Virus record (IMG/VR): IMGVR_UViG_3300036715_000866
Span: 1 to 55,106 of that record
Reading direction: 5' to 3' (one strand)
DNA from: a virus
DNA length: 55,106 nt
In this document: piece after piece, positions 1 to 55,106 of the stretch
Numbering within the stretch: the first letter of the stretch is position 1
Layout: the number at the start of each line of letters is the position of its first letter
Notes under the pieces: model-generated
The model's input: the letters and a program-made list of their open reading frames with translations, nothing else
The model's database searches: none
Told to the model about the DNA's origin: nothing
Made by a program: the position numbers and the translations under genes

Positions 1-84
1 CACACTCGTAGTAGTTGAGCGCGCCAAGCGCGTCAGGCTACGTTCTTCCTCTGGGCTCAGCTGGATCGCGGGGGCTACTCGCAT
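1..84 (-). CDS. IS630-family transposase, N-terminal fragment
   Basis: Only the first 28 codons are inside the window; the gene runs off the left edge. The reading MRVAPAIQLSPEEERSLTRL followed by ARSTTTSV resembles the start of IS630-family (DDE) transposases, which begin with an MRxAPxIxLxxEE helix and an ARSRxTSV-like stretch of the HTH domain. The ATG at 84 has a good ribosome site (AGGAG, 7 nt upstream). Transposase function is inferred from this N-terminus alone; no catalytic residues are visible. Confidence 0.65.
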   Translation of the reverse strand, partial: MRVAPAIQLSPEEERSLTRLARSTTTSV

Positions 85-164
85 CTCTGGTCTCCTGTCT
101 CCGTCAGTGAATCATCGGCAGATACAGTATTATATAGTTCCGTTAATTACGAAGCACTACACTA
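1..164 (-). mobile_element. Edge of an IS630-like insertion sequence
   Basis: Between the tail gene stop at 171 and the transposase ATG at 84 lies an AT-richer stretch unlike the phage DNA. IS630 elements insert at TA; a TA at 163-164 followed on the minus strand by GTGTAGTGCTTCGTAATTAA is a plausible element end. On the minus strand a TATAAT hexamer (plus positions 129-134) could be the transposase -10; no convincing -35 is seen. The matching other end and the second TA are outside the window, so the boundary is a proposal. Confidence 0.45.
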
Positions 165-170
165 GATCCT

Positions 171-1241
171 TCAATCCAATGTCTCTGTCGAGATGGTGCG
201 TCTGCCGAAGTCGGCGGTGCCGTCGAAGCGGACGCTGCCGTTGTAATACCAAATCTGCTGAATGGTGATTTCGGCGTAGTCGCTCATCGGGTAGTCGTAG
301 TCGTCGGTGATCGTGCTGTCGCCGCTGATGCCGATCTGGCGAAGGTGCGTGCCGGCGTCGCGGAGTCGATCGACTTGCTCTGCGACGGTCGCCAGGTATT
401 CGGTGACGTTGTTGTCGCCGAGCAGGTCGTATTCCAGCGTCACGTCGAACAGGCAGCGAAGGTTGTCCGCACTTCCGCTGTTGTAATTCCGGCTGCCGTC
501 GTAGTTCCAGGTGCCGTCGAACCGATTGGTCGACAGCACATAGGTGGCGGCATCGATCACGTTGGAGCGCATGCCTGTGGCTTCGTAGATCGCCGCCTCG
601 ATGGCCTTGTTGTTGCCCTTCGGGCGCAGTGTCTCGGCAATGATCCTTGGCCCATAGGCCGGGTCTGATTCGCCCAGGATGCGCGGCACCTTGTAGTAGC
701 CGCCGTGCTCATCCAGCCACTCGCCGGATGCAAGCCGGATGCTCATCTGTTTGAGCATTTCGGTGATGGCAATCAGCGCTTCGTTCAGTTCGCTGGACAG
801 CGACGAGACGTAGGACCACAACAGCGATGTGTAGCCGTACAGGTGGTCGCCGTTGCTGGCGTCCTGGTCGCCTTCACCATCTAGCAGCACCAGCGCCGAC
901 AAGTGCAGCATGCCGGTGGCCTGGTAGGCGATGGCGTACCCAGGCTGGGCGCCGATGAAGTCGATCAGCGAGCCGATGGTGTGGTCTGCCAGATCGACAT
1001 TCAGGCTCGACGTGGCGTAGCCGTCGTCTCCGTCAAGGGCTTGCGTGCCGTTCAGGATCCACGTCCCGCCCAGGAGCAGCGGCGTGGTTTGGCCGACCAG
1101 CGTTGTCAACACGCCGTCGATAATCTTCCAGGTCAGCGTGCCGGCCGGGTAGCGCAGGCGCAGCGCCAGTTCCCGGCCAGGGTCTTTGTCGAAAATCCGG
1201 TGCAGATGCCCGAGAAGTTTCGCGGTCAGCGCGGAATTCAT
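171..1241 (-). CDS. Baseplate wedge/tail protein following gpJ (P2 gpI-like position)
   Basis: The 356-residue protein is encoded directly downstream of the baseplate J gene with a 4-nt overlap (1238-1241). This position and the loosely tyrosine- and asparagine-rich C-terminus (YNYDGSRNYNSGSADN, FDGTADFGRR) fit the phage tail proteins that bridge the baseplate wedge to the tail fibre network (gpI-like or T4 gp7/gp8-type neighbours). I do not recognise a precise family. It is the last phage gene before the insertion sequence; tail fibre genes, expected next, are absent from the window, so the IS may have separated or replaced them. Confidence 0.55.
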   Translation of the reverse strand: MNSALTAKLLGHLHRIFDKDPGRELALRLRYPAGTLTWKIIDGVLTTLVGQTTPLLLGGTWILNGTQALDGDDGYATSSLNVDLADHTIGSLIDFIGAQPGYAIAYQATGMLHLSALVLLDGEGDQDASNGDHLYGYTSLLWSYVSSLSSELNEALIAITEMLKQMSIRLASGEWLDEHGGYYKVPRILGESDPAYGPRIIAETLRPKGNNKAIEAAIYEATGMRSNVIDAATYVLSTNRFDGTWNYDGSRNYNSGSADNLRCLFDVTLEYDLLGDNNVTEYLATVAEQVDRLRDAGTHLRQIGISGDSTITDDYDYPMSDYAEITIQQIWYYNGSVRFDGTADFGRRTISTETLD

Positions 1242-2359
1242 GTGATCGCCACCACCCCGGCCATGACTTTCTCGTTAGCCGCGACTACCACATCTGCCAG
1301 CGGTAGCGTGACCGCGCAGTTGTAGATGCCTTCCACCGACATAATGATGGCGATGATTTCCGCCCGCACAGCGGTATCGCCGATGCCCAGGCCACTCAGG
1401 TAGGCGGATACGCCGGCCCGTGCATCGGCGATAGCGGCGGCCGCGTCGATACCCGCATCCGTCACCACCGTCGCGGTCACGTCAACGTTGACATCGGTGG
1501 CGGCGGATACCTTGGCAATGACGCCGGCTGCCTTCCACCCTGGCACAGGGGTGCCATCGGCCAACAGGTAGCCGTCAATGACGGCCTGCGCACGTGCGAC
1601 CAGTCCGGCGCTGGTGTTGCCGCTGTTGTTGTGGATGTAGACCCAGACCAGCCCGCCGCTCGGGTAGGTAATGGGATCGGCGACATGCGGCTCGACGACC
1701 GCAACGGCATTGACGCGCTCGAACTCGATACCGTCGGCGTCCACCAGCGCCGCCGTGGTGGCACCGTACTTGATCGCCGCAACCGTGCCGCGCGCGATGG
1801 TCGAGATGTACTCGCGGAAGCGGGTGTAGCGCTCGGCGTCGGTCTCCAGGTCACGGCCATTGCTGAAAGCGTTCAGGTTGGTGACCGTGACGCCGGGAAT
1901 ATGCGTTTGCATCTCGGTCAGCGTCGTGGCGGCGACGTTGGTCGCAAACCCGGTGCTGGAACAATAAGCGATGATGTCGACCGTCGAGGTGCCGGCCGGA
2001 ATGACGGCATCGACCCCGGTCAGGTAGCGGTAGGTGCCGCCCACCGCCGATACCGCCGTGCCGGCCGGTATGGCGGTATCGGTGGCGGATACGGGCGACA
2101 AGGTGAAGCGCAACGATCCGCTGGCGCCTATGGCTGCCAAGCGCTCGAACGCGAACGAGTTGTAGATGCTGACCGGGATCGCCTCTTTCAGCCCCCGGAA
2201 CATCATCTGGTAAAGCTCATCGATTTCGATTGCCGGCGCCTCGACCAGCGTGCGGGCCACGCCGCCGACGTTGAAGTCGGTGATTTGGTCTTGCGTCGCG
2301 CGCATGAAGTTGACGATGCTGGCGACGATAGACAAATAGTCTTTGACCTGAAAGCTCAT
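1238..2359 (-). CDS. Baseplate assembly protein J-like
   Basis: The 373-residue protein matches the layout of phage baseplate J proteins (Mu gp47 / P2 gpJ / T4 gp6 family): an N-terminal helical part (about 1-70), a beta-rich middle with small repeated barrels (SPVSATDTAIPAGTAVSAVG, about 86-105), an ERYTRFREYI helix near 180, and a C-terminal alpha/beta part. The family forms the wedge ring around the tail tube and triggers sheath contraction. It overlaps the LysM-gp25 gene upstream (ATGA at 2356-2359) and the gpI-like gene downstream, so the three are translationally coupled. Confidence 0.85.
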   Translation of the reverse strand: MSFQVKDYLSIVASIVNFMRATQDQITDFNVGGVARTLVEAPAIEIDELYQMMFRGLKEAIPVSIYNSFAFERLAAIGASGSLRFTLSPVSATDTAIPAGTAVSAVGGTYRYLTGVDAVIPAGTSTVDIIAYCSSTGFATNVAATTLTEMQTHIPGVTVTNLNAFSNGRDLETDAERYTRFREYISTIARGTVAAIKYGATTAALVDADGIEFERVNAVAVVEPHVADPITYPSGGLVWVYIHNNSGNTSAGLVARAQAVIDGYLLADGTPVPGWKAAGVIAKVSAATDVNVDVTATVVTDAGIDAAAAIADARAGVSAYLSGLGIGDTAVRAEIIAIIMSVEGIYNCAVTLPLADVVVAANEKVMAGVVAIT

Positions 2360-2964
2360 GCTACCGCCTCGACAGTAATCGGCACGGCGTTGATCGCTTC
2401 GGCCTTGATGGTGATTTTCAGTGCGTCGCCAGACGCTTCTACCAGCGCGCTCTGCACGCGGGCGATGCGCTTGTCCGCCTGCACGGCGCGCTTGACCAGC
2501 GACCCGGCGACCAGCCCATTCGCCCGGCTATTGCTGGCGCCGATGAATGGGCGGGCGCCGCAACCGTAGCGCGGGTGATAGAGCAATTCACCGGGCTCGG
2601 TGACAACCAGATGCCGCAGCGCTTGATTGAGGTTGTCGATGTCGCCAACCCGGCTGAGATTGCCGTTTTCAACCACGAACTTGCCGCGCCGGAGCATCAC
2701 GTCGATACCGAACAAGTCGTCAGTCGCCTCGTCCTGGACGATGGCTGTGCTGTTGGTCGGAATGCGCAGGCTGTCGCCCGCCAGCAGCACGCGCGGGCCT
2801 GCGTCTGCTGCGTCGTCGACGATGTACGGCGGCAGCAGGTCGTTGAAGTCGATCAGGTCGTACCAGCGCCCGGCGTCCCCAAGTTCGCGGGCGGCGACAC
2901 TCTGTAGCGTGTCGCCGCGATAGGTGCGCGCCATGCGGTAGCCAGGAATGATCTTGGTCGTCAT
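2356..2964 (-). CDS. LysM-like domain fused to gp25/W-like baseplate wedge protein
   Basis: Residues about 10-70 (YRGDTLQSVAARELGDAGRW ... LLAGDSLRIP) look like a LysM or gpX/gp53-type fold that normally clips around the tail tube. Residues about 80-200 (ending in a LxITIKAEAINAVPITV beta pair) look like the gp25/GPW_gp25 lysozyme-like wedge domain, including the HPRYGCG segment common there. In many contractile phages these are separate genes; here one 202-residue polypeptide carries both. Neighbours on both sides are baseplate genes with overlapping ends. Catalytic activity is not expected for the gp25 family. Confidence 0.7.
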   Translation of the reverse strand: MTTKIIPGYRMARTYRGDTLQSVAARELGDAGRWYDLIDFNDLLPPYIVDDAADAGPRVLLAGDSLRIPTNSTAIVQDEATDDLFGIDVMLRRGKFVVENGNLSRVGDIDNLNQALRHLVVTEPGELLYHPRYGCGARPFIGASNSRANGLVAGSLVKRAVQADKRIARVQSALVEASGDALKITIKAEAINAVPITVEAVA

Positions 2965-4106
2965 GGCGATACCGTCACTCCGGAACCGAAGCCGCTGATG
3001 TAGGTCATCGCCGCGCCGCTTTTTTGTAGCAGCGGATCGCCGCGCAACAGGCTGGTCTGCGTCTGCATCTTGGAGGTGACATTGACCGCCGCGCCGGATG
3101 GCGTTGCGGGTGAGACCCGGTAGAACGGATTCTTAGCCGCCAATGGGCTTGCAGGGTGGCCGCCGCCAGTGCTGGAACAGGTAGACGCGCCGAATAGGTC
3201 GTCCCAGTCCGGCATGGTGAACAGGCGACGGAATCCGTTCTTGAGGTTGCAGAGAGCATCACCGAAGTTCGCCGCGATGCGCTGCAGGACGTTCTTGGCG
3301 TATTCAGTGATGTTGCTAGACATCGCCATGATTTGAAATGCGTTGCGGCTGGCCTCGAACAGCATCGCCGACGTCTTGAACAGCGGCTCCAGCGTGCTAT
3401 CGATGACGCCCTTGGCGCGCTTGCCGTATTCCCGGACCCTTGTCAGCAGCGCATCGGATTTATCGAGCAGCGCCTGCGCAGACCCAACCATGGTGGCAGA
3501 CAGCCCTGATAGCCCAAGTTCAGCGCCGGCTTCGGCATTCTTCCGCTGCACCTCGGCCAGCGCCTCCAACGCCTGTTCGTGGCGCGTCGGGTTGTGGATG
3601 GCGTCGACGATGTAATCCTGCGCCGTGGCCACGTCGCTGATATCGAGACTGCCCATCACCGCCAGGCTGATGTTGTACTGGCTGAGCAGAGGGCGCGACT
3701 TGTGCCGGCGAAGCTGGAACGTGGTCGGCTGCACGTACAGCGCCTGGTTATTCAGTTGGTCGGCGAAGATCAGCCGGATGTCGTCAGGGTCGCCGGTCTT
3801 GGCGCGTTCGTCGCGCAGTTCCTGACGGCGTTCGACGATCAGCTTCCGGAGTTGCGCGAACTGCTCGGCACCATCCTGGTTTACGCTGCCGCGCCAGCCG
3901 GTATGCCCGGCCAACGTAATCGTGGGCAACCCGGAGCCGAAGTCGTCGGCCCAGAACCCACCCAGCGTTTGCGTGATGCTGGCGCGGACCGGATCGGAGC
4001 GCGACAGCTCTTCCGGTCGAATAATCAGGTCTCGACCTTCGATGAAGGTATCGACATCGAACAGCATGAAGCTGATCGGCCGATCTTTTTGAGAGGTTGG
4101 CACCAT
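2961..4106 (-). CDS. Baseplate/tail-associated structural protein
   Basis: This 381-residue protein lies between the PAAR tip and the LysM-gp25 wedge gene. The first 130 residues are mixed alpha/beta; about 150-290 is strongly helical (NPTRHEQALEALAEVQRKNA onward), and the C-terminal 90 residues are Gly/Ser/Pro-rich. No catalytic motif is visible. Position suggests a baseplate hub or inner-wedge component; the exact family is not recognised. The start ATG at 4106 sits exactly 6 nt after the -10-like part of a phage promoter motif (4113-4127) and has no Shine-Dalgarno sequence, so translation is probably leaderless. An internal start at 4067 is the alternative. Confidence 0.55.
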   Translation of the reverse strand: MVPTSQKDRPISFMLFDVDTFIEGRDLIIRPEELSRSDPVRASITQTLGGFWADDFGSGLPTITLAGHTGWRGSVNQDGAEQFAQLRKLIVERRQELRDERAKTGDPDDIRLIFADQLNNQALYVQPTTFQLRRHKSRPLLSQYNISLAVMGSLDISDVATAQDYIVDAIHNPTRHEQALEALAEVQRKNAEAGAELGLSGLSATMVGSAQALLDKSDALLTRVREYGKRAKGVIDSTLEPLFKTSAMLFEASRNAFQIMAMSSNITEYAKNVLQRIAANFGDALCNLKNGFRRLFTMPDWDDLFGASTCSSTGGGHPASPLAAKNPFYRVSPATPSGAAVNVTSKMQTQTSLLRGDPLLQKSGAAMTYISGFGSGVTVSP

Positions 4107-4112
4107 GCGGAT

Positions 4113-4127
4113 AGCATATCGTCACGA
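4113..4127 (-). promoter_or_regulatory. Phage promoter motif, copy A
   Basis: Minus strand: TCGTGAC GA TATGCT. It lies in the 23-nt gap between the PAAR gene and the 381-residue baseplate gene. The TATGCT hexamer (4113-4118) is followed by 6 nt and then the ATG at 4106. It is one of nine copies of the same motif in this window. Confidence 0.75.
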
Positions 4128-4129
4128 CG

Positions 4130-4396
4130 CTACGTTGATATCCTCATGGCAGAACTACCTGTCGCCACGTGCCCGCAACTCGCCGCGTGCCCCGCGCGGC
4201 ATACTGGGATCGTGTTTATCCTGACGAACGGGCTTCCTTGCGCCATGACAGGGCCCCCATGGACGCCTTCTCCATGACCCGCGACGGAATCTCCCAGCAG
4301 CGCCCACAACGCGCCTTCCACGCGCACGAACGACTGCCCGCCACCCAGGATGGTGCCACCGGCACTATCGACGCCCACGCGAGCGATTCCTGGCAT
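4130..4396 (-). CDS. PAAR-domain tail spike tip protein
   Basis: The 88-residue Gly/His-rich protein (GGTILGGGQSFVRVEG, GHGEGVHGGPVMAQGS, CRAGHAASCGH) has the repeat pattern of PAAR proteins, which form the metal-stabilised needle point on the gpV/VgrG-type spike of contractile injection systems. Conserved His and Cys residues near 43, 47, 71 and 75 could bind the metal ion. It lies 2 nt downstream of the spike gene, as expected for the partner it caps. Length is normal for the family. Confidence 0.85.
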   Translation of the reverse strand: MPGIARVGVDSAGGTILGGGQSFVRVEGALWALLGDSVAGHGEGVHGGPVMAQGSPFVRINTIPVCRAGHAASCGHVATGSSAMRIST

Positions 4397-4398
4397 GA

Positions 4399-4980
4399 TC
4401 AGGGCTCGTTGATGTCCAGGCTTGGCGTGGTGATGACAATCCCGCCAGCCGTCATAGCCAGTGAAGTACCGCCCACACTCAGGACGATGCTGGTACCGTT
4501 CATTACCAACTTTGCCGCCCCGACTTCAAGCGCGATCTTGACCGCCTTCCCAGTGTTGTGTGTCGTCGCCCAGGACTTGTCGCAGTCGTCTCCGGTCAGG
4601 TCTTCGTGCGCGGCGCTCTCGCCGATGCGGAACATCGCGCCGCTCGGGTGGTGCAATTCCGTCTCGCCGTCGCGGCCGATGCTGAGATACACGTCGGAGT
4701 CGTGGCGCAGGATGGCGCGGCCGTCGGCGAAGCGCATCTGGGAGACGCGGCTGTGCAGGAAGCCGACCACAATCGGCACGCCGCCGTCCATAATATCTAC
4801 CAAGCCATAACCCGGCGCCGCTTCGGTGAACACCGGAAGATCGGCGACCCCAGTGCGCGCCGTCGCCGGCCCGGTCAGCACAGCAACACCCTTCATTTTC
4901 CAGCCGGTACGCCAGTCTTCCACGTCGACGGTGTAGGTATCCGGATGCGTGCCGGTGATCAGCATGATCTGGCTAGGCAT
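4399..4980 (-). CDS. Baseplate spike protein, gpV-like
   Basis: I use the ATG at 4980 (MPSQIMLITGTHPDTYTVDV); a longer frame upstream to 5097 overlaps the hub gene and is Arg/Ser-rich junk. The 193-residue protein has an N-terminal OB-like domain (about 5-85, including GYGLVDIMDGGVPIVVGFLH) and a C-terminal beta-helical stretch with repeating short strands (KLVMNGTSIVLSVGGTSLAM), as in phage P2 gpV and Mu gp45 central spikes. It overlaps the hub gene upstream by 8 nt and is followed by the PAAR tip. It would form the trimeric membrane-piercing needle. Confidence 0.85.
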   Translation of the reverse strand: MPSQIMLITGTHPDTYTVDVEDWRTGWKMKGVAVLTGPATARTGVADLPVFTEAAPGYGLVDIMDGGVPIVVGFLHSRVSQMRFADGRAILRHDSDVYLSIGRDGETELHHPSGAMFRIGESAAHEDLTGDDCDKSWATTHNTGKAVKIALEVGAAKLVMNGTSIVLSVGGTSLAMTAGGIVITTPSLDINEP

Positions 4981-6388
4981 TGCGTTCCGCCTGGTAGGGG
5001 CTGCCCTGGGCGCCAAGGCGACCGACGTAGCTCTCGCCTCGGGTGACTTGCAGCGTCGTCTTGAACGCATGGAACGGCGTGAAGCTGTGCGAGACACTGG
5101 TGACGTAGTGGCGCGTGGTGCGCGAACCGCGCTTGAGCATGACGTACATGCCGGCCTTGATCTTCTCGTTTCCGCGCATGCTGATCTGACCGTCTTCGTA
5201 GACCACGTTGTCCTGGTGGATACGCTTCATCTGGTCGCGCCGCTTTCCGTACCAGCGGCCCATTACAACGGCCTGCACCGGCTTTTCTTTGGTTTCCGCC
5301 TGCAACGCTGTCAGCGTCGAGCTTTCCGCGCTTTGCATGGTGCGCGCGAGCATCTTCTTCAGGCCGTAAATCTCTGGCAGGCAGTTGCGATTGTCGCGTA
5401 TCAGCGTCAAGCCGTTCTGAGTCGCCTGGACCTTGATCCAGTCCATATTCAGAATCTCGGCCATCGGCGCTTCGATCTGGAAGAAGTTGGCCAGATTGCC
5501 GTCGCTGCGCGACAAGCTCAGGCTTTCGACCTCATCAATACCGACTTCGATTTCAACCGGAGGCACCGCGCCTTCGGATGCCATGATCAGGTCACCGGCC
5601 AGGTCGTAGTACGGCACAGGGCGATAGACGACATAGGCTGCGTCCGGCCGATCTTCGATGAACAACTCGTTCCAGCCTATATCGCACCAGTTGGTCAGCA
5701 GCGTCCAGATGTCTCCCTCATAGTTAGGGATGCCGAACGGGCCGACGCGGGAACCGGTCACTCTGGCGTCGACCTTCAGCGCCGGCTCTTCCTTCAGCGC
5801 GCCCCACAACCAGACTTCGCCGATGAAGTTCTGCACAAGGCTGTTGACGATTTCCTCGACAAACTGCGACGCCGTGTGATCGCCGAACCACTTGCCGTAG
5901 ACCTCGAACATCGGGAAAGCCGTCAGCGGGAAGTTGCCGTAAACGTACTCTTTCAGATACGAAACCTGCATGATTTGCAGGAACTTTCCGAAGTCATGCC
6001 CGGTAATGGTGATGGTGCGGCGCGGCTTGCCGTCCTGGCCCATCGACTCGTCGCGGCTGACGTACGATACAAGGCCGCGCATGACGATAGGCAACTCGCC
6101 CTGTTGCAGCCGGGCGAAGCGAATGTCGAGCATGTCCATCGGCTCGATGGAGGCGTACATCGTGTCCAGGCTGCGCGCATTCATCTTGTCGGCGAGCACC
6201 ACTTGAAACGTCCCGGCCGGCTGATTCAGCCCGCGATAAGTTGTCACACCACCCATTTCGCCCAGATACGGCGTCAGGTCAATGGATTCGATCATCGATC
6301 CGGCGAGATAGGCGATGCGGTCGGCGCCAGAGCGACGCTGGACCTTCTTCAAGGTTACGCTGATCTTTGGTGCGAAGGTTTTGATCAT
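4973..6388 (-). CDS. Baseplate hub protein, gpD/gp27-like
   Basis: The 471-residue protein sits just upstream of the spike gene, where the hub (P2 gpD, Mu gp44, T4 gp27) is encoded. Beta-barrel-like segments are visible at about 45-130 (TFQVVLADKMNARSLDTMYA; DMLDIRFARLQQGELPIVM) and the C-terminus (KIKAGMYVMLKRGSRTTRHY) matches the late-control-D type ending. It connects tail tube to spike. The ATG at 6388 is 6 nt after the -10 of promoter copy B and lacks a good ribosome site, so a leaderless start is likely. Confidence 0.75.
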   Translation of the reverse strand: MIKTFAPKISVTLKKVQRRSGADRIAYLAGSMIESIDLTPYLGEMGGVTTYRGLNQPAGTFQVVLADKMNARSLDTMYASIEPMDMLDIRFARLQQGELPIVMRGLVSYVSRDESMGQDGKPRRTITITGHDFGKFLQIMQVSYLKEYVYGNFPLTAFPMFEVYGKWFGDHTASQFVEEIVNSLVQNFIGEVWLWGALKEEPALKVDARVTGSRVGPFGIPNYEGDIWTLLTNWCDIGWNELFIEDRPDAAYVVYRPVPYYDLAGDLIMASEGAVPPVEIEVGIDEVESLSLSRSDGNLANFFQIEAPMAEILNMDWIKVQATQNGLTLIRDNRNCLPEIYGLKKMLARTMQSAESSTLTALQAETKEKPVQAVVMGRWYGKRRDQMKRIHQDNVVYEDGQISMRGNEKIKAGMYVMLKRGSRTTRHYVTSVSHSFTPFHAFKTTLQVTRGESYVGRLGAQGSPYQAERNA

Positions 6389-6394
6389 ACGTCC

Positions 6395-6409
6395 ATAATG
6401 CTGTCACGA
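6395..6409 (-). promoter_or_regulatory. Phage promoter motif, copy B
   Basis: Minus strand: TCGTGAC AG CATTAT, then 6 nt, then the hub ATG at 6388. The motif lies in the 63-nt space between the small gene 6452-6706 and the hub gene. Confidence 0.75.
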
Positions 6410-6451
6410 TTCGCCCCATTCCCCCGATACCGGGGAAATGGGGCGCCGTGG

Positions 6452-6706
6452 TTACGCCGGGTTCCCGGCCCGAGGCTCAAACTCGATTGGCACCTTGATG
6501 ACCGCGTACAGATGGAACCTATTTCCCAGTGGGCACTGCTGGTCTTTGCTGTTGGCGATAGAGATCAGTTCGCCTAGTTCGCCAATCACGTTGGCGCAAG
6601 ACGCTAACGTGTCGTCGGCTGAAAAACGGCTGAGCAGCGGGTTGATAGAATTTGCAGCAAGGCGTTCTTTCGACGGCACCAGGTCGTTGATTACGCGCGG
6701 GATCAT
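6452..6706 (-). CDS. Small protein of unknown function
   Basis: 84 residues starting MIPRVINDLVPSKERLAANS at 6706, overlapping the stop of the KilA-N gene (ATGA, 6703-6706), so it is translationally coupled to it. It is mostly helical, with a short C-terminal strand (FHLYAVIKVPIEFEP). I recognise no family. A longer in-frame start at 6793 would lie inside the KilA-N gene and is not needed. Confidence 0.5.
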   Translation of the reverse strand: MIPRVINDLVPSKERLAANSINPLLSRFSADDTLASCANVIGELGELISIANSKDQQCPLGNRFHLYAVIKVPIEFEPRAGNPA

Positions 6707-7476
6707 TGCAGACCTCCCGGCAAGTCGGGCTGGACGCCGAACGCCTGCGCCAGGCGCGTCAAACCCTTTGGGGTGATCATCACCTGTTCGCACACACGCT
6801 CACCGCCATCAGGAAGTTCGATTGTCTTGACCTTGTGGGTCAGGTAGCCGGCGTTCACCTTGTCGGCGCGGCCGAGGTTCACGTTCGACCCGTGGCGCCG
6901 GTATATCCATCCGTTCTGCCGCATCCAGTCAACGAACTTGTTTGGCTTCTGCTGCAACGCCTTGCCGGCCGCCTGGAGGCCGAGCAGTCCGTCGGCCGTC
7001 GAGATGCGGTCCAGGGCTTCCGCCTTTGGTGCGGCGATGGCGAGTTGCGCGTCGACTTCTGCTTTCTGCTCTACCAGGGCCAGGCGCTCTTTCTCGGATT
7101 GCATCGCCAGTTCGAGCAACTGCATGCGGGTCAGTTCGACCGGCGCCGCCGTCACCAGCGCGTCATAGGCGCGGATGACCTGAAGGTGGAACCTAGCGCT
7201 GATCCACATCGCGTAGGCGTAGACCAACTCCTTGCAGGCGAATGTCCCAAGCCCTTGTTTTGACTGGATACCGGGAATTCCCGGTATCTCGACCTCGGCA
7301 ATCAAATCAATAACTTGTTGGCTTCTCAGCCAATCGGAAGGCTGGTGGCGTTTTTCGCCTCCCGCTGCCCGGTGCAGGTCGTTCAGGCAGTAGCGTCCAT
7401 GTCCATCCTGGCGGATGACGGACCCGGCGATGGTAAGAAGACTTTGGGATACGAGTTGATGGTTGTTGTCAGCCAT
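6703..7476 (-). CDS. KilA-N / KilAC (ANT) antirepressor-type DNA-binding protein
   Basis: The 257-residue protein has an N-terminal KilA-N domain (about 10-110: DGHGRYCLNDLHRAAG, SDWLRSQQVIDLI, ELVYAYAMWISARFHLQVIR) and a C-terminal phage antirepressor KilAC domain (about 140-250: FVDWMRQNGWIYRR, YLTHKVKTIEL, VMITPKGLTRLAQAFG). A Glu/Gln-rich helix (about 115-150) links them. Such proteins act in lytic-lysogenic decisions or anti-repression. A ribosome site (TAGGAGG) precedes the ATG. It lies inside the tail operon between tape measure and hub, an unusual place for a regulator. Its 5' side is a 415-nt intergenic region with repeated T-rich elements. Confidence 0.85.
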   Translation of the reverse strand: MADNNHQLVSQSLLTIAGSVIRQDGHGRYCLNDLHRAAGGEKRHQPSDWLRSQQVIDLIAEVEIPGIPGIQSKQGLGTFACKELVYAYAMWISARFHLQVIRAYDALVTAAPVELTRMQLLELAMQSEKERLALVEQKAEVDAQLAIAAPKAEALDRISTADGLLGLQAAGKALQQKPNKFVDWMRQNGWIYRRHGSNVNLGRADKVNAGYLTHKVKTIELPDGGERVCEQVMITPKGLTRLAQAFGVQPDLPGGLQ

Positions 7477-7891
7477 GATGGCCTCCTACTTTGCGGTTTG
7501 CATTTCCGCGCCCATCTGCTAAATGGGGTGGCGATCCGAACGGGGTAGCAGACCGGAAGTAGGCACCGGCAAGGCTTTCGCCTTCCCCGCCCGGCCCGCC
7601 AAAACTCGGAGCCAAGCGATACGCACAAAAAAAGCCGCATGGTGGCTGTGCGCCTACATAATCCTGTCTGCCATTCCCGGTCGCTGGATAGACAGCGATG
7701 GCGGGATGCTAAACATGGGTTGGGAAACCTGCAAGCTAGCCACGTGCAACTTTTTTGTGTGCCATCACAGGTATCGCATAGGCACCAGCAACGGAACGGC
7801 CAGGCTAAAATTTTTTTGTGTGACACATCGCACTTCCAATGCGTCCCGGAAGAGGCTACGGTGTGAGTATCAGTGCAGGAAGGAGAACAAC
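7477..7891. other. 415-nt divergent intergenic region
   Basis: This is the only gene-free stretch over 300 nt. It separates the KilA-N gene (minus) from a small plus-strand gene. It holds a hairpin around 7571-7596 (AAGGC TTTC GCCTT core), an imperfect palindrome at 7622-7651 (CGCACA ... TGTGCG around a GCC/GGC stem and seven A), and two direct copies of a TTTTTTGTGTG element. No convincing sigma70 promoter could be assigned. It is probably the control region for the antirepressor and the facing small gene. Confidence 0.5.
7751..7824 (+). repeat. Direct repeat TTTTTTGTGTG, candidate operators
   Basis: TTTTTTGTGTG plus C/A and CA occurs at 7751-7763 and 7812-7824, 61 nt apart (close to six helical turns). 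A related inverted form (CACAAAAAAAG) sits at 7624-7634. Two same-facing copies upstream of the plus-strand gene and one inverted copy nearer the antirepressor suggest operator sites; the binding protein is unknown. Confidence 0.35.
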
Positions 7892-8056
7892 ATGGCCAGC
7901 AAGATTTCATGCCCGAAGTGCGGAACTGGTAACGAGAAGAGCGGATGGTATTTATGGCAGTACGCTACGTTCTTGCTGCTTTTCCCTATTGGGATTGTTG
8001 CCTTCATGATGGACAGAAAACCCACCGTGTGTAGGAAGTGCGGGCACGCCTGGTAG
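7892..8056 (+). CDS. Small membrane protein with split zinc ribbon
   Basis: 54 residues from the ATG at 7892, preceded by AGGAG at good spacing. It has CPKCG at 7-11 and CRKCG at about 47-51, flanking one hydrophobic segment (WQYATFLLLFPIGIVAFMM, about 22-40). It looks like a zinc-ribbon whose two Cys pairs are separated by a membrane helix. It is the only plus-strand gene in the tail region and ends 4 nt before the tape-measure stop, so the two are convergent. Function unknown. Confidence 0.6.
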   Translation: MASKISCPKCGTGNEKSGWYLWQYATFLLLFPIGIVAFMMDRKPTVCRKCGHAW

Positions 8057-8059
8057 GCA

Positions 8060-10048
8060 TCACCAACGCGCTGAACCACCATGCGACGGCTTCGGGATGC
8101 CGCCCTTGCCGACGCTCTTCGAGACGACGCGGCCTTGGCTGTCCAGTTGGACATTCACCTCGATATTCGATTGCTGACCGATCTTGTCGATCAGCTTGTC
8201 CACGGCGGCGACGAAATTGATGGCATTGATTCCTTCGCCACCGGTGACCGTATAGTGAGATTTCTTGTCGGCGCCCATCCCCGCTGAATACTTGATGCCG
8301 TAGCGCGCGGCGAGACTGGAAACCTGCGAGTCGAATACAGGGTCTGCTCCCGCTCCTCTCCCTGAAGCGCCGCCCCATGAACCGGATGACCCGGCACCCC
8401 ATGAATCGGATGCGCCACCAGTGTTCGGCTTCCAGTCGTGGCCGCCAGGGAAGTGCTTGTTCAGGAAGCCAGCCAGGTCGCCAAGAACCGAACGTAGCCC
8501 CTCCATGACGCCCAGCATGCGGTCGCCCATCAGTTCCTGCGCGGCGTTGTTCAGGTCGGCAGAAGCCTTGCGCAGTGCGTCTGCTTCGGTCCCGCCGCCA
8601 AAGTCCTTCATCATGGATTCGTACTTTTCCTGAAGCCCAAGATCGGATCGGTTAGGGTCTTTTTGCCACTTGTCATATTCGGTCAAGAACTGGCCGGCGA
8701 CGTGCTGGCTGCCGCCGAATAACCCCTTCAATCGCGATGTAACCATGCGGTTGCTGCCGCCCATTCCACGGATGGCGTCGATCAAGGCCGGGCCGATCAT
8801 CTTTCCGCCGACCTTGCCGGTAAAGCCTTCTTCCAGTGCGTAGTCCATCTCCAGGGGATCATTCACCCCATTCCTGGACAGCACGTTCCACATGAAATTC
8901 TTTCCGGCATCGCCGGCCCTACCGCCGGACCTGATGGCATCATCAAAGCCGCCGATGATGCCTGCCGCGTTGGTGCGGACGCCCGGAGCGGAAGAATTCA
9001 CCAGCGACAGGAACAGCCCTTTGAAGGCTTCGATATCGCCGTTGGTGCCAATAGCCTGGTTGTTCTTCTCGACGAACTTCAGCATGGCCTCTGCCGCCTC
9101 GCCCTGCTTCGCCCCAAGGTTCGAGCCAACCATCATCTCGACCAGAGTGCGCGACTGCTCCGTGACGTTGCCGCCGTTCATCCCCAACCAGGATGCGCGG
9201 CCCATCAGGTTTGTGGTGGCGCCGGGGTTCATGCCCAGCACGCGGGACATGCGCAGGCTCTCGGCCGTGCCCATGCTGACATCCCGGCCGCCCATCGCCC
9301 CGGACACCGCCGCATAGGACTGCGCGTAGGCCAGCACTTCGTTGTGCATAAAGCCGAGTCCTGCTCCTGCGGAGCGAATATGCGCGCGGAAATCGCGGAA
9401 TTCCTCGTTCACCGCGTAGACGTTGCGGCGAAGGTCGGTCAGGCCATATGCTTCCTGCATCGACTGGTCGGCGTACTTGCCGACGGCGCCCTGGATTTTT
9501 CCACCAACCATCCCGCCAAGCATCCCACCGATGGCCGATCCTGCTGGACCGAAAGCCATGCCGGCAGCACCACCAGCAATACCGCCTAGTACGCCACCGA
9601 CGTTTCCCTGCATGATGCCGCCCAGCGCGGCGCCCATGCCAGGGCCGGCATACCCGCCCCATCCGCCACCGCCAGCGCCGGGCTCCCCATAGGACGCCAC
9701 ACGAGCAGATTGCGCCAGGACCGATTCGATATGCCGATTCAGCGCGGCCGGGTCCGGGAATTGCCGTTGCGCGCCATGCATCCAGGAAACGATATCCTGC
9801 CCGTACATGCCGGCGCGGGCACCGGAGCGCAGCGCCTCGGCTGCCCCGCTGCGAACGGCCGGCGCGAACAACTGCTGGAAACCGCGCTGAAGGAATTCCA
9901 GTTCTGCCTTCGCGCTCTCCAGGCCTGGGAAATTCACATCCCCCAGGCTCTTCAACTCGCGGCCGGTCTTGCGCGCTTCCTCCTGAATTCTCCGGAACGC
10001 ATCCAGTACCTGTTCAGGCTGTGCGGAGAAGGGAACACTTACGGTCAT
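8060..10048 (-). CDS. Tail tape measure protein
   Basis: The 662-residue protein has a helical N-terminus (about 10-110), a Gly/Ala-rich hydrophobic centre (about 125-190: GGVLGGIAGGAAGMAFGPAG and GGMLGGMVGGKIQ) and a long helical remainder, ending in a Gly/Ser-rich linker and a small C-terminal domain. This and its place right after the overlapping tail chaperone pair identify it as the tape measure, which sets tail length and is ejected on contraction. It is rather short for the family, so the tail should be short. It overlaps the chaperone gene by 4 nt. Confidence 0.75.
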   Translation of the reverse strand: MTVSVPFSAQPEQVLDAFRRIQEEARKTGRELKSLGDVNFPGLESAKAELEFLQRGFQQLFAPAVRSGAAEALRSGARAGMYGQDIVSWMHGAQRQFPDPAALNRHIESVLAQSARVASYGEPGAGGGGWGGYAGPGMGAALGGIMQGNVGGVLGGIAGGAAGMAFGPAGSAIGGMLGGMVGGKIQGAVGKYADQSMQEAYGLTDLRRNVYAVNEEFRDFRAHIRSAGAGLGFMHNEVLAYAQSYAAVSGAMGGRDVSMGTAESLRMSRVLGMNPGATTNLMGRASWLGMNGGNVTEQSRTLVEMMVGSNLGAKQGEAAEAMLKFVEKNNQAIGTNGDIEAFKGLFLSLVNSSAPGVRTNAAGIIGGFDDAIRSGGRAGDAGKNFMWNVLSRNGVNDPLEMDYALEEGFTGKVGGKMIGPALIDAIRGMGGSNRMVTSRLKGLFGGSQHVAGQFLTEYDKWQKDPNRSDLGLQEKYESMMKDFGGGTEADALRKASADLNNAAQELMGDRMLGVMEGLRSVLGDLAGFLNKHFPGGHDWKPNTGGASDSWGAGSSGSWGGASGRGAGADPVFDSQVSSLAARYGIKYSAGMGADKKSHYTVTGGEGINAINFVAAVDKLIDKIGQQSNIEVNVQLDSQGRVVSKSVGKGGIPKPSHGGSARW

Positions 10049-10332
10049 GGCACTTCTTCCCAGGCGTCATCGTCATCGTTCAGGAACCGCTCGACCTCTG
10101 CGTCGAAATCCGGGTCTTGGTCTTCGGCGGCGATGGCATCCGCCAGTTTCTCCGGACTCTCGGCGTAGAGGTCGTCGTAATAGTGGGCGAGATATTCGGT
10201 CAGTATCTCGCCGTAGGTCAGGTCGAGGTAGCGCGGGTCATTGGGCGGGAGGATGTAGCGCCGCCGGTACCACAGCGTCACCGTGCCCGCCATTGCCAGC
10301 GCCGCTTCCTTTGCTTTCCGTTCCATGTCCAA
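10045..10332 (-). CDS. Tail assembly chaperone, downstream (frameshift) partner
   Basis: The acidic 95-residue frame (AEDQDPDFDAEVERFLNDDDD) overlaps the end of 10238-10630 by about 95 nt in another frame and stops at the tape-measure start. This is the usual layout of the two tail chaperone frames, the second being made as a C-terminal extension of the first by programmed frameshifting. Its only independent starts are TTG at 10332 or ATG at 10326, without a clear ribosome site, supporting frameshift expression. The frame stays open upstream through 10361-10370, where CTTCGGGGCG could be a slip site. Confidence 0.6.
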   Translation of the reverse strand: MDMERKAKEAALAMAGTVTLWYRRRYILPPNDPRYLDLTYGEILTEYLAHYYDDLYAESPEKLADAIAAEDQDPDFDAEVERFLNDDDDAWEEVP

Positions 10333-10630
10333 GTCGAAATCGCGCCTCCGCGGCGCGCAGCGCCCCGAAGACCCCCATGATCTGCTTGTAGCTCTCGTCG
10401 TCTTCAGGGTCCATCGCGGCCATGTCCCAGCCAGCAGGAACCTCGGCGGCCAGCACCTTGATCGTGGCGTAGGCGGTAGCGAATAGGTCCAGCCAGGTGG
10501 ACGGGTTTGGAACGCCTTCGGTCAGGCGCGAGTATTCCGCACTGACCTTGAAGGTGTCGGCCATGACGCGGCGCCGAAAGACGAATGCCCCGACGCCGGG
10601 GACTTCGAGGGTGTGCTGTTTTTCGTTCAT
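10238..10630 (-). CDS. Tail assembly chaperone, upstream partner
   Basis: Start taken as the ATG at 10630 (MNEKQHTLEVPGVGAFVFRR); 10681 would overlap the preceding gene. The 130-residue protein has an N-terminal beta hairpin with FVFRRR and a helical middle (WLDLFATAYATIKVLAA), as in the gpG-type chaperones that coat the tape measure during tail assembly. The last 30 residues (GTESKGSGAGNGGHGD ...) are low-complexity and overlap the next frame, so the functional product may be the frameshift fusion plus this shorter form. Confidence 0.6.
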   Translation of the reverse strand: MNEKQHTLEVPGVGAFVFRRRVMADTFKVSAEYSRLTEGVPNPSTWLDLFATAYATIKVLAAEVPAGWDMAAMDPEDDESYKQIMGVFGALRAAEARFRLGHGTESKGSGAGNGGHGDAVVPAALHPPAQ

Positions 10631-10644
10631 GGTGTCCTCGTTGG

Positions 10645-11193
10645 TTACCAGCGATACCCGGCGCGCACCCCGGCGAACCACTGTCCATCTGTGTCCAGGG
10701 TTGCCATGGCGCCGACATGTACCGCCTTGATTTGTGCGATGTCCTGCTGCGCATAGACGCGACCAATCGTCTTGCCGTTGCGCAGCCCGTAGGCGAGGCC
10801 GACTTCGCCGCGCAGCGACGTGGCGAACCAGGGGAGCGGGTCGGATCGGTCGAACGTGGTGAACTTGCCGGTATCCAGGTCGACCGTGGTGGTGACGGTG
10901 TGCGGGCGCTCATCCTCTTTCACCTTGCTGCTGGCGACAACCTGCTGCCGGGCGTCATCCAGCACCGTCTCCGGCAGCTTCAGCTTCGCCTTGACGGCAT
11001 CCCGGTAGACATAGATCACCTTCGGTGCCGGGGCGGCGGTGGGTATTTCCGACTTCACTTCCTTCGCGGGCGCAGCGATCACCGTCGCGCCGGCCGGGAT
11101 GCTCGGCGCCGGCCAGGTCCACCAGATGGCAAACACGCCACAAACAGCAAGGACAGCCGCGAGCAGGGTCGTGCGGGCAGTCCATGGAATCAT
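10645..11193 (-). CDS. Membrane-anchored protein of the lysis module
   Basis: 182 residues. It starts with an N-in membrane anchor (TTLLAAVLAVCGVFAIWWTW, about 8-27), then a Pro/Ala-rich linker, a charged helix with VVASSKVKEDERPHTVT (about 85-102), and a beta-rich C-terminus ending GQWFAGVRAGYRW. It follows the holin-transglycosylase gene with an ATGA overlap, so a role in envelope disruption or in anchoring the lysin is likely. It is not a classical Rz/Rz1 pair: no embedded lipoprotein frame was found. Function otherwise unknown. Confidence 0.5.
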   Translation of the reverse strand: MIPWTARTTLLAAVLAVCGVFAIWWTWPAPSIPAGATVIAAPAKEVKSEIPTAAPAPKVIYVYRDAVKAKLKLPETVLDDARQQVVASSKVKEDERPHTVTTTVDLDTGKFTTFDRSDPLPWFATSLRGEVGLAYGLRNGKTIGRVYAQQDIAQIKAVHVGAMATLDTDGQWFAGVRAGYRW

Positions 11194-12125
11194 GCCGGCT
11201 CACCGAACCAGGCCGCGTACTTCGGCCGGCGCTTGACCATGACATTGACGACATGGGTTCGATTGATGTCGCGCGCCGACATGCCGTAGCCGTGCCACTT
11301 CGCCGTGCTCTTGGTGCTGGTGCGTTCGACATTGCCGAACCAGCGAGCTGGGTCACACCCGGCAGTCTGGCCGCATAGCCGTCGCTCCGCCATCAATCCG
11401 CCCTCGCCGCCGTTGTAAGCGGAGTCGCACATGGCGAGCGTGTTGTAATCGTCGGCTGCCAGCTTGGCGACGCGCCAGTAGCATCCGCGATTCTTCACCA
11501 CCACGGCGCGTAGCTGCATGCGCGGGTTGTATCGGTCGGCCCAGGTCCAGTGCTTCAGGCTTGGGTCCATGCTCGCCACTTCCGCCAGCGCATCGAACCG
11601 GAGGGAGCCATCCGCTCTATATGATCGGGTGAACTGCCCATAGCCGGCTCCTTCTTCGCGTTCTGTCTTGAGCCTGGCAGATGGCTTCCAACCTGACTCC
11701 TGTTCGACCTGGGCCGCGAGTACGGATGCCATTGTGAGGTCGGGCCAGAGTAGGCCGATTTCATCGGCCAGCACGGGGAGGTCTTTAGCAGCATTGCCCG
11801 GCAACACGGGCCGGTAGTCCGATGCAATCGCCCTCGGCGCAATGGCCAGAAACAGGATGGCCGTCAGCAGAGCCATCGCCGCCCAGGCTATAGCGGCCCC
11901 CACGTTGCCAAGCATGGCGCGATCCCATGCTTCCCGGCTGTCGCCCGGCATGAGTGCCTTGCGGATGAGGTAGGTCGCCACGGCGGCCGAGAATATCCCG
12001 GCGAGCGTCTGCAGCTGCATTTCGAGTTGCCGGCCGCCGTCTGGGTCTGTGACAAAGTACCAAGCCACAACTAGAAGCGGGATCAACGCGAACGTCAAGA
12101 TTCTGTACGACTTCGCTGTTTTCAT
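11190..12125 (-). CDS. Holin-like membrane region fused to a lytic transglycosylase
   Basis: The first 105 residues contain three hydrophobic helices (LTFALIPLLVVAWYFV, 10-25; LAGIFSAAVATYLIRKAL, 41-58; AAIAWAAMALLTAILFLAIA, 77-96). Residues about 105-311 are a lysozyme/SLT-like domain with a candidate catalytic Glu in VEQESGW (about 142), a GYGQFTRSY motif, and paired Cys residues. Normally holin and lysin are separate genes; here one 311-residue chain has both. It would be held in the inner membrane with the enzymatic part on the periplasmic side. Both flanking genes overlap it by 4 nt. Confidence 0.7.
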   Translation of the reverse strand: MKTAKSYRILTFALIPLLVVAWYFVTDPDGGRQLEMQLQTLAGIFSAAVATYLIRKALMPGDSREAWDRAMLGNVGAAIAWAAMALLTAILFLAIAPRAIASDYRPVLPGNAAKDLPVLADEIGLLWPDLTMASVLAAQVEQESGWKPSARLKTEREEGAGYGQFTRSYRADGSLRFDALAEVASMDPSLKHWTWADRYNPRMQLRAVVVKNRGCYWRVAKLAADDYNTLAMCDSAYNGGEGGLMAERRLCGQTAGCDPARWFGNVERTSTKSTAKWHGYGMSARDINRTHVVNVMVKRRPKYAAWFGEPA

Positions 12126-12379
12126 GTGTTTCTCCTGTATTCGGGAGGCATATCGCGCCGCGCCTTTTCATTCTCGAACGCGAGGCGGCAGTGGTTGTCC
12201 TGCCAAAAGAACGCCATGTTGAGCAGGCGCCTGGCTGCGTCCATGACCACGCTGTTTCCACGCCGACGGTGACAGCGCGCCGAGAAGGTTTCGTCGGCGT
12301 AGCCGCCCGTGAGCACGCTGAACCCCTGGTCTATCCAGATCACAATCTCCCAGGCGTAGCCCTTTGCGCCGGCCGGCAT
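12122..12379 (-). CDS. Small conserved phage protein, unknown function
   Basis: 85 residues from the ATG at 12379 (MPAGAKGYAWEIVIWIDQGF); the longer frame to 12412 would lie inside the tail-tube gene. It contains GGYADETFSARCHRRR and a WQDNHCRLAFE motif, with no membrane helix or known catalytic motif. Downstream it overlaps the holin-lysin gene (12122-12125), so it is part of the same translational unit as the lysis genes. I cannot assign a role. Confidence 0.5.
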   Translation of the reverse strand: MPAGAKGYAWEIVIWIDQGFSVLTGGYADETFSARCHRRRGNSVVMDAARRLLNMAFFWQDNHCRLAFENEKARRDMPPEYRRNT

Positions 12380-12381
12380 GG

Positions 12382-12807
12382 TTACAGCCCCACGCCTTGA
12401 ACGTCTCGGCACATGAACTGCGCCGTGCCGCGTACAACCTGGTTGGCGTCGAGCGAGTGGTCGCCGCTGGTATAGACGCAGCCGATGTACTTGCGCAGCA
12501 CATCGCCTGTGTCCTTATCCTGCTCCAAAATGTCGAACTCACGACCTTGCAGAACGTCGTCGCCGTTCTCGGCGAAGATGCCCAGGCTGCGCAGCGCCTG
12601 GGTCTTGACCGCTGTCTGGGTGAGCGAGATGGTATGGCGCGCGGCGGTAGGGACGATTTCCTGGGCATGGATATCGCCGACGCCGTATTCCGGGCTATGG
12701 CCGTAATCGTCGCTGGCGCGCAGCGACTTGGCCAGCGCGACCCTGACGCCATCAAGAAGGATGATCGCCCTATTGGCGCTGCGTACATTGACTCTGGTGG
12801 TGGACAT
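12382..12807 (-). CDS. Tail tube protein
   Basis: 141 residues directly downstream of the sheath gene, the standard order sheath-tube in contractile phages. It is beta-rich with one helix and an alternating strand pattern (RAIILLDGVRVALAKSL; HTISLTQTAVKTQAL; EFDILEQDKDTGDVLRKYIG), consistent with the tube fold that stacks in hexameric rings. The ATG follows a purine-rich site (GAGGAAAAG). A short perfect GATAC-CG-TATC-type palindrome lies between it and the sheath stop. Confidence 0.7.
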   Translation of the reverse strand: MSTTRVNVRSANRAIILLDGVRVALAKSLRASDDYGHSPEYGVGDIHAQEIVPTAARHTISLTQTAVKTQALRSLGIFAENGDDVLQGREFDILEQDKDTGDVLRKYIGCVYTSGDHSLDANQVVRGTAQFMCRDVQGVGL

Positions 12808-12843
12808 TGGCTTTTCCTCAGTTGGTTTCTATGGGATACCGTA

Positions 12844-14556
12844 TCATACCGAAACAGAACCGGAGTACAGTACGGCGTGCAAAACCATCAAAATGTTGTT
12901 GATCGGGATAACAGGGCTACATTCGAATTCGATCCGCATCACATCGCCATACAGACTGACCTGGATATTGCGATAGGCTGGGTTCTCGGCATCCCCGGCC
13001 AGCACGCCCGGCCCCATCGGTTCCGGCCGCGCCAGTTCGCGCAGCGCGGTTTCGGTTCGGCTGGCGGCCTCGGCCAGGGTCAGTGGCGCGCCCTTGGCGC
13101 CGCGCAGATCGTCGACGGCGTTGCGCACGGTGCGGGCGGTGTAATCGACAGCGAAGCCGGCGGAGACCTCGACGCGGTTGTAGTTGTCATTCACCAGCCA
13201 GGTGCTGATCGATTTGACTACCTTGTAGCCGCGCGCGGTTTCTTCGACGCACAGCACGCCACCTTCGATCAGCACATCGGTATCGGTCGGGTTGCGTAGC
13301 TTTCTTTCCAGGCCGCGCACTTTCAGCGCCTTGTTGGTCAGCGCGGTACCGGGGTTGGACCCTGCGAAGGCAGCCGCGACCAGGGCTGCCGTCATGTAGC
13401 TCGGATACAGCGTCAGCACGCCGGCATGGTTGTAATCCCAGAAACCGGGGAAGCATTGACTGGCGCGGTCGCTGTTCAGCGCCTTGGCGGCATCCACCGC
13501 TTCGGCGATGGTCTGACCCTCCGCGCCGCCAACCAGGCAGCGCCGCTCCATGCGCGCGACATTACTCATGAAGCTGCAATGGGTAACTGCCTGGGCATGA
13601 ATGCTGGGGTCGGAGGTCAGCGGCACCAGCCACTGCACATCCTCGCTTTGCAGCGTGGTGAATGCAGCGGCCCATTCGACCGAGGTCGTGGTGCCATTGC
13701 TGCCAGAGGACAGGTAGGTCCAAGCGACGTTATCCGGCACGACGCCGACAGCGTCCTGGCGGGTGGCGGTCACGTAGCCCTCGCCGTAGCCGTTGAACCA
13801 GTCGACAATGGCTTGCAGGTTGGCGGTCGCCGTGATGGTGGCGGTCTTCACGTCAACGTTGGTCACGTAATCGAGCGCGTTCAGTGTCGCCTTCTCGTCG
13901 TTGCCATCCAGCACGACGCCGGTGAAGCCTGGCACGGCATTGATGCGGTCGACCAGTTTGGTCACCGTGTTGTAGGTGGCCAGGTCAATCGTGGCGACGG
14001 CGGTCGCGTTGGGCGCTTCCAGCGTCAGCGTGGTGCCTGTGATCGACATGCGCGCGGTGGCTTCGGCGCCGCCATAGACGATGCTGAAGGCGTCGCGGTA
14101 TACATCGTCCTGGCTGTAGTAGTCATTGCCGACTTGTGTGCTCAGGCGTTTGCCCTTGTTGGTCGCGGTCTCGACCTTGACCTTGATCTGATTGGTCCAG
14201 AGGCCGTAATCGGTGGATTTCAGATTGATGATGTTGGTGACGCCGGCCTTCAGCATCAGCGCGGCCTGCACCGCAGGGTTGACCCGCACGGCCATGACGG
14301 TCGATGGCGCATAGGTCTGGGGCGACGGGTCGAACGCGCGCTCAACGGCATCCAGCAGCGGGCCGCTGCGCAACATGGCGCGGGCCTCGCTCGGGGAGCC
14401 GAAGCGCAGCGCGGTATTCGGAGCGCCGCCTTCCGACGTGCCGACCAGTGCGAGCACATTGGCCACGGTCAGGTTTTTGTTGCGCATGGCGGAATCGTCC
14501 ACCAGCGAAGCGGTTGCCGGCGAAACCAACAGACGGCCGTTGAAGAAAACGCTCAT
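12844..14556 (-). CDS. Contractile tail sheath protein
   Basis: The 570-residue protein shows sheath-family marks: an N-terminal segment on which the domain is built, a middle protease-resistant insertion (about 130-270, several beta repeats such as ATITATANLQAIVDWF), and a conserved C-terminal domain (about 400-570: LTLYPSYMTAALVAAAFAGS, RLRxPT-like KLRNPTDTDVLIEGGVLCVE, NDNYNRVEVSAGFAVDYTAR, MRIEFECSPVIPINNI). The final strand donates to the neighbouring subunit in known sheaths. It is followed by the tail tube gene. Confidence 0.9.
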   Translation of the reverse strand: MSVFFNGRLLVSPATASLVDDSAMRNKNLTVANVLALVGTSEGGAPNTALRFGSPSEARAMLRSGPLLDAVERAFDPSPQTYAPSTVMAVRVNPAVQAALMLKAGVTNIINLKSTDYGLWTNQIKVKVETATNKGKRLSTQVGNDYYSQDDVYRDAFSIVYGGAEATARMSITGTTLTLEAPNATAVATIDLATYNTVTKLVDRINAVPGFTGVVLDGNDEKATLNALDYVTNVDVKTATITATANLQAIVDWFNGYGEGYVTATRQDAVGVVPDNVAWTYLSSGSNGTTTSVEWAAAFTTLQSEDVQWLVPLTSDPSIHAQAVTHCSFMSNVARMERRCLVGGAEGQTIAEAVDAAKALNSDRASQCFPGFWDYNHAGVLTLYPSYMTAALVAAAFAGSNPGTALTNKALKVRGLERKLRNPTDTDVLIEGGVLCVEETARGYKVVKSISTWLVNDNYNRVEVSAGFAVDYTARTVRNAVDDLRGAKGAPLTLAEAASRTETALRELARPEPMGPGVLAGDAENPAYRNIQVSLYGDVMRIEFECSPVIPINNILMVLHAVLYSGSVSV

Positions 14557-14569
14557 GTCATGCTCCCGA

Positions 14570-14770
14570 TCAGGTCACAGGGCGGCTAGCATAGGACTCG
14601 AACGCGCGGAGAAAACCCACGTCGAAATCCTTGTTCTGTCCGCGTTTCTTGGCGTCGGCATGGAAGCCGCCGATCAGTTCGACGCGCTTGTCCGACTTCG
14701 ACAGGCGCGCACAGAATTCATCCAGGGTAAGGGGTTCGCTGGCATCCATCGGCGCCTCTGTTTCATTCAT
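14570..14770 (-). CDS. Small protein upstream of the sheath gene
   Basis: 66 residues, acidic N-terminus (MNETEAPMDASEPLTLDEFC), then basic helices with KKRGQNKDF. Neither membrane helix nor known domain is seen. It is in the tail operon, 13 nt before the sheath start, with AGGAGAGCAGC before its ATG as ribosome site. The pattern PLTLDEFCARLS...VELIGGF is like short phage proteins of unknown role found next to sheath genes. Confidence 0.5.
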   Translation of the reverse strand: MNETEAPMDASEPLTLDEFCARLSKSDKRVELIGGFHADAKKRGQNKDFDVGFLRAFESYASRPVT

Positions 14771-14782
14771 GCTGCTCTCCTA

Positions 14783-15598
14783 TTACGGATTGATCGAAAT
14801 AGCCACCACCGGGATATCGGCAATGACCGCATAATCGCCACCTGTCACGTAACTCGGCGCCAGGCAGGTGAAATCACCCATCGTCTGATACATCGGCGCG
14901 GCGTAGGTGCTGAAGTCCTCGGTGTCGTTCTGGCTGAAATTGACCTGAACCACACCCGCTGCATCGAATACCGCCAGGTTGGCCAGCACGATCCGCTTCA
15001 GCGCGCGGCGCAACTCGTTCCGTTCATCCGGGTTGAGCGACCAGCCCATCAACTCAATGCGGACGGCAGATAACCAGCCTTCCGTTTCGCCGTCTTCGTA
15101 GCCCATCAAATCTTCCCCGACAGCCCGATCAGCCTGCGAATCTGACGACAACTGTAACGTCACGATAGGTAGCGTCTCGTCCTTGTCCTGGGGCGGAGCG
15201 GTGCGCACCGGAATAACCCCTTTGCTGTGCGCCAGGCGGCCGGCGGCCACCTCGACGGCTAGCCCGGCGATCAGGCGGTCGCGTAGCAGGACCAGCACAT
15301 CGGTGGCGCCGTCGTCATAGGACGCCACCGGCTCCCCGGATACCACGCCGCCATCGGACCAGGCCGCGCCATCCCAGTGGTAGACACGGTAGAAGTAGGT
15401 GGCCCCGTTGACCAGGCCGGACACATCGAGAACAGCATGCTCCAGGCCAGAATGCACCAGGAGCGCGCCGGCATCGTCGTGCCCAGTGAAGGCGTCGGTA
15501 TCACGGCGCAGAATGCGTGAAATAAGCGTTCCGGTAGGGCGGGTGACGAACACACGCAGCGCGTTGCCGGCCATGAGAGGTTGCAGGGTGATGCTCAT
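14783..15598 (-). CDS. Virion protein with fibronectin III-like N-terminus, probable tail terminator region
   Basis: 271 residues. About 1-90 reads like an Fn3/Ig-like domain (RVFVTRPTGT, LVNGATYFYRVYHWDGAAWS). About 95-271 is alpha/beta with a long helix pair (LLRDRLIAGLAVEVAAGRLA; ERNELRRALKRIVLANLAVF) and several strands. Its place between the HK97 gp10-like gene and the sheath fits the tail terminator or head-tail joining slot. The family is not recognised. The gene contains a chance TCGTGAC copy at 15159-15165 that lacks the -10 half. Confidence 0.45.
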   Translation of the reverse strand: MSITLQPLMAGNALRVFVTRPTGTLISRILRRDTDAFTGHDDAGALLVHSGLEHAVLDVSGLVNGATYFYRVYHWDGAAWSDGGVVSGEPVASYDDGATDVLVLLRDRLIAGLAVEVAAGRLAHSKGVIPVRTAPPQDKDETLPIVTLQLSSDSQADRAVGEDLMGYEDGETEGWLSAVRIELMGWSLNPDERNELRRALKRIVLANLAVFDAAGVVQVNFSQNDTEDFSTYAAPMYQTMGDFTCLAPSYVTGGDYAVIADIPVVAISINP

Positions 15599-16431
15599 GT
15601 CTGCCCCATTGCCGCTCGCACATCGGCAGCGAGGGCTTCGGAAAATATTTTTTCCGCGACCGGGCGCATCTTGTCGGCCACGGTCCGCGCGGGATGTTTC
15701 CCGGCGATGGCCGAAGCGATCCAGCCGCGGCCGCCCTCTACCATGACCCGGAAGGTCAGGTACTGAGTATGCCTAGATCCTTCGCCCGGGTTCTGGAACT
15801 TGACCATGCCGGCCATGCGTTTCGCCGCAGTTCCGAACACGCCGGCCTGGTTGACCTGCGCTTCCTTGAGCCGCCCACCCCACATGTAAACGCGCTGCGC
15901 GACCCGCATCGGCGCGCGGGTATTTACGTCCCATGATCCGTTTCCCGACTCGCGCGTTCCGATGCCTATTACCCGAGACGGGTCCATCGCCTTGGCGAAT
16001 TCATGAACCGCCTCCGGCATCACGTTTCTGCCGAAGGTCTTGGTTCCCGGTATTCCCCAGCGGAACGGCACGATCAGGTAGCGTTTACCCTGCTTGCTCA
16101 TCCGCACCTTCATTGAGGTGTCGAGCATCTTCTTCAGGTCGCGCGCCGGTGCGCCTTCTTCGATGATCCTGGCGTAGGGCAAATCGCTGTATGTTTCCGC
16201 CGAGAACGGACCGGTCCTGAGAATCTGGATGGAATCCAGGTATCGCCCGCTGCGCGCCTGGATGGTAGATCCGTCCGGAAGCGGCGAACCACCCGCATAC
16301 CCTCGCCACATGCCTTGCGCGTGCGCAGCAACGCCCTCGACCGCACTGGACAGATTGGGGAGGTCTTCCGCTCGCAGCGGAAGTAGCGACATCGGGATGT
16401 TGAGGGTGATTGAAACAGGGAATCGTGGCAT
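15595..16431 (-). CDS. HK97 gp10-like neck/tail completion protein
   Basis: 278 residues. Central features are YARIIEEGAPARDLKKML, a basic MRMSKQGKRYLIVPFRW-like strand and GGRGWIASAIAGKHPARTVA near the C-terminus. The last segment, ending in a helix with ADKMRPVAEKIF, is characteristic of the minor structural proteins that complete the head-tail neck (HK97 gp10 group). It overlaps the downstream gene by 4 nt and follows the Cys-rich neck gene. Role inferred from these motifs and position. Confidence 0.55.
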   Translation of the reverse strand: MPRFPVSITLNIPMSLLPLRAEDLPNLSSAVEGVAAHAQGMWRGYAGGSPLPDGSTIQARSGRYLDSIQILRTGPFSAETYSDLPYARIIEEGAPARDLKKMLDTSMKVRMSKQGKRYLIVPFRWGIPGTKTFGRNVMPEAVHEFAKAMDPSRVIGIGTRESGNGSWDVNTRAPMRVAQRVYMWGGRLKEAQVNQAGVFGTAAKRMAGMVKFQNPGEGSRHTQYLTFRVMVEGGRGWIASAIAGKHPARTVADKMRPVAEKIFSEALAADVRAAMGQT

Positions 16432-16433
16432 CG

Positions 16434-17063
16434 TCAGCGGCCGAACAGGTCCATCAGGCGAACCACAACCCGGCGCGGGAAGACCGATCCGCCGAAGTGG
16501 GCGCGATCCTGCGGGAAGTCCTGGAACACGAAGTATTCCGGCATGCGGCGGCCGGTGATGCTGTATTGGGTGCCGATGGGCGGCTCGCCGCTGGCCCAGG
16601 TCAGCGCGCCATCGCCGGCAGCCACTTCCGGAATTCCCCCCTCGACAATCGCGCCATCCGCATCCAGCCAGAACACACGTTCTATCAATTCAACCAGGAT
16701 TGATAGTCGGTCGATAGGTTCGTGTACCAGCGTGCGCGAGAAAGGCGTCGACGACTGCGCCATGATCAGACGGTCGAAGCCGCCAGCCCAGTAAACAGGG
16801 GAATCCGACGGCAGCGACAGCACCTGGTCGCCGCTTTCGTACATGCCCAGCTTGGCCCATTGCTGCTGCACCTTCTGGCCGGCAACAGCGACGGTACCGA
16901 TAATTTCCTCGCCCCAGGTAATGCCGGTGCCGTGGCATGACGGGCAATTTTGCTTGGCGGCGCCGGAGTGAGTATCGCGGCAGGGGCAGTCATAGGCGCG
17001 GCGCCATGACACTTGCTGCCCCATCTCGTTCAGCATCGCATCAAAGCGGGCGCCGGACAGCAT
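16434..17063 (-). CDS. Neck/head completion protein with zinc-ribbon-like CPSCHGTG motif
   Basis: 209 residues. The N-terminus has CPCRDTHSGAAKQNCPSCHG (about 26-45), a likely Zn-binding knuckle resembling DnaJ-type CxxCxGxG repeats and seen in some phage neck proteins. The rest is beta-rich. It begins one base before the end of the connector gene (17063), and is followed by the gp10-like gene. I infer a head-tail connection role; there is no direct functional motif. Confidence 0.5.
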   Translation of the reverse strand: MLSGARFDAMLNEMGQQVSWRRAYDCPCRDTHSGAAKQNCPSCHGTGITWGEEIIGTVAVAGQKVQQQWAKLGMYESGDQVLSLPSDSPVYWAGGFDRLIMAQSSTPFSRTLVHEPIDRLSILVELIERVFWLDADGAIVEGGIPEVAAGDGALTWASGEPPIGTQYSITGRRMPEYFVFQDFPQDRAHFGGSVFPRRVVVRLMDLFGR

Positions 17064-17827
17064 CAGCAGACCCCAGCACGAATGCCATGCAGCGATTGCC
17101 GGATGGCGTCGACCTTGGCGTCGATGGAAGCACCCAGCTTTTCCACGTCAACCGAATTCGTCTGGCTCATGCCATCAATGGACTGGCTCATCGACTGCGC
17201 CGGGAAGGAATCCTCGATCATGGACAGCACAGCCATCTTCTGTAGCACGTCCCAGACATCCGGGTAATCGGTTTTCAGATTACTCAGGCCGGCGCGGTAA
17301 CGCACCTGGACCATGAGCGGCACTGAGCGCCCGTTCATGAAGTTCATCATGATGGCCGACAGCGGGGCGACTGCGTGCGCATTGGTTGGGACCAGGTTGA
17401 CATGCCCATGCTTTCGGTCAATCCTGAACCAGTCGACCGGCACCTCGAACACGCTCTGCATCACCGGGTAGACGAACTGCATGGAATGCACGGCAATCAA
17501 CGGCTTTTGCCGCAATGCGATGAACCCCCAGTGGTTGTTGTCGAAATGCTCCGGCGTCATGTCATAACCTGGGTCCTCGGACCAGCGCGTGCCGCCCAGG
17601 TCGAACGCATCCATTTCCGCTTGCGAGGCGCCTGTCGGCAACATCTCCACCGGCTCCAGGAATACACGCAATTTGCGTTCGAGCAGCGCGGCGGCGGTTT
17701 TCAGCTTGCTGAACAGGTAATCATCGTCCAGCAAATCCAGTCCAGCCAGATAGCTGCGCGAGACCAGAACCAGTCGATTTGCACGCAGGGCTTCGGCTTC
17801 AACGGCAGGCGTATCGAATATGCTCAT
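17063..17827 (-). CDS. Head-tail connector (adaptor) protein
   Basis: 254 residues. The N-terminal 60 residues are helical (AEALRANRLVLVSRSYLAGL; LLDDDYLFSKLKTAAALLER), the centre is beta-rich with PVDWFRIDRKHGHVNLVP, and the C-terminus is a helix pair. This is the pattern of gp6/gp15-type adaptor proteins that bind below the portal. It follows the capsid genes and precedes the neck genes in normal order. The assignment rests on architecture and position. Confidence 0.5.
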   Translation of the reverse strand: MSIFDTPAVEAEALRANRLVLVSRSYLAGLDLLDDDYLFSKLKTAAALLERKLRVFLEPVEMLPTGASQAEMDAFDLGGTRWSEDPGYDMTPEHFDNNHWGFIALRQKPLIAVHSMQFVYPVMQSVFEVPVDWFRIDRKHGHVNLVPTNAHAVAPLSAIMMNFMNGRSVPLMVQVRYRAGLSNLKTDYPDVWDVLQKMAVLSMIEDSFPAQSMSQSIDGMSQTNSVDVEKLGASIDAKVDAIRQSLHGIRAGVC

Positions 17828-17851
17828 AGGCCACTCGTGCGGAATTGGGAG

Positions 17852-17878
17852 GGTGGCGTGAGGATCGCCCGCGCCACC
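17852..17878 (-). terminator. Hairpin downstream of the decoration-like gene
   Basis: Stem GGTGGCG / CGCCACC (7 bp) with a 13-nt loop, between 17904-18473 and the connector gene. There is no U-tract, so it could be an inefficient terminator or an RNA-processing or stabilising element that adjusts expression of the neck genes relative to capsid genes. Confidence 0.4.
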
Positions 17879-17903
17879 GTTACAACAACTTCAGATCAAG
17901 CAT

Positions 17904-18473
17904 TCAGCGTTCGGACAGGTTGGCAATCGGCATGGCCGTGGTGAACGTGTTGTCATACAACGGGCTGACCGGTGTATTGACGTAGGTGACAACCAGCAAG
18001 GCGGCATCCAGCGCGGTCGTACCGCCAACGAAATCGGCAGCCGTGCCGTTGTAGACCACGATATAGCCGACTTGCAGTTTGCCGGCCGGTACCGCCGGCA
18101 GCAGCGCAATGGCGGCGGCGGAGCTGGTCGAATCAGCCGTCTTGGCGCTGGTCGTCATGGTTCCTGCGCTATCGACGTAGAACGCCCAGGCAGCGTACTT
18201 CAGTGTCGCCAGCGTACCAACCAATGCAGCCATGTCGGTGTCTGCCGTCTTGGTCACCGTAAGGCCGTTTACGCGGCAAATAATGGCCGTACTGGACTTG
18301 ACCACGGCGGAACCGCCCGCCTTGATGCACAGCGTGGCGGCGGTGATGACGCCGAAACACAGCGAGTTTACGGCGGTGATCAGATCATTGATTACATCGC
18401 CGAGCTTGGTTAATTTTGCAGCAGGGGCCATCTTGTTCAGCATGGCCTTCAGGGTGTTAATAGAACGGCTCAT
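17904..18473 (-). CDS. Capsid decoration-like / head-associated protein
   Basis: 189 residues, rich in Ala, Thr and Val with alternating strands (SAVVKSSTAIICRVNGLTVT; YAAWAFYVDSAGTMTT; VGYIVVYNGTAADFVG). This resembles small beta proteins that sit on capsid surfaces in phages, and it is two genes after the major capsid gene. The N-terminal helix (INTLKAMLNKMAPAAKLTKL) is amphipathic. No enzymatic motif is visible; the role is inferred. Confidence 0.45.
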   Translation of the reverse strand: MSRSINTLKAMLNKMAPAAKLTKLGDVINDLITAVNSLCFGVITAATLCIKAGGSAVVKSSTAIICRVNGLTVTKTADTDMAALVGTLATLKYAAWAFYVDSAGTMTTSAKTADSTSSAAAIALLPAVPAGKLQVGYIVVYNGTAADFVGGTTALDAALLVVTYVNTPVSPLYDNTFTTAMPIANLSER

Positions 18474-18784
18474 TTTTCGACCTCTTCAGTGGTGGCGCCG
18501 GCTTTTGCAGCGCGCTTGCCTTGGGTTTTTGTGGCGACAGGATCATCTGCGGGCGATCCGACATCTTCTTGCGTCGGGCCATGGTCCGGGGTGGCAACCT
18601 GTTCCGATACAACCTGCGGTTCGGTTGCTTCATCGATCAGCACATAACCCGGAATGCTCGCAAACCGGGCGGCCGCCTCATCGGGAAGGTCTTCGGAAAC
18701 CATCCCGCCGCCGATGCCCGGAGAGAATTGGTAGCCACTGATTTTTTCAGAGGCATTTTGTAGATCGCACCTGACTTTCGCCAT
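18470..18784 (-). CDS. Small head-associated protein
   Basis: 104 residues. The start (MAKVRCDLQNASEKISGYQF) and the DEAAARFASIPGYVLID helix-strand unit occur in small proteins encoded just after capsid genes of several phages. The C-terminal half is disordered and charged (QGKRAAKAGATTEEVEK). It overlaps 17904-18473 by 4 nt. Exact function unknown. Confidence 0.5.
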   Translation of the reverse strand: MAKVRCDLQNASEKISGYQFSPGIGGGMVSEDLPDEAAARFASIPGYVLIDEATEPQVVSEQVATPDHGPTQEDVGSPADDPVATKTQGKRAAKAGATTEEVEK

Positions 18785-18811
18785 TTTCGTGCCCTCAAAA
18801 CATTCGATAAG

Positions 18812-18835
18812 CCGTGGGCAGTCGCCTGCCCACGG
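18812..18835 (-). terminator. Perfect 10-bp hairpin after the major capsid gene
   Basis: CCGTGGGCAG and CTGCCCACGG form a perfect 10-bp stem around a 4-nt loop, in the 69-nt gap downstream of the capsid gene. The following bases are not U-rich (CTTATCG). Such hairpins after capsid genes usually protect the abundant capsid mRNA or give partial termination. Confidence 0.6.
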
Positions 18836-18853
18836 GCTCTATTCGATACCGGA

Positions 18854-20353
18854 TCAGCCGAACGGCTGCCAGGACGCGGTCGACGGCAGGATGTTCTTGA
18901 TGTAGCCGTGGTGCTTGGGCTTCGTCATCCGCAGGTAGCCGGACAGGAACTGGAACCAGGAGTACACCGGCATGCCGCCGATACCGAACGGCAGCGGGAT
19001 CTTGGTCATCGGCATGAACTGGCGCCAGCCAATCGCGTCCGCGCTGGGCTTCATATTCAGCAGCGGAACCGCGCAGGTTCCGGGGATGTCCAGGTTCAGG
19101 TCGACATGGGTTGTAGTGGCGCCACTCTTGGCGATCACTTTCACCAGGCGCATGTCGGACGGGGTGTTTGTGCCACCCTTGCGGCTGCGATAGATGGCGT
19201 AGCCGGTTTCGGTGCCGCCAACCGACTTGGTGATAGTCAGCGTCGCCTTCTCGCCGGAGGCCACGGCCGTCTGCGAAGTCAGGGCGATTTCAGACTGGCC
19301 TTCACCGGTCGGGCCGATTCCGGCCACGCCCCAGTAGTAGTTTCCGGCGCGGGGCGCGGTGAACTTGGAGGCGGGATCGGACGCGGTTGCCACGGTCACG
19401 CTGGCCGGCTTGAAAGCGGCATTGGCGACAGCAGTGGCGGGGAAGGTGACCTGGTATGGCTTGGCCATCAGGAAATCGCCGTGGTGCATGAAGGTGTCGA
19501 TGTGCGTATTCAGCACGCCGTTGGTCAGGCGAATCTTGTCGACATGAGCGCCAACCATCGGGGTATTGCCACCCTGCGGGGACCAGCGGAAGGCAGGGTC
19601 CAGACCGAGGTTGATGTCGGTCTGCACGGCGGTCGGCAGGTAGATGTCGGTCACGTTGCCCCAGGAGCCGTAGTCGAACACGGCGGCGTTGATGGCGCTG
19701 ATCGCCGCCACGTCGGTCAGCGGGACGCCATCCATGTTGTAGACGTGCTCGGGGCTGGATTCGCCGGCCGCGATACTGTCGTCGATCTGCTTGAAGATGC
19801 CGTCAAACTCGACCGGGCAGGCCGCCGAGTTGCCGTAGAACAACGCGTATTCAGCATCGGTCATGAGCTGCTTGGCGCCGTTCATTTCTTCCAGGGTCAT
19901 GGGGTTTGCAGCGTTGTTGCTGATGTCCAGCACCATGCCGACCTGGCGCATGGTCATCAGGAACTTTACCATGCCAACTTCGCGGCTGTACTCGCCCTGC
20001 GCTGCCCGAACCACGCCCATCTGGGAGTTGAAGGAGCCACCGGGGGCGCCGCCGACGTTGGTTTGACGCATGTACTCGTCGACGATATTGGTCGCGTTGG
20101 TCGTGCCCAGTTGCTTGAACAGAACGAAGTGCTCTTCCTCCTGCACCGTGGCTTTCATCACGGTATCAAGGGACTGCACGCCGAGCGCGCCGCCACCGGT
20201 CAGGGTCGCCACGTCGGTCTGGTAGTTGCTCGCGGTCAACGCCTTTTGCAGGTCGGCCAGTTGATCAAGGGCGCCGCCAGTTGATCCGCCCAGGGCGGGT
20301 GCGCCGCCGGCAGTCATGCCAGAGAATTGTTGCATCAGTCGTTGCAGGTTCAT
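18854..20353 (-). CDS. Major capsid protein with an inserted Ig/Fn3-like domain
   Basis: 499 residues. The N-arm (1-70) carries TDVATLTGGGALGVQSLD at 46-63. About 70-260 has capsid-type strands and helices (GEYSREVGMVKFLMTMRQVG, YGSWGNVTDIYLPTAV). An insertion at about 320-415 (AGNYYWGVAGIGPTGEGQSE ... TGYAIYRSRKGG) reads like a fibronectin III/Ig domain exposed on the surface. The C-terminus returns to the capsid fold (IPLPFGIGGMPVYSWFQFLS). It lies after protease and scaffold genes and is followed by a strong hairpin. HK97-type fold is inferred. Confidence 0.8.
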   Translation of the reverse strand: MNLQRLMQQFSGMTAGGAPALGGSTGGALDQLADLQKALTASNYQTDVATLTGGGALGVQSLDTVMKATVQEEEHFVLFKQLGTTNATNIVDEYMRQTNVGGAPGGSFNSQMGVVRAAQGEYSREVGMVKFLMTMRQVGMVLDISNNAANPMTLEEMNGAKQLMTDAEYALFYGNSAACPVEFDGIFKQIDDSIAAGESSPEHVYNMDGVPLTDVAAISAINAAVFDYGSWGNVTDIYLPTAVQTDINLGLDPAFRWSPQGGNTPMVGAHVDKIRLTNGVLNTHIDTFMHHGDFLMAKPYQVTFPATAVANAAFKPASVTVATASDPASKFTAPRAGNYYWGVAGIGPTGEGQSEIALTSQTAVASGEKATLTITKSVGGTETGYAIYRSRKGGTNTPSDMRLVKVIAKSGATTTHVDLNLDIPGTCAVPLLNMKPSADAIGWRQFMPMTKIPLPFGIGGMPVYSWFQFLSGYLRMTKPKHHGYIKNILPSTASWQPFG

Positions 20354-20383
20354 CTTGGTTTCCTCTCTCTCGGATTTGCTGGG

Positions 20384-21043
20384 TTACTGCATGATTTTGG
20401 ACAGCAGACCGCTATCCGGGACTTGCTGGGCACGCAGGGCACCATCCACCAGCGCGGCTTCGCGCCAGGTGATCCTGCCCTTGTCTGCGGCGGCATACGC
20501 CTTCGCCATGATGGCTTCGGCGGTCAGGGAGGGAGCCTTGTCGGCCACGCCGGCAACAGCCTTGTCGGAGATCGACAACGTGGTCTTGCGCCCGGCGCCC
20601 TGACTGCCGATGGCGGCAACCTGAGACTTGAGCAGCGAGATTTCCTTGGCTTGCTTGGTCACGGTGGCCGAGGTGGACTTAAGCATGCTGACGGCCGCGC
20701 CCAGGGCTTTCGCCAGGTCGGATTCGGATTCGTCGATCCGGCCCATGAGCGCCTTCACCAGGGCGGTGCCGTCGATTGCTTCGACTTCCTCGCCGTTGAT
20801 GGTGGCGGTGAAGGACTTGCCCATCGGGTCGCCTTCGTCTTTACCTTCTTCGTCCTCGCGGGCTTCACGCTCCTCGCGCTCCTCGCGCTCTTCGTCGGTT
20901 TCCTCGTCGCCATCGGCCTCGCCAGCCTCACCGGCAGCGGCAGCGGCCTTGATCTTGGCGTCGTCGGCCCCCTCGTTCGGCATGGCTTTCGCCAGCGTTT
21001 CCATGTCTTGCAGTTCTTTCAGCAATTCGGCGTATGCGCTCAT
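20384..21043 (-). CDS. Scaffold-like capsid assembly protein
   Basis: I use the ATG at 21043 (MSAYAELLKELQDMETLAKA), which overlaps the protease stop (ATGA). The 219-residue protein is highly charged: an acidic run at about 40-75 (DEETDEEREEREEREARED), then long helices (ALGAAVSMLKSTSATVTKQA, KEISLLKSQVAAIG). It sits between protease and major capsid genes, the standard scaffold slot. It would be a core for prohead assembly and then be degraded by the protease. Confidence 0.65.
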   Translation of the reverse strand: MSAYAELLKELQDMETLAKAMPNEGADDAKIKAAAAAGEAGEADGDEETDEEREEREEREAREDEEGKDEGDPMGKSFTATINGEEVEAIDGTALVKALMGRIDESESDLAKALGAAVSMLKSTSATVTKQAKEISLLKSQVAAIGSQGAGRKTTLSISDKAVAGVADKAPSLTAEAIMAKAYAAADKGRITWREAALVDGALRAQQVPDSGLLSKIMQ

Positions 21044-22002
21044 TGCGGTTTCCTCTTCAGGTTGGTTTGCAGGCCGCGCAGGAACGCTTCGACCCATTCG
21101 GCGGCGGTGGACTCGTCCACGCCGTATTCTCCGACCACGTGCGAGACCAGCCCGCGCGCGTTCATGGATTTGACGCGGCCGGTCTTGATGTCTCCGGCCA
21201 GGCGCTCCCGGAAATCCCAGTAGCCGCCAGGGATGGTTTGCTTGATTTTTCGGTCCAGGGACTGCACGCCCAGCGCGGCGCCGCCGGTCAATGTGCCCAT
21301 GTCAGTGCCGTAGCCGGCCTGAAGCGCCTTGACCACGAAACCGTTCAGGCTCTTGGCGAACACGCCTTCCGCCCTGGTGGAAACCTCCGGCACGGTCTTG
21401 TTGACCGGGCAGCGGTCCAGCGCGACGTTGTTCCAGCGCACCTTGTCAATCACCGCCACCTTGGCGCCGGTATCTGGGTCCAGCTTGATCGACTTGCCCA
21501 GCACCGAACCGCCGACACTGGGATACCAGCGCGACGGCGGCGACTGCGCGGTGAGCGATTTCCACACCATGTCGGCGTTCTTCGCCATCGGCGAATCGCC
21601 GCGATAGAGCAACGCCTTGACGAACGTGCGCGGCCCCTCCATGCGCACATCGACCGGCTTCCCGATTTCGTACTCCATGAAATTCTCGATGCCTGATTTC
21701 GGCCCGAGGATGGAGTAGTGCGACAGGTCGATGTTGCCGTGGCGCAGGTAGTAGCCGGCGCTCTCCGCCAGCGCCCTTTGCAGGATGACTTCGTTCTGGT
21801 GGTCCAGGTCTTCGTTGCTGGCCTCAAAGTACAGTACCCGATCCTCGCCCTCGCTGGCCGGCGTCGCCTTGAGCAGACCACCCAGGCTAATGAACTCGGG
21901 AACGGCGCACAGCAGTTCGTCGTCGCATTGCTGCGCGACGTATCCGCTCACTCCACTTCCCGCATAACCGTACATTCGACACCCAAAAAAATTGGCCGTC
22001 AT
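21040..22002 (-). CDS. Prohead maturation protease-like protein (XkdF-type)
   Basis: 320 residues. About 57-100 (LYFEASNEDLDHQNEVILQR ... YYLRHGNIDLSHYSILG) matches the N-terminal part of phage prohead proteases: an acidic beginning, a conserved Asp-Gly/Glu turn and a catalytic His in the LSH motif; a Ser around 137-160 would complete the site. Residues 225-250 (KALQAGYGTDMGTLTGGAAL and GVQSLD) copy the N-arm of the major capsid protein. Start 22002 or 21975 (MYGYAGSGVS) are both possible; neither has a good ribosome site. Promoter copy C lies about 60 nt upstream. Confidence 0.65.
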   Translation of the reverse strand: MTANFFGCRMYGYAGSGVSGYVAQQCDDELLCAVPEFISLGGLLKATPASEGEDRVLYFEASNEDLDHQNEVILQRALAESAGYYLRHGNIDLSHYSILGPKSGIENFMEYEIGKPVDVRMEGPRTFVKALLYRGDSPMAKNADMVWKSLTAQSPPSRWYPSVGGSVLGKSIKLDPDTGAKVAVIDKVRWNNVALDRCPVNKTVPEVSTRAEGVFAKSLNGFVVKALQAGYGTDMGTLTGGAALGVQSLDRKIKQTIPGGYWDFRERLAGDIKTGRVKSMNARGLVSHVVGEYGVDESTAAEWVEAFLRGLQTNLKRKPQ

Positions 22003-22061
22003 CGCGTAGCATTGCGCTACGTCTTGGCGGCCCTAAATGGCCCTCTCTACGAGGTGACGCT

Positions 22062-22076
22062 AATCTAGCGTCACGA
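22062..22076 (-). promoter_or_regulatory. Phage promoter motif, copy C (capsid operon)
   Basis: Minus strand: TCGTGAC GC TAGATT. The motif starts inside the last codons of 22071-22268. The bases GTGACGCTA and TAGCGTCAC here form an inverted repeat with a 3-nt centre (22054-22074), unlike other copies. It would drive protease, scaffold and capsid genes with a leader of about 55-80 nt. Confidence 0.65.
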
Positions 22077-22268
22077 CTTCAGGAAGAACAGAACCGTCTT
22101 GTCCTGCACCGCCTTCGCCATGGTCTGGCTGAATGGCACGTCGCCCTTGCAATGCGGGCAGATGGCGACCAGCGACGCGGCCTTTAGCACTAGTCCGGAC
22201 GTGCGAATCATGGTTTCTCCGCCTCGCGACTCGCGCAATAGGTTGGTTCCGCACTTGGGACAGTTCAT
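22071..22268 (-). CDS. Small zinc-ribbon protein
   Basis: 65 residues, MNCPKCGTNLLRESRGGETM at the N-terminus and CPHCKG at about 37-42, giving a four-Cys zinc ribbon of the Com/rubredoxin-like type. These small proteins are often RNA- or DNA-binding or scaffolding. It overlaps 22265-22639 (ATGA) and is the last gene before the promoter C. Its stop overlaps the promoter motif. No more specific role can be assigned. Confidence 0.6.
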   Translation of the reverse strand: MNCPKCGTNLLRESRGGETMIRTSGLVLKAASLVAICPHCKGDVPFSQTMAKAVQDKTVLFFLKS

Positions 22269-22639
22269 GCCGCCTTCCTGGCGTCTTCGGCTTCCTTCTC
22301 CTTGGCGCGCAAGGCATCGGCTGCGATTTGCTCGACCTCCATCCTTTCGTAATCCGTGCGCAGTTGTTCCTGTTGCTGCTTTCTGTACGAAACCACATCT
22401 TCAGATGGCGCGCTCCCGTTTCCGACTATCACCAGAGTGTTTTCCTGGTATCGCGGTCCGGGCTGTGTGTAATACTCCCCAGGCAATCCCTTCGCCGCCT
22501 CGAACAGCATCTCCGCTGCGCCTGGGAAGAAGCGGTATTTGTCGGCATACTTCATGTCGGATATGACCGCACCGATCTTCTTCCACCACACGTCGCGTCC
22601 ATTGCGGATGAACAACCTTTCGTCGTTTGGTCCTGACAT
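22265..22639 (-). CDS. Helical protein of the cargo region, unknown function
   Basis: 124 residues, start MSGPNDERLFIRNGRDVWWK at 22639. A compact N-terminal part (DMKYADKYRFFPGAAEMLFE) is followed by a long charged coiled-coil-like C-terminus (YRKQQQEQLRTDYERMEVEQ onward). It overlaps the zinc-ribbon gene by 4 nt. I recognise no family. A longer frame upstream to 22684 overlaps the broken gene 22640-22989 and is unlikely to be used. Confidence 0.5.
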   Translation of the reverse strand: MSGPNDERLFIRNGRDVWWKKIGAVISDMKYADKYRFFPGAAEMLFEAAKGLPGEYYTQPGPRYQENTLVIVGNGSAPSEDVVSYRKQQQEQLRTDYERMEVEQIAADALRAKEKEAEDARKAA

Positions 22640-22989
22640 GAACGGGCTCTCGTTCTGACGACATCGCTCGGAACATACGGCCACGATGCGTATAGCTTTC
22701 CTGTTTTTCGAGTTCCTTCTCGAAACGGGACACCATCACCAGGAACTGTTCGAATACGGCGGCGGTTGGAGTGGGTTTTTTTCGTCTCGCGCACTGCGGA
22801 TGGTTTATGCGGCTCAGTTGCAGCATGCTCAATATTCGCCGTGTGCGCCGGCACATCGCGGCCGTTCTTGTCAGTGTAGCCTTTCACTGGAGTGGGCTAG
22901 GTGAACAGAATCCGCTGCTGCCCGTCACCAAACAGCTCCCCCGGCAGGTTGTCGTGACGGTCGCGTGCTTTGAGGAACGGGTAAATCAT
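22640..22989 (-). pseudogene. Broken paralogue of 23234-23590 (amber stop plus frameshift)
   Basis: One frame begins MIYPFLKARDRHDNLPGELF at 22989, coupled by ATGA to the gene upstream, stops at a TAG (22897-22899) and then continues in the same frame as VKGYTDKNGRDVPAHTANIE. A run of seven A (22776-22782 on the plus strand as T) shifts it into another frame, which continues PTPTAAVFEQFLVMVSRFEK until about 22640. The N-terminal LKxxDRHDxxxxxLF and GYxDxNG parts match the next gene upstream, 23234-23590. Both lesions may be real or consensus errors. A 30-residue product (22897-22989) could still be made. Confidence 0.5.
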
Positions 22990-23237
22990 GCCTTATCTCC
23001 CATCAATATCCGTTGCAGTCGCCCGCGCTCCAGCGTCAGGCCATCGTACTGCCTGGCTGCGCCATCGTCCAGGAATACTCGCGGTCGCAGCGCCTTGATG
23101 TCGGCTTCCACGGCTTCTAGGCGCTTGCCGGCGGCGGTCTGGATGTTCTTCTCGGCCTGTTCCGATCGGGCGCGCATGCCTGCCAGTTTTACAAGCTGGA
23201 CGCGCAGGGCGGATGTATGCTGGGTGGTATCGTTCAT
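22986..23237 (-). CDS. Small coiled-coil protein
   Basis: 83 residues, mainly one long helix (LRVQLVKLAGMRARSEQAEK ... RLEAVEADIKALRPRVFLDD). It overlaps the 23234-23590 gene by 4 nt and the broken gene downstream by 4 nt. Such compact helical proteins are seen among phage cargo genes, but I can assign no role. Confidence 0.5.
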   Translation of the reverse strand: MNDTTQHTSALRVQLVKLAGMRARSEQAEKNIQTAAGKRLEAVEADIKALRPRVFLDDGAARQYDGLTLERGRLQRILMGDKA

Positions 23238-23590
23238 GCTGCCCTCAGAAACGGTATCCGAAAGGATTTGGTCAGTGGTTGCGCCTCGGCTTTGTTGGTG
23301 ATCTTGTACGCATTCTTGTTCAGCGTATCGACTTTTTCTTGCAGACGGGCGAACTTTCCTTCCGACATCCAGGCTTCGATCACAGCAGGCGCCTGGATGT
23401 CGACCGCATCCAGCGCGATGGCAGCAGGCGTCGCAGACACTTCGTCTTGCGCAACAAGATGCCGCTGCACATGCGACCGGCGGGAGCCCCCGTTCTCGTC
23501 GACATAGCCGACGTGGCTGATCATCTGCTGGAACAAGTCACCGGTGGCCTGGTCGTGGCGGTCTACCGCCTTGAGGAACAACACACGCAT
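23234..23590 (-). CDS. Cargo-region protein with LFLK-RHD and GY-DGT-like module
   Basis: 118 residues. The N-terminus (MRVLFLKAVDRHDQATGDLF) and HVGYVDENGGSRRSHVQRH (about 26-44) form a short module that also occurs, more or less complete, in the broken gene downstream, in the DarB-like protein (MKHILFLLKADQ ... AGYVNKKGTFV) and in the protein at 38149-39666 (SGYRRGDGTYVAPH). The C-terminal half is helical. The stop overlaps the SNF2 gene boundary (shared position 23590). It is likely part of the cargo set; its biochemical role is unknown. Confidence 0.5.
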   Translation of the reverse strand: MRVLFLKAVDRHDQATGDLFQQMISHVGYVDENGGSRRSHVQRHLVAQDEVSATPAAIALDAVDIQAPAVIEAWMSEGKFARLQEKVDTLNKNAYKITNKAEAQPLTKSFRIPFLRAA

Positions 23591-26500
23591 CAGAACAGCC
23601 CCTTTTCTTCCCGTTCCATCCTGGCGCGCGCGATATGCGCCGCCAGCCCGGTATCGTCCAACCCCTCCAGCGGCGTCGTCAGGATGCCGCGCAGTTCATC
23701 CTTCTTCAGCAAGCGGTCGCGGGCTCGGCGCTCGCTCGGGTGATCGGCCACCAGGTCGATCAACTCCACGTCGTTCTTCTGCCCCAGGCGGTTGATGCGG
23801 CCATTTCTTTGGTGGAACGTCTTCGCGGTGACAGGGCAATCGTACTGCACCAGCCATTGCCCGCGCTGCGCGTTGAGGCCGACGGCGCCGGCATCAGAGG
23901 CCACCAGAATATCGGCTTCCGCCTCCCCATTCTCCGGGTTGAACATGCGCTTCTTGTGGAATTTTTCCTTCGCCGAGTCGGAACCGGTAATCACCACCAC
24001 GCGATGCCCTTCCTTGCGCAGACGATCGGCAATCGTGGCCACTTCATTGAGGCCGTGCGCGAACACCACACCCGGCTTGCCGCGCCGCTCGTTAGCCAGG
24101 CGCGAGACGGCTTCCTGCTTTGCGCCGTTGGCGTGCCCGTTGATGGCGCGGCGATACGCGGTTTCCTTGAGAATATCCAGATTTGTTTGCAGCTTCTTCG
24201 CCACTTCCGCATGCCGCGCCGGGTCGACACCCACGAACGAGGACGGGGACAAGGCTTTCACGGCATCGACATCTACCTGGCCGCGCATGCGCGCCAGCCG
24301 AGCGCGCGCCAGGTTCGACTCAACCGCCTTGCTCGCCGTCTCTTGGTCGGCGTTGAGCTTTACGTTCTCGACCCGTCGCGTGACCTTGACGCCGGACTCG
24401 ATTTTGCCGGGGTAGAAGTAGCGGGCCAGTTCGCGGCGCAATTCATCCTTCGCGGCCGGCATATCCACCCCGTACTTGCGCATGAAGGCTTTCGGGTCGT
24501 GGTAGCGCACCGGGTCGATCTTTTGCAGAAGGCTAAACAGTTCTGACGGGTCGTTCTTCACAGGGTCGGCCGACGCATTGACGTAATATGGCGTGTTGTG
24601 CGCGACCGAATCGACCACGTTGGCCAGCAGCGAGTTTTCCTTGCCGGCCCTGTTCAACAGGTCATGGCCTTCGTCTACCGCCAGGAAGTCATGATTCATG
24701 CCAGCCTTGTCCATCACCCCGCGCATCCATTCCTTGCGCGCGCCCGAATCCATGCCGTTGATCTTCTCGGCCATCGCCGCTTCATCGATTCCGGCCTGCT
24801 TGGCGCCCAGGTGAACCATGTCGTCGCGGAAGCCTTGATGCGTGACGACGCTGAAGTGCGTGTCGGGATCTTGGTACGCCTTGATGCGTTCCTCGCGGCT
24901 GGCGCCGGGCTCGATGTGCCACTTGAAGCCCTTGCCGCCGTTGGCGTTCGGGTCCAGATAGCGCAGGGCCTCGCCGGAGAACTGGCCCTGCACGATGGAC
25001 GGGACCACGAACAGGCCGCGCTTCGCCTTGCCAGTTTCATGCAGGTGCGCGAATCCACCCAGCATGATCAAAGTTTTGCCGCTTCCCACACCTTGCGGTA
25101 GCACCATGCGCTTGTTCTTCTCCAGCAGCTTCACGGCGCGCTGCTGGTTGACGTACCTCCCTGACATCGACGGCTGCCAGAGCCGAGTCGGCTCGCCGGG
25201 CTTGAAGTTCTTCCCGACCGCCGACATCATGGCCGCCAAGTGTTGCTCCGCCGCCTGCCCAAGCGTGTGCCGCTGATCGGCCTGGAGCGGGGTTTCCTTC
25301 TCCGGCTCCGGCTCGGTCGAGAAGAATCCCATCTGCGACTGCGCCGCCGCCTCTTTCTGGTCGCGCGCCGCCATCAGCTTGTCTGACACCGCGCCGCTGG
25401 CGTACTTTCCAGCCACGCGCTCGCGCAGAGAATCGACCAGTTTCCGCTGTTCCTGGATGCGCGCCTCGCGCGCCGCCGGGTCGACCGCATCCAAGTGGTT
25501 GAGGTTCCCGGCGATCACCGTGCGGCCCAGCTTCAACGGGGCGCCGGGATTGAGCGTGTTGTAGGCATTGTGGAACTGCTGCGCCACCCGGCCGCGCACC
25601 ATGTCCTGCACCGCCTGGTAAGCCTTGGCCGGGCCACCCATGATGGTGGAGTACTTGTTCCAGTCCAGGCCGGCGGCATTCAGCGCCTCGGCTTTCTGGT
25701 CGCGCTCCTGTTTCCAGGATTGCCATGCCGGGTTGATGGAGGTCTCGCCGAACATATCGACGCTCTCCTTCTCCGGCTCGTTGCGTTCGTGCTCGACGAG
25801 TTCCTGCCGCAGTCCGGCCGCCTTCGCATCCTTCTTGCCGACGTTGGCCCACCAGTAGTCGCGTAGGGCTTTCTGCCCTACGGCGCCCAGGTCGCCCACC
25901 GGCTGATAGGCCAGCACGCCGGCCGGCTCTTCCGACAGGGCGCGGTGCAGCGCGTCGACAGATTTCTGGTCGGTCGTGAAATTCTGGCGATGCAGCGGTG
26001 ACACCTTGCCGCCATAACGCGAATCAACAAAATCGTCAGCCATCTTCTCAAAGGCGGCCTGGTGCGTCTCGGCGCGCAGCAACTTGCCATCGCCATCCTT
26101 GAGCGGGACGAGTTCTTCCAGGGCTGCCATGTAGCCTTCGCGGTCGCCAGACTTCTCGATCATGTCCTGCGAGAGCAGGTCGGCTACGATGTCGGCCGGC
26201 GCGTCGCCGTCCGCCGTGCGCCCGCCGATGTAATCGCGTAGCCCACGGGCCAATCCTACATAGGAGGGATCGAACGATTGCGCCAGACGCGGCGAGATGC
26301 CGGGCTGGATGTTGGTCGCCAGGTCTGGCCTGTTGGCGACCCCCTTCGGGAGCCAGCCGTCTTCGTCCTCTCTGCCTTCCATGATGTCCAGGTTACTCCT
26401 GATCCGCGCCTGGTCTTCCCGCGCAATCGGCTTGGCCAGCCGATCCATGCCAGTTCCAGCAACGGTTAGGAATCTTTCGCTGCCGACGGAGTTGATGGTG

Positions 26501-28326
26501 TAGTCGCCACGGTCCAACCCGATAGCGCGAGCACGGGTAATTGCGTCTTCCAGGGATACGTTACCAAGTGACACCTCGATCTTGTCTTTCTTGCCCTGTT
26601 TCATGGCCATGACCAGTGCGGCGTTGGCTTCCATTTCGCCCAAGGTCTGCCCGAGGATTCGGGTGGCCGCGTCGACCGCTTCCATGCGCTTCTGGTTCAA
26701 TTCGCGCATGCGCGTCAGGTCGGCGCCGTTGCCGGCGGCTTCCAGTTCGATTCCCTGCGCCACGGCCTTCCACTGCATCGCCTCTTTCACTGCCGCGTCG
26801 GTCGCTTTCATATAGTGCTCGACGTGGTAGGTCTGGAGGCCATCTCGGAGGTCGGCAAACTCATCGGCAGTCAGGTCGGATTGCAGCCGGCGCGCGAGCA
26901 CCTGCGCCGCCCCGGCCACGCCCAGCACATCCACAGTCATACGGTCGATCAGCCCGGCCCCGGACGCCGTCAGCGCCACCGCGTTGAAGGCGTTGTTGGC
27001 GCCAATGCCTAGATGCCGGCCGATGGCCTTCTTCGGGTCGCCCCCTGCCTGCTTTCCGACTTCATCCAGGAAGCCGCGCGTCGCCACCGTCTTCAGGTCG
27101 GCCTCCAGTTCCGACTTGACCTTTTCGTCGAGGTCCGCCGCATCGGCCTCCAGGATATAGACGCCCTTGGGCTCGACCGCCTTGCCGATGTGCTTGTTGG
27201 CCTCGCGCGCCTTGGCGTGAACCGCCTTCAGCTTCTTCTCGGCCTTGAGCAGTTCCATCGCCTTCTTTGCGTCGATCAACTTGGCCTCGGCATCTTTCGG
27301 CGCAGGGTCGCGCATGGTCTTCAGTTCTTCGGCGATCCGCGCCGCCGCGGCCCGGCGCTTCTCATTCGAGCGCGGCTTGAAATCCTCGCCCTGGATTTCC
27401 TTCTTCTCTTCCTTGACCGCTTCCGGCGTGGCGCCATGCTTGGCGGCCTCGCCCTTGAAGTAGACCGCAAAGCCGGGGCCTGTATCGGGGCGCACCGGGT
27501 CCATGTCCTGCGTCGATATGACCTCGGTATCCGGCGTCTCCAACGGCACCTCTCCGCTGAAGGCTTCCTCGCGGGCATCGGCATCGGCAAGCAGGCGCTG
27601 TCTCTGCAGGTCGACCGCCTCGGTGGCCTTCTTCAGCCACGCGCGATGATGGTTCTCGTAGGCTTTCTTCTGTGCCGCGTCGGACAGGTTCGACGCGGTA
27701 TCCGGGTCGTACTGCGCCCCTTCCCAGCCCATCGCCTCTGCCACGGTCTTGATGTACTCGCGCTCCGCCGCCGTGACCTGGGCCTTCACCTGGTCATGGA
27801 CGGCCTTTTTCTGCTCGTAGATGCCAAGTTCCTTGTCGCGCTTAGTCTGTTCCTTCTTGGCATTGCGCCCTTCCGCCGCCTCCTGGCGGTACTGGTCTGC
27901 GCTCTTGACGTTCTTCAGCTTGAGGTAGTTGAGCTTCCCGCCGGCCCCGCCGATGACGTGGTATACGCCGCTGCCGCTGTGCGTTTCTCGGACCAGTACC
28001 GGAGTTCCCTTGGATTCCTTGTCGCCTCCCGCATGTACAGTTATCCACCTCTCGCCGGCTCCAAGCGCCTTATTGAGAGTGGCCGCCAGACCTTCCCTGT
28101 GCATATCCTTGAAATCTGGTACCTTGCTTTCGCCGTTTCCAGAATAGGGAAGCATTCCTTGCCGTTCAGGGTAATCATGGCATGGCTCCAATGACTTGAT
28201 CAGCGCATCTACGCCAAATGTGAACTGCCCGGCCTCCAGGTCGTAGGCGTTGCCGGACGGCATGATCAGGGTGATGGACTTGGCCATACCCTTCCCGCAA
28301 AACAGGATTCTGGATGAGGTACTCAT
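23590..28326 (-). CDS. Giant SNF2-type helicase, virion cargo/anti-restriction candidate
   Basis: 1578 residues. About 1-130 has short beta-rich elements, 130-470 is a highly charged helical region (KKEQTKRDKELGIYEQKKAV), and about 1050-1560 is a superfamily 2 SNF2-like ATPase: Walker A GVGSGKT at 1079-1085, motif II DEGH at 1218-1221, motif VI region QRNGRINRLGQ at about 1504. Such enormous multi-domain proteins are known as polyvalent or DarB-type proteins, packaged in the head and injected to shield the genome. The ATG at 28326 is 6 nt after the -10 of promoter D; an ATG at 28287 (MAKSITLIMP) is the alternative. Confidence 0.75.
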   Translation of the reverse strand: MSTSSRILFCGKGMAKSITLIMPSGNAYDLEAGQFTFGVDALIKSLEPCHDYPERQGMLPYSGNGESKVPDFKDMHREGLAATLNKALGAGERWITVHAGGDKESKGTPVLVRETHSGSGVYHVIGGAGGKLNYLKLKNVKSADQYRQEAAEGRNAKKEQTKRDKELGIYEQKKAVHDQVKAQVTAAEREYIKTVAEAMGWEGAQYDPDTASNLSDAAQKKAYENHHRAWLKKATEAVDLQRQRLLADADAREEAFSGEVPLETPDTEVISTQDMDPVRPDTGPGFAVYFKGEAAKHGATPEAVKEEKKEIQGEDFKPRSNEKRRAAAARIAEELKTMRDPAPKDAEAKLIDAKKAMELLKAEKKLKAVHAKAREANKHIGKAVEPKGVYILEADAADLDEKVKSELEADLKTVATRGFLDEVGKQAGGDPKKAIGRHLGIGANNAFNAVALTASGAGLIDRMTVDVLGVAGAAQVLARRLQSDLTADEFADLRDGLQTYHVEHYMKATDAAVKEAMQWKAVAQGIELEAAGNGADLTRMRELNQKRMEAVDAATRILGQTLGEMEANAALVMAMKQGKKDKIEVSLGNVSLEDAITRARAIGLDRGDYTINSVGSERFLTVAGTGMDRLAKPIAREDQARIRSNLDIMEGREDEDGWLPKGVANRPDLATNIQPGISPRLAQSFDPSYVGLARGLRDYIGGRTADGDAPADIVADLLSQDMIEKSGDREGYMAALEELVPLKDGDGKLLRAETHQAAFEKMADDFVDSRYGGKVSPLHRQNFTTDQKSVDALHRALSEEPAGVLAYQPVGDLGAVGQKALRDYWWANVGKKDAKAAGLRQELVEHERNEPEKESVDMFGETSINPAWQSWKQERDQKAEALNAAGLDWNKYSTIMGGPAKAYQAVQDMVRGRVAQQFHNAYNTLNPGAPLKLGRTVIAGNLNHLDAVDPAAREARIQEQRKLVDSLRERVAGKYASGAVSDKLMAARDQKEAAAQSQMGFFSTEPEPEKETPLQADQRHTLGQAAEQHLAAMMSAVGKNFKPGEPTRLWQPSMSGRYVNQQRAVKLLEKNKRMVLPQGVGSGKTLIMLGGFAHLHETGKAKRGLFVVPSIVQGQFSGEALRYLDPNANGGKGFKWHIEPGASREERIKAYQDPDTHFSVVTHQGFRDDMVHLGAKQAGIDEAAMAEKINGMDSGARKEWMRGVMDKAGMNHDFLAVDEGHDLLNRAGKENSLLANVVDSVAHNTPYYVNASADPVKNDPSELFSLLQKIDPVRYHDPKAFMRKYGVDMPAAKDELRRELARYFYPGKIESGVKVTRRVENVKLNADQETASKAVESNLARARLARMRGQVDVDAVKALSPSSFVGVDPARHAEVAKKLQTNLDILKETAYRRAINGHANGAKQEAVSRLANERRGKPGVVFAHGLNEVATIADRLRKEGHRVVVITGSDSAKEKFHKKRMFNPENGEAEADILVASDAGAVGLNAQRGQWLVQYDCPVTAKTFHQRNGRINRLGQKNDVELIDLVADHPSERRARDRLLKKDELRGILTTPLEGLDDTGLAAHIARARMEREEKGLF

Positions 28327-28332
28327 GGTGCT

Positions 28333-28347
28333 ATGATGGCGTCACGA
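28333..28347 (-). promoter_or_regulatory. Phage promoter motif, copy D
   Basis: Minus strand: TCGTGAC GC CATCAT, then AGCACC and the SNF2 ATG at 28326. It begins 3 nt after the U-tract of a rho-independent terminator, which argues that transcription really restarts here. Confidence 0.8.
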
Positions 28348-28350
28348 TGC

Positions 28351-28375
28351 AAAAAGCCCAGCGCGGGGCCGGGCT
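28351..28375 (-). terminator. Rho-independent terminator
   Basis: Minus strand hairpin AGCCCGGC / GCTGGGCT-type stem (8 bp including one G-U pair, loop CCCGC) followed directly by TTTTT (28351-28355). It is the clearest intrinsic terminator in the window and separates promoter E from promoter D. Confidence 0.8.
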
Positions 28376-28477
28376 TCTTCAACTTGTAAGGATTGCTTAC
28401 AGGTTCAGGCGAATGCGTTTTTCATGTCCGGCTCCAGTAATTGAGGGATGGAGCTATCTTTGGCGAGACGCAACGCA
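28351..28477 (-). ncRNA. Predicted small RNA between promoter E and the terminator
   Basis: A transcript starting about 7 nt after the -10 of promoter E (28484-28489) and ending at the U-tract would be about 127 nt. It contains GCTCC/GGAGC and TGTAAG/CTTACA hairpins (the latter perfect with a 5-nt loop) before the terminator. A 26-codon frame (28405-28485, MMAALRLAKDSSIPQLLEPD ...) covers part of it, but both of its ATGs fall in or just after the -10 and would not be in the RNA. So a non-coding RNA, or a leader with read-through to the SNF2 gene, is likelier. Confidence 0.45.
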
Positions 28478-28483
28478 GCCATC

Positions 28484-28498
28484 ATGATGCCGTCACGA
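28484..28498 (-). promoter_or_regulatory. Phage promoter motif, copy E
   Basis: Minus strand: TCGTGAC GG CATCAT, 3 nt after the stop codon of 28501-28824. It has the same -10 as copies D, F and G. No gene start follows at +1; the next feature is the terminator 110 nt on. Confidence 0.7.
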
Positions 28499-28500
28499 CG

Positions 28501-28824
28501 CTATCCGGCATCCTCGTCATGCAGCAGGAACACCCCGCCGCCCACCGGGTCTTCAACCTCGGCGCGGGTCAGGTTGTAGGCGGCGTTCTGGCCGTACTCG
28601 GCGACGGCTGCCTCGATGGCGGAATCGAGCGTGGCATGTTCCGGCATCCTGGCCATGCAGTCGGGGTCCATGTACTCGCCCAGCAGGTGCAGGCTGTAGC
28701 GGGTATAGTAGCGTTTCAGGAGCGCCTTGACGAAGAACCAGTACACGCCGAAGTTGCGGTAGCGGCGGGGGTCCTGCTGCAACAGTTGCAGGGTTGAGGC
28801 GGCGAACTTGTTGGGGGAGATCAT
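28501..28824 (-). CDS. Cargo-region helical protein
   Basis: 107 residues from the ATG at 28824, which overlaps the DarB-like stop (28821-28824). It is helical with an aromatic segment (RRYRNFGVYWFFVKALLKRY), a charged middle and an acidic end (DPVGGGVFLLHDEDAG). No membrane signal is strong enough. The longer frame to 29049 overlaps the DarB-like gene. Coupling to that gene suggests a partner or packaging role; the family is unknown to me. Confidence 0.55.
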   Translation of the reverse strand: MISPNKFAASTLQLLQQDPRRYRNFGVYWFFVKALLKRYYTRYSLHLLGEYMDPDCMARMPEHATLDSAIEAAVAEYGQNAAYNLTRAEVEDPVGGGVFLLHDEDAG

Positions 28825-31800
28825 GCGGCCTCCTTGCTTTTGGAGGCGCCTTCGGCCTCGCGCTTCTCGGCGATATTCAGGCTTTCCTCGATCACGTCTC
28901 GAACCGTGCGGTTTGAATTTCCAGAATACCGGTAATCTTGCAGCAGGCCATTGTGGGTTAATCCAAGCGCGGCCATGGTCATGTCGGCATCTCCTGACTT
29001 CTCCGCCACCTTGAGCATGGCCCGCAGTTCCGCAGCCGTATGGCCCCATCCCCGCGACATCGCCGCCAGCGCCTCACGCGCATTGCCTTCCGGGTGATGC
29101 TTCTCAGCCGCCTTCGCCATGGCCACCGCCAGATCACGCTGGCCGGATTCCACGGCCATGCGGTAGAGGGCGTTGTGGACGCTCATGTCCTGGGTGTGGT
29201 GATAGGCATAGGCATCGTGCAGGCCGGAATCGTATCTCGACTCGGGCGCCTTCGGGACCAGCGACTTCATCTCACGCCCCAGAACCCCGTCATGCCTCGC
29301 CTTCGCCCACAGGATCGCCAGCGCGCGGCGATTCCAGCGCACTCCGGCACCATGCCCTTTCTCCGGGTTGATCACGTTGCCCAGCGGCGCGGCCTCGCGG
29401 ATAGCCTCGGTGAAGGTCTTGGCGCGGCGCACCCGTTCCAGTTGCTGCTTCTCGAACCGCTTCTTGAGCGCGCGGATGGTCGGCGTGGTGGCACCGTAAC
29501 TCTGTTTCTCCTGGTTCTGGTCGTTGACCAGTTGCGAATAGGGATTGACGCCTCTCTGGTCATAACCGGTATCCCGGTATTTCGACATCGCACGGGTTTC
29601 CGTCTTCCCGGGCTTCCTGGTCACATAGTCGATGCCGAAGGTCCGCGTGCGCCGCGCATCCATCCAAGCATCCTCGACCTTCTTCTTGTTCTCGTCGGTC
29701 GGCAGCAGGAAGTCATGGGTACCTTCCTTCCCCTTGATTTCGTAGCTCTTCATCATCTCGACCTTGCCCGTGGCCTTGTTGACCATGGGGGTCTGGTAAG
29801 GGAACGCCACCTTGTAACCAAGGGCACCCTCGAACAGTTGCCGCTGGATGGCGTCTTTGTTGGCCGTCAGCACGTTCGACGGCATGGCGTAGACATCCTC
29901 GTACTTCTTTAGGCTGTTGACCTTTTCAGCTGCGGCCTTCTCCATCTTCGCGGCCACCTCTTTGGCCTCCGCTTCCGGATCGTACTTGAAGTGCGTGATG
30001 CCGTGGCGCAGGGTTTCCAGGTCGACGCTGTGCTTTTCGGTTCCGGCATAGTCGCGCACCGTCACGGTGCCGGCGCGCACGTTGACGCCGGTGACCACGA
30101 ACTTACCCTCGTCAACCCCGGCATCGTTGACCGCCTGGAAGGCCACGCCGGCATGGTAGGCTTCGCCGGTCTGAGGCTGGATCACCGTAGGCACGTCGGA
30201 ATCGAGCGCCGCCTTGGCGGTGAAGAAGCGGTTCGACTTGAGCGCGGTATGCGCCGCGTCGAGTTTCTGTTTTAGGCGCGCGGCCGTCGCCGTGCCCTTG
30301 TTCTTGAGCGCCTTGAACCCGGCCTTCAGTTCCTGGAAGCGGACGAATTCGCTCGCCGCCTTCACCCGCTCTCCGGCCTCGTGCTGCGCCGTGGCCAGGG
30401 CCTTGTCGGCCGCGAACTTGGCGCGCGCCGCATCCGGGTCGGCGGCCATCATGATCTGGATGTCCTCGCGGCTGAATTTCCCCTCGCGCGACAGGTTTTC
30501 AACCCGGTCGCCGCCACCCCAGATCAGGTCTTGCCAGTCCTTCTTGGCGGCAATCGCCTGGTGCCGGTAGCCATCGAACGAGCCTTTCGACAGGTAGGTG
30601 TGAATCCGCACCGCCTCGCTGATGTTGCCCTGGCGCAGGCCGCGCCCGTTGCGCTGCTGCATGCTGGCCGGCTCCCACGGCAGGTCGGCGTGGTGAATGT
30701 CAGTGGTGCCTTTCTGGAGGTTCAGGCCCTCGCCCATCGTCGCCGTGTTTCCGATCACTACCAGGAGTTTCCCGGAATTGTAGGCGTCGGCGATGTTCTG
30801 GCGCTTGACCGAAGACGATGCCACCTGCGCATTGATGACGCCGATCTTGTCGCGCGGAATTCCTGCCGCAACCAGGGCGGCAACGATCTTGTCGTGCGAG
30901 TCGATGTAGTCGGAAAACACTACCTGGCCGCCGTCGGCCAATCCTTCCGCGACATGCTTGGCCAGGGCCGCATACTTCGGGCTCTTCTCGCCCGCGTGCG
31001 CCACCGGATCGAGGATTTCCAGGTCGAGGGCGGCCTTGTTCATCTTGTCCATGATGGAGAAGATGTGGCTGTCGCCGGTAGCATCCTTGTCCCTGGCGGA
31101 TTCCTCAAGCTGGATGCGCAAGTCGGCATAGACCGCTTCCTGTGCAGGCGACATGGTGACAAAGTGGAGATGGTCGTCGCGCGCCGGCAGCATGAGTCCA
31201 ACCTGTTCGGCCGTGGTGCGGTCGATGTACCGCTTCATGATTTCGCGCAACTCGCCCATGTTCTTGAAACCAGAGGTAACCAGCGCCTCTTCGATTTCGC
31301 CGCGCGTGTTCAGGATGTTGTCCTTGGTGAACTCGCAGAACCGGTCAAGGAAGTCCTCGCTGTTGCGGATGCCGATGTTCTCGAAGGCTTCCGGGGCGAT
31401 GTGCGACAACATGCTGAAGATTTCCAGCGGGCTGTTCTTCGTCGGCGTCGCGGTCAAGCCGTAGATGCCCTTGCCGCCATGGTTTTCGAGCAGCCAGCGC
31501 GCCTTCAGGTTGAAGTCCATCGAGCGGTCGGAAAGGCCCTGGCCGCCAAGAAACTTGGGCGCCTCGCCGAAGCGCGTCTTGGCGGCGTAGAGGTTTTTCT
31601 GATGGTGCATTTCATCGGCGATCAGCATGTCGATGCCGATGTCGTTGAAATAGATGGCGTCGGTTCGCTTGCCGATTTCCCGCTGCGCGATGGCCTGCTC
31701 GTAGGCTTCCTTGATCCGCTTGCGGCGCTTGTCTCCGGCCTGCTCAAGGCTGTCGCCGCGCTGCACCCAGAAGTCCTTGCTGTAGTAGTTCTCCTTGGTG

Positions 31801-34800
31801 ATCGGGTCGAGGTCGAGTTCCTGGAACGCCGGCTCGCTGATGATCACGAAGTCGTAATCGTTCTGCGACAGATCGTGGTACTTGCGCTTGCGCTCATTGG
31901 CGTTGTCGTCGCGGCCGGTCAACTTGCCGTCCTTCATGGTGAATTCGGCGCCGATGGTCAGCACCTTGGCGCTGGGGAACCACTTCTGGCATTCCGCATA
32001 CCAGTTAGCCAGCACCGACTTTGGAACCACGATGCCCGGCTTCTTGGCGCTGCCGTTGATCTTCGACATGCGGGCCAGCAGCAGGCCGCGCAGGGTGTTG
32101 TGTGTGACGATGAAGTTGTCAGTCACATAGAGGCGAGAGGGATGCGCCACAGAGATGCACTGCGCCGGCTTCACGCCAACAGGCTCTATCGTATCGAAGT
32201 ACCTGATAGGCAGGTATTTTGTGCTCTCTCGGAATCGCTCGACCTTACGGCTATGCAGGAACGGGACCACTCCTGACGGCATGCGAACGCCTACTGTGTA
32301 GGCAAGTCGCCCGGTACGCTTCTCGCCTTTGTGGGTGAACGTCGGCGTCTTCGTCGATATCCACGCATTGCCGCCAAGCGACTGAACCAGGAACACCACA
32401 TCATCCGCAAGGCGCTGGCTGGTGCTTGTGTATTGCACGGCGCAGCCGTTCTTGCTGACATAGCCGTCTGTGTCCATCAGGCCGTGCAGCACGGCGAGAC
32501 GAACTTCAGACGAATTGAACTTGTAGGCGTCCGGAATGAACTTCTCGGGTGAATGCACCTTCATGCCAAGCACGTCCAGGACTGCACCAACCGCATTGCG
32601 GGTGGTGCAGTCGATCACGTCGCGGCGCAGCCTAAGGGATGGACGATTCCCTTCCGGCGCGAACTGCTTGCCGATCATGCCTGATGGCAGCATTCCGGCA
32701 ATCGCATCGAGAATGGCTTGTTCAGGTTTGGTGATGGCCGGAGAAAACCCAACCAGGCTTCCGTCGCCGATCAGCGCACCCAGCAGGTAGGGATGCAACG
32801 GCACTTCAGGCCCAGCGAATTCAACATTTTTTATCATTGGGATCGCGTGGTTCCTGCTACCACGATAGCGCAACGTCTGCATGATTTCGGCCAGCGCCCG
32901 CACCTTCGGAATTCCGCCATCGCCGCATCCGCGCCGTGCGTTGTTCTTCTCGATTTGCGTCTGCGTCAGCCAAAGATGCTCTGCGCAGCACTCTGTTGCG
33001 GCACCATCCGAGAAGGTGACGCGGAAAATCTCCTTCGCGCCCTGGGGGAACACGCCTGTTACCTCAGTGGGAGTCCCGTCACCAGCAATCACCAGATCGC
33101 CAACCTGAATATCGCCCATCAACTTCCAGCCGGCAGGCGTCAGAATCTTGGCGTCGAGCGGCTGGGCTTTCCCGAGCCCAACGTCTGCCGCGATGATGCC
33201 CTTCCCGGACGCCAGCGCCCACCGCAGGCCGGGCCACTGGTAATCCTTAATCTTGTCATGGTTGGCAAGGCCGGGAACATCTATCGGCTCGCCGGAGAAC
33301 TCCTTGGGCACGAATCCCTTGAACTTCCTGTTGTAGAGGTCTTCCACCTCTTCCCGGTATTTCGATGCGGCCAGCCAGGTCTTGAACTCGTCGTTCATCT
33401 TCTCGACCAGCGGCAGGTCGTCTTTCTTGACGCCGGAGCGGTTCAGGTACTTGGTCAGCAACGGATCACTGACCCCCCCCGAGACATAATAGACGCCCTT
33501 GTCGAACGTCACGCTGGATGGTTCGAGCCCCTGGTAATACGTCGAGGTCGGGTAATCGGCCTGCGCCTGCGCCACCTGGGCATCGCGCCAGGCGTCGAGA
33601 ATGCGCAGCGGGATGAAGGCGGAATTGACCTTGATTTCCACGTCTTCCAGTGACTTGGCGTCGATCACGTCTTCCAGGCGCTTCACCTGGGCTTCCACTT
33701 TCTCGCGCATGCCTGGCGGAAGCGCCGCATTCGCCAGCAGCGCCTGCGCGGCGTCGAGTTTCGGCCAGAGTTCGCCCGTCAGGTAGAAATTCATCGGCGC
33801 CCACCGGTCTAGGCCGCCCCAGGCGTAGCTGGCATCGGCAGTAAGATGGTCCAGCGTCTCATCGCGGTCCTTGCCCATGGCTTCGGCCAGTTCATCCAGG
33901 GTGAATTCTCCGCTTTCGTGCTTCAGCGCCAGGGAATGCGCCACCGTGTCGAAGGTTCCTTCGATGCGATCCGCCATGCGCCCGGTCACCACGTCGGATA
34001 GGGCGCCATCCTTGCCGACGGCGCCGATCAGGCGATACAGCGTCTTGTCGGTAGCGGCGGCCACCAGGAGGTTGGGGTTATTGGCCGGTACTCCATGCCG
34101 CGCCACCCAAGCGCGAATGTCGGCTTCCAACTTCGGGCGGTCGGCAGCCTGCCCAGTCATGAGCCGGTCCAGTTCGCCGGCCAGCGCCTGAGCTTCGGTC
34201 ACGGCTTCCGTCTGCATTGCCTCGTCTACGCGGCGCCAGCGCGGCGGGTTGCCCTGGAGCACGTAGTCCACGCCGTCGATGGTGCGGATGTCGCCCACCT
34301 TCGCTGTGTCCTGGTAGGGGATGCTCTTGGCGCCAGTCATGGCGCGGTTGCGCGCGGCGTCGTCGCCCAGCGCCTCCAGTATGGCTGGCATGTCCGGAGT
34401 GCTGCCGACAGGGTGCGGCACGAATTTGGCGATTTCTTCCGGTACGCCGTTCATCGAGCCGTTGACGGTGTAAATCTCCCCGAACGCGCGCTTGGCGGTA
34501 CCGGCGGAACCGAACAGGTTGCCGGCGCCGCGCTTCTCGAAGTAACCGCCGCCCAGGAACTCGTCGTCCCACACGCCCAGCTTGCGCAAGACATCCTGGC
34601 CCACAGTGCCTAGCGCGCCGGCCACCTCGTCGGGGCGCTTACGCAGGTAGATGATGTCGGCGGTCACGTCGGTGTGACTGGCCTCGAAGGCGCTGTTGGG
34701 CATACGCTGCGCGCCCAGGAACTCGGCCTTGCGCAGCATCCGTTCCCGGAATGCGCGGCCGTTCTTGCTGTCCATGATGCCGGCCGGCACGACCATCACG

Positions 34801-35969
34801 CACAGGCCGTCCGGCAGGGTCTTGTCGAGCGAGGTGTCGATGAAGTATTCCTCGGCCTTGCCCAGGTCTTTCTTGTCGTCCTTCAGCAGCGATCCGCGCG
34901 GGCCGTAGGGGGGATTGCCGATTGCGATGCCGACACGGCGCATATCCTGGGTGGCGAACCGCTCCAGGCTGGCGTTGACGATTTCATGGCCAGGATGCAG
35001 CGCCACGGCAATCTTGGAAGAAACAGGGTCCAATTCAACCCCGATCACCTTGACGCCTTGCGGCGCGGTATGCAGGAACACGCCTGTCGCGCAACTCGGC
35101 TCCAAGGCGGTTCCCTCCGGGAAACCAAGGCGCGCTGCGACAGCCCACATGGCGCCTGCCACGGCCGGGTCAGTATAGAACTCGTTGAGGCTGTCGCCGC
35201 AGCCGCCATTGCCGGAATATTGGCGCAGCACGGCAAGGTCGGCTTCGCTCATGTCGACAGGAGCCTTCTCGGCTACCAGGCGCGCGGCCTCGGCGTTGAG
35301 CGCGCGCCGTGCTGCCTTTCCGATACCGGCCGGGACGCCGAAGGTCGGCATCCTGGCTGGGTCGTAGGCTTCAGTGGTGGATGCCGGCGGCGTAGGGGTG
35401 ATGGTTGTTTCCACCTTTGGCGACTCGGCCGCCTTCGCATCCCATTCCGCCTTCAGTTCCGCATGCGCCGCCGTACCAACCGAAGGAATTCCGCCGATGC
35501 GGTCCTTGGCGAAGTCGGAGAAATACTTGAAGTCGGACGCCGACCGCTTTGCCTTGACTGGCTTCGGTGCGTTCGCTGGCGAAAACAGATCATCCACTGC
35601 CGGCGCCGGAGGGGTCATAGCCAACCGCGCTTCAACCGCATCCGCCGTGGTCTTCCCGACCCTGGCCATCTCCGCCACGAGGTGTGCGCGCTGCTCGCCG
35701 GTGAGCCCGTCCAGCATCGAGGCAATGCGGCGCTCGCCGCCCTTCTTGGCGATGAATTCACCAAGGATGTCGCGGGTTCCCTTCGGGGCCGGCGCTTCGC
35801 CGAATAAGTCGTTCTGCTCTGGAGCCTTCGGTTTGTCGGCGCGCTTCTTGCGATGGGTGGCGGCAGGGGGAACGAAGGTACCCTTCTTGTTGACGTATCC
35901 CGCCTGCATAACAGGCATGTCGAATAGTGCGGCCTGGTCTGCCTTGAGCAGAAAAAGAATGTGCTTCAT
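28821..35969 (-). CDS. DarB-like DNA methyltransferase-SNF2 helicase (with intein), anti-restriction
   Basis: 2382 residues (2025 after intein removal). The start is the ATG at 35969 (MKHILFLLKADQ) with CAGGACC upstream; an earlier ATG at 36095 would lie upstream of promoter F and in the Res stub. Features: module with AGYVNKKGTFV (about 20-35); N6-adenine methyltransferase with NPPY at 352-355; helicase with Walker A GLGK-T interrupted by the intein (residues 935-1291), DEMH at 1452-1455 and QRNGRGLRQG at about 1771; basic C-terminal third. P1 DarB has this same order of MTase then helicase and is injected to protect DNA from type I restriction. Function here is inferred. Confidence 0.8.
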   Translation of the reverse strand: MKHILFLLKADQAALFDMPVMQAGYVNKKGTFVPPAATHRKKRADKPKAPEQNDLFGEAPAPKGTRDILGEFIAKKGGERRIASMLDGLTGEQRAHLVAEMARVGKTTADAVEARLAMTPPAPAVDDLFSPANAPKPVKAKRSASDFKYFSDFAKDRIGGIPSVGTAAHAELKAEWDAKAAESPKVETTITPTPPASTTEAYDPARMPTFGVPAGIGKAARRALNAEAARLVAEKAPVDMSEADLAVLRQYSGNGGCGDSLNEFYTDPAVAGAMWAVAARLGFPEGTALEPSCATGVFLHTAPQGVKVIGVELDPVSSKIAVALHPGHEIVNASLERFATQDMRRVGIAIGNPPYGPRGSLLKDDKKDLGKAEEYFIDTSLDKTLPDGLCVMVVPAGIMDSKNGRAFRERMLRKAEFLGAQRMPNSAFEASHTDVTADIIYLRKRPDEVAGALGTVGQDVLRKLGVWDDEFLGGGYFEKRGAGNLFGSAGTAKRAFGEIYTVNGSMNGVPEEIAKFVPHPVGSTPDMPAILEALGDDAARNRAMTGAKSIPYQDTAKVGDIRTIDGVDYVLQGNPPRWRRVDEAMQTEAVTEAQALAGELDRLMTGQAADRPKLEADIRAWVARHGVPANNPNLLVAAATDKTLYRLIGAVGKDGALSDVVTGRMADRIEGTFDTVAHSLALKHESGEFTLDELAEAMGKDRDETLDHLTADASYAWGGLDRWAPMNFYLTGELWPKLDAAQALLANAALPPGMREKVEAQVKRLEDVIDAKSLEDVEIKVNSAFIPLRILDAWRDAQVAQAQADYPTSTYYQGLEPSSVTFDKGVYYVSGGVSDPLLTKYLNRSGVKKDDLPLVEKMNDEFKTWLAASKYREEVEDLYNRKFKGFVPKEFSGEPIDVPGLANHDKIKDYQWPGLRWALASGKGIIAADVGLGKAQPLDAKILTPAGWKLMGDIQVGDLVIAGDGTPTEVTGVFPQGAKEIFRVTFSDGAATECCAEHLWLTQTQIEKNNARRGCGDGGIPKVRALAEIMQTLRYRGSRNHAIPMIKNVEFAGPEVPLHPYLLGALIGDGSLVGFSPAITKPEQAILDAIAGMLPSGMIGKQFAPEGNRPSLRLRRDVIDCTTRNAVGAVLDVLGMKVHSPEKFIPDAYKFNSSEVRLAVLHGLMDTDGYVSKNGCAVQYTSTSQRLADDVVFLVQSLGGNAWISTKTPTFTHKGEKRTGRLAYTVGVRMPSGVVPFLHSRKVERFRESTKYLPIRYFDTIEPVGVKPAQCISVAHPSRLYVTDNFIVTHNTLRGLLLARMSKINGSAKKPGIVVPKSVLANWYAECQKWFPSAKVLTIGAEFTMKDGKLTGRDDNANERKRKYHDLSQNDYDFVIISEPAFQELDLDPITKENYYSKDFWVQRGDSLEQAGDKRRKRIKEAYEQAIAQREIGKRTDAIYFNDIGIDMLIADEMHHQKNLYAAKTRFGEAPKFLGGQGLSDRSMDFNLKARWLLENHGGKGIYGLTATPTKNSPLEIFSMLSHIAPEAFENIGIRNSEDFLDRFCEFTKDNILNTRGEIEEALVTSGFKNMGELREIMKRYIDRTTAEQVGLMLPARDDHLHFVTMSPAQEAVYADLRIQLEESARDKDATGDSHIFSIMDKMNKAALDLEILDPVAHAGEKSPKYAALAKHVAEGLADGGQVVFSDYIDSHDKIVAALVAAGIPRDKIGVINAQVASSSVKRQNIADAYNSGKLLVVIGNTATMGEGLNLQKGTTDIHHADLPWEPASMQQRNGRGLRQGNISEAVRIHTYLSKGSFDGYRHQAIAAKKDWQDLIWGGGDRVENLSREGKFSREDIQIMMAADPDAARAKFAADKALATAQHEAGERVKAASEFVRFQELKAGFKALKNKGTATAARLKQKLDAAHTALKSNRFFTAKAALDSDVPTVIQPQTGEAYHAGVAFQAVNDAGVDEGKFVVTGVNVRAGTVTVRDYAGTEKHSVDLETLRHGITHFKYDPEAEAKEVAAKMEKAAAEKVNSLKKYEDVYAMPSNVLTANKDAIQRQLFEGALGYKVAFPYQTPMVNKATGKVEMMKSYEIKGKEGTHDFLLPTDENKKKVEDAWMDARRTRTFGIDYVTRKPGKTETRAMSKYRDTGYDQRGVNPYSQLVNDQNQEKQSYGATTPTIRALKKRFEKQQLERVRRAKTFTEAIREAAPLGNVINPEKGHGAGVRWNRRALAILWAKARHDGVLGREMKSLVPKAPESRYDSGLHDAYAYHHTQDMSVHNALYRMAVESGQRDLAVAMAKAAEKHHPEGNAREALAAMSRGWGHTAAELRAMLKVAEKSGDADMTMAALGLTHNGLLQDYRYSGNSNRTVRDVIEESLNIAEKREAEGASKSKEAA
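32097..33167 (-). other. Intein with LAGLIDADG endonuclease, class 3-type
   Basis: 357 residues inserted after K934 inside GLGK|T of the helicase Walker A. It starts with Ala1 (AQPLDAKILTPAGWKLMGDI), not Cys or Ser, and ends VTHN before the extein Thr. Block B has C61xxH64-L-W66, block F has C337 (AQCISV), and the +1 residue is Thr: the Trp-Cys-Thr set of class 3 inteins, which use the block F Cys as first nucleophile. LAGLIDADG-type motifs LLGALIGDG (128-136) and LHGLMDTDG (227-235) show a homing endonuclease. Splicing is needed to restore the ATPase. Confidence 0.9.
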
Positions 35970-35995
35970 CGCCTGGTCCTGTGAGATTCCTGGCG

Positions 35996-36010
35996 ATGAT
36001 GGCGTCACGA
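35996..36010 (-). promoter_or_regulatory. Phage promoter motif, copy F (DarB-like gene)
   Basis: Minus strand: TCGTGAC GC CATCAT, 5 nt after the stop of the Res stub. The DarB-like ATG at 35969 follows after a leader of about 20 nt containing AGGA, so this copy gives a normal Shine-Dalgarno start, unlike A, B, D, G and H. Confidence 0.75.
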
Positions 36011-36015
36011 TTGTT

Positions 36016-36189
36016 TCAGTCGGCCGGGAAGCCAGACAGCGGGTGATACGGATTTCCCCGCCCCCACAGGCGTTCGGTGGTGGCGGTGAAGGCAATCGAT
36101 GGTGACGGCAGTTCGTGGCAGGCCTTGAAATAGGCTTCCACGCTGTCGAGCACTTGCTGTTGATAGATTTTCGGTGCGAATCCGGACAT
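36016..36189 (-). pseudogene. Type III restriction Res subunit, N-terminal stub
   Basis: 57 residues, MSGFAPKIYQQQVLDSVEAY followed by FKACHELPSPSIAFTATTER and ending LSGFPAD, then a stop. This looks like the first part of type III restriction endonuclease (Res) proteins, just before where the helicase Walker A should appear. It starts 3 nt after the Mod stop, as in a mod-res operon. The remaining 900 or so residues, including helicase and nuclease, are gone; promoter F follows at once. A deletion removed restriction but kept methylation. A short peptide may still be made. Confidence 0.7.
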
Positions 36190-36192
36190 GGC

Positions 36193-37905
36193 TTACACCT
36201 CCAGCGCGTAAGGGGTTTGCTTGAAGGTGATGCCCTCGCGCGCGGCGCGGGCCCCCATGCGATTGGCGGCGGCGTAGATCACTTTGGGGCCGTCGAACTC
36301 CGGCAGCACTTCGAACACCGGGCCGGTGAGCACGTTGCCGCCACCAACGGACTTATCCTTGAGGATACCGTTGTAGAGCAGGTAGATCGCGCGCCCCTCG
36401 TGCACGCCGAGCAGCGGCGAGTCAGCCTGGCCCGTAAAGCCGGTGCCGGTCTCGGCGAACCAGACGAACTCGGCCAGTTGCGCGAATTTCACGTCGCTGC
36501 GGATCTGACCATCTGCGTCGAACAGCGGCTCGGCGGACAGGCGGCAGAACTGGAAGCCGCCGCCGAGGCCTTCGATTGGGACTCGCTTCTTGCCGGCAAG
36601 CGGCGTGTAGCCCTCGATGGCCTTTCGGACGCGCTCGCGCGTCTTGTTCCGTGCCACGTCGTCGTTGAGTTCAATGAGGATGAAGCGAACGGGCGCTTTC
36701 AAGTGCTGATTCAGCCTGAGCACAGCGTGCGCCGTGGTGCCGGAGCCGCCAAAGCTATCGAGTACGAGGTCACCGGGCTCGACCACCATGCCCACCAGGT
36801 CGGAAATGACCTCGGAATCCTTCGGAAACGGAAACGCCCCGGCTCCGAGGATCGCTTCGACTTCCAGCGTGGCGGCCCGCCCGTCCTTGTAGAACACGCT
36901 CAGCATCGGCTCTTCGTCGATCTCGAACAGGTAGCTCTTGCAGTTCGGGATCGTCGTGTGGTCCTTGCCGAAGTGGATGCGAGGCGGGTCCTCGGCCAAA
37001 GCCGCCTTGGTGGTGTCCTCTTCCCATCGCCACCCGGTCGAGGGCATGGCGCAAGGCTGCTGGGTGACGGGGTGCAGGATGGGATAGCGCGGACGGTTCT
37101 CGCGACCATCATCGGGGCCCGCTAAGTTCGCCGCGAAGTACAGCCCGCGCTTATCAGACCAGTTGTAGTGCTTGTGCCCCTTGCGCGGATCACCCTTGGA
37201 CAGGGCGCGGTACCAAGCCATCATCTCCTTGCGGATCGCGGCGTGGTCATCACCGTGCTTCTTGCGCAAGCTCTCGTAGTGCTCCAGCACTGCGTCGATG
37301 CCCGGCTTCTTGCGTCGCCATCGGACATTTCGTTCTTTGAGCAGTGCTTTGTTGCGAGCGAAGGCAACGATGTATTCGTGCGTGACGGATACGAGCTTGG
37401 AATCGCCCTTCTTGCCCTTCTCCCAGACGATGGTGGCGACCTCATTGGAGGCGCCAAACACCTCGCGCATGAGGGCTTGAAGATTGCCGACCTCGTTGTC
37501 GTCGATGGAAACGAAGATCGCCCCATCCTCGCGCAAAAACTGCTTCAGCAGCACCAAGCGCGGGTACATCATCGACAACCAGCGGTCATGCCGGTCGAGC
37601 GTTTCGCCTGCCTTGCCCACCACCTCGCCCAGCCACTTGCGGATCTCCGGGCTGTTGACGTTGTCGTTGTAGACCCAGCCCTCGTTGCCGGTGTTGTACG
37701 GCGGGTCGATGTAGATGCACTTCACCTGCCCCGCGTAGCGCGGCAGCAGGGCTTTGAGCGCGTGCAGGTTGTCGCCCTGCACGATCAGATTGCCGCTCCC
37801 GCTGTTGCCGCAAGACAGTTCCGGCACCGGCTCCAGCTGGCGGACCGGCACCACCTTGTGGTGGTTGACAACGGCTTCTTTGCCGATCCAGTTGAGCGTG
37901 GGCAT
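36193..37905 (-). CDS. mod: Type III restriction-modification Mod methyltransferase
   Basis: 570 residues. DPPYNTG at 67-73 is motif IV, and SFGGSGTT at 384-391 is motif I (SAM binding), in the order motif IV then I typical of beta-class N6-adenine or N4-cytosine methyltransferases such as M.EcoP15I. The target recognition region would be about 140-340. SD AAGGA is 8 nt before the ATG. The companion Res is reduced to a stub. It would methylate phage and host DNA and so protect the phage from cognate type III enzymes. Specificity cannot be read from sequence. Confidence 0.85.
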   Translation of the reverse strand: MPTLNWIGKEAVVNHHKVVPVRQLEPVPELSCGNSGSGNLIVQGDNLHALKALLPRYAGQVKCIYIDPPYNTGNEGWVYNDNVNSPEIRKWLGEVVGKAGETLDRHDRWLSMMYPRLVLLKQFLREDGAIFVSIDDNEVGNLQALMREVFGASNEVATIVWEKGKKGDSKLVSVTHEYIVAFARNKALLKERNVRWRRKKPGIDAVLEHYESLRKKHGDDHAAIRKEMMAWYRALSKGDPRKGHKHYNWSDKRGLYFAANLAGPDDGRENRPRYPILHPVTQQPCAMPSTGWRWEEDTTKAALAEDPPRIHFGKDHTTIPNCKSYLFEIDEEPMLSVFYKDGRAATLEVEAILGAGAFPFPKDSEVISDLVGMVVEPGDLVLDSFGGSGTTAHAVLRLNQHLKAPVRFILIELNDDVARNKTRERVRKAIEGYTPLAGKKRVPIEGLGGGFQFCRLSAEPLFDADGQIRSDVKFAQLAEFVWFAETGTGFTGQADSPLLGVHEGRAIYLLYNGILKDKSVGGGNVLTGPVFEVLPEFDGPKVIYAAANRMGARAAREGITFKQTPYALEV

Positions 37906-37990
37906 TCAGGCCATCCTTCTATTTTTTGCGCAGAGATGCCGGGGCAGCGCCACCGTGTTTTTCTTCATCCGCGCCCTAGCCGCGTACCCA

Positions 37991-38152
37991 CTATCCAAGC
38001 AGCATTCCTCCCATGGGGCCGACGGCGGCGGAAAAGTCGTTGAAGCTGACGCCCTTTGTCGCCATGACATAGGGCGCCGCCATGGTGTAGCCCATCACCA
38101 CCAGCAGGGCTAGGACGGCGAGGAAGTTGGTCTTGCGGGTTCCTTCGGTCAT
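37991..38152 (-). CDS. Small membrane protein
   Basis: 53 residues: MTEGTRKTNFLAVLALLVVM at the N-terminus with one hydrophobic helix (about 9-31), then a Gly/Met-rich C-terminus (FSAAVGPMGGMLLG). It overlaps the stop of 38149-39666 (ATGA) and so is expressed with it. It could be a holin-like, a membrane-anchoring or a virion protein; nothing distinguishes these. About 85 nt without an obvious gene follow before the Mod start (a 20-codon frame MKKNTVALPRHLCAKNRRMA overlaps it). Confidence 0.55.
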   Translation of the reverse strand: MTEGTRKTNFLAVLALLVVMGYTMAAPYVMATKGVSFNDFSAAVGPMGGMLLG

Positions 38153-39666
38153 GATTGCTTCAGGAACAGGATGGCTTTTGCCATCGGCTTGGCACTGTCT
38201 TCCGCCATCACCTCGTCGACCTCTCCGGCCAGGTCAGGCCGCTTCTCGCGGATGTACCTCGCAATGGCCTGGCGATACTCGGCACGATTGCTCTCGAACA
38301 GGACACGGTACACATCATCCTTGCGCAGGCTGGCGATGGAATCAGCAGCCACCTTGATGTATTTCTCAATGTCGCCAGACGGCACTTGCGGCGTCACCTT
38401 TGCGCCCAGGTCCGCCGGCGCCTTCATCTCCGCCAGTTCCGCCCCCTGCTTCTTCTCCTCTTCCTTGTCGTCGGCATGACTGGGCGAGTTGAGTACGTCA
38501 ACCAGGTGCTCGTGCTCTTCGATGGCTTCATGCTTAGGCATGGAGTAGACAGCCTCCGCAAACAAATCCCCGGTATTCGGGTCCCGCTTGTGCCGGGTCT
38601 CCTTCGGCCTGGCAATGACGCCGGTGTGGTAGCTCTGCACCTTCACCGTCTTGCCGTTCACCACTCGGGTATGCGCTCGCACGTAGGACTTCATGAACAG
38701 CACCACCGGCGAACTACCGCCGAAGTCTCCCAGCATTTGCTTCATGTCAATCTCCATCCTCTTCGTGAGTTTCTTGCCGCGCACCATCTCGTCCGCCCGC
38801 GTGAGCAGGGTTCCGACATCGGCGTCGGTCCATCCCCCGACCCGCCATTGCAGGTAGTCGGCGGCCGTGTGCATGCCGGCCTGGCGCAGCGAAATCGCCA
38901 CGTCGCGCAGGGCTAGGCGGATGAATTGCGCCAGGTCATGCCAGCCATGCACGCGCACCAGGCTCTCCCGCTTCATCCCGGACAACACTTCGAGCGTGGC
39001 GGCGGCGACACCTTCGGCCGGCTGCCCGCGCGCCTTCACCAGGTCGCGCACGCGGCGGTTGCTGGCATGAATGCTGACCAGCAGGGAGTCAAGCACCGGC
39101 CCCTTCATGGCCTCCAGGGCGCAGCGCCGGCCGTCGCGCAGGAGCACATCGACTAGCTGCGTCTTGTTGCGGATATTCTTCGGGAACAGGTAGACGGTGC
39201 CGGCGTGGTAGAGACTTTCGACATCATCCTCGGCGCCGGCTTCCTTTATCCTCAAATACGCCTGCCATCCCAACTTCCCGCGCGCCTTCAGCGCATCCAT
39301 GCTTTCGACCACGGCTATGCCGATCTTGCCGCCAGCCGCGAACGCCTCGACGATGCGCCGCGCATCCTCTGCGGCCAGGTGCTGAGAGAGTTTGCCAACG
39401 CGGCGCGCCGGCCGCTTGTCTTCGTGCGGGGCGACATAGGTTCCGTCGCCGCGCCGGTACCCGGAAATGTGCGCCTTGATCATCTTCGGTTTGTCATTCG
39501 TGGCAAGCACTTTGACCTTGAACTCTTCCATCGGCATGGCGATGATTCCACCGAACACCCGTGGATCGTCGTAGTGGGCGAGAAACGCGCGCTTGGCTTC
39601 CTCCTCGCTGTCGTACCCCAGCATGACCTTTTGCTCGTCGCGCTTGGTGAAATCTGGGAAAGCCAT
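38149..39666 (-). CDS. Polyvalent cargo protein, C-terminal part of split pyrophosphatase-like gene
   Basis: 505 residues from the ATG at 39666 (MAFPDFTKRDEQKVMLGYDS). The first 55 residues continue the InPase-type domain whose N-terminal half is in the next frame upstream (39480-39929). Then comes ISGYRRGDGTYVAPHEDKR (about 69-87), a long helical region, and FMKSYVRAHTRVVNGKTVKV (about 320-340); it ends in AKAILFLKQS, like the start of other cargo proteins. The reading upstream of ATG 39666 is VVTT preceded by TAA. Polyvalent proteins with InPase domains occur near MuF genes in phages; catalytic function is not proven. Confidence 0.5.
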   Translation of the reverse strand: MAFPDFTKRDEQKVMLGYDSEEEAKRAFLAHYDDPRVFGGIIAMPMEEFKVKVLATNDKPKMIKAHISGYRRGDGTYVAPHEDKRPARRVGKLSQHLAAEDARRIVEAFAAGGKIGIAVVESMDALKARGKLGWQAYLRIKEAGAEDDVESLYHAGTVYLFPKNIRNKTQLVDVLLRDGRRCALEAMKGPVLDSLLVSIHASNRRVRDLVKARGQPAEGVAAATLEVLSGMKRESLVRVHGWHDLAQFIRLALRDVAISLRQAGMHTAADYLQWRVGGWTDADVGTLLTRADEMVRGKKLTKRMEIDMKQMLGDFGGSSPVVLFMKSYVRAHTRVVNGKTVKVQSYHTGVIARPKETRHKRDPNTGDLFAEAVYSMPKHEAIEEHEHLVDVLNSPSHADDKEEEKKQGAELAEMKAPADLGAKVTPQVPSGDIEKYIKVAADSIASLRKDDVYRVLFESNRAEYRQAIARYIREKRPDLAGEVDEVMAEDSAKPMAKAILFLKQS

Positions 39667-39929
39667 CGTGGTGACGACTTAGGCCATGCCAGCATCCTCG
39701 CTATAGGGCCGGCGAGAAACACGTCCACCTGGTCGCCGTCGACGCCCATGCTTCCGTTGATGTAGCCGTAGTCAGCCCGCATCTTGGTCGCCCACTTTTT
39801 TTCTGTTCGTTCCACACCACGGCGCACGCTGCCCTTCGGGTTTTCGATGGCGATTTCGAGCCCCATGAAACGGACGTGGCGCTTCTTGTAATTGCCTGCC
39901 TTGATCTGTGCTGGCGTTGGAATGCTCAT
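39480..39929 (-). CDS. InPase-like domain, N-terminal part, frameshifted
   Basis: The true domain runs for the first 74 residues (MSIPTPAQIKAGNYKKRHVR ... ENPKGSVRRGV ... MRADYGYINGSMGVDGDQVD ... VFLAGP). After the CCT at 39705-39707 the sense shifts: the in-frame continuation IARMLAWPKSSPRW is out of pattern, while another frame reads SEDAGMA, stop (TAA, 39679-39681), VVTTMAFPDFTKRDEQ, which restores the family. So a one-base deletion near 39705 and a Tyr-to-stop change within 30 nt break the gene. The 149-residue frame is a likely aberrant product. Confidence 0.5.
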   Translation of the reverse strand: MSIPTPAQIKAGNYKKRHVRFMGLEIAIENPKGSVRRGVERTEKKWATKMRADYGYINGSMGVDGDQVDVFLAGPIARMLAWPKSSPRWLSQISPSATSKRSCWGTTARRKPSARFSPTTTIHGCSVESSPCRWKSSRSKCLPRMTNRR

Positions 39930-40120
39930 GTCGCGCTCGCTTCGCCCGGCATTGTGCGCAGCGGCCCGCCGCCGCCAAACACCTTGGCCAGGCGCTCTAC
40001 CGGGTCAACAGGGCCGCAACGCGGGCAGACGTAGCATTGCGCGACGCCACCGGACACAGCCACCTCGGCACCGCAGTGCGGGCAGGATTTACCGTGATTC
40101 GCTCTAATTCCGGCCGGCAT
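39926..40120 (-). CDS. Small zinc-ribbon protein
   Basis: 64 residues, start MPAGIRANHGKSCPHCGAEV at 40120 overlapping the stop of the 129-residue gene (ATGA). CPHCG at about 13-17 and CPRCG at about 32-36 form a zinc ribbon. It overlaps the InPase fragment gene by 4 nt and so is coupled to it. Function unknown; zinc-ribbon proteins of this size are frequent in this genome. Confidence 0.55.
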   Translation of the reverse strand: MPAGIRANHGKSCPHCGAEVAVSGGVAQCYVCPRCGPVDPVERLAKVFGGGGPLRTMPGEASAT

Positions 40121-40509
40121 CACAGCGTCGCTCCCATGCGCCACAGGTCGTCCGCCTGGGCGGGTGAGACACCAAGGGCGGTGATCATCTGCATTACCAT
40201 CGGATGGTCGCGTTGCACCTCGGTGGAGAATTCCCACCAATCGCGCAGATCGCGCGTGCCGGCGGCGACGGCGGCTTCGACCACATCACGCAGGCCGGCG
40301 CTGTTGAGGGCGAGGCGAATCTGCCGGGCGGAAATCGCTGCTGGGGTGTTGGGCGGGGGGGGCGCCACCGGATCGCTCGCCGTCAGGTCCTCGCCAGTCC
40401 CGGCCACGACGCAAAGCATGCCGGGGTTGAGCGCCCGCGCCGTAGCGAGGTCGGCGACGATGGTGGAGAGGCGGGTCATTCCGTCTGGGGTGAGGATAGC
40501 GATTTTCAT
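40120..40509 (-). CDS. Small accessory structural protein
   Basis: 129 residues, MKIAILTPDGMTRLSTIVAD first, with a Pro-rich linker (PVAPPPPNTPAAI) and a C-terminal helix set (LALNSAGLRDVVEAAVAAGT). It lies 5 nt downstream of the glycine-rich gene and may be a chaperone or cap for it, as is common for tail adhesins. It has no recognisable family. Start chosen at 40509 because a longer frame overlaps the Gly-rich gene. Confidence 0.45.
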   Translation of the reverse strand: MKIAILTPDGMTRLSTIVADLATARALNPGMLCVVAGTGEDLTASDPVAPPPPNTPAAISARQIRLALNSAGLRDVVEAAVAAGTRDLRDWWEFSTEVQRDHPMVMQMITALGVSPAQADDLWRMGATL

Positions 40510-40514
40510 GGCGG

Positions 40515-41465
40515 TCACTCCTGGTATCGGATGATTACGGCGCCCTGGGTTCCGGCTGAGCCATCGCCGCCAGTCGTCCCGCCAGCGCCACCCGCACCAC
40601 CGGCCCCGAATCCCTGCACCGCGACCGTCGGGGCGACGGCGTTGCCGCCTACCCCACCGGCTACCGCCACACCACCCGGCGCGGCATAGCCAGGTGCACC
40701 GGACGGAAATCCGCTCATCGGTCCGCAACCGCCACCACCGTAACTGCCGGCCCCGTCGCCACCGTAATTCTGGTTGGCATTCCCTTGTCTGGTAGGCAGC
40801 CCCTGCATACGCACGGAGCCACCTTTGCCTCCGACATTCCCCGCCGTGACACCACCGCCAGGGCAGCCACCTACCTGGAACAGCGTTCCCGATCCTATTT
40901 GCGTGCGAGCTGGCACTGTGGAGCCGATATTGGTCCCCGCTGTTCCGGCGACCCCACTTACGCCCGGAATTTCTAGCGGAGTGACCCCTGTTGCGCTCGT
41001 GACTGCTGTACCGCTGGCCGCGCCAGCCTGCTGTACCGGAGGAGGAGTCACACACCCGACAATCACCTCGTTTAGTACTGTGGTTCCGTCAGCCGCCTTG
41101 AATTTTACGCTGGTTGAATTGCCAGCTTGAGCGGTCTGGCCACTCGCCAGCCCAGCCCGGCCGCCGGCACCGATAGTTATGTCCATCGTCACAGCGTTAG
41201 TTGGCACGGGCAGCAAAAAATCCTTGAGGTAGCTACCGGAACACCCACTGCCGCCGCCAGGGGCGTTGTTGGCGTGGCTGCCTCCAGGCGCCCCACCGCA
41301 TCCCCCCGCGACCATATCCACCAGCAGCACGCTGGCGCCAGCAGGGATAGGCACGCCTATAACCGACTCCGAGAAAATCCCCGGATACAGCGATTGCCCC
41401 ACGGCCTGGGTGAGCGTCTTCCAGCGGCCGGCGCCTCTCTTGCCGATTTGTCCATTCCCAGCCAT
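40515..41465 (-). CDS. Glycine-rich adhesin-like structural protein
   Basis: 316 residues, start MAGNGQIGKRGAGRWKTLTQ at 41465. It is built of Gly-rich repeats (GGAPGGSHANNAPGGGSG; GGDGAGSYGGGGCG; GAGGAGGAGG) and ends QGAVIIRYQE, a typical C-terminal strand of phage tail tip adhesins with polyglycine helices. Several Cys residues fall in Gly-rich loops. It lies in the head/accessory region, unusual for an adhesin. A virion surface role is inferred. Confidence 0.55.
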   Translation of the reverse strand: MAGNGQIGKRGAGRWKTLTQAVGQSLYPGIFSESVIGVPIPAGASVLLVDMVAGGCGGAPGGSHANNAPGGGSGCSGSYLKDFLLPVPTNAVTMDITIGAGGRAGLASGQTAQAGNSTSVKFKAADGTTVLNEVIVGCVTPPPVQQAGAASGTAVTSATGVTPLEIPGVSGVAGTAGTNIGSTVPARTQIGSGTLFQVGGCPGGGVTAGNVGGKGGSVRMQGLPTRQGNANQNYGGDGAGSYGGGGCGPMSGFPSGAPGYAAPGGVAVAGGVGGNAVAPTVAVQGFGAGGAGGAGGTTGGDGSAGTQGAVIIRYQE

Positions 41466-41466
41466 C

Positions 41467-42102
41467 TCACACCCCCATATACAGAGAGACCGACGCACCG
41501 GTGCCGCTGATGCTGGTCACGTTGCCGCGCACGTATGTCCACGGCGCGTCCATCTCGTAGCCGGCGCTCGCAGGCGTGGTAGAGAGGGTGAGGTTGATGG
41601 TCTCTTTCGTAAGCCAGTTGGAGCCATCGTTGCTGACCTCGATCACGATTGTGGCCGCGCCGATGCCGGAGGTGGTGGCGCCAGTGGCGTGATAGGTGGC
41701 ATATCCGCTGCGCTGGACAGAGGTGCCGGCGCCGGTGGCGGTGACCGCATTGAGCAGAATGGTCGCCACGCCCAGGCTGCGGAACACGCTGAGGGTGCCG
41801 GCGAGCAGGGACCTCAGCGACTTTAGGATGGCGACGATTCCCCCGCTGCCGCTACCGTTCCAGGCCGCGTCGGTGGGCGCCCCAGTGGCGGTGGCGACGG
41901 CGGCCACGCTTGTTTCTGTCGCGGGGGTGGCGGGTAACTTGGCGAGGATGGAATCCAGCCGAGCTATTTCCGTTGCCTGGTTGCTTGCTGATGCGTCTCC
42001 TCCGCCACCGCCAGATGAACCAGATGCAGGTATGGACCCGCCAGGACCACCAAGCGGTACCAATTTTCCTGTATCTGTATCGGTCACATACATTTTCGAC
42101 AT
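41467..42102 (-). CDS. Virion-associated protein of unknown function
   Basis: 211 residues. The N-terminus (MSKMYVTDTDTGKLVPLGGP) is followed by a Gly/Ser linker (ASGSSGGGGGDAS), a helix and a beta-rich domain (IVIEVSNDGSNWLTKETINL) that looks like a galactose-binding or Ig-type sandwich. It is next to the Gly-rich protein gene (1 nt gap) and after MuF. It could be a fibre-like or decoration protein. The family is not recognised with certainty. Confidence 0.45.
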   Translation of the reverse strand: MSKMYVTDTDTGKLVPLGGPGGSIPASGSSGGGGGDASASNQATEIARLDSILAKLPATPATETSVAAVATATGAPTDAAWNGSGSGGIVAILKSLRSLLAGTLSVFRSLGVATILLNAVTATGAGTSVQRSGYATYHATGATTSGIGAATIVIEVSNDGSNWLTKETINLTLSTTPASAGYEMDAPWTYVRGNVTSISGTGASVSLYMGV

Positions 42103-42114
42103 GCGTTGTCCCTC

Positions 42115-43260
42115 TTACGGTTTGATGGTTTCGAGTTGCGCCTGCATCCAGGCAATGAATTTCGGGTCGGCGCCTGGCATGACCTTCGGCATCAATGACC
42201 ATGTACCCCGGCAGTTTGGATGCTGGATGCCTGCCGCCGGCCAATAGCGTTCATCCGGCTCGCGCTCGACCAGGACGCCGCCGATGCGCTTCATCGGGCT
42301 GGCGCTGCGCCCGACGTTGGTTTTCCCTACCCAAACTTCGGCCCAGCCGTCCTTGTTTTCCTTTGACGGGTCCACCAGGTCGAACACCATTCCGGCGATT
42401 TTCTTGCAGAACGGGCAGGCGTTGTAGGCTTCGACGCGCTTGACGCGCGATCCGGCTGGCAGCGAAGACAGGAAGCCTTCGTTAGCGTCTCGGGCTACTT
42501 CTGAGATGGCGACGCGGCGCCAATCCCTGTTGAGGATGGCGAACTCGTCTTGCAGCCTGGATTGCAGGTTCCACATCGAGGCGTCCGGGCGGCCCATGAC
42601 GCGGCCTTCCTCATGCTCGATGATGACCTGGCGGATGCGGTGGCGAACGCGCTCGCCGATGTCGGCGATCAACTCCCCGGCGCGAAGCGTGGCGAAGTCC
42701 AGGACTGCCGACTGGTGCGCGGTGATGGTGGCCACCTCGTCGACAATGCGCCGAGTCACCGGCGCCTCCGCTACCAGCATTGACTTCGCCGCTTCAGTCG
42801 GGCCGTGCGGCTCGATATACGCCTGAATGCGGCCGGCGAACACCGCGCGCACCGCGAGGTATTCGGATTCGGTTTCGATCACGCCGGACGGCAGGTATCG
42901 CTGGAGCAGCCAGTCGATGACGTGGAGCCAGTCGGCCATTTCGTACTCGGAAGGCGCCTTGTCGCCCAGGGAGTGCATGGCGGCGTCCAGATCGGAAACA
43001 TCCCAGCGCCGCCACGGCTCAGCCTTCGCCAGTTCAAGGCCGAGCAGCGAGAGCAGCGTGGATAGAATACCGTCCAGGATAGCCAAGCCGCGCCGGGTTA
43101 CATCCTCGATATGATCGCGGACATAAGGGTCATGGTGCGGCTGCCAGATGGAATCGTCGGGCGGGTCTCCAAGCGCCTTGTGTAGGTCGTCCAGGACATG
43201 ATCGGTGCATCCGCATGATAGCGGACCGAGGTCAAAGAGAAGCGGCGCATGAGTGTCCAT
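42115..43260 (-). CDS. MuF-like minor head protein
   Basis: 381 residues from the ATG at 43260 (MDTHAPLLFDLGPLSCGCTD). The C-terminal half has the phage Mu gpF pattern: RRVAISEVARDANEGFLSSL, YNACPFCKK and GIQHPNCRGTW, with paired Cys/His residues likely to bind metal. It would sit inside the head near the portal and may be ejected. An earlier ATG at 43269 lies within the promoter G -10, so the start at 43260 (7 nt after the -10) is preferred. It heads a new transcription unit. Confidence 0.75.
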   Translation of the reverse strand: MDTHAPLLFDLGPLSCGCTDHVLDDLHKALGDPPDDSIWQPHHDPYVRDHIEDVTRRGLAILDGILSTLLSLLGLELAKAEPWRRWDVSDLDAAMHSLGDKAPSEYEMADWLHVIDWLLQRYLPSGVIETESEYLAVRAVFAGRIQAYIEPHGPTEAAKSMLVAEAPVTRRIVDEVATITAHQSAVLDFATLRAGELIADIGERVRHRIRQVIIEHEEGRVMGRPDASMWNLQSRLQDEFAILNRDWRRVAISEVARDANEGFLSSLPAGSRVKRVEAYNACPFCKKIAGMVFDLVDPSKENKDGWAEVWVGKTNVGRSASPMKRIGGVLVEREPDERYWPAAGIQHPNCRGTWSLMPKVMPGADPKFIAWMQAQLETIKP

Positions 43261-43267
43261 GCGCCGC

Positions 43268-43282
43268 ATGATGACGTCACGA
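43268..43282 (-). promoter_or_regulatory. Phage promoter motif, copy G (MuF gene)
   Basis: Minus strand: TCGTGAC GT CATCAT, then 7 nt, then the MuF ATG at 43260. It lies in the 30-nt space between the barrel-like gene and MuF. Confidence 0.75.
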
Positions 43283-43290
43283 CGACGACG

Positions 43291-44043
43291 TTATGCCTGG
43301 CTCACATACTCTGCCGCCGGGATGGGTTCCTTCTTTCCAAGCACAACGGGATTCTTCGCTGGCGACTGCGCGGCATCTGCATCCGGCTTGCGCCGTGCCT
43401 TGTGTCCGCGCACCTCACGCCAGTACACACGATGCTCGCCAACGTCGTTCTTGACGGTTGCGCCATCCTTCCCGACTGCCGTTATTTCGCCTTCGGCAGG
43501 CTGGCCGTCCTTGGTGAACTGCACGCGGTCTCCGGCTTCCAAGTTGTGCGCGCCAAAGCCGATCTTGCTGCCACGCACGTATTCCGGGTCTTTGGCCGGC
43601 CGGCGCGGCGCCTTCTCGGCCTCTTGCCCATAGACCCAGCGCTTGCCGTGCTTGCCTGTTCTGTCGGTACGGTCTTCCAGGTGCAGGCCGGGGCGATTCT
43701 TGATTGCTCCTGCCTTCGTGAACAAGATCATCGCTTTGCCCAGCATGTCGAACCCATGCTCTTGTTTCGGTTCCTGCTCCTCCGGCTCTTCCGGCTGGTA
43801 GCCGCGAATATAGACTGGCCGGCCGTGTTCATCCTCGACGATGGCGCCATCGACGCCCTGCTCTCGCACGGTCATGGCCGGGGTACTGCGCGTCTTGTGT
43901 CCCAGGATGTTCCCCCACTTGATCTTGTGATGTTGCCCGGTCGCATCCTTGGCGGTCACGCCATGTCGGCCGCGGCAAACGACTTTCCCGCTGGTCGGTT
44001 TGCCGCCAGCGTGGAAGTAGATTTCGTCGCCCACCCTGGCCAT
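43291..44043 (-). CDS. Head-region protein with two repeated barrel-like modules
   Basis: 250 residues from the ATG at 44043 (MARVGDEIYFHAGGKPTSGK). Two copies of a KOW/SH3-like module are visible: VGDEIYFHAGGKPTSGKVVC (about 3-22) with KIKWGNILGHK, and AGDRVQFTKDGQPAEGEITA (about 170-189) with RVYWREVRGHK. Between them is a charged linker (EEPEEQEPKQEHGFDML). This type of protein occurs near MuF and portal genes as cargo. Its C-terminus ends AAEYVSQA just before promoter G. Function unknown. Confidence 0.55.
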   Translation of the reverse strand: MARVGDEIYFHAGGKPTSGKVVCRGRHGVTAKDATGQHHKIKWGNILGHKTRSTPAMTVREQGVDGAIVEDEHGRPVYIRGYQPEEPEEQEPKQEHGFDMLGKAMILFTKAGAIKNRPGLHLEDRTDRTGKHGKRWVYGQEAEKAPRRPAKDPEYVRGSKIGFGAHNLEAGDRVQFTKDGQPAEGEITAVGKDGATVKNDVGEHRVYWREVRGHKARRKPDADAAQSPAKNPVVLGKKEPIPAAEYVSQA

Positions 44044-44044
44044 G

Positions 44045-44452
44045 TCAGGGCAACAGTTTGGCGTTGTCTGCCAATTTGTAAACCATGTAAACCACGGCGC
44101 CAAGGATCACGGTAATGATCATGACATTGTCGCGCAGCCAGCGCATGATCGACCAGAACCCCTTGATCTTGTCCCAGGTGTCAGGCCATTCGGCCAGTTT
44201 ATGCATCGTGCTGGCTATGGCAGCCAGAGAATCCCGCATCGACCCGACGCTTTGCGTCATGTTGTGGACATCCTGGCGCAGGCCGTATACCTCGGAACTC
44301 AGGGCAGCCACGGCGGCATTCACTACACTAATCTGATCGTGCACTTCGCCATGCACCGCCTCCACCTTGGCCTCTAAAGCATGAATTCGCTTTGACTGTG
44401 AATCCGCGCGCCGCTCCCCACCATCCCATTCGATGGTTCCCTTGTCGTTCAT
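44045..44452 (-). CDS. Coiled-coil protein with C-terminal membrane helix
   Basis: 135 residues. About 1-85 is a coiled coil (SKRIHALEAKVEAVHGEVHD); a single hydrophobic helix is at about 106-128 (NVMIITVILGAVVYMVYKLA). This layout is seen in phage membrane proteins of holin-like or superinfection role. It starts at the last base of the portal gene, so translation is coupled to it, and ends 2 nt before the barrel-like gene. Confidence 0.5.
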   Translation of the reverse strand: MNDKGTIEWDGGERRADSQSKRIHALEAKVEAVHGEVHDQISVVNAAVAALSSEVYGLRQDVHNMTQSVGSMRDSLAAIASTMHKLAEWPDTWDKIKGFWSIMRWLRDNVMIITVILGAVVYMVYKLADNAKLLP

Positions 44453-46215
44453 TACTCAATCCCCCAAATTCTCAAAGCCTTGCCAAAGTCTCCCTGGCGC
44501 TCGTCACCATCATCCTGCCCAAAGTCGCCCGCGCGATCCTCCCCGCCGGCATCGGTACCGGCTGGGGGAGCCCCTGCCTCGGGTGGTGGAGTATTCGTTT
44601 GCGGCTGGCCATCCTGCCCTGGCATGCCGCCTTCTTGTCCTGGCTGGCCATCCTGCCCTGGCATCTGGCCGAAGTCCTGCTGCGCGGCCTGCTGTGCCTG
44701 CTGCCAAACGCCTACCAAGGAGGGATTGAGCGGGGCATCGCCCCAGTCGCCGTCGGCCTTCTTGTGGCCCATCTCGGCGCGCATCTCGTTGACCGTCAGC
44801 ACCAGTTTCTTCTTCTCGTGCAGCTTCTCCGGGTCTTCCGGGTCCAGTCCGGTCCAGCGGAACGCGAACTTGTCGGAGAAGTCGGCAATCACGAAGTCGG
44901 ACAGAATGCCCTCGAAGTAGGACAGCAGAGGCCGCAATCCCTTGTCTTCCGAGTGCGCGATCTTCTCTGCGGTGTCGCTTCCCGACAGCGCGCTGGTATT
45001 TCCGCCGGTGAAGCTGTCGAAGTTGATCTCTTGCGGCGACATGCCGTAGATGGCGCAGGCAAGCGACGTTAGGAACGTCATCCACTTGGCGAAATACATC
45101 TCGTTGAACTCGATACCGAAGTTCTCGAACGATGCCTTGCTCTCCTGGTCTTTGCTCACCAGCACCGGGAGCGACCACGAGTTGTTAACGCCCTTCACCA
45201 TCGCGTTCCAGTAGCGCCGAAAGGCCGCCAGGTCATCGTTGCTGTAGTCGCCGGAGAGGTGAAGCAGCCCGCGCGGGATGCTGTTCTCGTCGAATCCCCG
45301 AATGTTGTGCGTCATCGCGTTTAGGAAGCCAGTGACCACGCGGATCAGCAATTCCGTTTCGCCAAGGCCATAGCCGGCGAGCCGCACGTCAGAGCGCGGG
45401 TTGCGCGGCTCATAAATCAGATCGTCATGAGTGTAGGCCGTGACGATACGGGAATTCAGCGTCTGCACCGCGAAAATCTCGTCGTCGCCCTGGTAGCCAT
45501 CCTCGCTGCACAGGCGGATTGTAGCGCCATCTACGGCATAGAGCCCGTCGATCCCCTGCTTCTTGTCCTTCTTGAACTCGGTCTCGATGGGGGCCGCATC
45601 CATCGTCAGGCTGTCGCGCGTGAGCTTGCCCATGAACTGGCTGAAGTTGTCGCGCTTGAGGCGTTTCCTGGCGCGCGGATTGAATTCCCATCCACAGTGG
45701 CTGACGAAACGCCGCAGCAGGTTGACGCTCTCCTGTTCGGAAGATGTCAGCGTGTGCTCGGGGTCCAGGTGGACGATGGAGAAGCCGGGGTTTCCGTCGT
45801 CCCTCTCTTGAGGGATGCAATACCGCTGCACCTGGCGCAGGCGGGTAAGGACGATGGCGCTCAGAATTGGGACCTGGTCGACCATGCTGCGCAGGGTGTC
45901 GAAACCAGCGGGCGCCGGCTTCTCGAAGTATTCGCCCGCCGTGAATATCTGCCACTTGTCCAGGTAAACCGACTGCATGCCGCCGGCATTGCGCCTCTTG
46001 GCGTCGGCGGGGAGGTCGATCACCATGGCCTTGTTCATCGCCTGAGAGACGGCGAACTGTTCGCGCAGGTCTTGCACAAAGGCGCCGGCCGCATGGCTCA
46101 AGCCGGTGCCGATGCTGCGCGGCGCGTGCGCCTTGGTCAGTTGTGCCAGCGCATCCTGCCGTTCGTCGGCTGGCGCGCGTGAATCGAATGCAACCAGGCG
46201 AACGTCGTCGCTCAT
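44452..46215 (-). CDS. Portal protein
   Basis: 587 residues from the ATG at 46215 (MSDDVRLVAFDSRAPADERQ), overlapping the HNH stop (ATGA). The middle (about 90-430) has the portal signature: VPILSAIVLTRLRQVQ, a clip/stem region (SRIVTAYTHDDLIYE), WMTFLTSLACAIYGMSPQEI and the helical crown EDKGLRPLLSYFEGILSDF. The C-terminal 90 residues are Gly/Pro/Gln-rich with a repeated PGQDGQP. Its dodecamer is the DNA entry channel. The next genes are the membrane protein and MuF. Confidence 0.8.
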   Translation of the reverse strand: MSDDVRLVAFDSRAPADERQDALAQLTKAHAPRSIGTGLSHAAGAFVQDLREQFAVSQAMNKAMVIDLPADAKRRNAGGMQSVYLDKWQIFTAGEYFEKPAPAGFDTLRSMVDQVPILSAIVLTRLRQVQRYCIPQERDDGNPGFSIVHLDPEHTLTSSEQESVNLLRRFVSHCGWEFNPRARKRLKRDNFSQFMGKLTRDSLTMDAAPIETEFKKDKKQGIDGLYAVDGATIRLCSEDGYQGDDEIFAVQTLNSRIVTAYTHDDLIYEPRNPRSDVRLAGYGLGETELLIRVVTGFLNAMTHNIRGFDENSIPRGLLHLSGDYSNDDLAAFRRYWNAMVKGVNNSWSLPVLVSKDQESKASFENFGIEFNEMYFAKWMTFLTSLACAIYGMSPQEINFDSFTGGNTSALSGSDTAEKIAHSEDKGLRPLLSYFEGILSDFVIADFSDKFAFRWTGLDPEDPEKLHEKKKLVLTVNEMRAEMGHKKADGDWGDAPLNPSLVGVWQQAQQAAQQDFGQMPGQDGQPGQEGGMPGQDGQPQTNTPPPEAGAPPAGTDAGGEDRAGDFGQDDGDERQGDFGKALRIWGIE

Positions 46216-46517
46216 GCGAATACCTCGGGATGTGTTTCCAGCGCCCAGCGCATTGAATGGACAGAGGCCATCGCCCATTCGGCGTTTCGTTGCTCGCGGC
46301 TCAGGTAGACATTGTTCCTGCCGTCCACGGCGTCATGGCAGGCGTGGCACAGGAAGGCGGGGATGTCGGCCGACTTGTGCCTGGCGCCCTTGCCCATGCT
46401 TTGCATGTTGGCGTGCGCACCGACCACGGTTCCGTCGTTCGGCACTCCGCAGCAAAAGCAGCGCGGCGCGCTGCGTGCCAGCGCCAGCAGCTTCGAATTG
46501 CGATAATTGGTGCTCAT
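46212..46517 (-). CDS. HNH-like nuclease (DUF1364-type)
   Basis: 101 residues from the ATG at 46517 (MSTNYRNSKLLALARSAPRC). CFCC at about 20-23, AHANMQSMGKGARHKSADIP and FLCHACHDAVDGR at about 55-67 resemble the DUF1364 group with an HNH-type zinc fold. HNH nucleases next to terminase and portal genes help cut DNA for packaging in many phages, which fits here. An earlier ATG at 46526 is inside the promoter H -10. Spacing is exactly 7 nt from the -10 to the ATG, with no ribosome site. Confidence 0.65.
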   Translation of the reverse strand: MSTNYRNSKLLALARSAPRCFCCGVPNDGTVVGAHANMQSMGKGARHKSADIPAFLCHACHDAVDGRNNVYLSREQRNAEWAMASVHSMRWALETHPEVFA

Positions 46518-46524
46518 GGCGCGC

Positions 46525-46539
46525 ATATTGGCGTCACGA
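46525..46539 (-). promoter_or_regulatory. Phage promoter motif, copy H (HNH-portal)
   Basis: Minus strand: TCGTGAC GC CAATAT, then 7 nt and ATG at 46517. On the other strand the same 60-nt gap has a TATAAT for the homing endonuclease, so this is a divergent promoter region. Confidence 0.75.
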
Positions 46540-46553
46540 CGATTTTTTAGGGC

Positions 46554-46559
46554 TATAAT
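46554..46559 (+). promoter_or_regulatory. -10 hexamer TATAAT for the homing endonuclease
   Basis: TATAAT at 46554-46559, 26 nt before the ATG at 46586. A clear -35 is not seen (TTGGCG at 46528-46533 has a 20-nt spacer). It is a host-like promoter, unlike the phage motif H pointing away in the same gap. Confidence 0.45.
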
Positions 46560-46585
46560 CCACTTCGCAAACTACGCGGGGCAAT

Positions 46586-48076
46586 ATGGCTGCAAGACTC
46601 ACTTCAGACGCATTCATTGCGCGCTCAATTGCCTCGCACGGCGGCCGTTACGACTACTCGCGCGTTCAGTACAAAACCACCATGCAGCCGGTCGAGATTG
46701 TCTGCCCGGTGCACGGGGCATTCTGGCAGCGACCAAATCACCACATGGACGGAAAAGGCTGCCCGGCCTGCAAAGCAGCCGGAACGTCAAGCCGGCTCCG
46801 AGACCATGCGGATACGTTCATCGCCAAGGCGCGCGCCGTGCATGGCGACCGCTTCGACTACTCTCACGTCGCCTACGTTAAGTCATCGCTCAAGGTGGAG
46901 ATCCACTGCACGATACATGGCGCGTTCTGGCAAACTCCGAACAGCCACCTTGGACGCGCGGCTGGCTGTCCGAAGTGCGCCGGCAAGGGTATGAGCACGG
47001 CCGACTTCGTGGACAAGGCGCGCGCGGTTCATGGCGATGCCTTCGGATACCAGGACGCAGACTATCGCGGCATCAAGTCTGCGGTCACCGTCACATGCGC
47101 CAAGCATGGCAACATCCACCAGACGGCGGAGATCCACTTGGCAGGGAACGGCTGCCATCTGTGCTGGGGCGAAGCGACTTCGAGCCAGGCAGAATCAGAA
47201 CTTGCCGATTGGTGCGCATCGCTCGGCGTGCGCGTGCTGCGCAATGATCGCGCCGCGCTTGGACGCATGGAAATCGACATCTACCTGCCCGACCAGCAGA
47301 TCGGCATCGAGTTCAACGGCTGCTACTGGCATAGCCACCGCGTTCAGAAGAACAGCCGCCAGCACGAGTTCAAACACGAGGCGGCCAGGCGATCCGGCAT
47401 CCGGCTGATCACGGTATGGGATTACGACTGGCTGCACCGGCAAGCCATCGTCAAGCAGCACCTGGCGCATGCGCTTGGCCTGAATACACAAGCGCGCCTC
47501 AACGCCCGCTCTTGCAGCGTGGTGGAGTTGGCGCCGGCCCAGGCGAACGCGCTTTATGCAGAACACCACTTGCAAGGCGCCTGCCGTGGTGCCGTCGCCA
47601 GCTATGGGCTGGTTCATGACAGAAAACTGGTCGCATCAATGTCGTTTACCCAGGGCGGCCATCGGCGCGGCTTGATCGCGGCGCACGAATACGAACTGGC
47701 CCGCTACGCCACGTCGGCATCGGTGCGCGGCGGTGCCAGTCGATTGTTATCCGCCTTCGTCGCCCAGCATGCGCCGCGCGTTATCTGGTCGTTCTCGGAC
47801 GATCAGCACTTTGACGGCGGCCTCTACCCGTTGCTCGGTTTCGCTCAAGACGGCCGCATTCCTGCCGACTACCGAGTCGTAGACCCGCGCACGCTGCGCA
47901 CCTGGCACAAGAGCTTGTGGCAGCGCAAGAGTATCCCGCTCCGGCTGCGCGAGATGGGCAGAGCCGAATTGTTCGACCCAGCCAGCGACCCGCGTACCGA
48001 GTACCAAATGCACGATGTTGCCAAGGTCTTGCGCGTCTACGATTCAGGGAAAACGCGCTGGGTGTGGCGCGGCTGA
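46586..48076 (+). CDS. Free-standing homing endonuclease (DUF723 repeats, PD-(D/E)XK-type)
   Basis: 496 residues. Three DUF723-type units (about 6-66, 75-135 and 138-197) each end in a CxxHG ... GCxxC zinc knuckle. About 200-293 is a Vsr/Hef-like nuclease with MEIDIYLPDQQIGIEFNG (catalytic Asp and Glu) and YWHSHR. The last 180 residues (LYAEHHLQGACRGAVASYGL onward) resemble the acetyltransferase- or Mom-like domain that follows the nuclease in other phage endonucleases. It is on the opposite strand from its neighbours, with its own -10, as expected for an invading gene. It sits beside HNH and terminase genes. Confidence 0.75.
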   Translation: MAARLTSDAFIARSIASHGGRYDYSRVQYKTTMQPVEIVCPVHGAFWQRPNHHMDGKGCPACKAAGTSSRLRDHADTFIAKARAVHGDRFDYSHVAYVKSSLKVEIHCTIHGAFWQTPNSHLGRAAGCPKCAGKGMSTADFVDKARAVHGDAFGYQDADYRGIKSAVTVTCAKHGNIHQTAEIHLAGNGCHLCWGEATSSQAESELADWCASLGVRVLRNDRAALGRMEIDIYLPDQQIGIEFNGCYWHSHRVQKNSRQHEFKHEAARRSGIRLITVWDYDWLHRQAIVKQHLAHALGLNTQARLNARSCSVVELAPAQANALYAEHHLQGACRGAVASYGLVHDRKLVASMSFTQGGHRRGLIAAHEYELARYATSASVRGGASRLLSAFVAQHAPRVIWSFSDDQHFDGGLYPLLGFAQDGRIPADYRVVDPRTLRTWHKSLWQRKSIPLRLREMGRAELFDPASDPRTEYQMHDVAKVLRVYDSGKTRWVWRG

Positions 48077-48092
48077 TACCACCTACAAGGAA

Positions 48093-48188
48093 GTGCACAC
48101 GGACCGCGACCACCGCTACATCGCCCGCACCGAGAAATGCGAATGCCGCTTCTGTTCCGCCGGCTGCCGCCGAGACTTCTTCAACTGA
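48093..48188 (+). CDS. Tiny Cys-rich protein or gene remnant
   Basis: 31 residues from GTG at 48093: MHTDRDHRYIARTEKCECRF then CSAGCRRDFFN. The CECRFCSAGC cluster would bind zinc. The same frame is open upstream into the endonuclease gene, so this may instead be the surviving tail of a gene cut when the endonuclease entered. The surrounding 48077-48295 gap contains nothing else that I can support. Confidence 0.3.
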   Translation: MHTDRDHRYIARTEKCECRFCSAGCRRDFFN

Positions 48189-48295
48189 ATCTGACAATGT
48201 CCATGAAAACCACCGCCACAACCCTTCGAGTAGAAATCATGCCGCACAATCTTAGGTGGCGCCAATTCGTAGATGACGTTCAACCAGGAGGGAAC

Positions 48296-48649
48296 ATGAA
48301 GAAAGAGCGCCGCGTCAATCCGGCCATGCGCGCTGTTGTATCCTTGGCCTCTCAGATTGGCCTAAAGTCCAAGTTTTTGGCTGCCGTATATTGCCAAGAG
48401 CACCGCGTACCCGTCGGCGTCGCCTTGCGCGTCATTGCCGGGAAAACCACTGCATCAGAAAAGAAGGGCAATCCCGCGATCAACGCCTACGATGACGCGA
48501 CCGCCAGGGTAATGAATTTGGTTCATGACCTTATCGACCACGTCAACCTGCACCGGCAGATTCCACGCGATCGAATCAACTTTGGCCACGTCGGCGACAT
48601 GAACCGCATCGCCAACGGCCTGCGCGATCTGCTCCCGGAGAAGCAATGA
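48296..48649 (+). CDS. Protein of unknown function, plus-strand regulatory island
   Basis: 117 residues, preceded by a strong ribosome site (AGGAGGGAAC before ATG). It is helical and basic at the N-terminus (MKKERRVNPAMRAVVSLASQ) with VPVGVALRVIAGKTTASEK in the middle and YDDATARVMNLVHDLIDHVN later. It overlaps the damaged HTH gene (ATGA, 48646-48649). An earlier in-frame ATG exists at 48197 but lacks the ribosome site. It could be a small phage regulator. Confidence 0.5.
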   Translation: MKKERRVNPAMRAVVSLASQIGLKSKFLAAVYCQEHRVPVGVALRVIAGKTTASEKKGNPAINAYDDATARVMNLVHDLIDHVNLHRQIPRDRINFGHVGDMNRIANGLRDLLPEKQ

Positions 48650-48836
48650 ACCACCCCGAAGCGATGACCCCGAATGAATTCGGCGCCGCCCTGAAGACGC
48701 TTGGACTTTCCCAGCGCGTTTCGCCGAAGACACTGAGATCCACTACAACACGGCGAATCGGTACGCCACCGGCAAGACGGCTGTTCCGAAAGTAGTGGCG
48801 GAATACCTGAAGTGCCGCATCGAGAAAATTCCGTGA
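48646..48836 (+). pseudogene. Cro/Xre-type HTH gene with a one-base deletion
   Basis: The reading MNHPEAMTPNEFGAALKTLG-LSQR is followed in the +1 frame by FAEDTEIHYNTANRYATGKT then AVPKVVAEYLKCRIEKIP and a TGA. Together they make a 63-residue Xre-like HTH (LSQR.FAE....N..RY.TGK pattern). The 191-nt length is one base short of a whole number of codons; the missing base is near 48715-48722 (CAGCGCGTTTCGCC). So the gene is frameshifted, or the sequence has an error there. The next gene starts with GTG overlapping its stop, which supports the restored frame. Confidence 0.55.
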
Positions 48837-49060
48837 TACGCAACCTCTCCATCATCGACACCACCCCAGGCGCCGGCTGGGCGGCCCCGGAAGCCCAGGT
48901 GGCAGACTACACAGCCTGGCTGCGCGATCGCTTTCGCGCCGACCCAGGCGTTCGGCAGTACATGTTCGTCGCCGCGCGCCTAAAGCCAGTCGCCGTCAGC
49001 GGCCCCTACGCTGAGCCGTTCCGCGCCGCGCTGGCCGCTATGAGCGCCTTTTTCTCCTGA
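48833..49060 (+). CDS. Small protein coupled to the HTH gene
   Basis: 75 residues, GTG start at 48833 overlapping the HTH stop: MIRNLSIIDTTPGAGWAAPE then a helix (QVADYTAWLRDRFRADPGVR). It is compact and acidic-basic mixed. It ends convergently with the minus-strand small gene at 49006-49116, overlapping it by 55 nt. Family not recognised. Confidence 0.45.
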   Translation: MIRNLSIIDTTPGAGWAAPEAQVADYTAWLRDRFRADPGVRQYMFVAARLKPVAVSGPYAEPFRAALAAMSAFFS

Positions 49061-49116
49061 GAGTGCTCGCCCAGGTAGCGCGCGTATTCCTCGCGCGCGT
49101 CGTTCACGTCGATCAT
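49006..49116 (-). CDS. Small antisense-overlapping ORF
   Basis: 36 residues (MIDVNDAREEYARYLGEHSQ, EKKALIAASAARNGSA). It overlaps the DUF6378 gene stop by ATGA, the usual coupling in this genome, and lies head-on against the plus-strand gene. It could be real or fortuitous. Confidence 0.3.
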   Translation of the reverse strand: MIDVNDAREEYARYLGEHSQEKKALIAASAARNGSA

Positions 49117-49640
49117 CGGTTAGCAGCCAGGGCTTCCGCCTTGAGTGCGGCATAGGCGATGCAGTCCTCGGCACTGTCGGCGTGGTAGACGGTTCGTTGC
49201 CACTGGCGCACGTCCTTGAGCACCTGGAGAAGCAACCAGCCTTCCGACTCCTTTAGGTCGCGCCCTGTGATAGCGTTGAAAGCAGCAACTGCGCGGCCCA
49301 TGCTGCGCTCTCCCTCTGGGCTGTCGTACTGAGCGGCCCGTTCCTCCATGATGGCGGCAGCTTTCTTGAGCAGTCCGGGCGCGGTCTCTGCGCGAATATC
49401 GTCAACGATCTTGTCGTAATCGTCTGACGCGGCGGCGATGGCGCGCATCTCTGCAACAGTCTCGATCAAATCGTAATGCTCTCCTTCGTTTCCGTTGGAG
49501 CCGATCACGTCAATCCGTGAATCGCCCTCATCCGCGCTCACCCAGTTGGTGAATGCGGCAGACACCCGGCACTGGGCGCAGCGGTAAGACTCCGGTGGCG
49601 CTCCTTCAAAGGCGCAGGTAGCACAGGTTTTTTCGCTCAT
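49113..49640 (-). CDS. DUF6378-type protein with N-terminal zinc ribbon
   Basis: 175 residues from the ATG at 49640 (MSEKTCATCAFEGAPPESYR). The CATC ... CAQC pair at about 6-9 and 21-24 makes a zinc ribbon. The C-terminal domain (about 90-172: KKAAAIMEERAAQYDSPEGE, RSMGRAVAAFNAITGRDL, LLLQVLKDVRQWQRTVYHAD) is the phage DUF6378 fold, related in shape to MazG-type nucleotide-binding proteins. It is located after the large terminase. Enzyme activity is unknown. Confidence 0.65.
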   Translation of the reverse strand: MSEKTCATCAFEGAPPESYRCAQCRVSAAFTNWVSADEGDSRIDVIGSNGNEGEHYDLIETVAEMRAIAAASDDYDKIVDDIRAETAPGLLKKAAAIMEERAAQYDSPEGERSMGRAVAAFNAITGRDLKESEGWLLLQVLKDVRQWQRTVYHADSAEDCIAYAALKAEALAANR

Positions 49641-49710
49641 ATTCAGCATCCGCCATTAAGTAAGTGATTGATTCTACTACGAGATGAAAATTCCCATATC
49701 GGCATACGGC

Positions 49711-51828
49711 TCAGTTTGTTCGTCGCACAAAGTAGTCGCAGCCCGGCGCTGCCTGTTTCACCCGGAAGCCGCGCTGGACACACATTCCTATCGCCCCGTC
49801 GAACCCGGTGCAGCGCCCGCATACCTCTCCTTCCACCGGGACATCCAGCATCTTCGCCGCCAGGGATGCCGGCATGCCGGGGATGTTCTTTACCAATTCC
49901 GACACGTCCTTCTCCATCGGTTTCGAGTCAGGGAAGAACACCATCCCGGCCCCGTGATTCCTCGCCCAGGCAACGTCGCACAGCATGTTGGCGTAGCTGT
50001 AGTGGGGGTCGATGCCGACTTTCGCAACTTTGGCGCGCGCCTTGCGGGCCACCTGCATGCCGCCGGCCTTGGCCTTGCTCTCGTCGCCTTCGTTCTCGAC
50101 GATCAGCGCCGTCTTCGTAAAGTGGTTGAACACCCAGTCGCGCAGCAGAGCAACTCGCTCCTTCTTGCCGTTGACCATTACGTCCTGCTCCAGGGCGTCT
50201 GGGTCCGGGAACAGGCAGAACGGTACCAGCTTTCCGTTAACCACGTCGCCGCGAATCCGGAACAGGCTAGTCTGCATGCACTTGTACTGGTTCAGGTTGA
50301 CGGTGTATCTGCTGCGATCGTCCTCGGCAGTCTTCTGGTCAGACCGGCTCAACTGGTCGCCCCACAGCATCATGTCATCACGTAGGTCGCCGTAGCCAGC
50401 CAGGAACACGCGGCCCCGATGGCTGATGCCGCGCTTCTGGTCTTCGAAGTTGGCGAATCGCCTAGCGTCGTTGACGTTGGGCAACTGTTCGACCACGCAC
50501 ATCGCCACGCCAAACAGTTCCATCAATTCCGTGCAGCGCGCAAACGGGTCCAGGTCGAACACGGCCTCGACGTGGACTACGGCCTGCCGGCCATCCGGCA
50601 GCCGCTTCTTGATGATGACTGCATTGAAGCCGCCCATCTGGTCGATGCCCATGTAACAGTCGCGGCCGTGCGTCTGCCAGGTCAGGCCGATACGCATACC
50701 CTCTTCGGCCGCAGCGAGGCAGTGTGCCATCGTTACCGGCAATTGCTCTGCGTCGATGTAGGGCCGGGCCAGGGTGCGGTTGTAGAAGCTCTTTTTCTGG
50801 TGCCCGGTCTTGGCGCGGTTGTACCCCTCGATCATTGCGCGCGGCGTCATGCGCGGGCTGATCGTGCGCGGCAACAGGAACGACCTGATAGTTCTGCTTG
50901 CGTTCGGCGCCGTCTCGACCACTTCGCCGATTTGAGGGTCTTGTATCCAGCCGCCGCAGACCGGGCAGGTCCAGACGTACTCATTCATCGGCGCCCCCGG
51001 AAACTGCCCGTTGTTGTAGCCGATCGATTTGTCCGGGAAGATGCCGGCCGGGTCGGATAGGTCGGACAGGGCATCGCAATGCGGGCAGCGGGTGTGCCAC
51101 ACCTCCTGGGTCCCCTTCATGTACCAGTAATTGATGTCGTATTCCGGCATGTTGGCAGTGGACAGCATCAAGGCGAAGCCGATTTCCGAGTCGCCCATCC
51201 GCGCCAGCACCTTGTCAATGTGGTCCAGCGCAATTTCCTGGACTTCGTCTAAGCTGACGATGTCCATCGGCCTGGATTCGGTCGTCACCTTGCCGGTCGT
51301 CCAGAGGAACAGGAACATCGACTCGCCCATGACGCGGGTGAGGATGTTGCCCTCTCCGACGCGCTTGGATTTGCCCTCTTCATCGGGCCGGAAGATCAGC
51401 CGGCGTAACAGGTCCGGCACTGAGCGCACGATGCGCATGAACCGGTGCTCGCTCTTGTGGCTGGCCGTGGCCTGGTCTGGCATGAACATGCCGACCGTGA
51501 TCGGGCCGAACTTCAGCGCCATGTAGATGTGCGCCAACACCTCCCAGACGGTCAGGCCCAACTGGGTGGACTTCTGCACCACCAGGATGCGCCCGGCCGC
51601 CTCTTCCGGCGTTGTCGGGATGGCATCGTAGATCGGGATCAGCGCCGGACGGTTGTCCAGGGTGAACGGCTTTCCGTCGATCTTCATGCCGCGCGCGGCG
51701 AGGTCGTTGCACCACTGGCGGAAGGTCATCTCGCGGGGTAAGGTCTTGCTACCATGCGGCAACTTGGCGGTTATTTTCGCCATTGCCGCTTCAAGCCCTC
51801 CTCTAAGGTCAAAGTTTCGCTTGCCCAT
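49711..51828 (-). CDS. Terminase large subunit, GpA-type
   Basis: 705 residues. ATPase: RILVVQKSTQLGLTVWEVLA (about 80-100) is the adenine/Walker A region, with PMDIVSLDEVQEIALDHIDK (about 188-207) as Walker B and catalytic acid. Nuclease region about 390-600 with DxxD-type motifs (CYMGIDQMGGFN). The end has a Cys-rich finger (CGRCTGFDGAIGMC, then CDYF). Family members cleave and pump DNA into the prohead. It starts at the last base of the small subunit gene (51828). Confidence 0.9.
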   Translation of the reverse strand: MGKRNFDLRGGLEAAMAKITAKLPHGSKTLPREMTFRQWCNDLAARGMKIDGKPFTLDNRPALIPIYDAIPTTPEEAAGRILVVQKSTQLGLTVWEVLAHIYMALKFGPITVGMFMPDQATASHKSEHRFMRIVRSVPDLLRRLIFRPDEEGKSKRVGEGNILTRVMGESMFLFLWTTGKVTTESRPMDIVSLDEVQEIALDHIDKVLARMGDSEIGFALMLSTANMPEYDINYWYMKGTQEVWHTRCPHCDALSDLSDPAGIFPDKSIGYNNGQFPGAPMNEYVWTCPVCGGWIQDPQIGEVVETAPNASRTIRSFLLPRTISPRMTPRAMIEGYNRAKTGHQKKSFYNRTLARPYIDAEQLPVTMAHCLAAAEEGMRIGLTWQTHGRDCYMGIDQMGGFNAVIIKKRLPDGRQAVVHVEAVFDLDPFARCTELMELFGVAMCVVEQLPNVNDARRFANFEDQKRGISHRGRVFLAGYGDLRDDMMLWGDQLSRSDQKTAEDDRSRYTVNLNQYKCMQTSLFRIRGDVVNGKLVPFCLFPDPDALEQDVMVNGKKERVALLRDWVFNHFTKTALIVENEGDESKAKAGGMQVARKARAKVAKVGIDPHYSYANMLCDVAWARNHGAGMVFFPDSKPMEKDVSELVKNIPGMPASLAAKMLDVPVEGEVCGRCTGFDGAIGMCVQRGFRVKQAAPGCDYFVRRTN

Positions 51829-52445
51829 CAGAGGAAGGCAGCCGTGGTCATTCCGTAGGCGCGGTTCAACTCGGCCATGCGGTCAAGAATTTCCTGCTGG
51901 GCCTCGGGCGAGACCTGCCCAACCGCCTCGGTGACCGCCTTGAAGAAGGCCTCCAGCCTGTTTACGTCGGCGAGAAATTCCATGACAGAAGCCGACGCCT
52001 TGATGGCGTCGAGACGAATTCGCGCCGATTGCATCAAGGTTTTGGTGGATTTGATCTTAGCCTTTCCGTCTTCTCCCGTTACGAGCGCCGCGTCCCGCAA
52101 CAGGTCAGCCGCGCGCAATGCCTCGTTCAGATGCACCAGGTAGTCGATTGTCTGGCTGACGTTCTCGACGCCGTTCTGAATCACCGTCCCAGGCGCCAGA
52201 GGCATTGGCATCAAATCTTTCGCCCGATGGACCTCGCGGATGACTCTTTGCGTCGCCTTCTTTGATACGCGCCCGGTCGCGCCGGCCGCGCCGTTCTTGA
52301 AATTCTTGATGGCCCGCCAGAAGCTCGATTCCGACACCCCCGGGAATTCCGCCCGCACAAGCGCCCACTTCGCCATCCCGTGCTCGCTTACGTGAGCAAC
52401 GATGGCGCGTTCAAGACCTTGGAAATCGACCTTACTCTCGTCCAA
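51828..52445 (-). CDS. Terminase small subunit
   Basis: 205 residues, TTG start at 52445 (MDESKVDFQGLERAIVAHVS) with AGGG 8 nt upstream. The N-terminal helices (AKWALVRAEFPGVSESSFWR, about 25-45) make a DNA-binding HTH; about 60-160 is helical for oligomerisation; the C-terminus faces the large subunit. It precedes the large subunit with overlapping ends. Promoter copy I is about 60 nt upstream. It would recognise the packaging site. Confidence 0.75.
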   Translation of the reverse strand: MDESKVDFQGLERAIVAHVSEHGMAKWALVRAEFPGVSESSFWRAIKNFKNGAAGATGRVSKKATQRVIREVHRAKDLMPMPLAPGTVIQNGVENVSQTIDYLVHLNEALRAADLLRDAALVTGEDGKAKIKSTKTLMQSARIRLDAIKASASVMEFLADVNRLEAFFKAVTEAVGQVSPEAQQEILDRMAELNRAYGMTTAAFL

Positions 52446-52504
52446 CTGTCAGCCCTAAGTGTTTGATTTGTCGCTTTACTTCCAGATACTTTCAATGAAC
52501 GTTC

Positions 52505-52519
52505 AGATTACTGTCACGA
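52505..52519 (-). promoter_or_regulatory. Phage promoter motif, copy I (terminase)
   Basis: Minus strand: TCGTGAC AG TAATCT. The leader to the TTG at 52445 would be about 53 nt. This is the right-most copy and would start the whole structural block. Confidence 0.7.
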
Positions 52520-52604
52520 TGGTTGAAAGTTGGTTCAAATAAGCACGACTTGAGCCACTACCGCAGCAACTTCGGTATCTACCGGATACCGCCCCGCTTA
52601 TGAT

Positions 52605-52703
52605 CATCGGCCCCTTGCCGGGGCCTGTTATGCTCACCTGACTCATACTGCCCGATAGAACCGCCCCGTTTCTGTGCCGATCACGCCGTTGAAATCCGGC
52701 TCC
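52605..52703. repeat. 99-bp exact repeat, internal copy
   Basis: Identical base for base to 55008-55106, the very end of the window (offset 2403). It covers the end of the 75-residue gene and the hairpin after it. See the findings for the assembly question. Confidence 0.85.
52609..52625. terminator. GC-rich hairpin after the 75-residue gene
   Basis: GGCCCC / GGGGCC stem (6 bp) with loop TTGCC, 18 nt beyond the gene's stop. There is no U-tract, so termination may need Rho or be weak. It is repeated at 55012-55028. Confidence 0.5.
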
Positions 52704-52870
52704 CCGTCTTCGTCCACCGGCAAATCGGCTGGGTTGATCTCGATCGCTTCGAATGCCGTGAAAGCCTCGCGCGGTGTGTAGAGGACTTCGCCATCACAAT
52801 CGTACCCACGAGCCACTGCCTGGTCGATTTCAACGTAGCTATCGCAACCGTTCCAAACAATCTTCGTCAT
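52643..52870 (-). CDS. Small acidic phage protein
   Basis: 75 residues: MTKIVWNGCDSYVEIDQAVA then an acidic C-terminus (INPADLPVDEDGEPDFNGVI). It has a strong ribosome site (AGGAGAAAAGATC before ATG) that is part of the 114-bp repeat, and a sigma70-like promoter. Its family is not recognised. A second copy of its 3' end lies at 55046-55106. Confidence 0.6.
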   Translation of the reverse strand: MTKIVWNGCDSYVEIDQAVARGYDCDGEVLYTPREAFTAFEAIEINPADLPVDEDGEPDFNGVIGTETGRFYRAV

Positions 52871-52980
52871 GATCTTTTCTCCTAGGTTTGCGGTTTGGGC
52901 CTATCCCTAACCGTTGAATCTAGTCTAGTCCGCTATCGGAATAATGTCAAGCCTTTTTTCAAAATATTTTGCATCATCTC
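52867..52980. repeat. 114-bp direct repeat, copy 1 (promoter-leader module)
   Basis: Nearly identical to 53593-53706 (4 mismatches by eye, offset 726). It includes the ATG and ribosome site of the downstream gene, a leader, a sigma70-like promoter and the last 15 or so codons of an upstream gene (MMQNILKK). Confidence 0.85.
52922..52950 (-). promoter_or_regulatory. Sigma70-like promoter for the 75-residue gene
   Basis: Minus strand: TTGACA (52945-52950), 17-nt spacer, TAGACT (52922-52927). The -35 is a perfect match. It lies inside the end of the upstream zinc-ribbon gene and gives a leader of about 45 nt with AGGAG before the ATG at 52870. Probably an early, host-polymerase promoter. Confidence 0.7.
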
Positions 52981-53076
52981 GCGGGTCATATATTCGTCGC
53001 CTCCAAATATCCTCCAGCATCGTTTACAAATAATCCACCCACGCATTGCTGGCCGTCCGCAGTGTTCGCATTTCAT
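52933..53076 (-). CDS. Small zinc-ribbon protein
   Basis: 47 residues, start chosen at the ATG at 53076 (MKCEHCGRPAMRGWIICKRC) because AGGAG is 8 nt upstream; an ATG at 53082 is too close to it. CEHC at 3-6 and CKRC at about 17-20 bind zinc. The C-terminus (MMQNILKKGLTLFR) is encoded by the promoter repeat. A decayed second copy of this end (MMQNILKKDLTSFR) is at 53665-53706 in repeat copy 2. Confidence 0.55.
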   Translation of the reverse strand: MKCEHCGRPAMRGWIICKRCWRIFGGDEYMTREMMQNILKKGLTLFR

Positions 53077-53153
53077 CGGCATGTCTCCTAGGTATAACGA
53101 TTCGAGCAACCCGGAAGCTGACGATAAAGCCGCCTGCACCTGTTAGCCATCGG

Positions 53154-53351
53154 TTATATCTCTTCCTCCGGCGGCTTCATCTTGTACAGCCGCCTGAGGG
53201 CTTTTTCGATCATCACCGGCCCGCTTTCCTCACGGGCCGGCGCCGTCAGCCAGTCCCGCAACCACTGCGGGAGCTTGGTGTTGTACGGCACCTTTTTCAG
53301 GTGCTTTGGGGCGGGTTTCCTGCCCGCACCTTCTCGTGCCCCTCCGCTCAT
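53154..53351 (-). CDS. Small basic protein with GAGRKP motif
   Basis: 65 residues from the ATG at 53351 (MSGGAREGAGRKPAPKHLKK), overlapping the stop of 53348-53596. The GAGRKP motif followed by a ribbon-helix-helix-like helix (LPQWLRDWLTAPAREESGPV) is typical of small phage DNA-binding proteins. It could act as a repressor of the early genes in this cluster. That role is inferred. Confidence 0.55.
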   Translation of the reverse strand: MSGGAREGAGRKPAPKHLKKVPYNTKLPQWLRDWLTAPAREESGPVMIEKALRRLYKMKPPEEEI

Positions 53352-53596
53352 TCCTCGCCCCACGCGTTCTCGGCTTTCTGCATGACATCGCCAAACCGCT
53401 CGAACTCATCGGACAGGTCGGCTAGTTCAGGGTTTTCTGCATCGGTCTTTGCATATTGCGCTAGGTCGCCCCACGAATCCTCACGATTGATAGCGTCGAG
53501 CGTTACGGAATCCCGCTGGGCTAACGTCGATACGAGCATGGTGCGGAATTCGTTGATTTTGGTATTGGTGGTTTCAAACAGTTCGTTTTGGCTCAT
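53348..53596 (-). CDS. Small acidic protein
   Basis: 82 residues: MSQNELFETTNTKINEFRTM, acidic later (LADLSDEFERFGDVMQKAEN). Its start codon and ribosome site belong to repeat copy 2, so it is expressed from a duplicate of the promoter used by the 75-residue gene. It is translationally coupled to the GAGRKP gene downstream. Function unknown. Confidence 0.55.
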   Translation of the reverse strand: MSQNELFETTNTKINEFRTMLVSTLAQRDSVTLDAINREDSWGDLAQYAKTDAENPELADLSDEFERFGDVMQKAENAWGEE

Positions 53597-53706
53597 GATC
53601 TTTTCTCCTAGGTTTGCGGTTTGGGCCTATCCCTAACCGTTGAATCTAGTCTAGCCCGCTATCGGAATGATGTCAAGTCCTTTTTCAAAATATTTTGCAT
53701 CATCTC
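53593..53706. repeat. 114-bp direct repeat, copy 2
   Basis: Second copy of 52867-52980. It shows that promoter, leader and ribosome site were duplicated as a module in front of two different genes, together with the tail end of a zinc-ribbon gene, now a remnant (MMQNILKKDLTSFR). Confidence 0.85.
53648..53676 (-). promoter_or_regulatory. Sigma70-like promoter, duplicate
   Basis: Minus strand: TTGACA (53671-53676), 17-nt spacer, TAGACT (53648-53653), driving 53348-53596 and the GAGRKP gene. Same spacing as copy 1. Confidence 0.7.
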
Positions 53707-53751
53707 CAGAGGCATAACACTGCGCTCAACACGGGCGCCAGTATTCCCTGT

Positions 53752-53988
53752 TCACTTCGTGGTTACGTCCTCGCCGCGCCCGCCTAAACTGGCGTTCGCT
53801 GACTCAAGCCAATCGATGCGCGGCTGTTCTTTCCTGAGCGCGTAATACTCCACCTGCACCTTTGCGCTGCCAATCATCTTCCCGGCCAAGTTCGCCAATT
53901 CCGCGGCTTCACTCGGCTTGATCGTGCCGGCCTTCAGTTGCTCGAAGGTCTGCGCCAGCTCTTCCCGTAATTCCTCGCAGTTTTTCAT
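53752..53988 (-). CDS. Conserved small phage helical protein
   Basis: 78 residues: EELREELAQTFEQLKAGTIK, then PSEAAELANLAGKMIGSAKV and VEYYALRKEQPRIDWL. This pattern (xEAAELANxAGKMIGSAKxQ) is shared by many small phage and prophage proteins of unknown function that accompany early regions. It overlaps the gene upstream by 4 nt (53985-53988). Confidence 0.6.
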   Translation of the reverse strand: MKNCEELREELAQTFEQLKAGTIKPSEAAELANLAGKMIGSAKVQVEYYALRKEQPRIDWLESANASLGGRGEDVTTK

Positions 53989-54275
53989 TTCGTCATCTCC
54001 GTTTCTGCAAACAAGTCCATCGTTAGTGTGTCTACTTCTGGCACTTTGTCGCCTGCCAGAACAAATGCCGTACAGCGCGAGCCGGATTCATCCTCAACCC
54101 ACTCTTTCACTGGCCCGCGAAAAGCGGCAGCAATCAGTTCACACAGTTCGTTGTCATCGCATTCATCAAAGTCCGCGCCTTCACGCATCGCCTTGTCGCG
54201 CTGGCAGCGACGGCACCACGTATCGATAAATACGACGGCTTCGGTTCCGTTTGATGTTGTGTAAATCTCAGCCAT
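53985..54275 (-). CDS. Small protein with Cys-rich middle
   Basis: 96 residues from the ATG at 54275 (MAEIYTTSNGTEAVVFIDTW). CRRC at about 21-24 and Cys residues in DFDECDDNELCELI suggest metal binding. It overlaps the HNH-like gene by 8 nt. It starts in an alpha/beta manner reminiscent of small phage thioredoxin-like or DUF proteins, but I do not assign a family. Confidence 0.5.
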   Translation of the reverse strand: MAEIYTTSNGTEAVVFIDTWCRRCQRDKAMREGADFDECDDNELCELIAAAFRGPVKEWVEDESGSRCTAFVLAGDKVPEVDTLTMDLFAETEMTK

Positions 54276-54729
54276 TTCTGCATTCCCTTTCAATCATCAG
54301 TTGCAGGCGCTTGCACTCAATCAATACTTCCGGCACTTGCTTTACCGTCGAACGTTCCGGGTGGCAAAGCAGACGCCGCACGTAGTAGTCGCTCAACCGT
54401 TCGCGGCCTCTCTTCATCTTCTTGCGCCGCGCTTCGGCGGCTTTCTCCGGGTTCGCTGCGGCCCAAGCAATCAGCGCCGCCCGCCCTTGTTTGGCATATT
54501 TTTCCTTGCGCGCTGCCGCCATCTTGTCTTTCACCCCGTTTGCGTTCTCCGCATACCGCACCCGGTATTGCGCGTTCCGTTTTTCACGATTTGCTGCGTG
54601 TTGCGCTCTGCGCTTGGCAAGGTGGCAGTCGTTGCAGTAGCGCATTACAGTTTTTTTGTCGCTGTGCAGCCGGTATTCGCTTTCCTGTTTTTCTTTGCCG
54701 CAGCACGTACATGTTTTCATCGTCGTCAT
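54268..54729 (-). CDS. Basic zinc-finger protein, HNH-like N-terminus
   Basis: 153 residues. CTCCGKEKQESEY at about 7-19 and YCNDCHLAKRRAQH at about 31-44 form a zinc-binding unit seen at the N-terminus of many phage HNH-type proteins. The rest is Lys/Arg-rich and helical (RERLSDYYVRRLLCHPERST) without a clear HNH catalytic core, so it may bind DNA or RNA only. Start at 54729 or 54720 (MKTCTCCGKE). Confidence 0.5.
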   Translation of the reverse strand: MTTMKTCTCCGKEKQESEYRLHSDKKTVMRYCNDCHLAKRRAQHAANREKRNAQYRVRYAENANGVKDKMAAARKEKYAKQGRAALIAWAAANPEKAAEARRKKMKRGRERLSDYYVRRLLCHPERSTVKQVPEVLIECKRLQLMIERECRNG

Positions 54730-54807
54730 CTAACTCTCGCTTCAAGCGGGACGCGGCGCTATAAAGCCGGCGCATCGCCACTTAAACTATGCGTTGGTGG
54801 TATTTGA

Positions 54808-55044
54808 TTGAATCTTATCGAAGCCATCGACAGGCTCATTACTGAAAGAGGTTCTTCTGCCGTTCTTGATAAGCACCTCTCGTTCATCAGAGATCAAGCA
54901 CAGGCTCTCGAAAAGCAAGTCGACGCACTTAAAAAAGAAAACTCCGGACTCATAACAGAGCTTGGCGAATGCCAATCCAATCTTGCTACCAAATCTAGTC
55001 AAAATTACATCGGCCCCTTGCCGGGGCCTGTTATGCTCACCTGA
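54808..55044 (+). CDS. Coiled-coil protein, probably truncated at the repeat
   Basis: TTG start at 54808 (MNLIEAIDRLITERGSSAVL). The helix-coil (ALEKQVDALKKENSGLITEL) resembles a widespread proteobacterial/phage protein in which the coil is followed by a Cys-rich domain. Here the last 13 residues come from the 99-bp repeat, so the natural C-terminus is missing. Either the gene is cut by a duplication or the junction at 55008 is an assembly product. It points away from the main minus-strand block. Confidence 0.5.
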   Translation: MNLIEAIDRLITERGSSAVLDKHLSFIRDQAQALEKQVDALKKENSGLITELGECQSNLATKSSQNYIGPLPGPVMLT

Positions 55045-55106
55045 CTCATACTGCCCGATAGAACCGCCCCGTTTCTGTGCCGATCACGCCGTTGAAATCC
55101 GGCTCC
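55008..55106. repeat. 99-bp exact repeat, terminal copy
   Basis: Exact copy of 52605-52703, ending with the window. The flanking base differs on the left (a versus t). Confidence 0.85.
55046..55106 (-). CDS. Second copy of the 75-residue gene, C-terminal fragment
   Basis: The last 20 codons of a gene identical to 52643-52870, cut by the window end. If real it means a tandem duplication of at least 2.4 kb; if not, it is an overlap artefact of the assembly. Confidence 0.4.
   Translation of the reverse strand, partial: EPDFNGVIGTETGRFYRAV

Follow-up and report, generated by a model that had tools for sequence, protein, structure and literature searches.

The element TCGTGAC-N2-YANNNT, which the initial annotation of this viral DNA had taken for a phage-specific promoter class, is most probably (probability about 0.85) the family-wide late promoter of a clade of ~85–98 kb myoviruses (PHB04/Dolphis/Touem01-like). 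The proposal is strongly supported by sequence, namely by the location of the element before orthologous late genes, its strand bias and its occurrence in prophages. One compact element, G-TCGTGAY-NN-YANNMT, extending from about −22 to −7, would drive the virion and packaging genes, with the hexamer acting as the −10 element and the TCGTGAY box replacing the −35. Its probable reader would be an activator or specificity factor encoded by the phage, which would bring in the host RNA polymerase. The more interesting part, overlooked in the initial annotation, is that the element often abuts the start codon: at five of the nine sites originally listed, and at about half of all sites, the placement predicts a leaderless mRNA.

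The window, which is the whole of a 55-kb virus record (55,106 nt), contains the tail, capsid, portal and large terminase genes of a myovirus. A re-scan recovered all nine of the listed TCGTGAC copies with their hexamers on the minus strand, and the motif is confirmed as a real feature of this DNA. The list was one short, as a tenth match at 15151–15165 had been overlooked. The bare heptamer is not enriched in the window (12 occurrences vs. 8.3 expected). The full pattern, TCGTGACNNYANNNT (TCGTGAC-N2-YANNNT), has 10 matches against 0.16 expected, and none of the shuffled sequences reached 10. The reversed-pattern control gave 0, and all 10 matches are on the minus strand. The YANNNT frame comes after each of the 10 minus-strand copies of TCGTGAC that the window contains (binomial p ~1e-18), which bears out the invariance of A at hexamer position 2 and T at position 6. 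By our gene calls, 8 of the 10 sites are intergenic (p ~4e-7, a value resting on the ~10% of the region that lies outside called genes). The assertion that the copies are always between genes is correct for these eight and fails for 15151–15165, which is inside a gene, and for 22062–22076, which overlaps the end of an ORF. The abundance on both strands and within genes that had been named as evidence to the contrary is not seen.

The putative promoters, all on the minus strand as are the genes they precede, differ in their distance to the start codon. At 4113–4127 (TCGTGAC-ga-TATGCT) the predicted start, 4106, is the A of the ATG of a virion structural protein gene (phrog_1011; 2961–4106) that has no Shine-Dalgarno sequence. 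At 6395–6409 (TCGTGAC-ag-CATTAT) the predicted start, 6388, is the ATG of gene 4973–6388, the product of which is a tail protein with lysin activity. Both sites are therefore of the predicted leaderless type. An antirepressor-like gene with KilA-N and ANT domains (6703–7476, minus strand) is located among the tail genes. The tenth match, 15151–15165, lies within gene 14783–15598 and has an off-consensus hexamer, TACAGT. Because G at hexamer position 5 is absent from all 47 intergenic reference sites, this match is probably due to chance. Gene 15595–16431 (minus strand) marks a local inversion: it runs in line with the structural operon, to which its homologue is antisense in each of the seven named relatives that were examined. 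The copy at 22062–22076 (TCGTGAC-gc-TAGATT) precedes the head maturation protease gene (21040–22002) with a leader of ~50 nt and overlaps the end of an unsupported ORF (22060–22398) just upstream of that gene; the protease genes of relatives carry the same promoter.

Two copies flank a terminator-like hairpin. The one at 28333–28347 (TCGTGAC-gc-CATCAT) adjoins the hairpin and its T-run, in agreement with the earlier description of a copy (box from 28341) directly following a terminator, and its predicted start, 28326, is the ATG of the helicase gene 23590–28326, again the leaderless arrangement. The other, at 28484–28498 (TCGTGAC-gg-CATCAT), lies ~125 nt before the hairpin (~28374–28351) and would probably yield a short transcript without a long ORF. 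The stretch 28498–28351 (minus strand), from this copy through the hairpin to the next promoter, holds only a 26-aa frame, whose ATG is before the predicted start, and a 6-aa frame, and perhaps specifies a small late RNA. At 35996–36010 (TCGTGAC-gc-CATCAT) the ATG (35969) is 26 nt away and opens the gene of a giant methylase-like/SNF2 helicase protein (28821–35969, minus strand). A LAGLIDADG/Hom_end insertion near residues 1187–1260 of this protein suggests an intein. The copies at 43268–43282 (TCGTGAC-gt-CATCAT; ATG 43260, gene 42115–43260) and 46525–46539 (TCGTGAC-gc-CAATAT; ATG 46517) have the 7-nt spacing of the leaderless type. The second of these belongs to an HNH-endonuclease-like gene (46212–46517, minus strand), which thus has its own leaderless-type promoter just upstream of the portal gene (44452–46278). 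The last copy, 52505–52519 (TCGTGAC-ag-TAATCT), lies upstream of gene 51828–52445 and the large terminase gene (49711–51828) and has no ATG at the predicted start point.

Judged by the capsid protein, the nearest named relatives of the virus are Aeromonas phage ST4, Bordetella phage PHB04, Pseudomonas phages Dolphis and Jeremy, Enterobacter phage phiT5282EW and Yersinia phage fHe-Yen8-01, followed by Touem01 and Mecenats66. As the genomes of the named relatives are ~86–96 kb, the record apparently represents slightly more than half of a genome of this kind. The element is found before orthologous late genes in the Bordetella, Aeromonas, Pseudomonas, Yersinia and Enterobacter phages, and before the protease gene in PHB04, ST4, Dolphis, fHe-Yen8-01, phiT5282EW and Touem01. 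In five annotated relatives, 24 of the 25 exact TCGTGAC sites with a hexamer are intergenic and oriented in the gene direction, and TCGTGAT occurs as a second form of the box. When every 7-mer was ranked de novo, strand by strand, by its excess before N2-YANNNT, TCGTGAC/T came out on top for seven of the eight genomes ranked, namely the window, PHB04, ST4, Dolphis, fHe-Yen8-01, phiT5282EW and Touem01. The top 7-mer was on the late strand each time, and the other strand had none comparable.

Conservation of the motif was likewise observed directly in a wider collection. The pattern is present in 33 of 34 IMG/VR and phage records retrieved via gp072 or the capsid protein and in all 16 records of a second set, that is, in 48 of 49 distinct records, one being common to both sets. 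The sole miss is a 30-kb fragment, Mecenats66 has one match only, and reversed-pattern controls gave zero or one match per record. The strand bias of the element recurs in dozens of further contigs. A direct pattern scan of viral contigs was rejected, its matches being mostly due to chance at that collection size. In Mecenats66, a member of the same clade, the box persists at no more than two orthologous places, and there the hexamers (TTTAAT and GATAAT) fall outside YANNNT; the GATAAT copy sits just before an ATG. Several late genes of Mecenats66 (L140, L141) have a TANAAT-like hexamer with no TCGTGAY box; a hairpin and a T-run come directly after it and extend as far as the ATG. Our literature search found no paper describing the motif.

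The consensus G-TCGTGAY-NN-YANNMT was obtained from 47 and then from 220 unique sites. The search pattern dictates the core and, within the hexamer, the Y, A and T; outside the window these positions are not independent. Free of the pattern are the G at box position −1 (85%), the last box base (C in 84%), hexamer position 1 (C in 78% and T in 22% of the 220 sites) and hexamer position 5 (A or C). Upstream of the G no conservation was detected in either the 47 or the 220 sites, and since these positions are flat there is no −35 element; the initial annotation had TCGTGAC take its place. The start point, deduced from ATG spacing, would agree with a −10 element. The preference for C at the first hexamer base is poor for sigma70.

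An ATG is found at offset 6 (n = 90) or 7 (n = 27) after the hexamer in 117 of the 220 unique sites, while any other offset accounts for at most 12 sites. Frames of at least 40 codons are opened by 112 of these 117 ATGs, and none of the 112 has a Shine-Dalgarno sequence; among starts located 20–60 nt from the element, half have one. For each of the 85 offset-6 starts, the box TGA lies in frame 18 nt before the ATG, ruling out any start beyond it. As the GTGA within the box confounds Shine-Dalgarno scoring, the test in the annotated genomes was redone to account for it, giving 0 of 20 promoter-adjoining genes vs. 63% of other genes (Fisher 3e-9); this absence is partly a matter of geometry, as box and hexamer fill the space, but the genes are still without one. 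The N-termini of the ST4, PHB04 and Touem01 proteases align from these ATGs.

Transcription starts ~7 bases after a −10 hexamer. With an ATG at offset 6 or 7, the RNA would therefore begin at the AUG. A start 6–8 bases downstream is also known for phage sigma promoters (PMC8948821). The start codon thus coincides with the predicted start point and lacks a Shine-Dalgarno sequence, and we predict that the late mRNAs at these sites are leaderless, with no ribosome-binding site. Such mRNAs would be translated by 5'-AUG (70S-type) initiation, and the read-through mRNA arriving from upstream, having no Shine-Dalgarno sequence at these starts, would be translated poorly.

In the named genomes, many promoters with a spacing of 24–40 nt sit on the 5' edge of an inverted repeat whose other end is close to the start codon. 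There the read-through RNA is predicted to fold strongly and the RNA made from the promoter itself is not (MFE p 2.5e-4), and the excess stability over controls is lost in the interval +1 to +6 after the hexamer, immediately ahead of the predicted start. The metagenomic set shows no hairpin excess (p 0.58). For this reason hairpin nesting was rejected as a family-wide rule, and we treat the predicted hairpin class as a feature of some members only. Within the window, 35996–36010 is one candidate for this class: a hairpin is computed over the start in the read-through RNA (z −3.2) and none in the promoter's own RNA.

To address phage specificity, we searched twelve bacterial genomes carrying gp072 relatives for the 24-base form of the element, with ATG at +6. 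The matches fell in a capsid- or gp072-bearing region or contig in 5 of 6 cases in Microvirga, 7 of 7 in Mesorhizobium and 7 of 7 in Geminicoccus. Both Azospirillum matches are on one contig; Caballeronia has 5 matches on four contigs and an Oxalobacteraceae MAG has 1. The other six genomes had no 24-mer match, and the controls for this search gave zero. In these genomes the 24-mer falls mostly on prophage regions or contigs, which shows its phage specificity at the level of sequence.

In architecture the closest known system is that of P1, a ~95-kb myovirus in which ~11 late promoters, served by the Lpa activator, have a box instead of the −35, a short distance ahead of the −10 (PMC10695390). 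In P1 this box, a repeat of 9 bp (LPhot AAGTTACTT, LPpac ATGTGACTT), sits at −22, with 4–9 bp between it and the −10. Unlike this AAGTTACTT-type inverted repeat centred at −22, the box of the clade, GTCGTGAY, ends 2 bp before the hexamer. Lpa (151 aa) has no cysteines, in contrast to the gp071 and gp072 candidates discussed below, and the two P1 promoters examined lie 22–35 nt before their genes. The promoters of the phiEco32 sigma gp36 are likewise single contiguous elements without a −35, with the start 6–8 bp downstream (PMC8948821). The phiEco32 element, tAATGTAtA, is unlike the box of the clade. In T4, the late promoters of e, soc and I-TevI are inside hairpins that hide the ribosome-binding site (PMC2988022, PMC3014915). 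Some promoters of PHB04, ST4, fHe-Yen8-01, Dolphis, phiT5282EW and Touem01 resemble these in lying at the 5' arm of a hairpin present only in read-through RNA, but the promoter sequence is different and the metagenomic set shows no such general rule. As for mRNAs starting at or near the AUG, lambda cI is a leaderless phage mRNA. In phiKZ the late promoter is TATG, the G being the start, and is used by the phage's own multisubunit polymerase (PMC5312081). The clade differs from both in that leaderlessness would be built into about half of its late promoters through a distinct 16-bp element.

Several candidates for the factor that reads the box were examined. The non-structural genes common to all complete relatives include gp068, gp071, gp072 (PHB04 numbering), the primase, helicase, SSB and recombination genes, and the search for an RNA-polymerase specificity factor is thereby narrowed to a short list of universal genes. 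The cysteine-rich, zinc-type proteins gp071 and gp072, encoded outside the window at the head of the late-direction operon, are candidates, as yet unproven. They could act as an early-made activator or a sigma-like partner of host RNA polymerase, a tentative assignment that we rate as rather unlikely. Each of the 32 near-complete records has both genes, a universality equally true of the replication genes. No box was found within 400 nt upstream of any of 50 gp072 loci, so that gp072 could sit above the cascade, and box density is five times higher downstream than upstream; yet gp072 relatives are also found in bacterial genomes lacking the capsid and the 24-base motif (Cupriavidus, Pseudomonas GV085, Methylobacterium, Neisseriaceae), and Mecenats66 has both genes but few boxes. 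The AlphaFold model of gp071 is confident (pLDDT 91) and shows a zinc ribbon whose best structural matches, the RNA polymerase subunits RPB9/C11, are not significant. The gp072 model (L144:10001–10519 and relatives) is also confident (pLDDT 85.5), but a structure search with it gave no match in the PDB. The HTH protein gp104 was rejected as an obligatory factor, as it was not found in 8 motif-bearing records, which favors the pair. Also examined was gp015, the product of the antisense gene inside the structural operon, which is universal; because it has a weak HK97-gp10-like match, its only one, and is in line with the structural genes in the window, it is probably structural. The AraC and TraR genes were rejected as not universal by annotation. 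A divergent phage sigma reading box and hexamer, as gp36 does at phiEco32 late promoters, would account for a contiguous element without a −35, for a start 6–8 bp downstream and for a C at −12 unlike sigma70. We nevertheless consider it unlikely, slightly more so than the gp071/gp072 pair, as no recognisable sigma is common to the clade: among 29 related genomes, sigma70 region 2 (PF04542) was detected in 1, and region 4 above the cut-off likewise in 1. An exception within the clade is one relative (the IMG/VR record behind L264; G045:83240–83716), which has a protein with a clear sigma70 region 2 and a weak match to region 4.

The element could also serve some purpose other than transcription. 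That half of the copies adjoin an ATG at a fixed distance would suit a signal acting on the RNA or on translation ahead of start codons. Roughly every second copy lacks an ATG there, however, many of these being 20–60 nt before an ORF start, half of them with a Shine-Dalgarno sequence; the hexamer has its A and T at the spacing of a −10, and one copy in the window directly follows a terminator-like hairpin. These features make such a signal improbable. A repressor, replication or packaging site near gene starts by chance is more improbable still: the box GTCGTGAC is near-palindromic, as such a site might be, but it is strictly oriented on one strand with the genes, has a fixed spacing to the hexamer and ATG, and occurs in ~10 copies over the late operons. 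We thus infer promoter activity, with the start point, the factor and the mode of translation as parts of the same model. Counted against the late-promoter reading are the C at hexamer base 1 (78%), the few boxes of Mecenats66 and the geometry of the Shine-Dalgarno absence.

The late-promoter reading provides a working model for a large, almost unstudied group of phages with alpha-, beta- and gammaproteobacterial hosts, with enough sequence precision for the annotation of hundreds of starts. In such hosts leaderless translation is regarded as weak. If the model is correct, structural genes would be systematically expressed from leaderless mRNAs there, which would raise the question of how the phage makes this translation efficient. 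A more speculative possibility, one we consider doubtful, is that a new non-sigma factor, perhaps gp071/gp072, fixes the start on the AUG, and that many of the late virion proteins are made only from late-promoter transcripts, through leaderless initiation, while early read-through is silent. If so, the choice of transcription start would license their translation.

Follow-up and report, generated by a model that had tools for sequence, protein, structure and literature searches.

A captured type III mod gene with severed neighbours beside a darB homologue in a phage genome

How does a phage come to carry the methyltransferase gene of a type III restriction-modification system together with no more than the beginning of its res gene, and what could a lone Mod do for it? 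Both questions are raised by one locus in IMGVR_UViG_3300036715_000866, a virus record of 55,106 bases that was analysed in full and is referred to here as the window. The features of the locus, in the order in which they are read, are as follows.

38149-39666, minus strand: 505-aa ORF, the C-terminal part of an InPase-like gene that is conserved ahead of darB in sister phages (PF18823 InPase, synteny)
37991-38152, minus strand: 53-aa membrane-protein-like ORF directly upstream of the insert (ORF)
37906-37997, minus strand: 3' remnant of an HTH_17 gene, about 30 codons, frameshifted and with an in-frame TAG (alignment with L028, L029 and L024)
36193-37905, minus strand: complete gene for a type III Mod DNA methyltransferase, 570 aa, ATG start (ORF, PF01555, PADLOC MTase_III, similarity to EcoP15I Mod)
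36016-36189, minus strand: res stub, 57 codons from the start of a type III Res gene, closed by TGA (N-terminal identity to intact Res, edge of DNA homology)
35995-36010, minus strand: conserved phage element TCGTGACGCCATCATC, called 'promoter F' in the initial annotation (one mismatch to the window consensus)
28821-35969, minus strand: darB homologue encoding a DarB-like methylase-SNF2 helicase of about 2382 aa, counted from an ATG at 35969, with an intein (domains, similarity to PHB04 and P1)

Results

Mod is complete and Res ends after 57 residues

The initial annotation of this DNA had described mod as complete and in possession of its motifs, and our analysis agrees. Homologue alignments span residues 1-570, the PADLOC MTase_III model PDLC03644 covers residues 1-569 (E 7.7e-215), and among solved structures EcoP15I Mod comes closest (4zcf, E 2.7e-64). 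DPPY lies at residues 67-70 and FGGSGTT at 385-391, with the recognition domain roughly within 139-380, so that the order is that of the beta class: DPPY first, then the recognition domain, then the AdoMet motif FGG. Type III Mods that make m4C have DPPY/F and FGG in common with those that make m6A (PMC8259958), and the motifs therefore do not decide between the two modifications. Relative to its three nearest bacterial relatives (L002-L004, see below), the codon changes private to the gene number 42 synonymous and 9 non-synonymous, with a pairwise dN/dS of 0.065-0.077, suggesting that Mod is under constraint, although the substitutions behind this constraint may partly predate capture. A scan for sigma-70 promoters around mod gave no more matches than expected by chance.

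The ATG of the stub lies 3 nt (GCC) past the Mod stop codon. That this frame, ending at 57 codons, begins a Res protein had been proposed together with a comparison to type III Res N-termini, and the comparison bore it out: in tblastn the 57 residues matched the start of Res, downstream of mod, in 66 fetched loci, the best at 98% identity (E 2e-36). A chance resemblance of a 57-aa frame to Res was rejected, given identities of up to 98% to the N-termini of intact Res. The matching genes are mostly ~900 codons long and continue right after residue 57 with MPYFCLRVPTGGGKT (Walker A region), placing the cut between D57 and this segment. In most of the closest loci, nucleotide homology to the bacterial mod-res loci stops at 36019-36020, 1-2 nt before the stub stop codon. 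Pfam, NCBIfam and PADLOC models do not name the stub, as is to be expected of 57 residues from before Walker A, and it had no match in plasmids. Intact Res matched no solved structure at E 0.001, and the domain position of residue 57 therefore rests on analogy with EcoP15I, in which Res RecA1 spans residues 7-269 (PMC4490356).

No further Res sequence occurs within the 55-kb record; sister records reach 84-98 kb, and a res gene may lie in genome sequence outside this record. A complete type III system would include a Res with helicase and PD-(D/E)XK nuclease domains, of which residues 1-57 alone remain here, and within this record Mod is an orphan methyltransferase with no cognate restriction gene. 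Compared with 40 homologues, a single one of the 57 stub codons is private; the change is synonymous, and no amino acid is private to the stub. On this account the cut looks recent, or else the changes accrued are too few to judge.

Both edges of the insert break a bacterial gene

At the downstream edge, the res frame ends at the start of the phage's own darB control region, because the conserved element TCGTGACGCCATCATC (TCGTGAC) starts at 36010, 5 nt past the stub stop codon. Of 27 sister loci, 26 have TCGTGA some 40 nt ahead of darB, a number that the base rate would put at 0.07. Hence the 'promoter F' reported directly after the stub is present as a conserved element, while its role as a promoter is one that we infer. 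Elsewhere in the window, a compact repeated element, TCGTGACGNCATNATG, occurs on the minus strand at 52519, 46539, 43282, 36010, 28498, 28347, 22076, 15165, 6409 and 4127. Most copies precede a phage gene by 13-75 nt, and 10 of the 12 TCGTGAC sites in the window are on the coding strand. The element resembles a promoter or regulator site that is specific to the phage and not of the sigma-70 type.

At the upstream edge, homology to the host loci runs past mod as far as about 37990-37997, into a broken HTH gene. A small HTH_17 gene precedes mod in host loci such as L029, in whose homologue the domain is recognized at E 6e-15; the remnant in the window has been frameshifted by a one-base deletion and contains the ribosome-binding region of mod. 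The stop codon of the 53-aa ORF falls at this junction, which may have truncated its C-terminus; we found no homologue of this ORF. The insert is thus an HTH'-mod-'res fragment of ~1.98 kb with both partner genes severed and phage genes on either side, and its DNA is 87-88% identical to that of its nearest relatives. The break in the HTH gene had been missed before and is the new element here. The earlier reading, capture of a type III system by the phage with loss of restriction, stands as regards bacterial origin, but with both ends broken a later loss of res is not established. Since the flanking genes are broken on both sides of the insert, capture of a fragment that never held the whole of res appears no less likely than a capture with deletion afterwards.

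The site is empty of mod and res in sister phages

We fetched 44 IMG/VR loci with DarB relatives and examined the ~40 that bear darB for Mod and Res. The gene order portal, p384, InPase, darB is kept in most of them, and in Bordetella phage PHB04 InPase is followed by darB after 45 nt, the gap being empty. The possibility of a full Res gene at this locus in sister phages, raised in the initial annotation as a check, was not realized: neither Mod nor Res was found near darB in any of the ~40 loci. The methyltransferase gene of the window is carried by a phage, its flanks being syntenic with PHB04 and other viral contigs. A near-identical phage was found neither by megablast of annotated phages, nor by a search for the exact junction pattern in viral contigs, nor with a helicase query.

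The interval between InPase and darB holds differing extra genes or long InPase extensions in sisters L102, L117 and L137; spacing at this site varies, and the site therefore tolerates cargo. In the window, the InPase-like gene lies in two frames relative to PHB04 (39480-39929 and 38149-39666, minus strand, with the break at about 39640-39720), a frameshift that may be genuine or may stem from a sequencing error. An HNH/homing-endonuclease-like gene (phrog_559; 46586-48076, plus strand) lies immediately ahead of the portal operon, on the strand opposite to the structural genes.

The darB product contains SNF2-rel_dom and Helicase_C domains that pass their cut-offs, a LAGLIDADG_3 domain, and an Eco57I methylase match weakly below cut-off. 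It is a phage-borne protein with the DarB antirestriction architecture, an adenine methylase fused to an SNF2/SF2 helicase, and is 55-56% identical to PHB04 protein ATI15645.1 and also similar to P1 DarB, a protein that is carried in the virion and gives protection in cis from type I systems (PMC12707154). An intein with a LAGLIDADG domain (32097-33167, minus strand) splits its helicase P-loop between GLGK and T and is absent from PHB04 DarB. A Mod without Res adjoins this DarB homologue, so that the description of an orphan methylase in the anti-restriction region is apt.

Closely matching bacterial loci retain a complete Res

The search for an intact, joined system in host genomes was successful. 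Mod is 91-95% identical across all segments to the proteins of three loci, L002 (a Proteobacteria MAG), L003 (Pseudoxanthomonas sp. J35) and L004 (a Sideroxydans MAG), all of which carry a complete Res (898-901 aa); with the recognition domain included, the identity of Mod to them is 93-94%. In nearly every relative compared, the two ends of Mod (residues 1-138 and 441-570) are conserved at 87-94% identity. The stretch that holds the recognition domain, residues 139-380, is shared with L002-L004 at 93-95% identity and with L014 at 79%; for the remaining relatives the figure is about 20%. With a matching recognition domain and a complete Res, L002-L004 therefore define the restriction systems that Mod should defeat. 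A closer donor was sought among 397 genomes of the order of G002, and none was better than L003 at 88%.

Downstream of mod, at least 800 Res residues were found in 68 of 80 bacterial loci; seven of the 80 lack a Res match, and their sequence stops a short way past mod. Besides the window, 13 viral contigs have Mod relatives, and in every one of them Res sequence follows mod, the window being the exception. Within this Mod family, the mod genes of L018, L020, L024, L026, L028, L032, L036 and L040 have near-identical ends (88-93%) and swapped recognition domains (about 20%).

Discussion

Proposed origin and function

We consider it probable that a caudovirus related to PHB04 captured an HTH'-mod-'res fragment, and that Mod alone methylates phage DNA and protects the progeny from the cognate type III restriction. 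The donor would have been a type III restriction-modification locus ordered HTH-mod-res, from which illegitimate recombination would have brought ~1.98 kb of bacterial DNA to a point between the InPase and small membrane-protein genes and the darB control element. The cargo would have been the whole of mod with its ribosome-binding site, together with 57 codons from the start of res and a 3' fragment of the HTH gene that is of no use. We would expect mod to be expressed on a phage transcript running from the element at 43282 towards darB. Type III Mods form dimers that can work by themselves and that modify a single strand of an asymmetric site (PMC4490356), and such a dimer could act on replicating phage DNA before packaging. 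Hosts with the cognate Mod-Res would then fail to restrict the progeny, an effect complementing that of DarB. Mod alone generally suffices for methylation (PMC8259958, PMC4490356). Two thermophile type III Mods need Res in order to methylate (PMC8259958), and activity of Mod on its own therefore cannot be assumed. Phage orphan methylases have been shown to shield DNA from restriction enzymes (PMC4190342). In this way the phage probably labels its DNA as 'self' towards bacteria with the intact system.

Part of this account could be replaced by a longer history, in which the whole of mod-res was captured first and res was later cut down to 57 codons, a restriction enzyme being useless or harmful to a phage. 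We regard this as possible, though the less favoured course. Whole systems do occur in phages, as in P1, which has mod-res beside darB, and Res follows mod in the other viral contigs with Mod relatives; a stub with a single private codon and no private amino-acid change also makes the cut look recent. Yet the 5' side is broken as well, inside the HTH gene, as if the insert had been cut at both ends, and no sister has a full or longer res at this locus. The record could instead be an assembly chimera in which a bacterial contig was wrongly joined to a phage contig, a suspicion fed by the source, a 55-kb virus record rather than a cultured phage, and by our failure to find a second copy of the junction in viral contigs. 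Such an error is very improbable, in that it would need two false joins in one intergenic spot, sparing the conserved darB element, with phage DNA of conserved synteny on both sides; the insert, moreover, is no close copy of its nearest relatives, and its HTH remnant has decayed.

Fragment capture leaves room for other uses of its cargo. Orphan methylases have regulatory roles in bacteria, and Mod might likewise serve gene regulation or the timing of DNA packaging or replication rather than protection from restriction. We think this unlikely for a gene that is found in this phage only and is absent from all sister loci, that adjoins the antirestriction gene darB, and whose specificity class is paired with Res in its bacterial relatives. 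Somewhat harder still to credit is that the phage Mod joins the Res or Mod of hosts with another specificity through the shared 87-93% ends. If it did, the phage would need Mod alone, since the host supplies Res; host Res would be drawn off its own Mod, blunting restriction broadly, or would even be sent to sites that the host leaves unmethylated. As for the 57-residue product, one could imagine that it binds Mod or serves as a decoy that blocks assembly of host Res, for its frame is open, its start is kept 3 nt past mod and it has no non-synonymous private change. We give this little credence: one synonymous private codon represents too few changes to show selection, the segment falls at the margin of the first RecA domain and lacks the ATP-binding motif, and in EcoP15I the contacts of Mod with Res are made by the ModA MTase domain and CTD (PMC4490356). 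We take the stub to be a remnant without function.

Comparison with known systems

Phage orphan methylases are already known, and the locus clearly exemplifies an established phage strategy. They are usually seen long after acquisition, with no trace of origin. What is unusual here is that the donor, both breakpoints and the empty site are all directly readable: one can see together where the insert is broken at either end, how the donor genes were ordered, that living donors have kept Res intact and that the site is empty in sisters. Both the route of acquisition, fragment capture beside an antirestriction gene, and the target system can therefore be named and tested.

L002-L004 hold the chromosomal counterpart, mod-res with a Res start shared with the window. 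In L002 and L003 the DNA homology to the window reaches into the gene upstream of mod, and where these loci have a complete Res the phage retains 57 residues. The empty counterpart is Bordetella phage vB_BbrM_PHB04 (Phabquatrovirus), with the same portal-p384-InPase-darB order but no mod or res, InPase and darB being adjacent. Lactococcal 936-type phages also carry methylases without a restriction partner, some in certain phages only and at one genome spot, and these have been shown to block restriction enzymes; unlike the Mod of the window they are type II-like, and the available text on them describes no partner-gene remnant (PMC4190342). A parallel in layout is EcoP1I of phage P1, likewise a phage-encoded type III Mod close to darB and on the same strand. 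P1 has res as well as mod, with mod downstream of darB, whereas the window has mod upstream and lacks Res, and the two Mods are 31% identical. The window is a second, independent case, after P1, of a type III Mod gene near darB.
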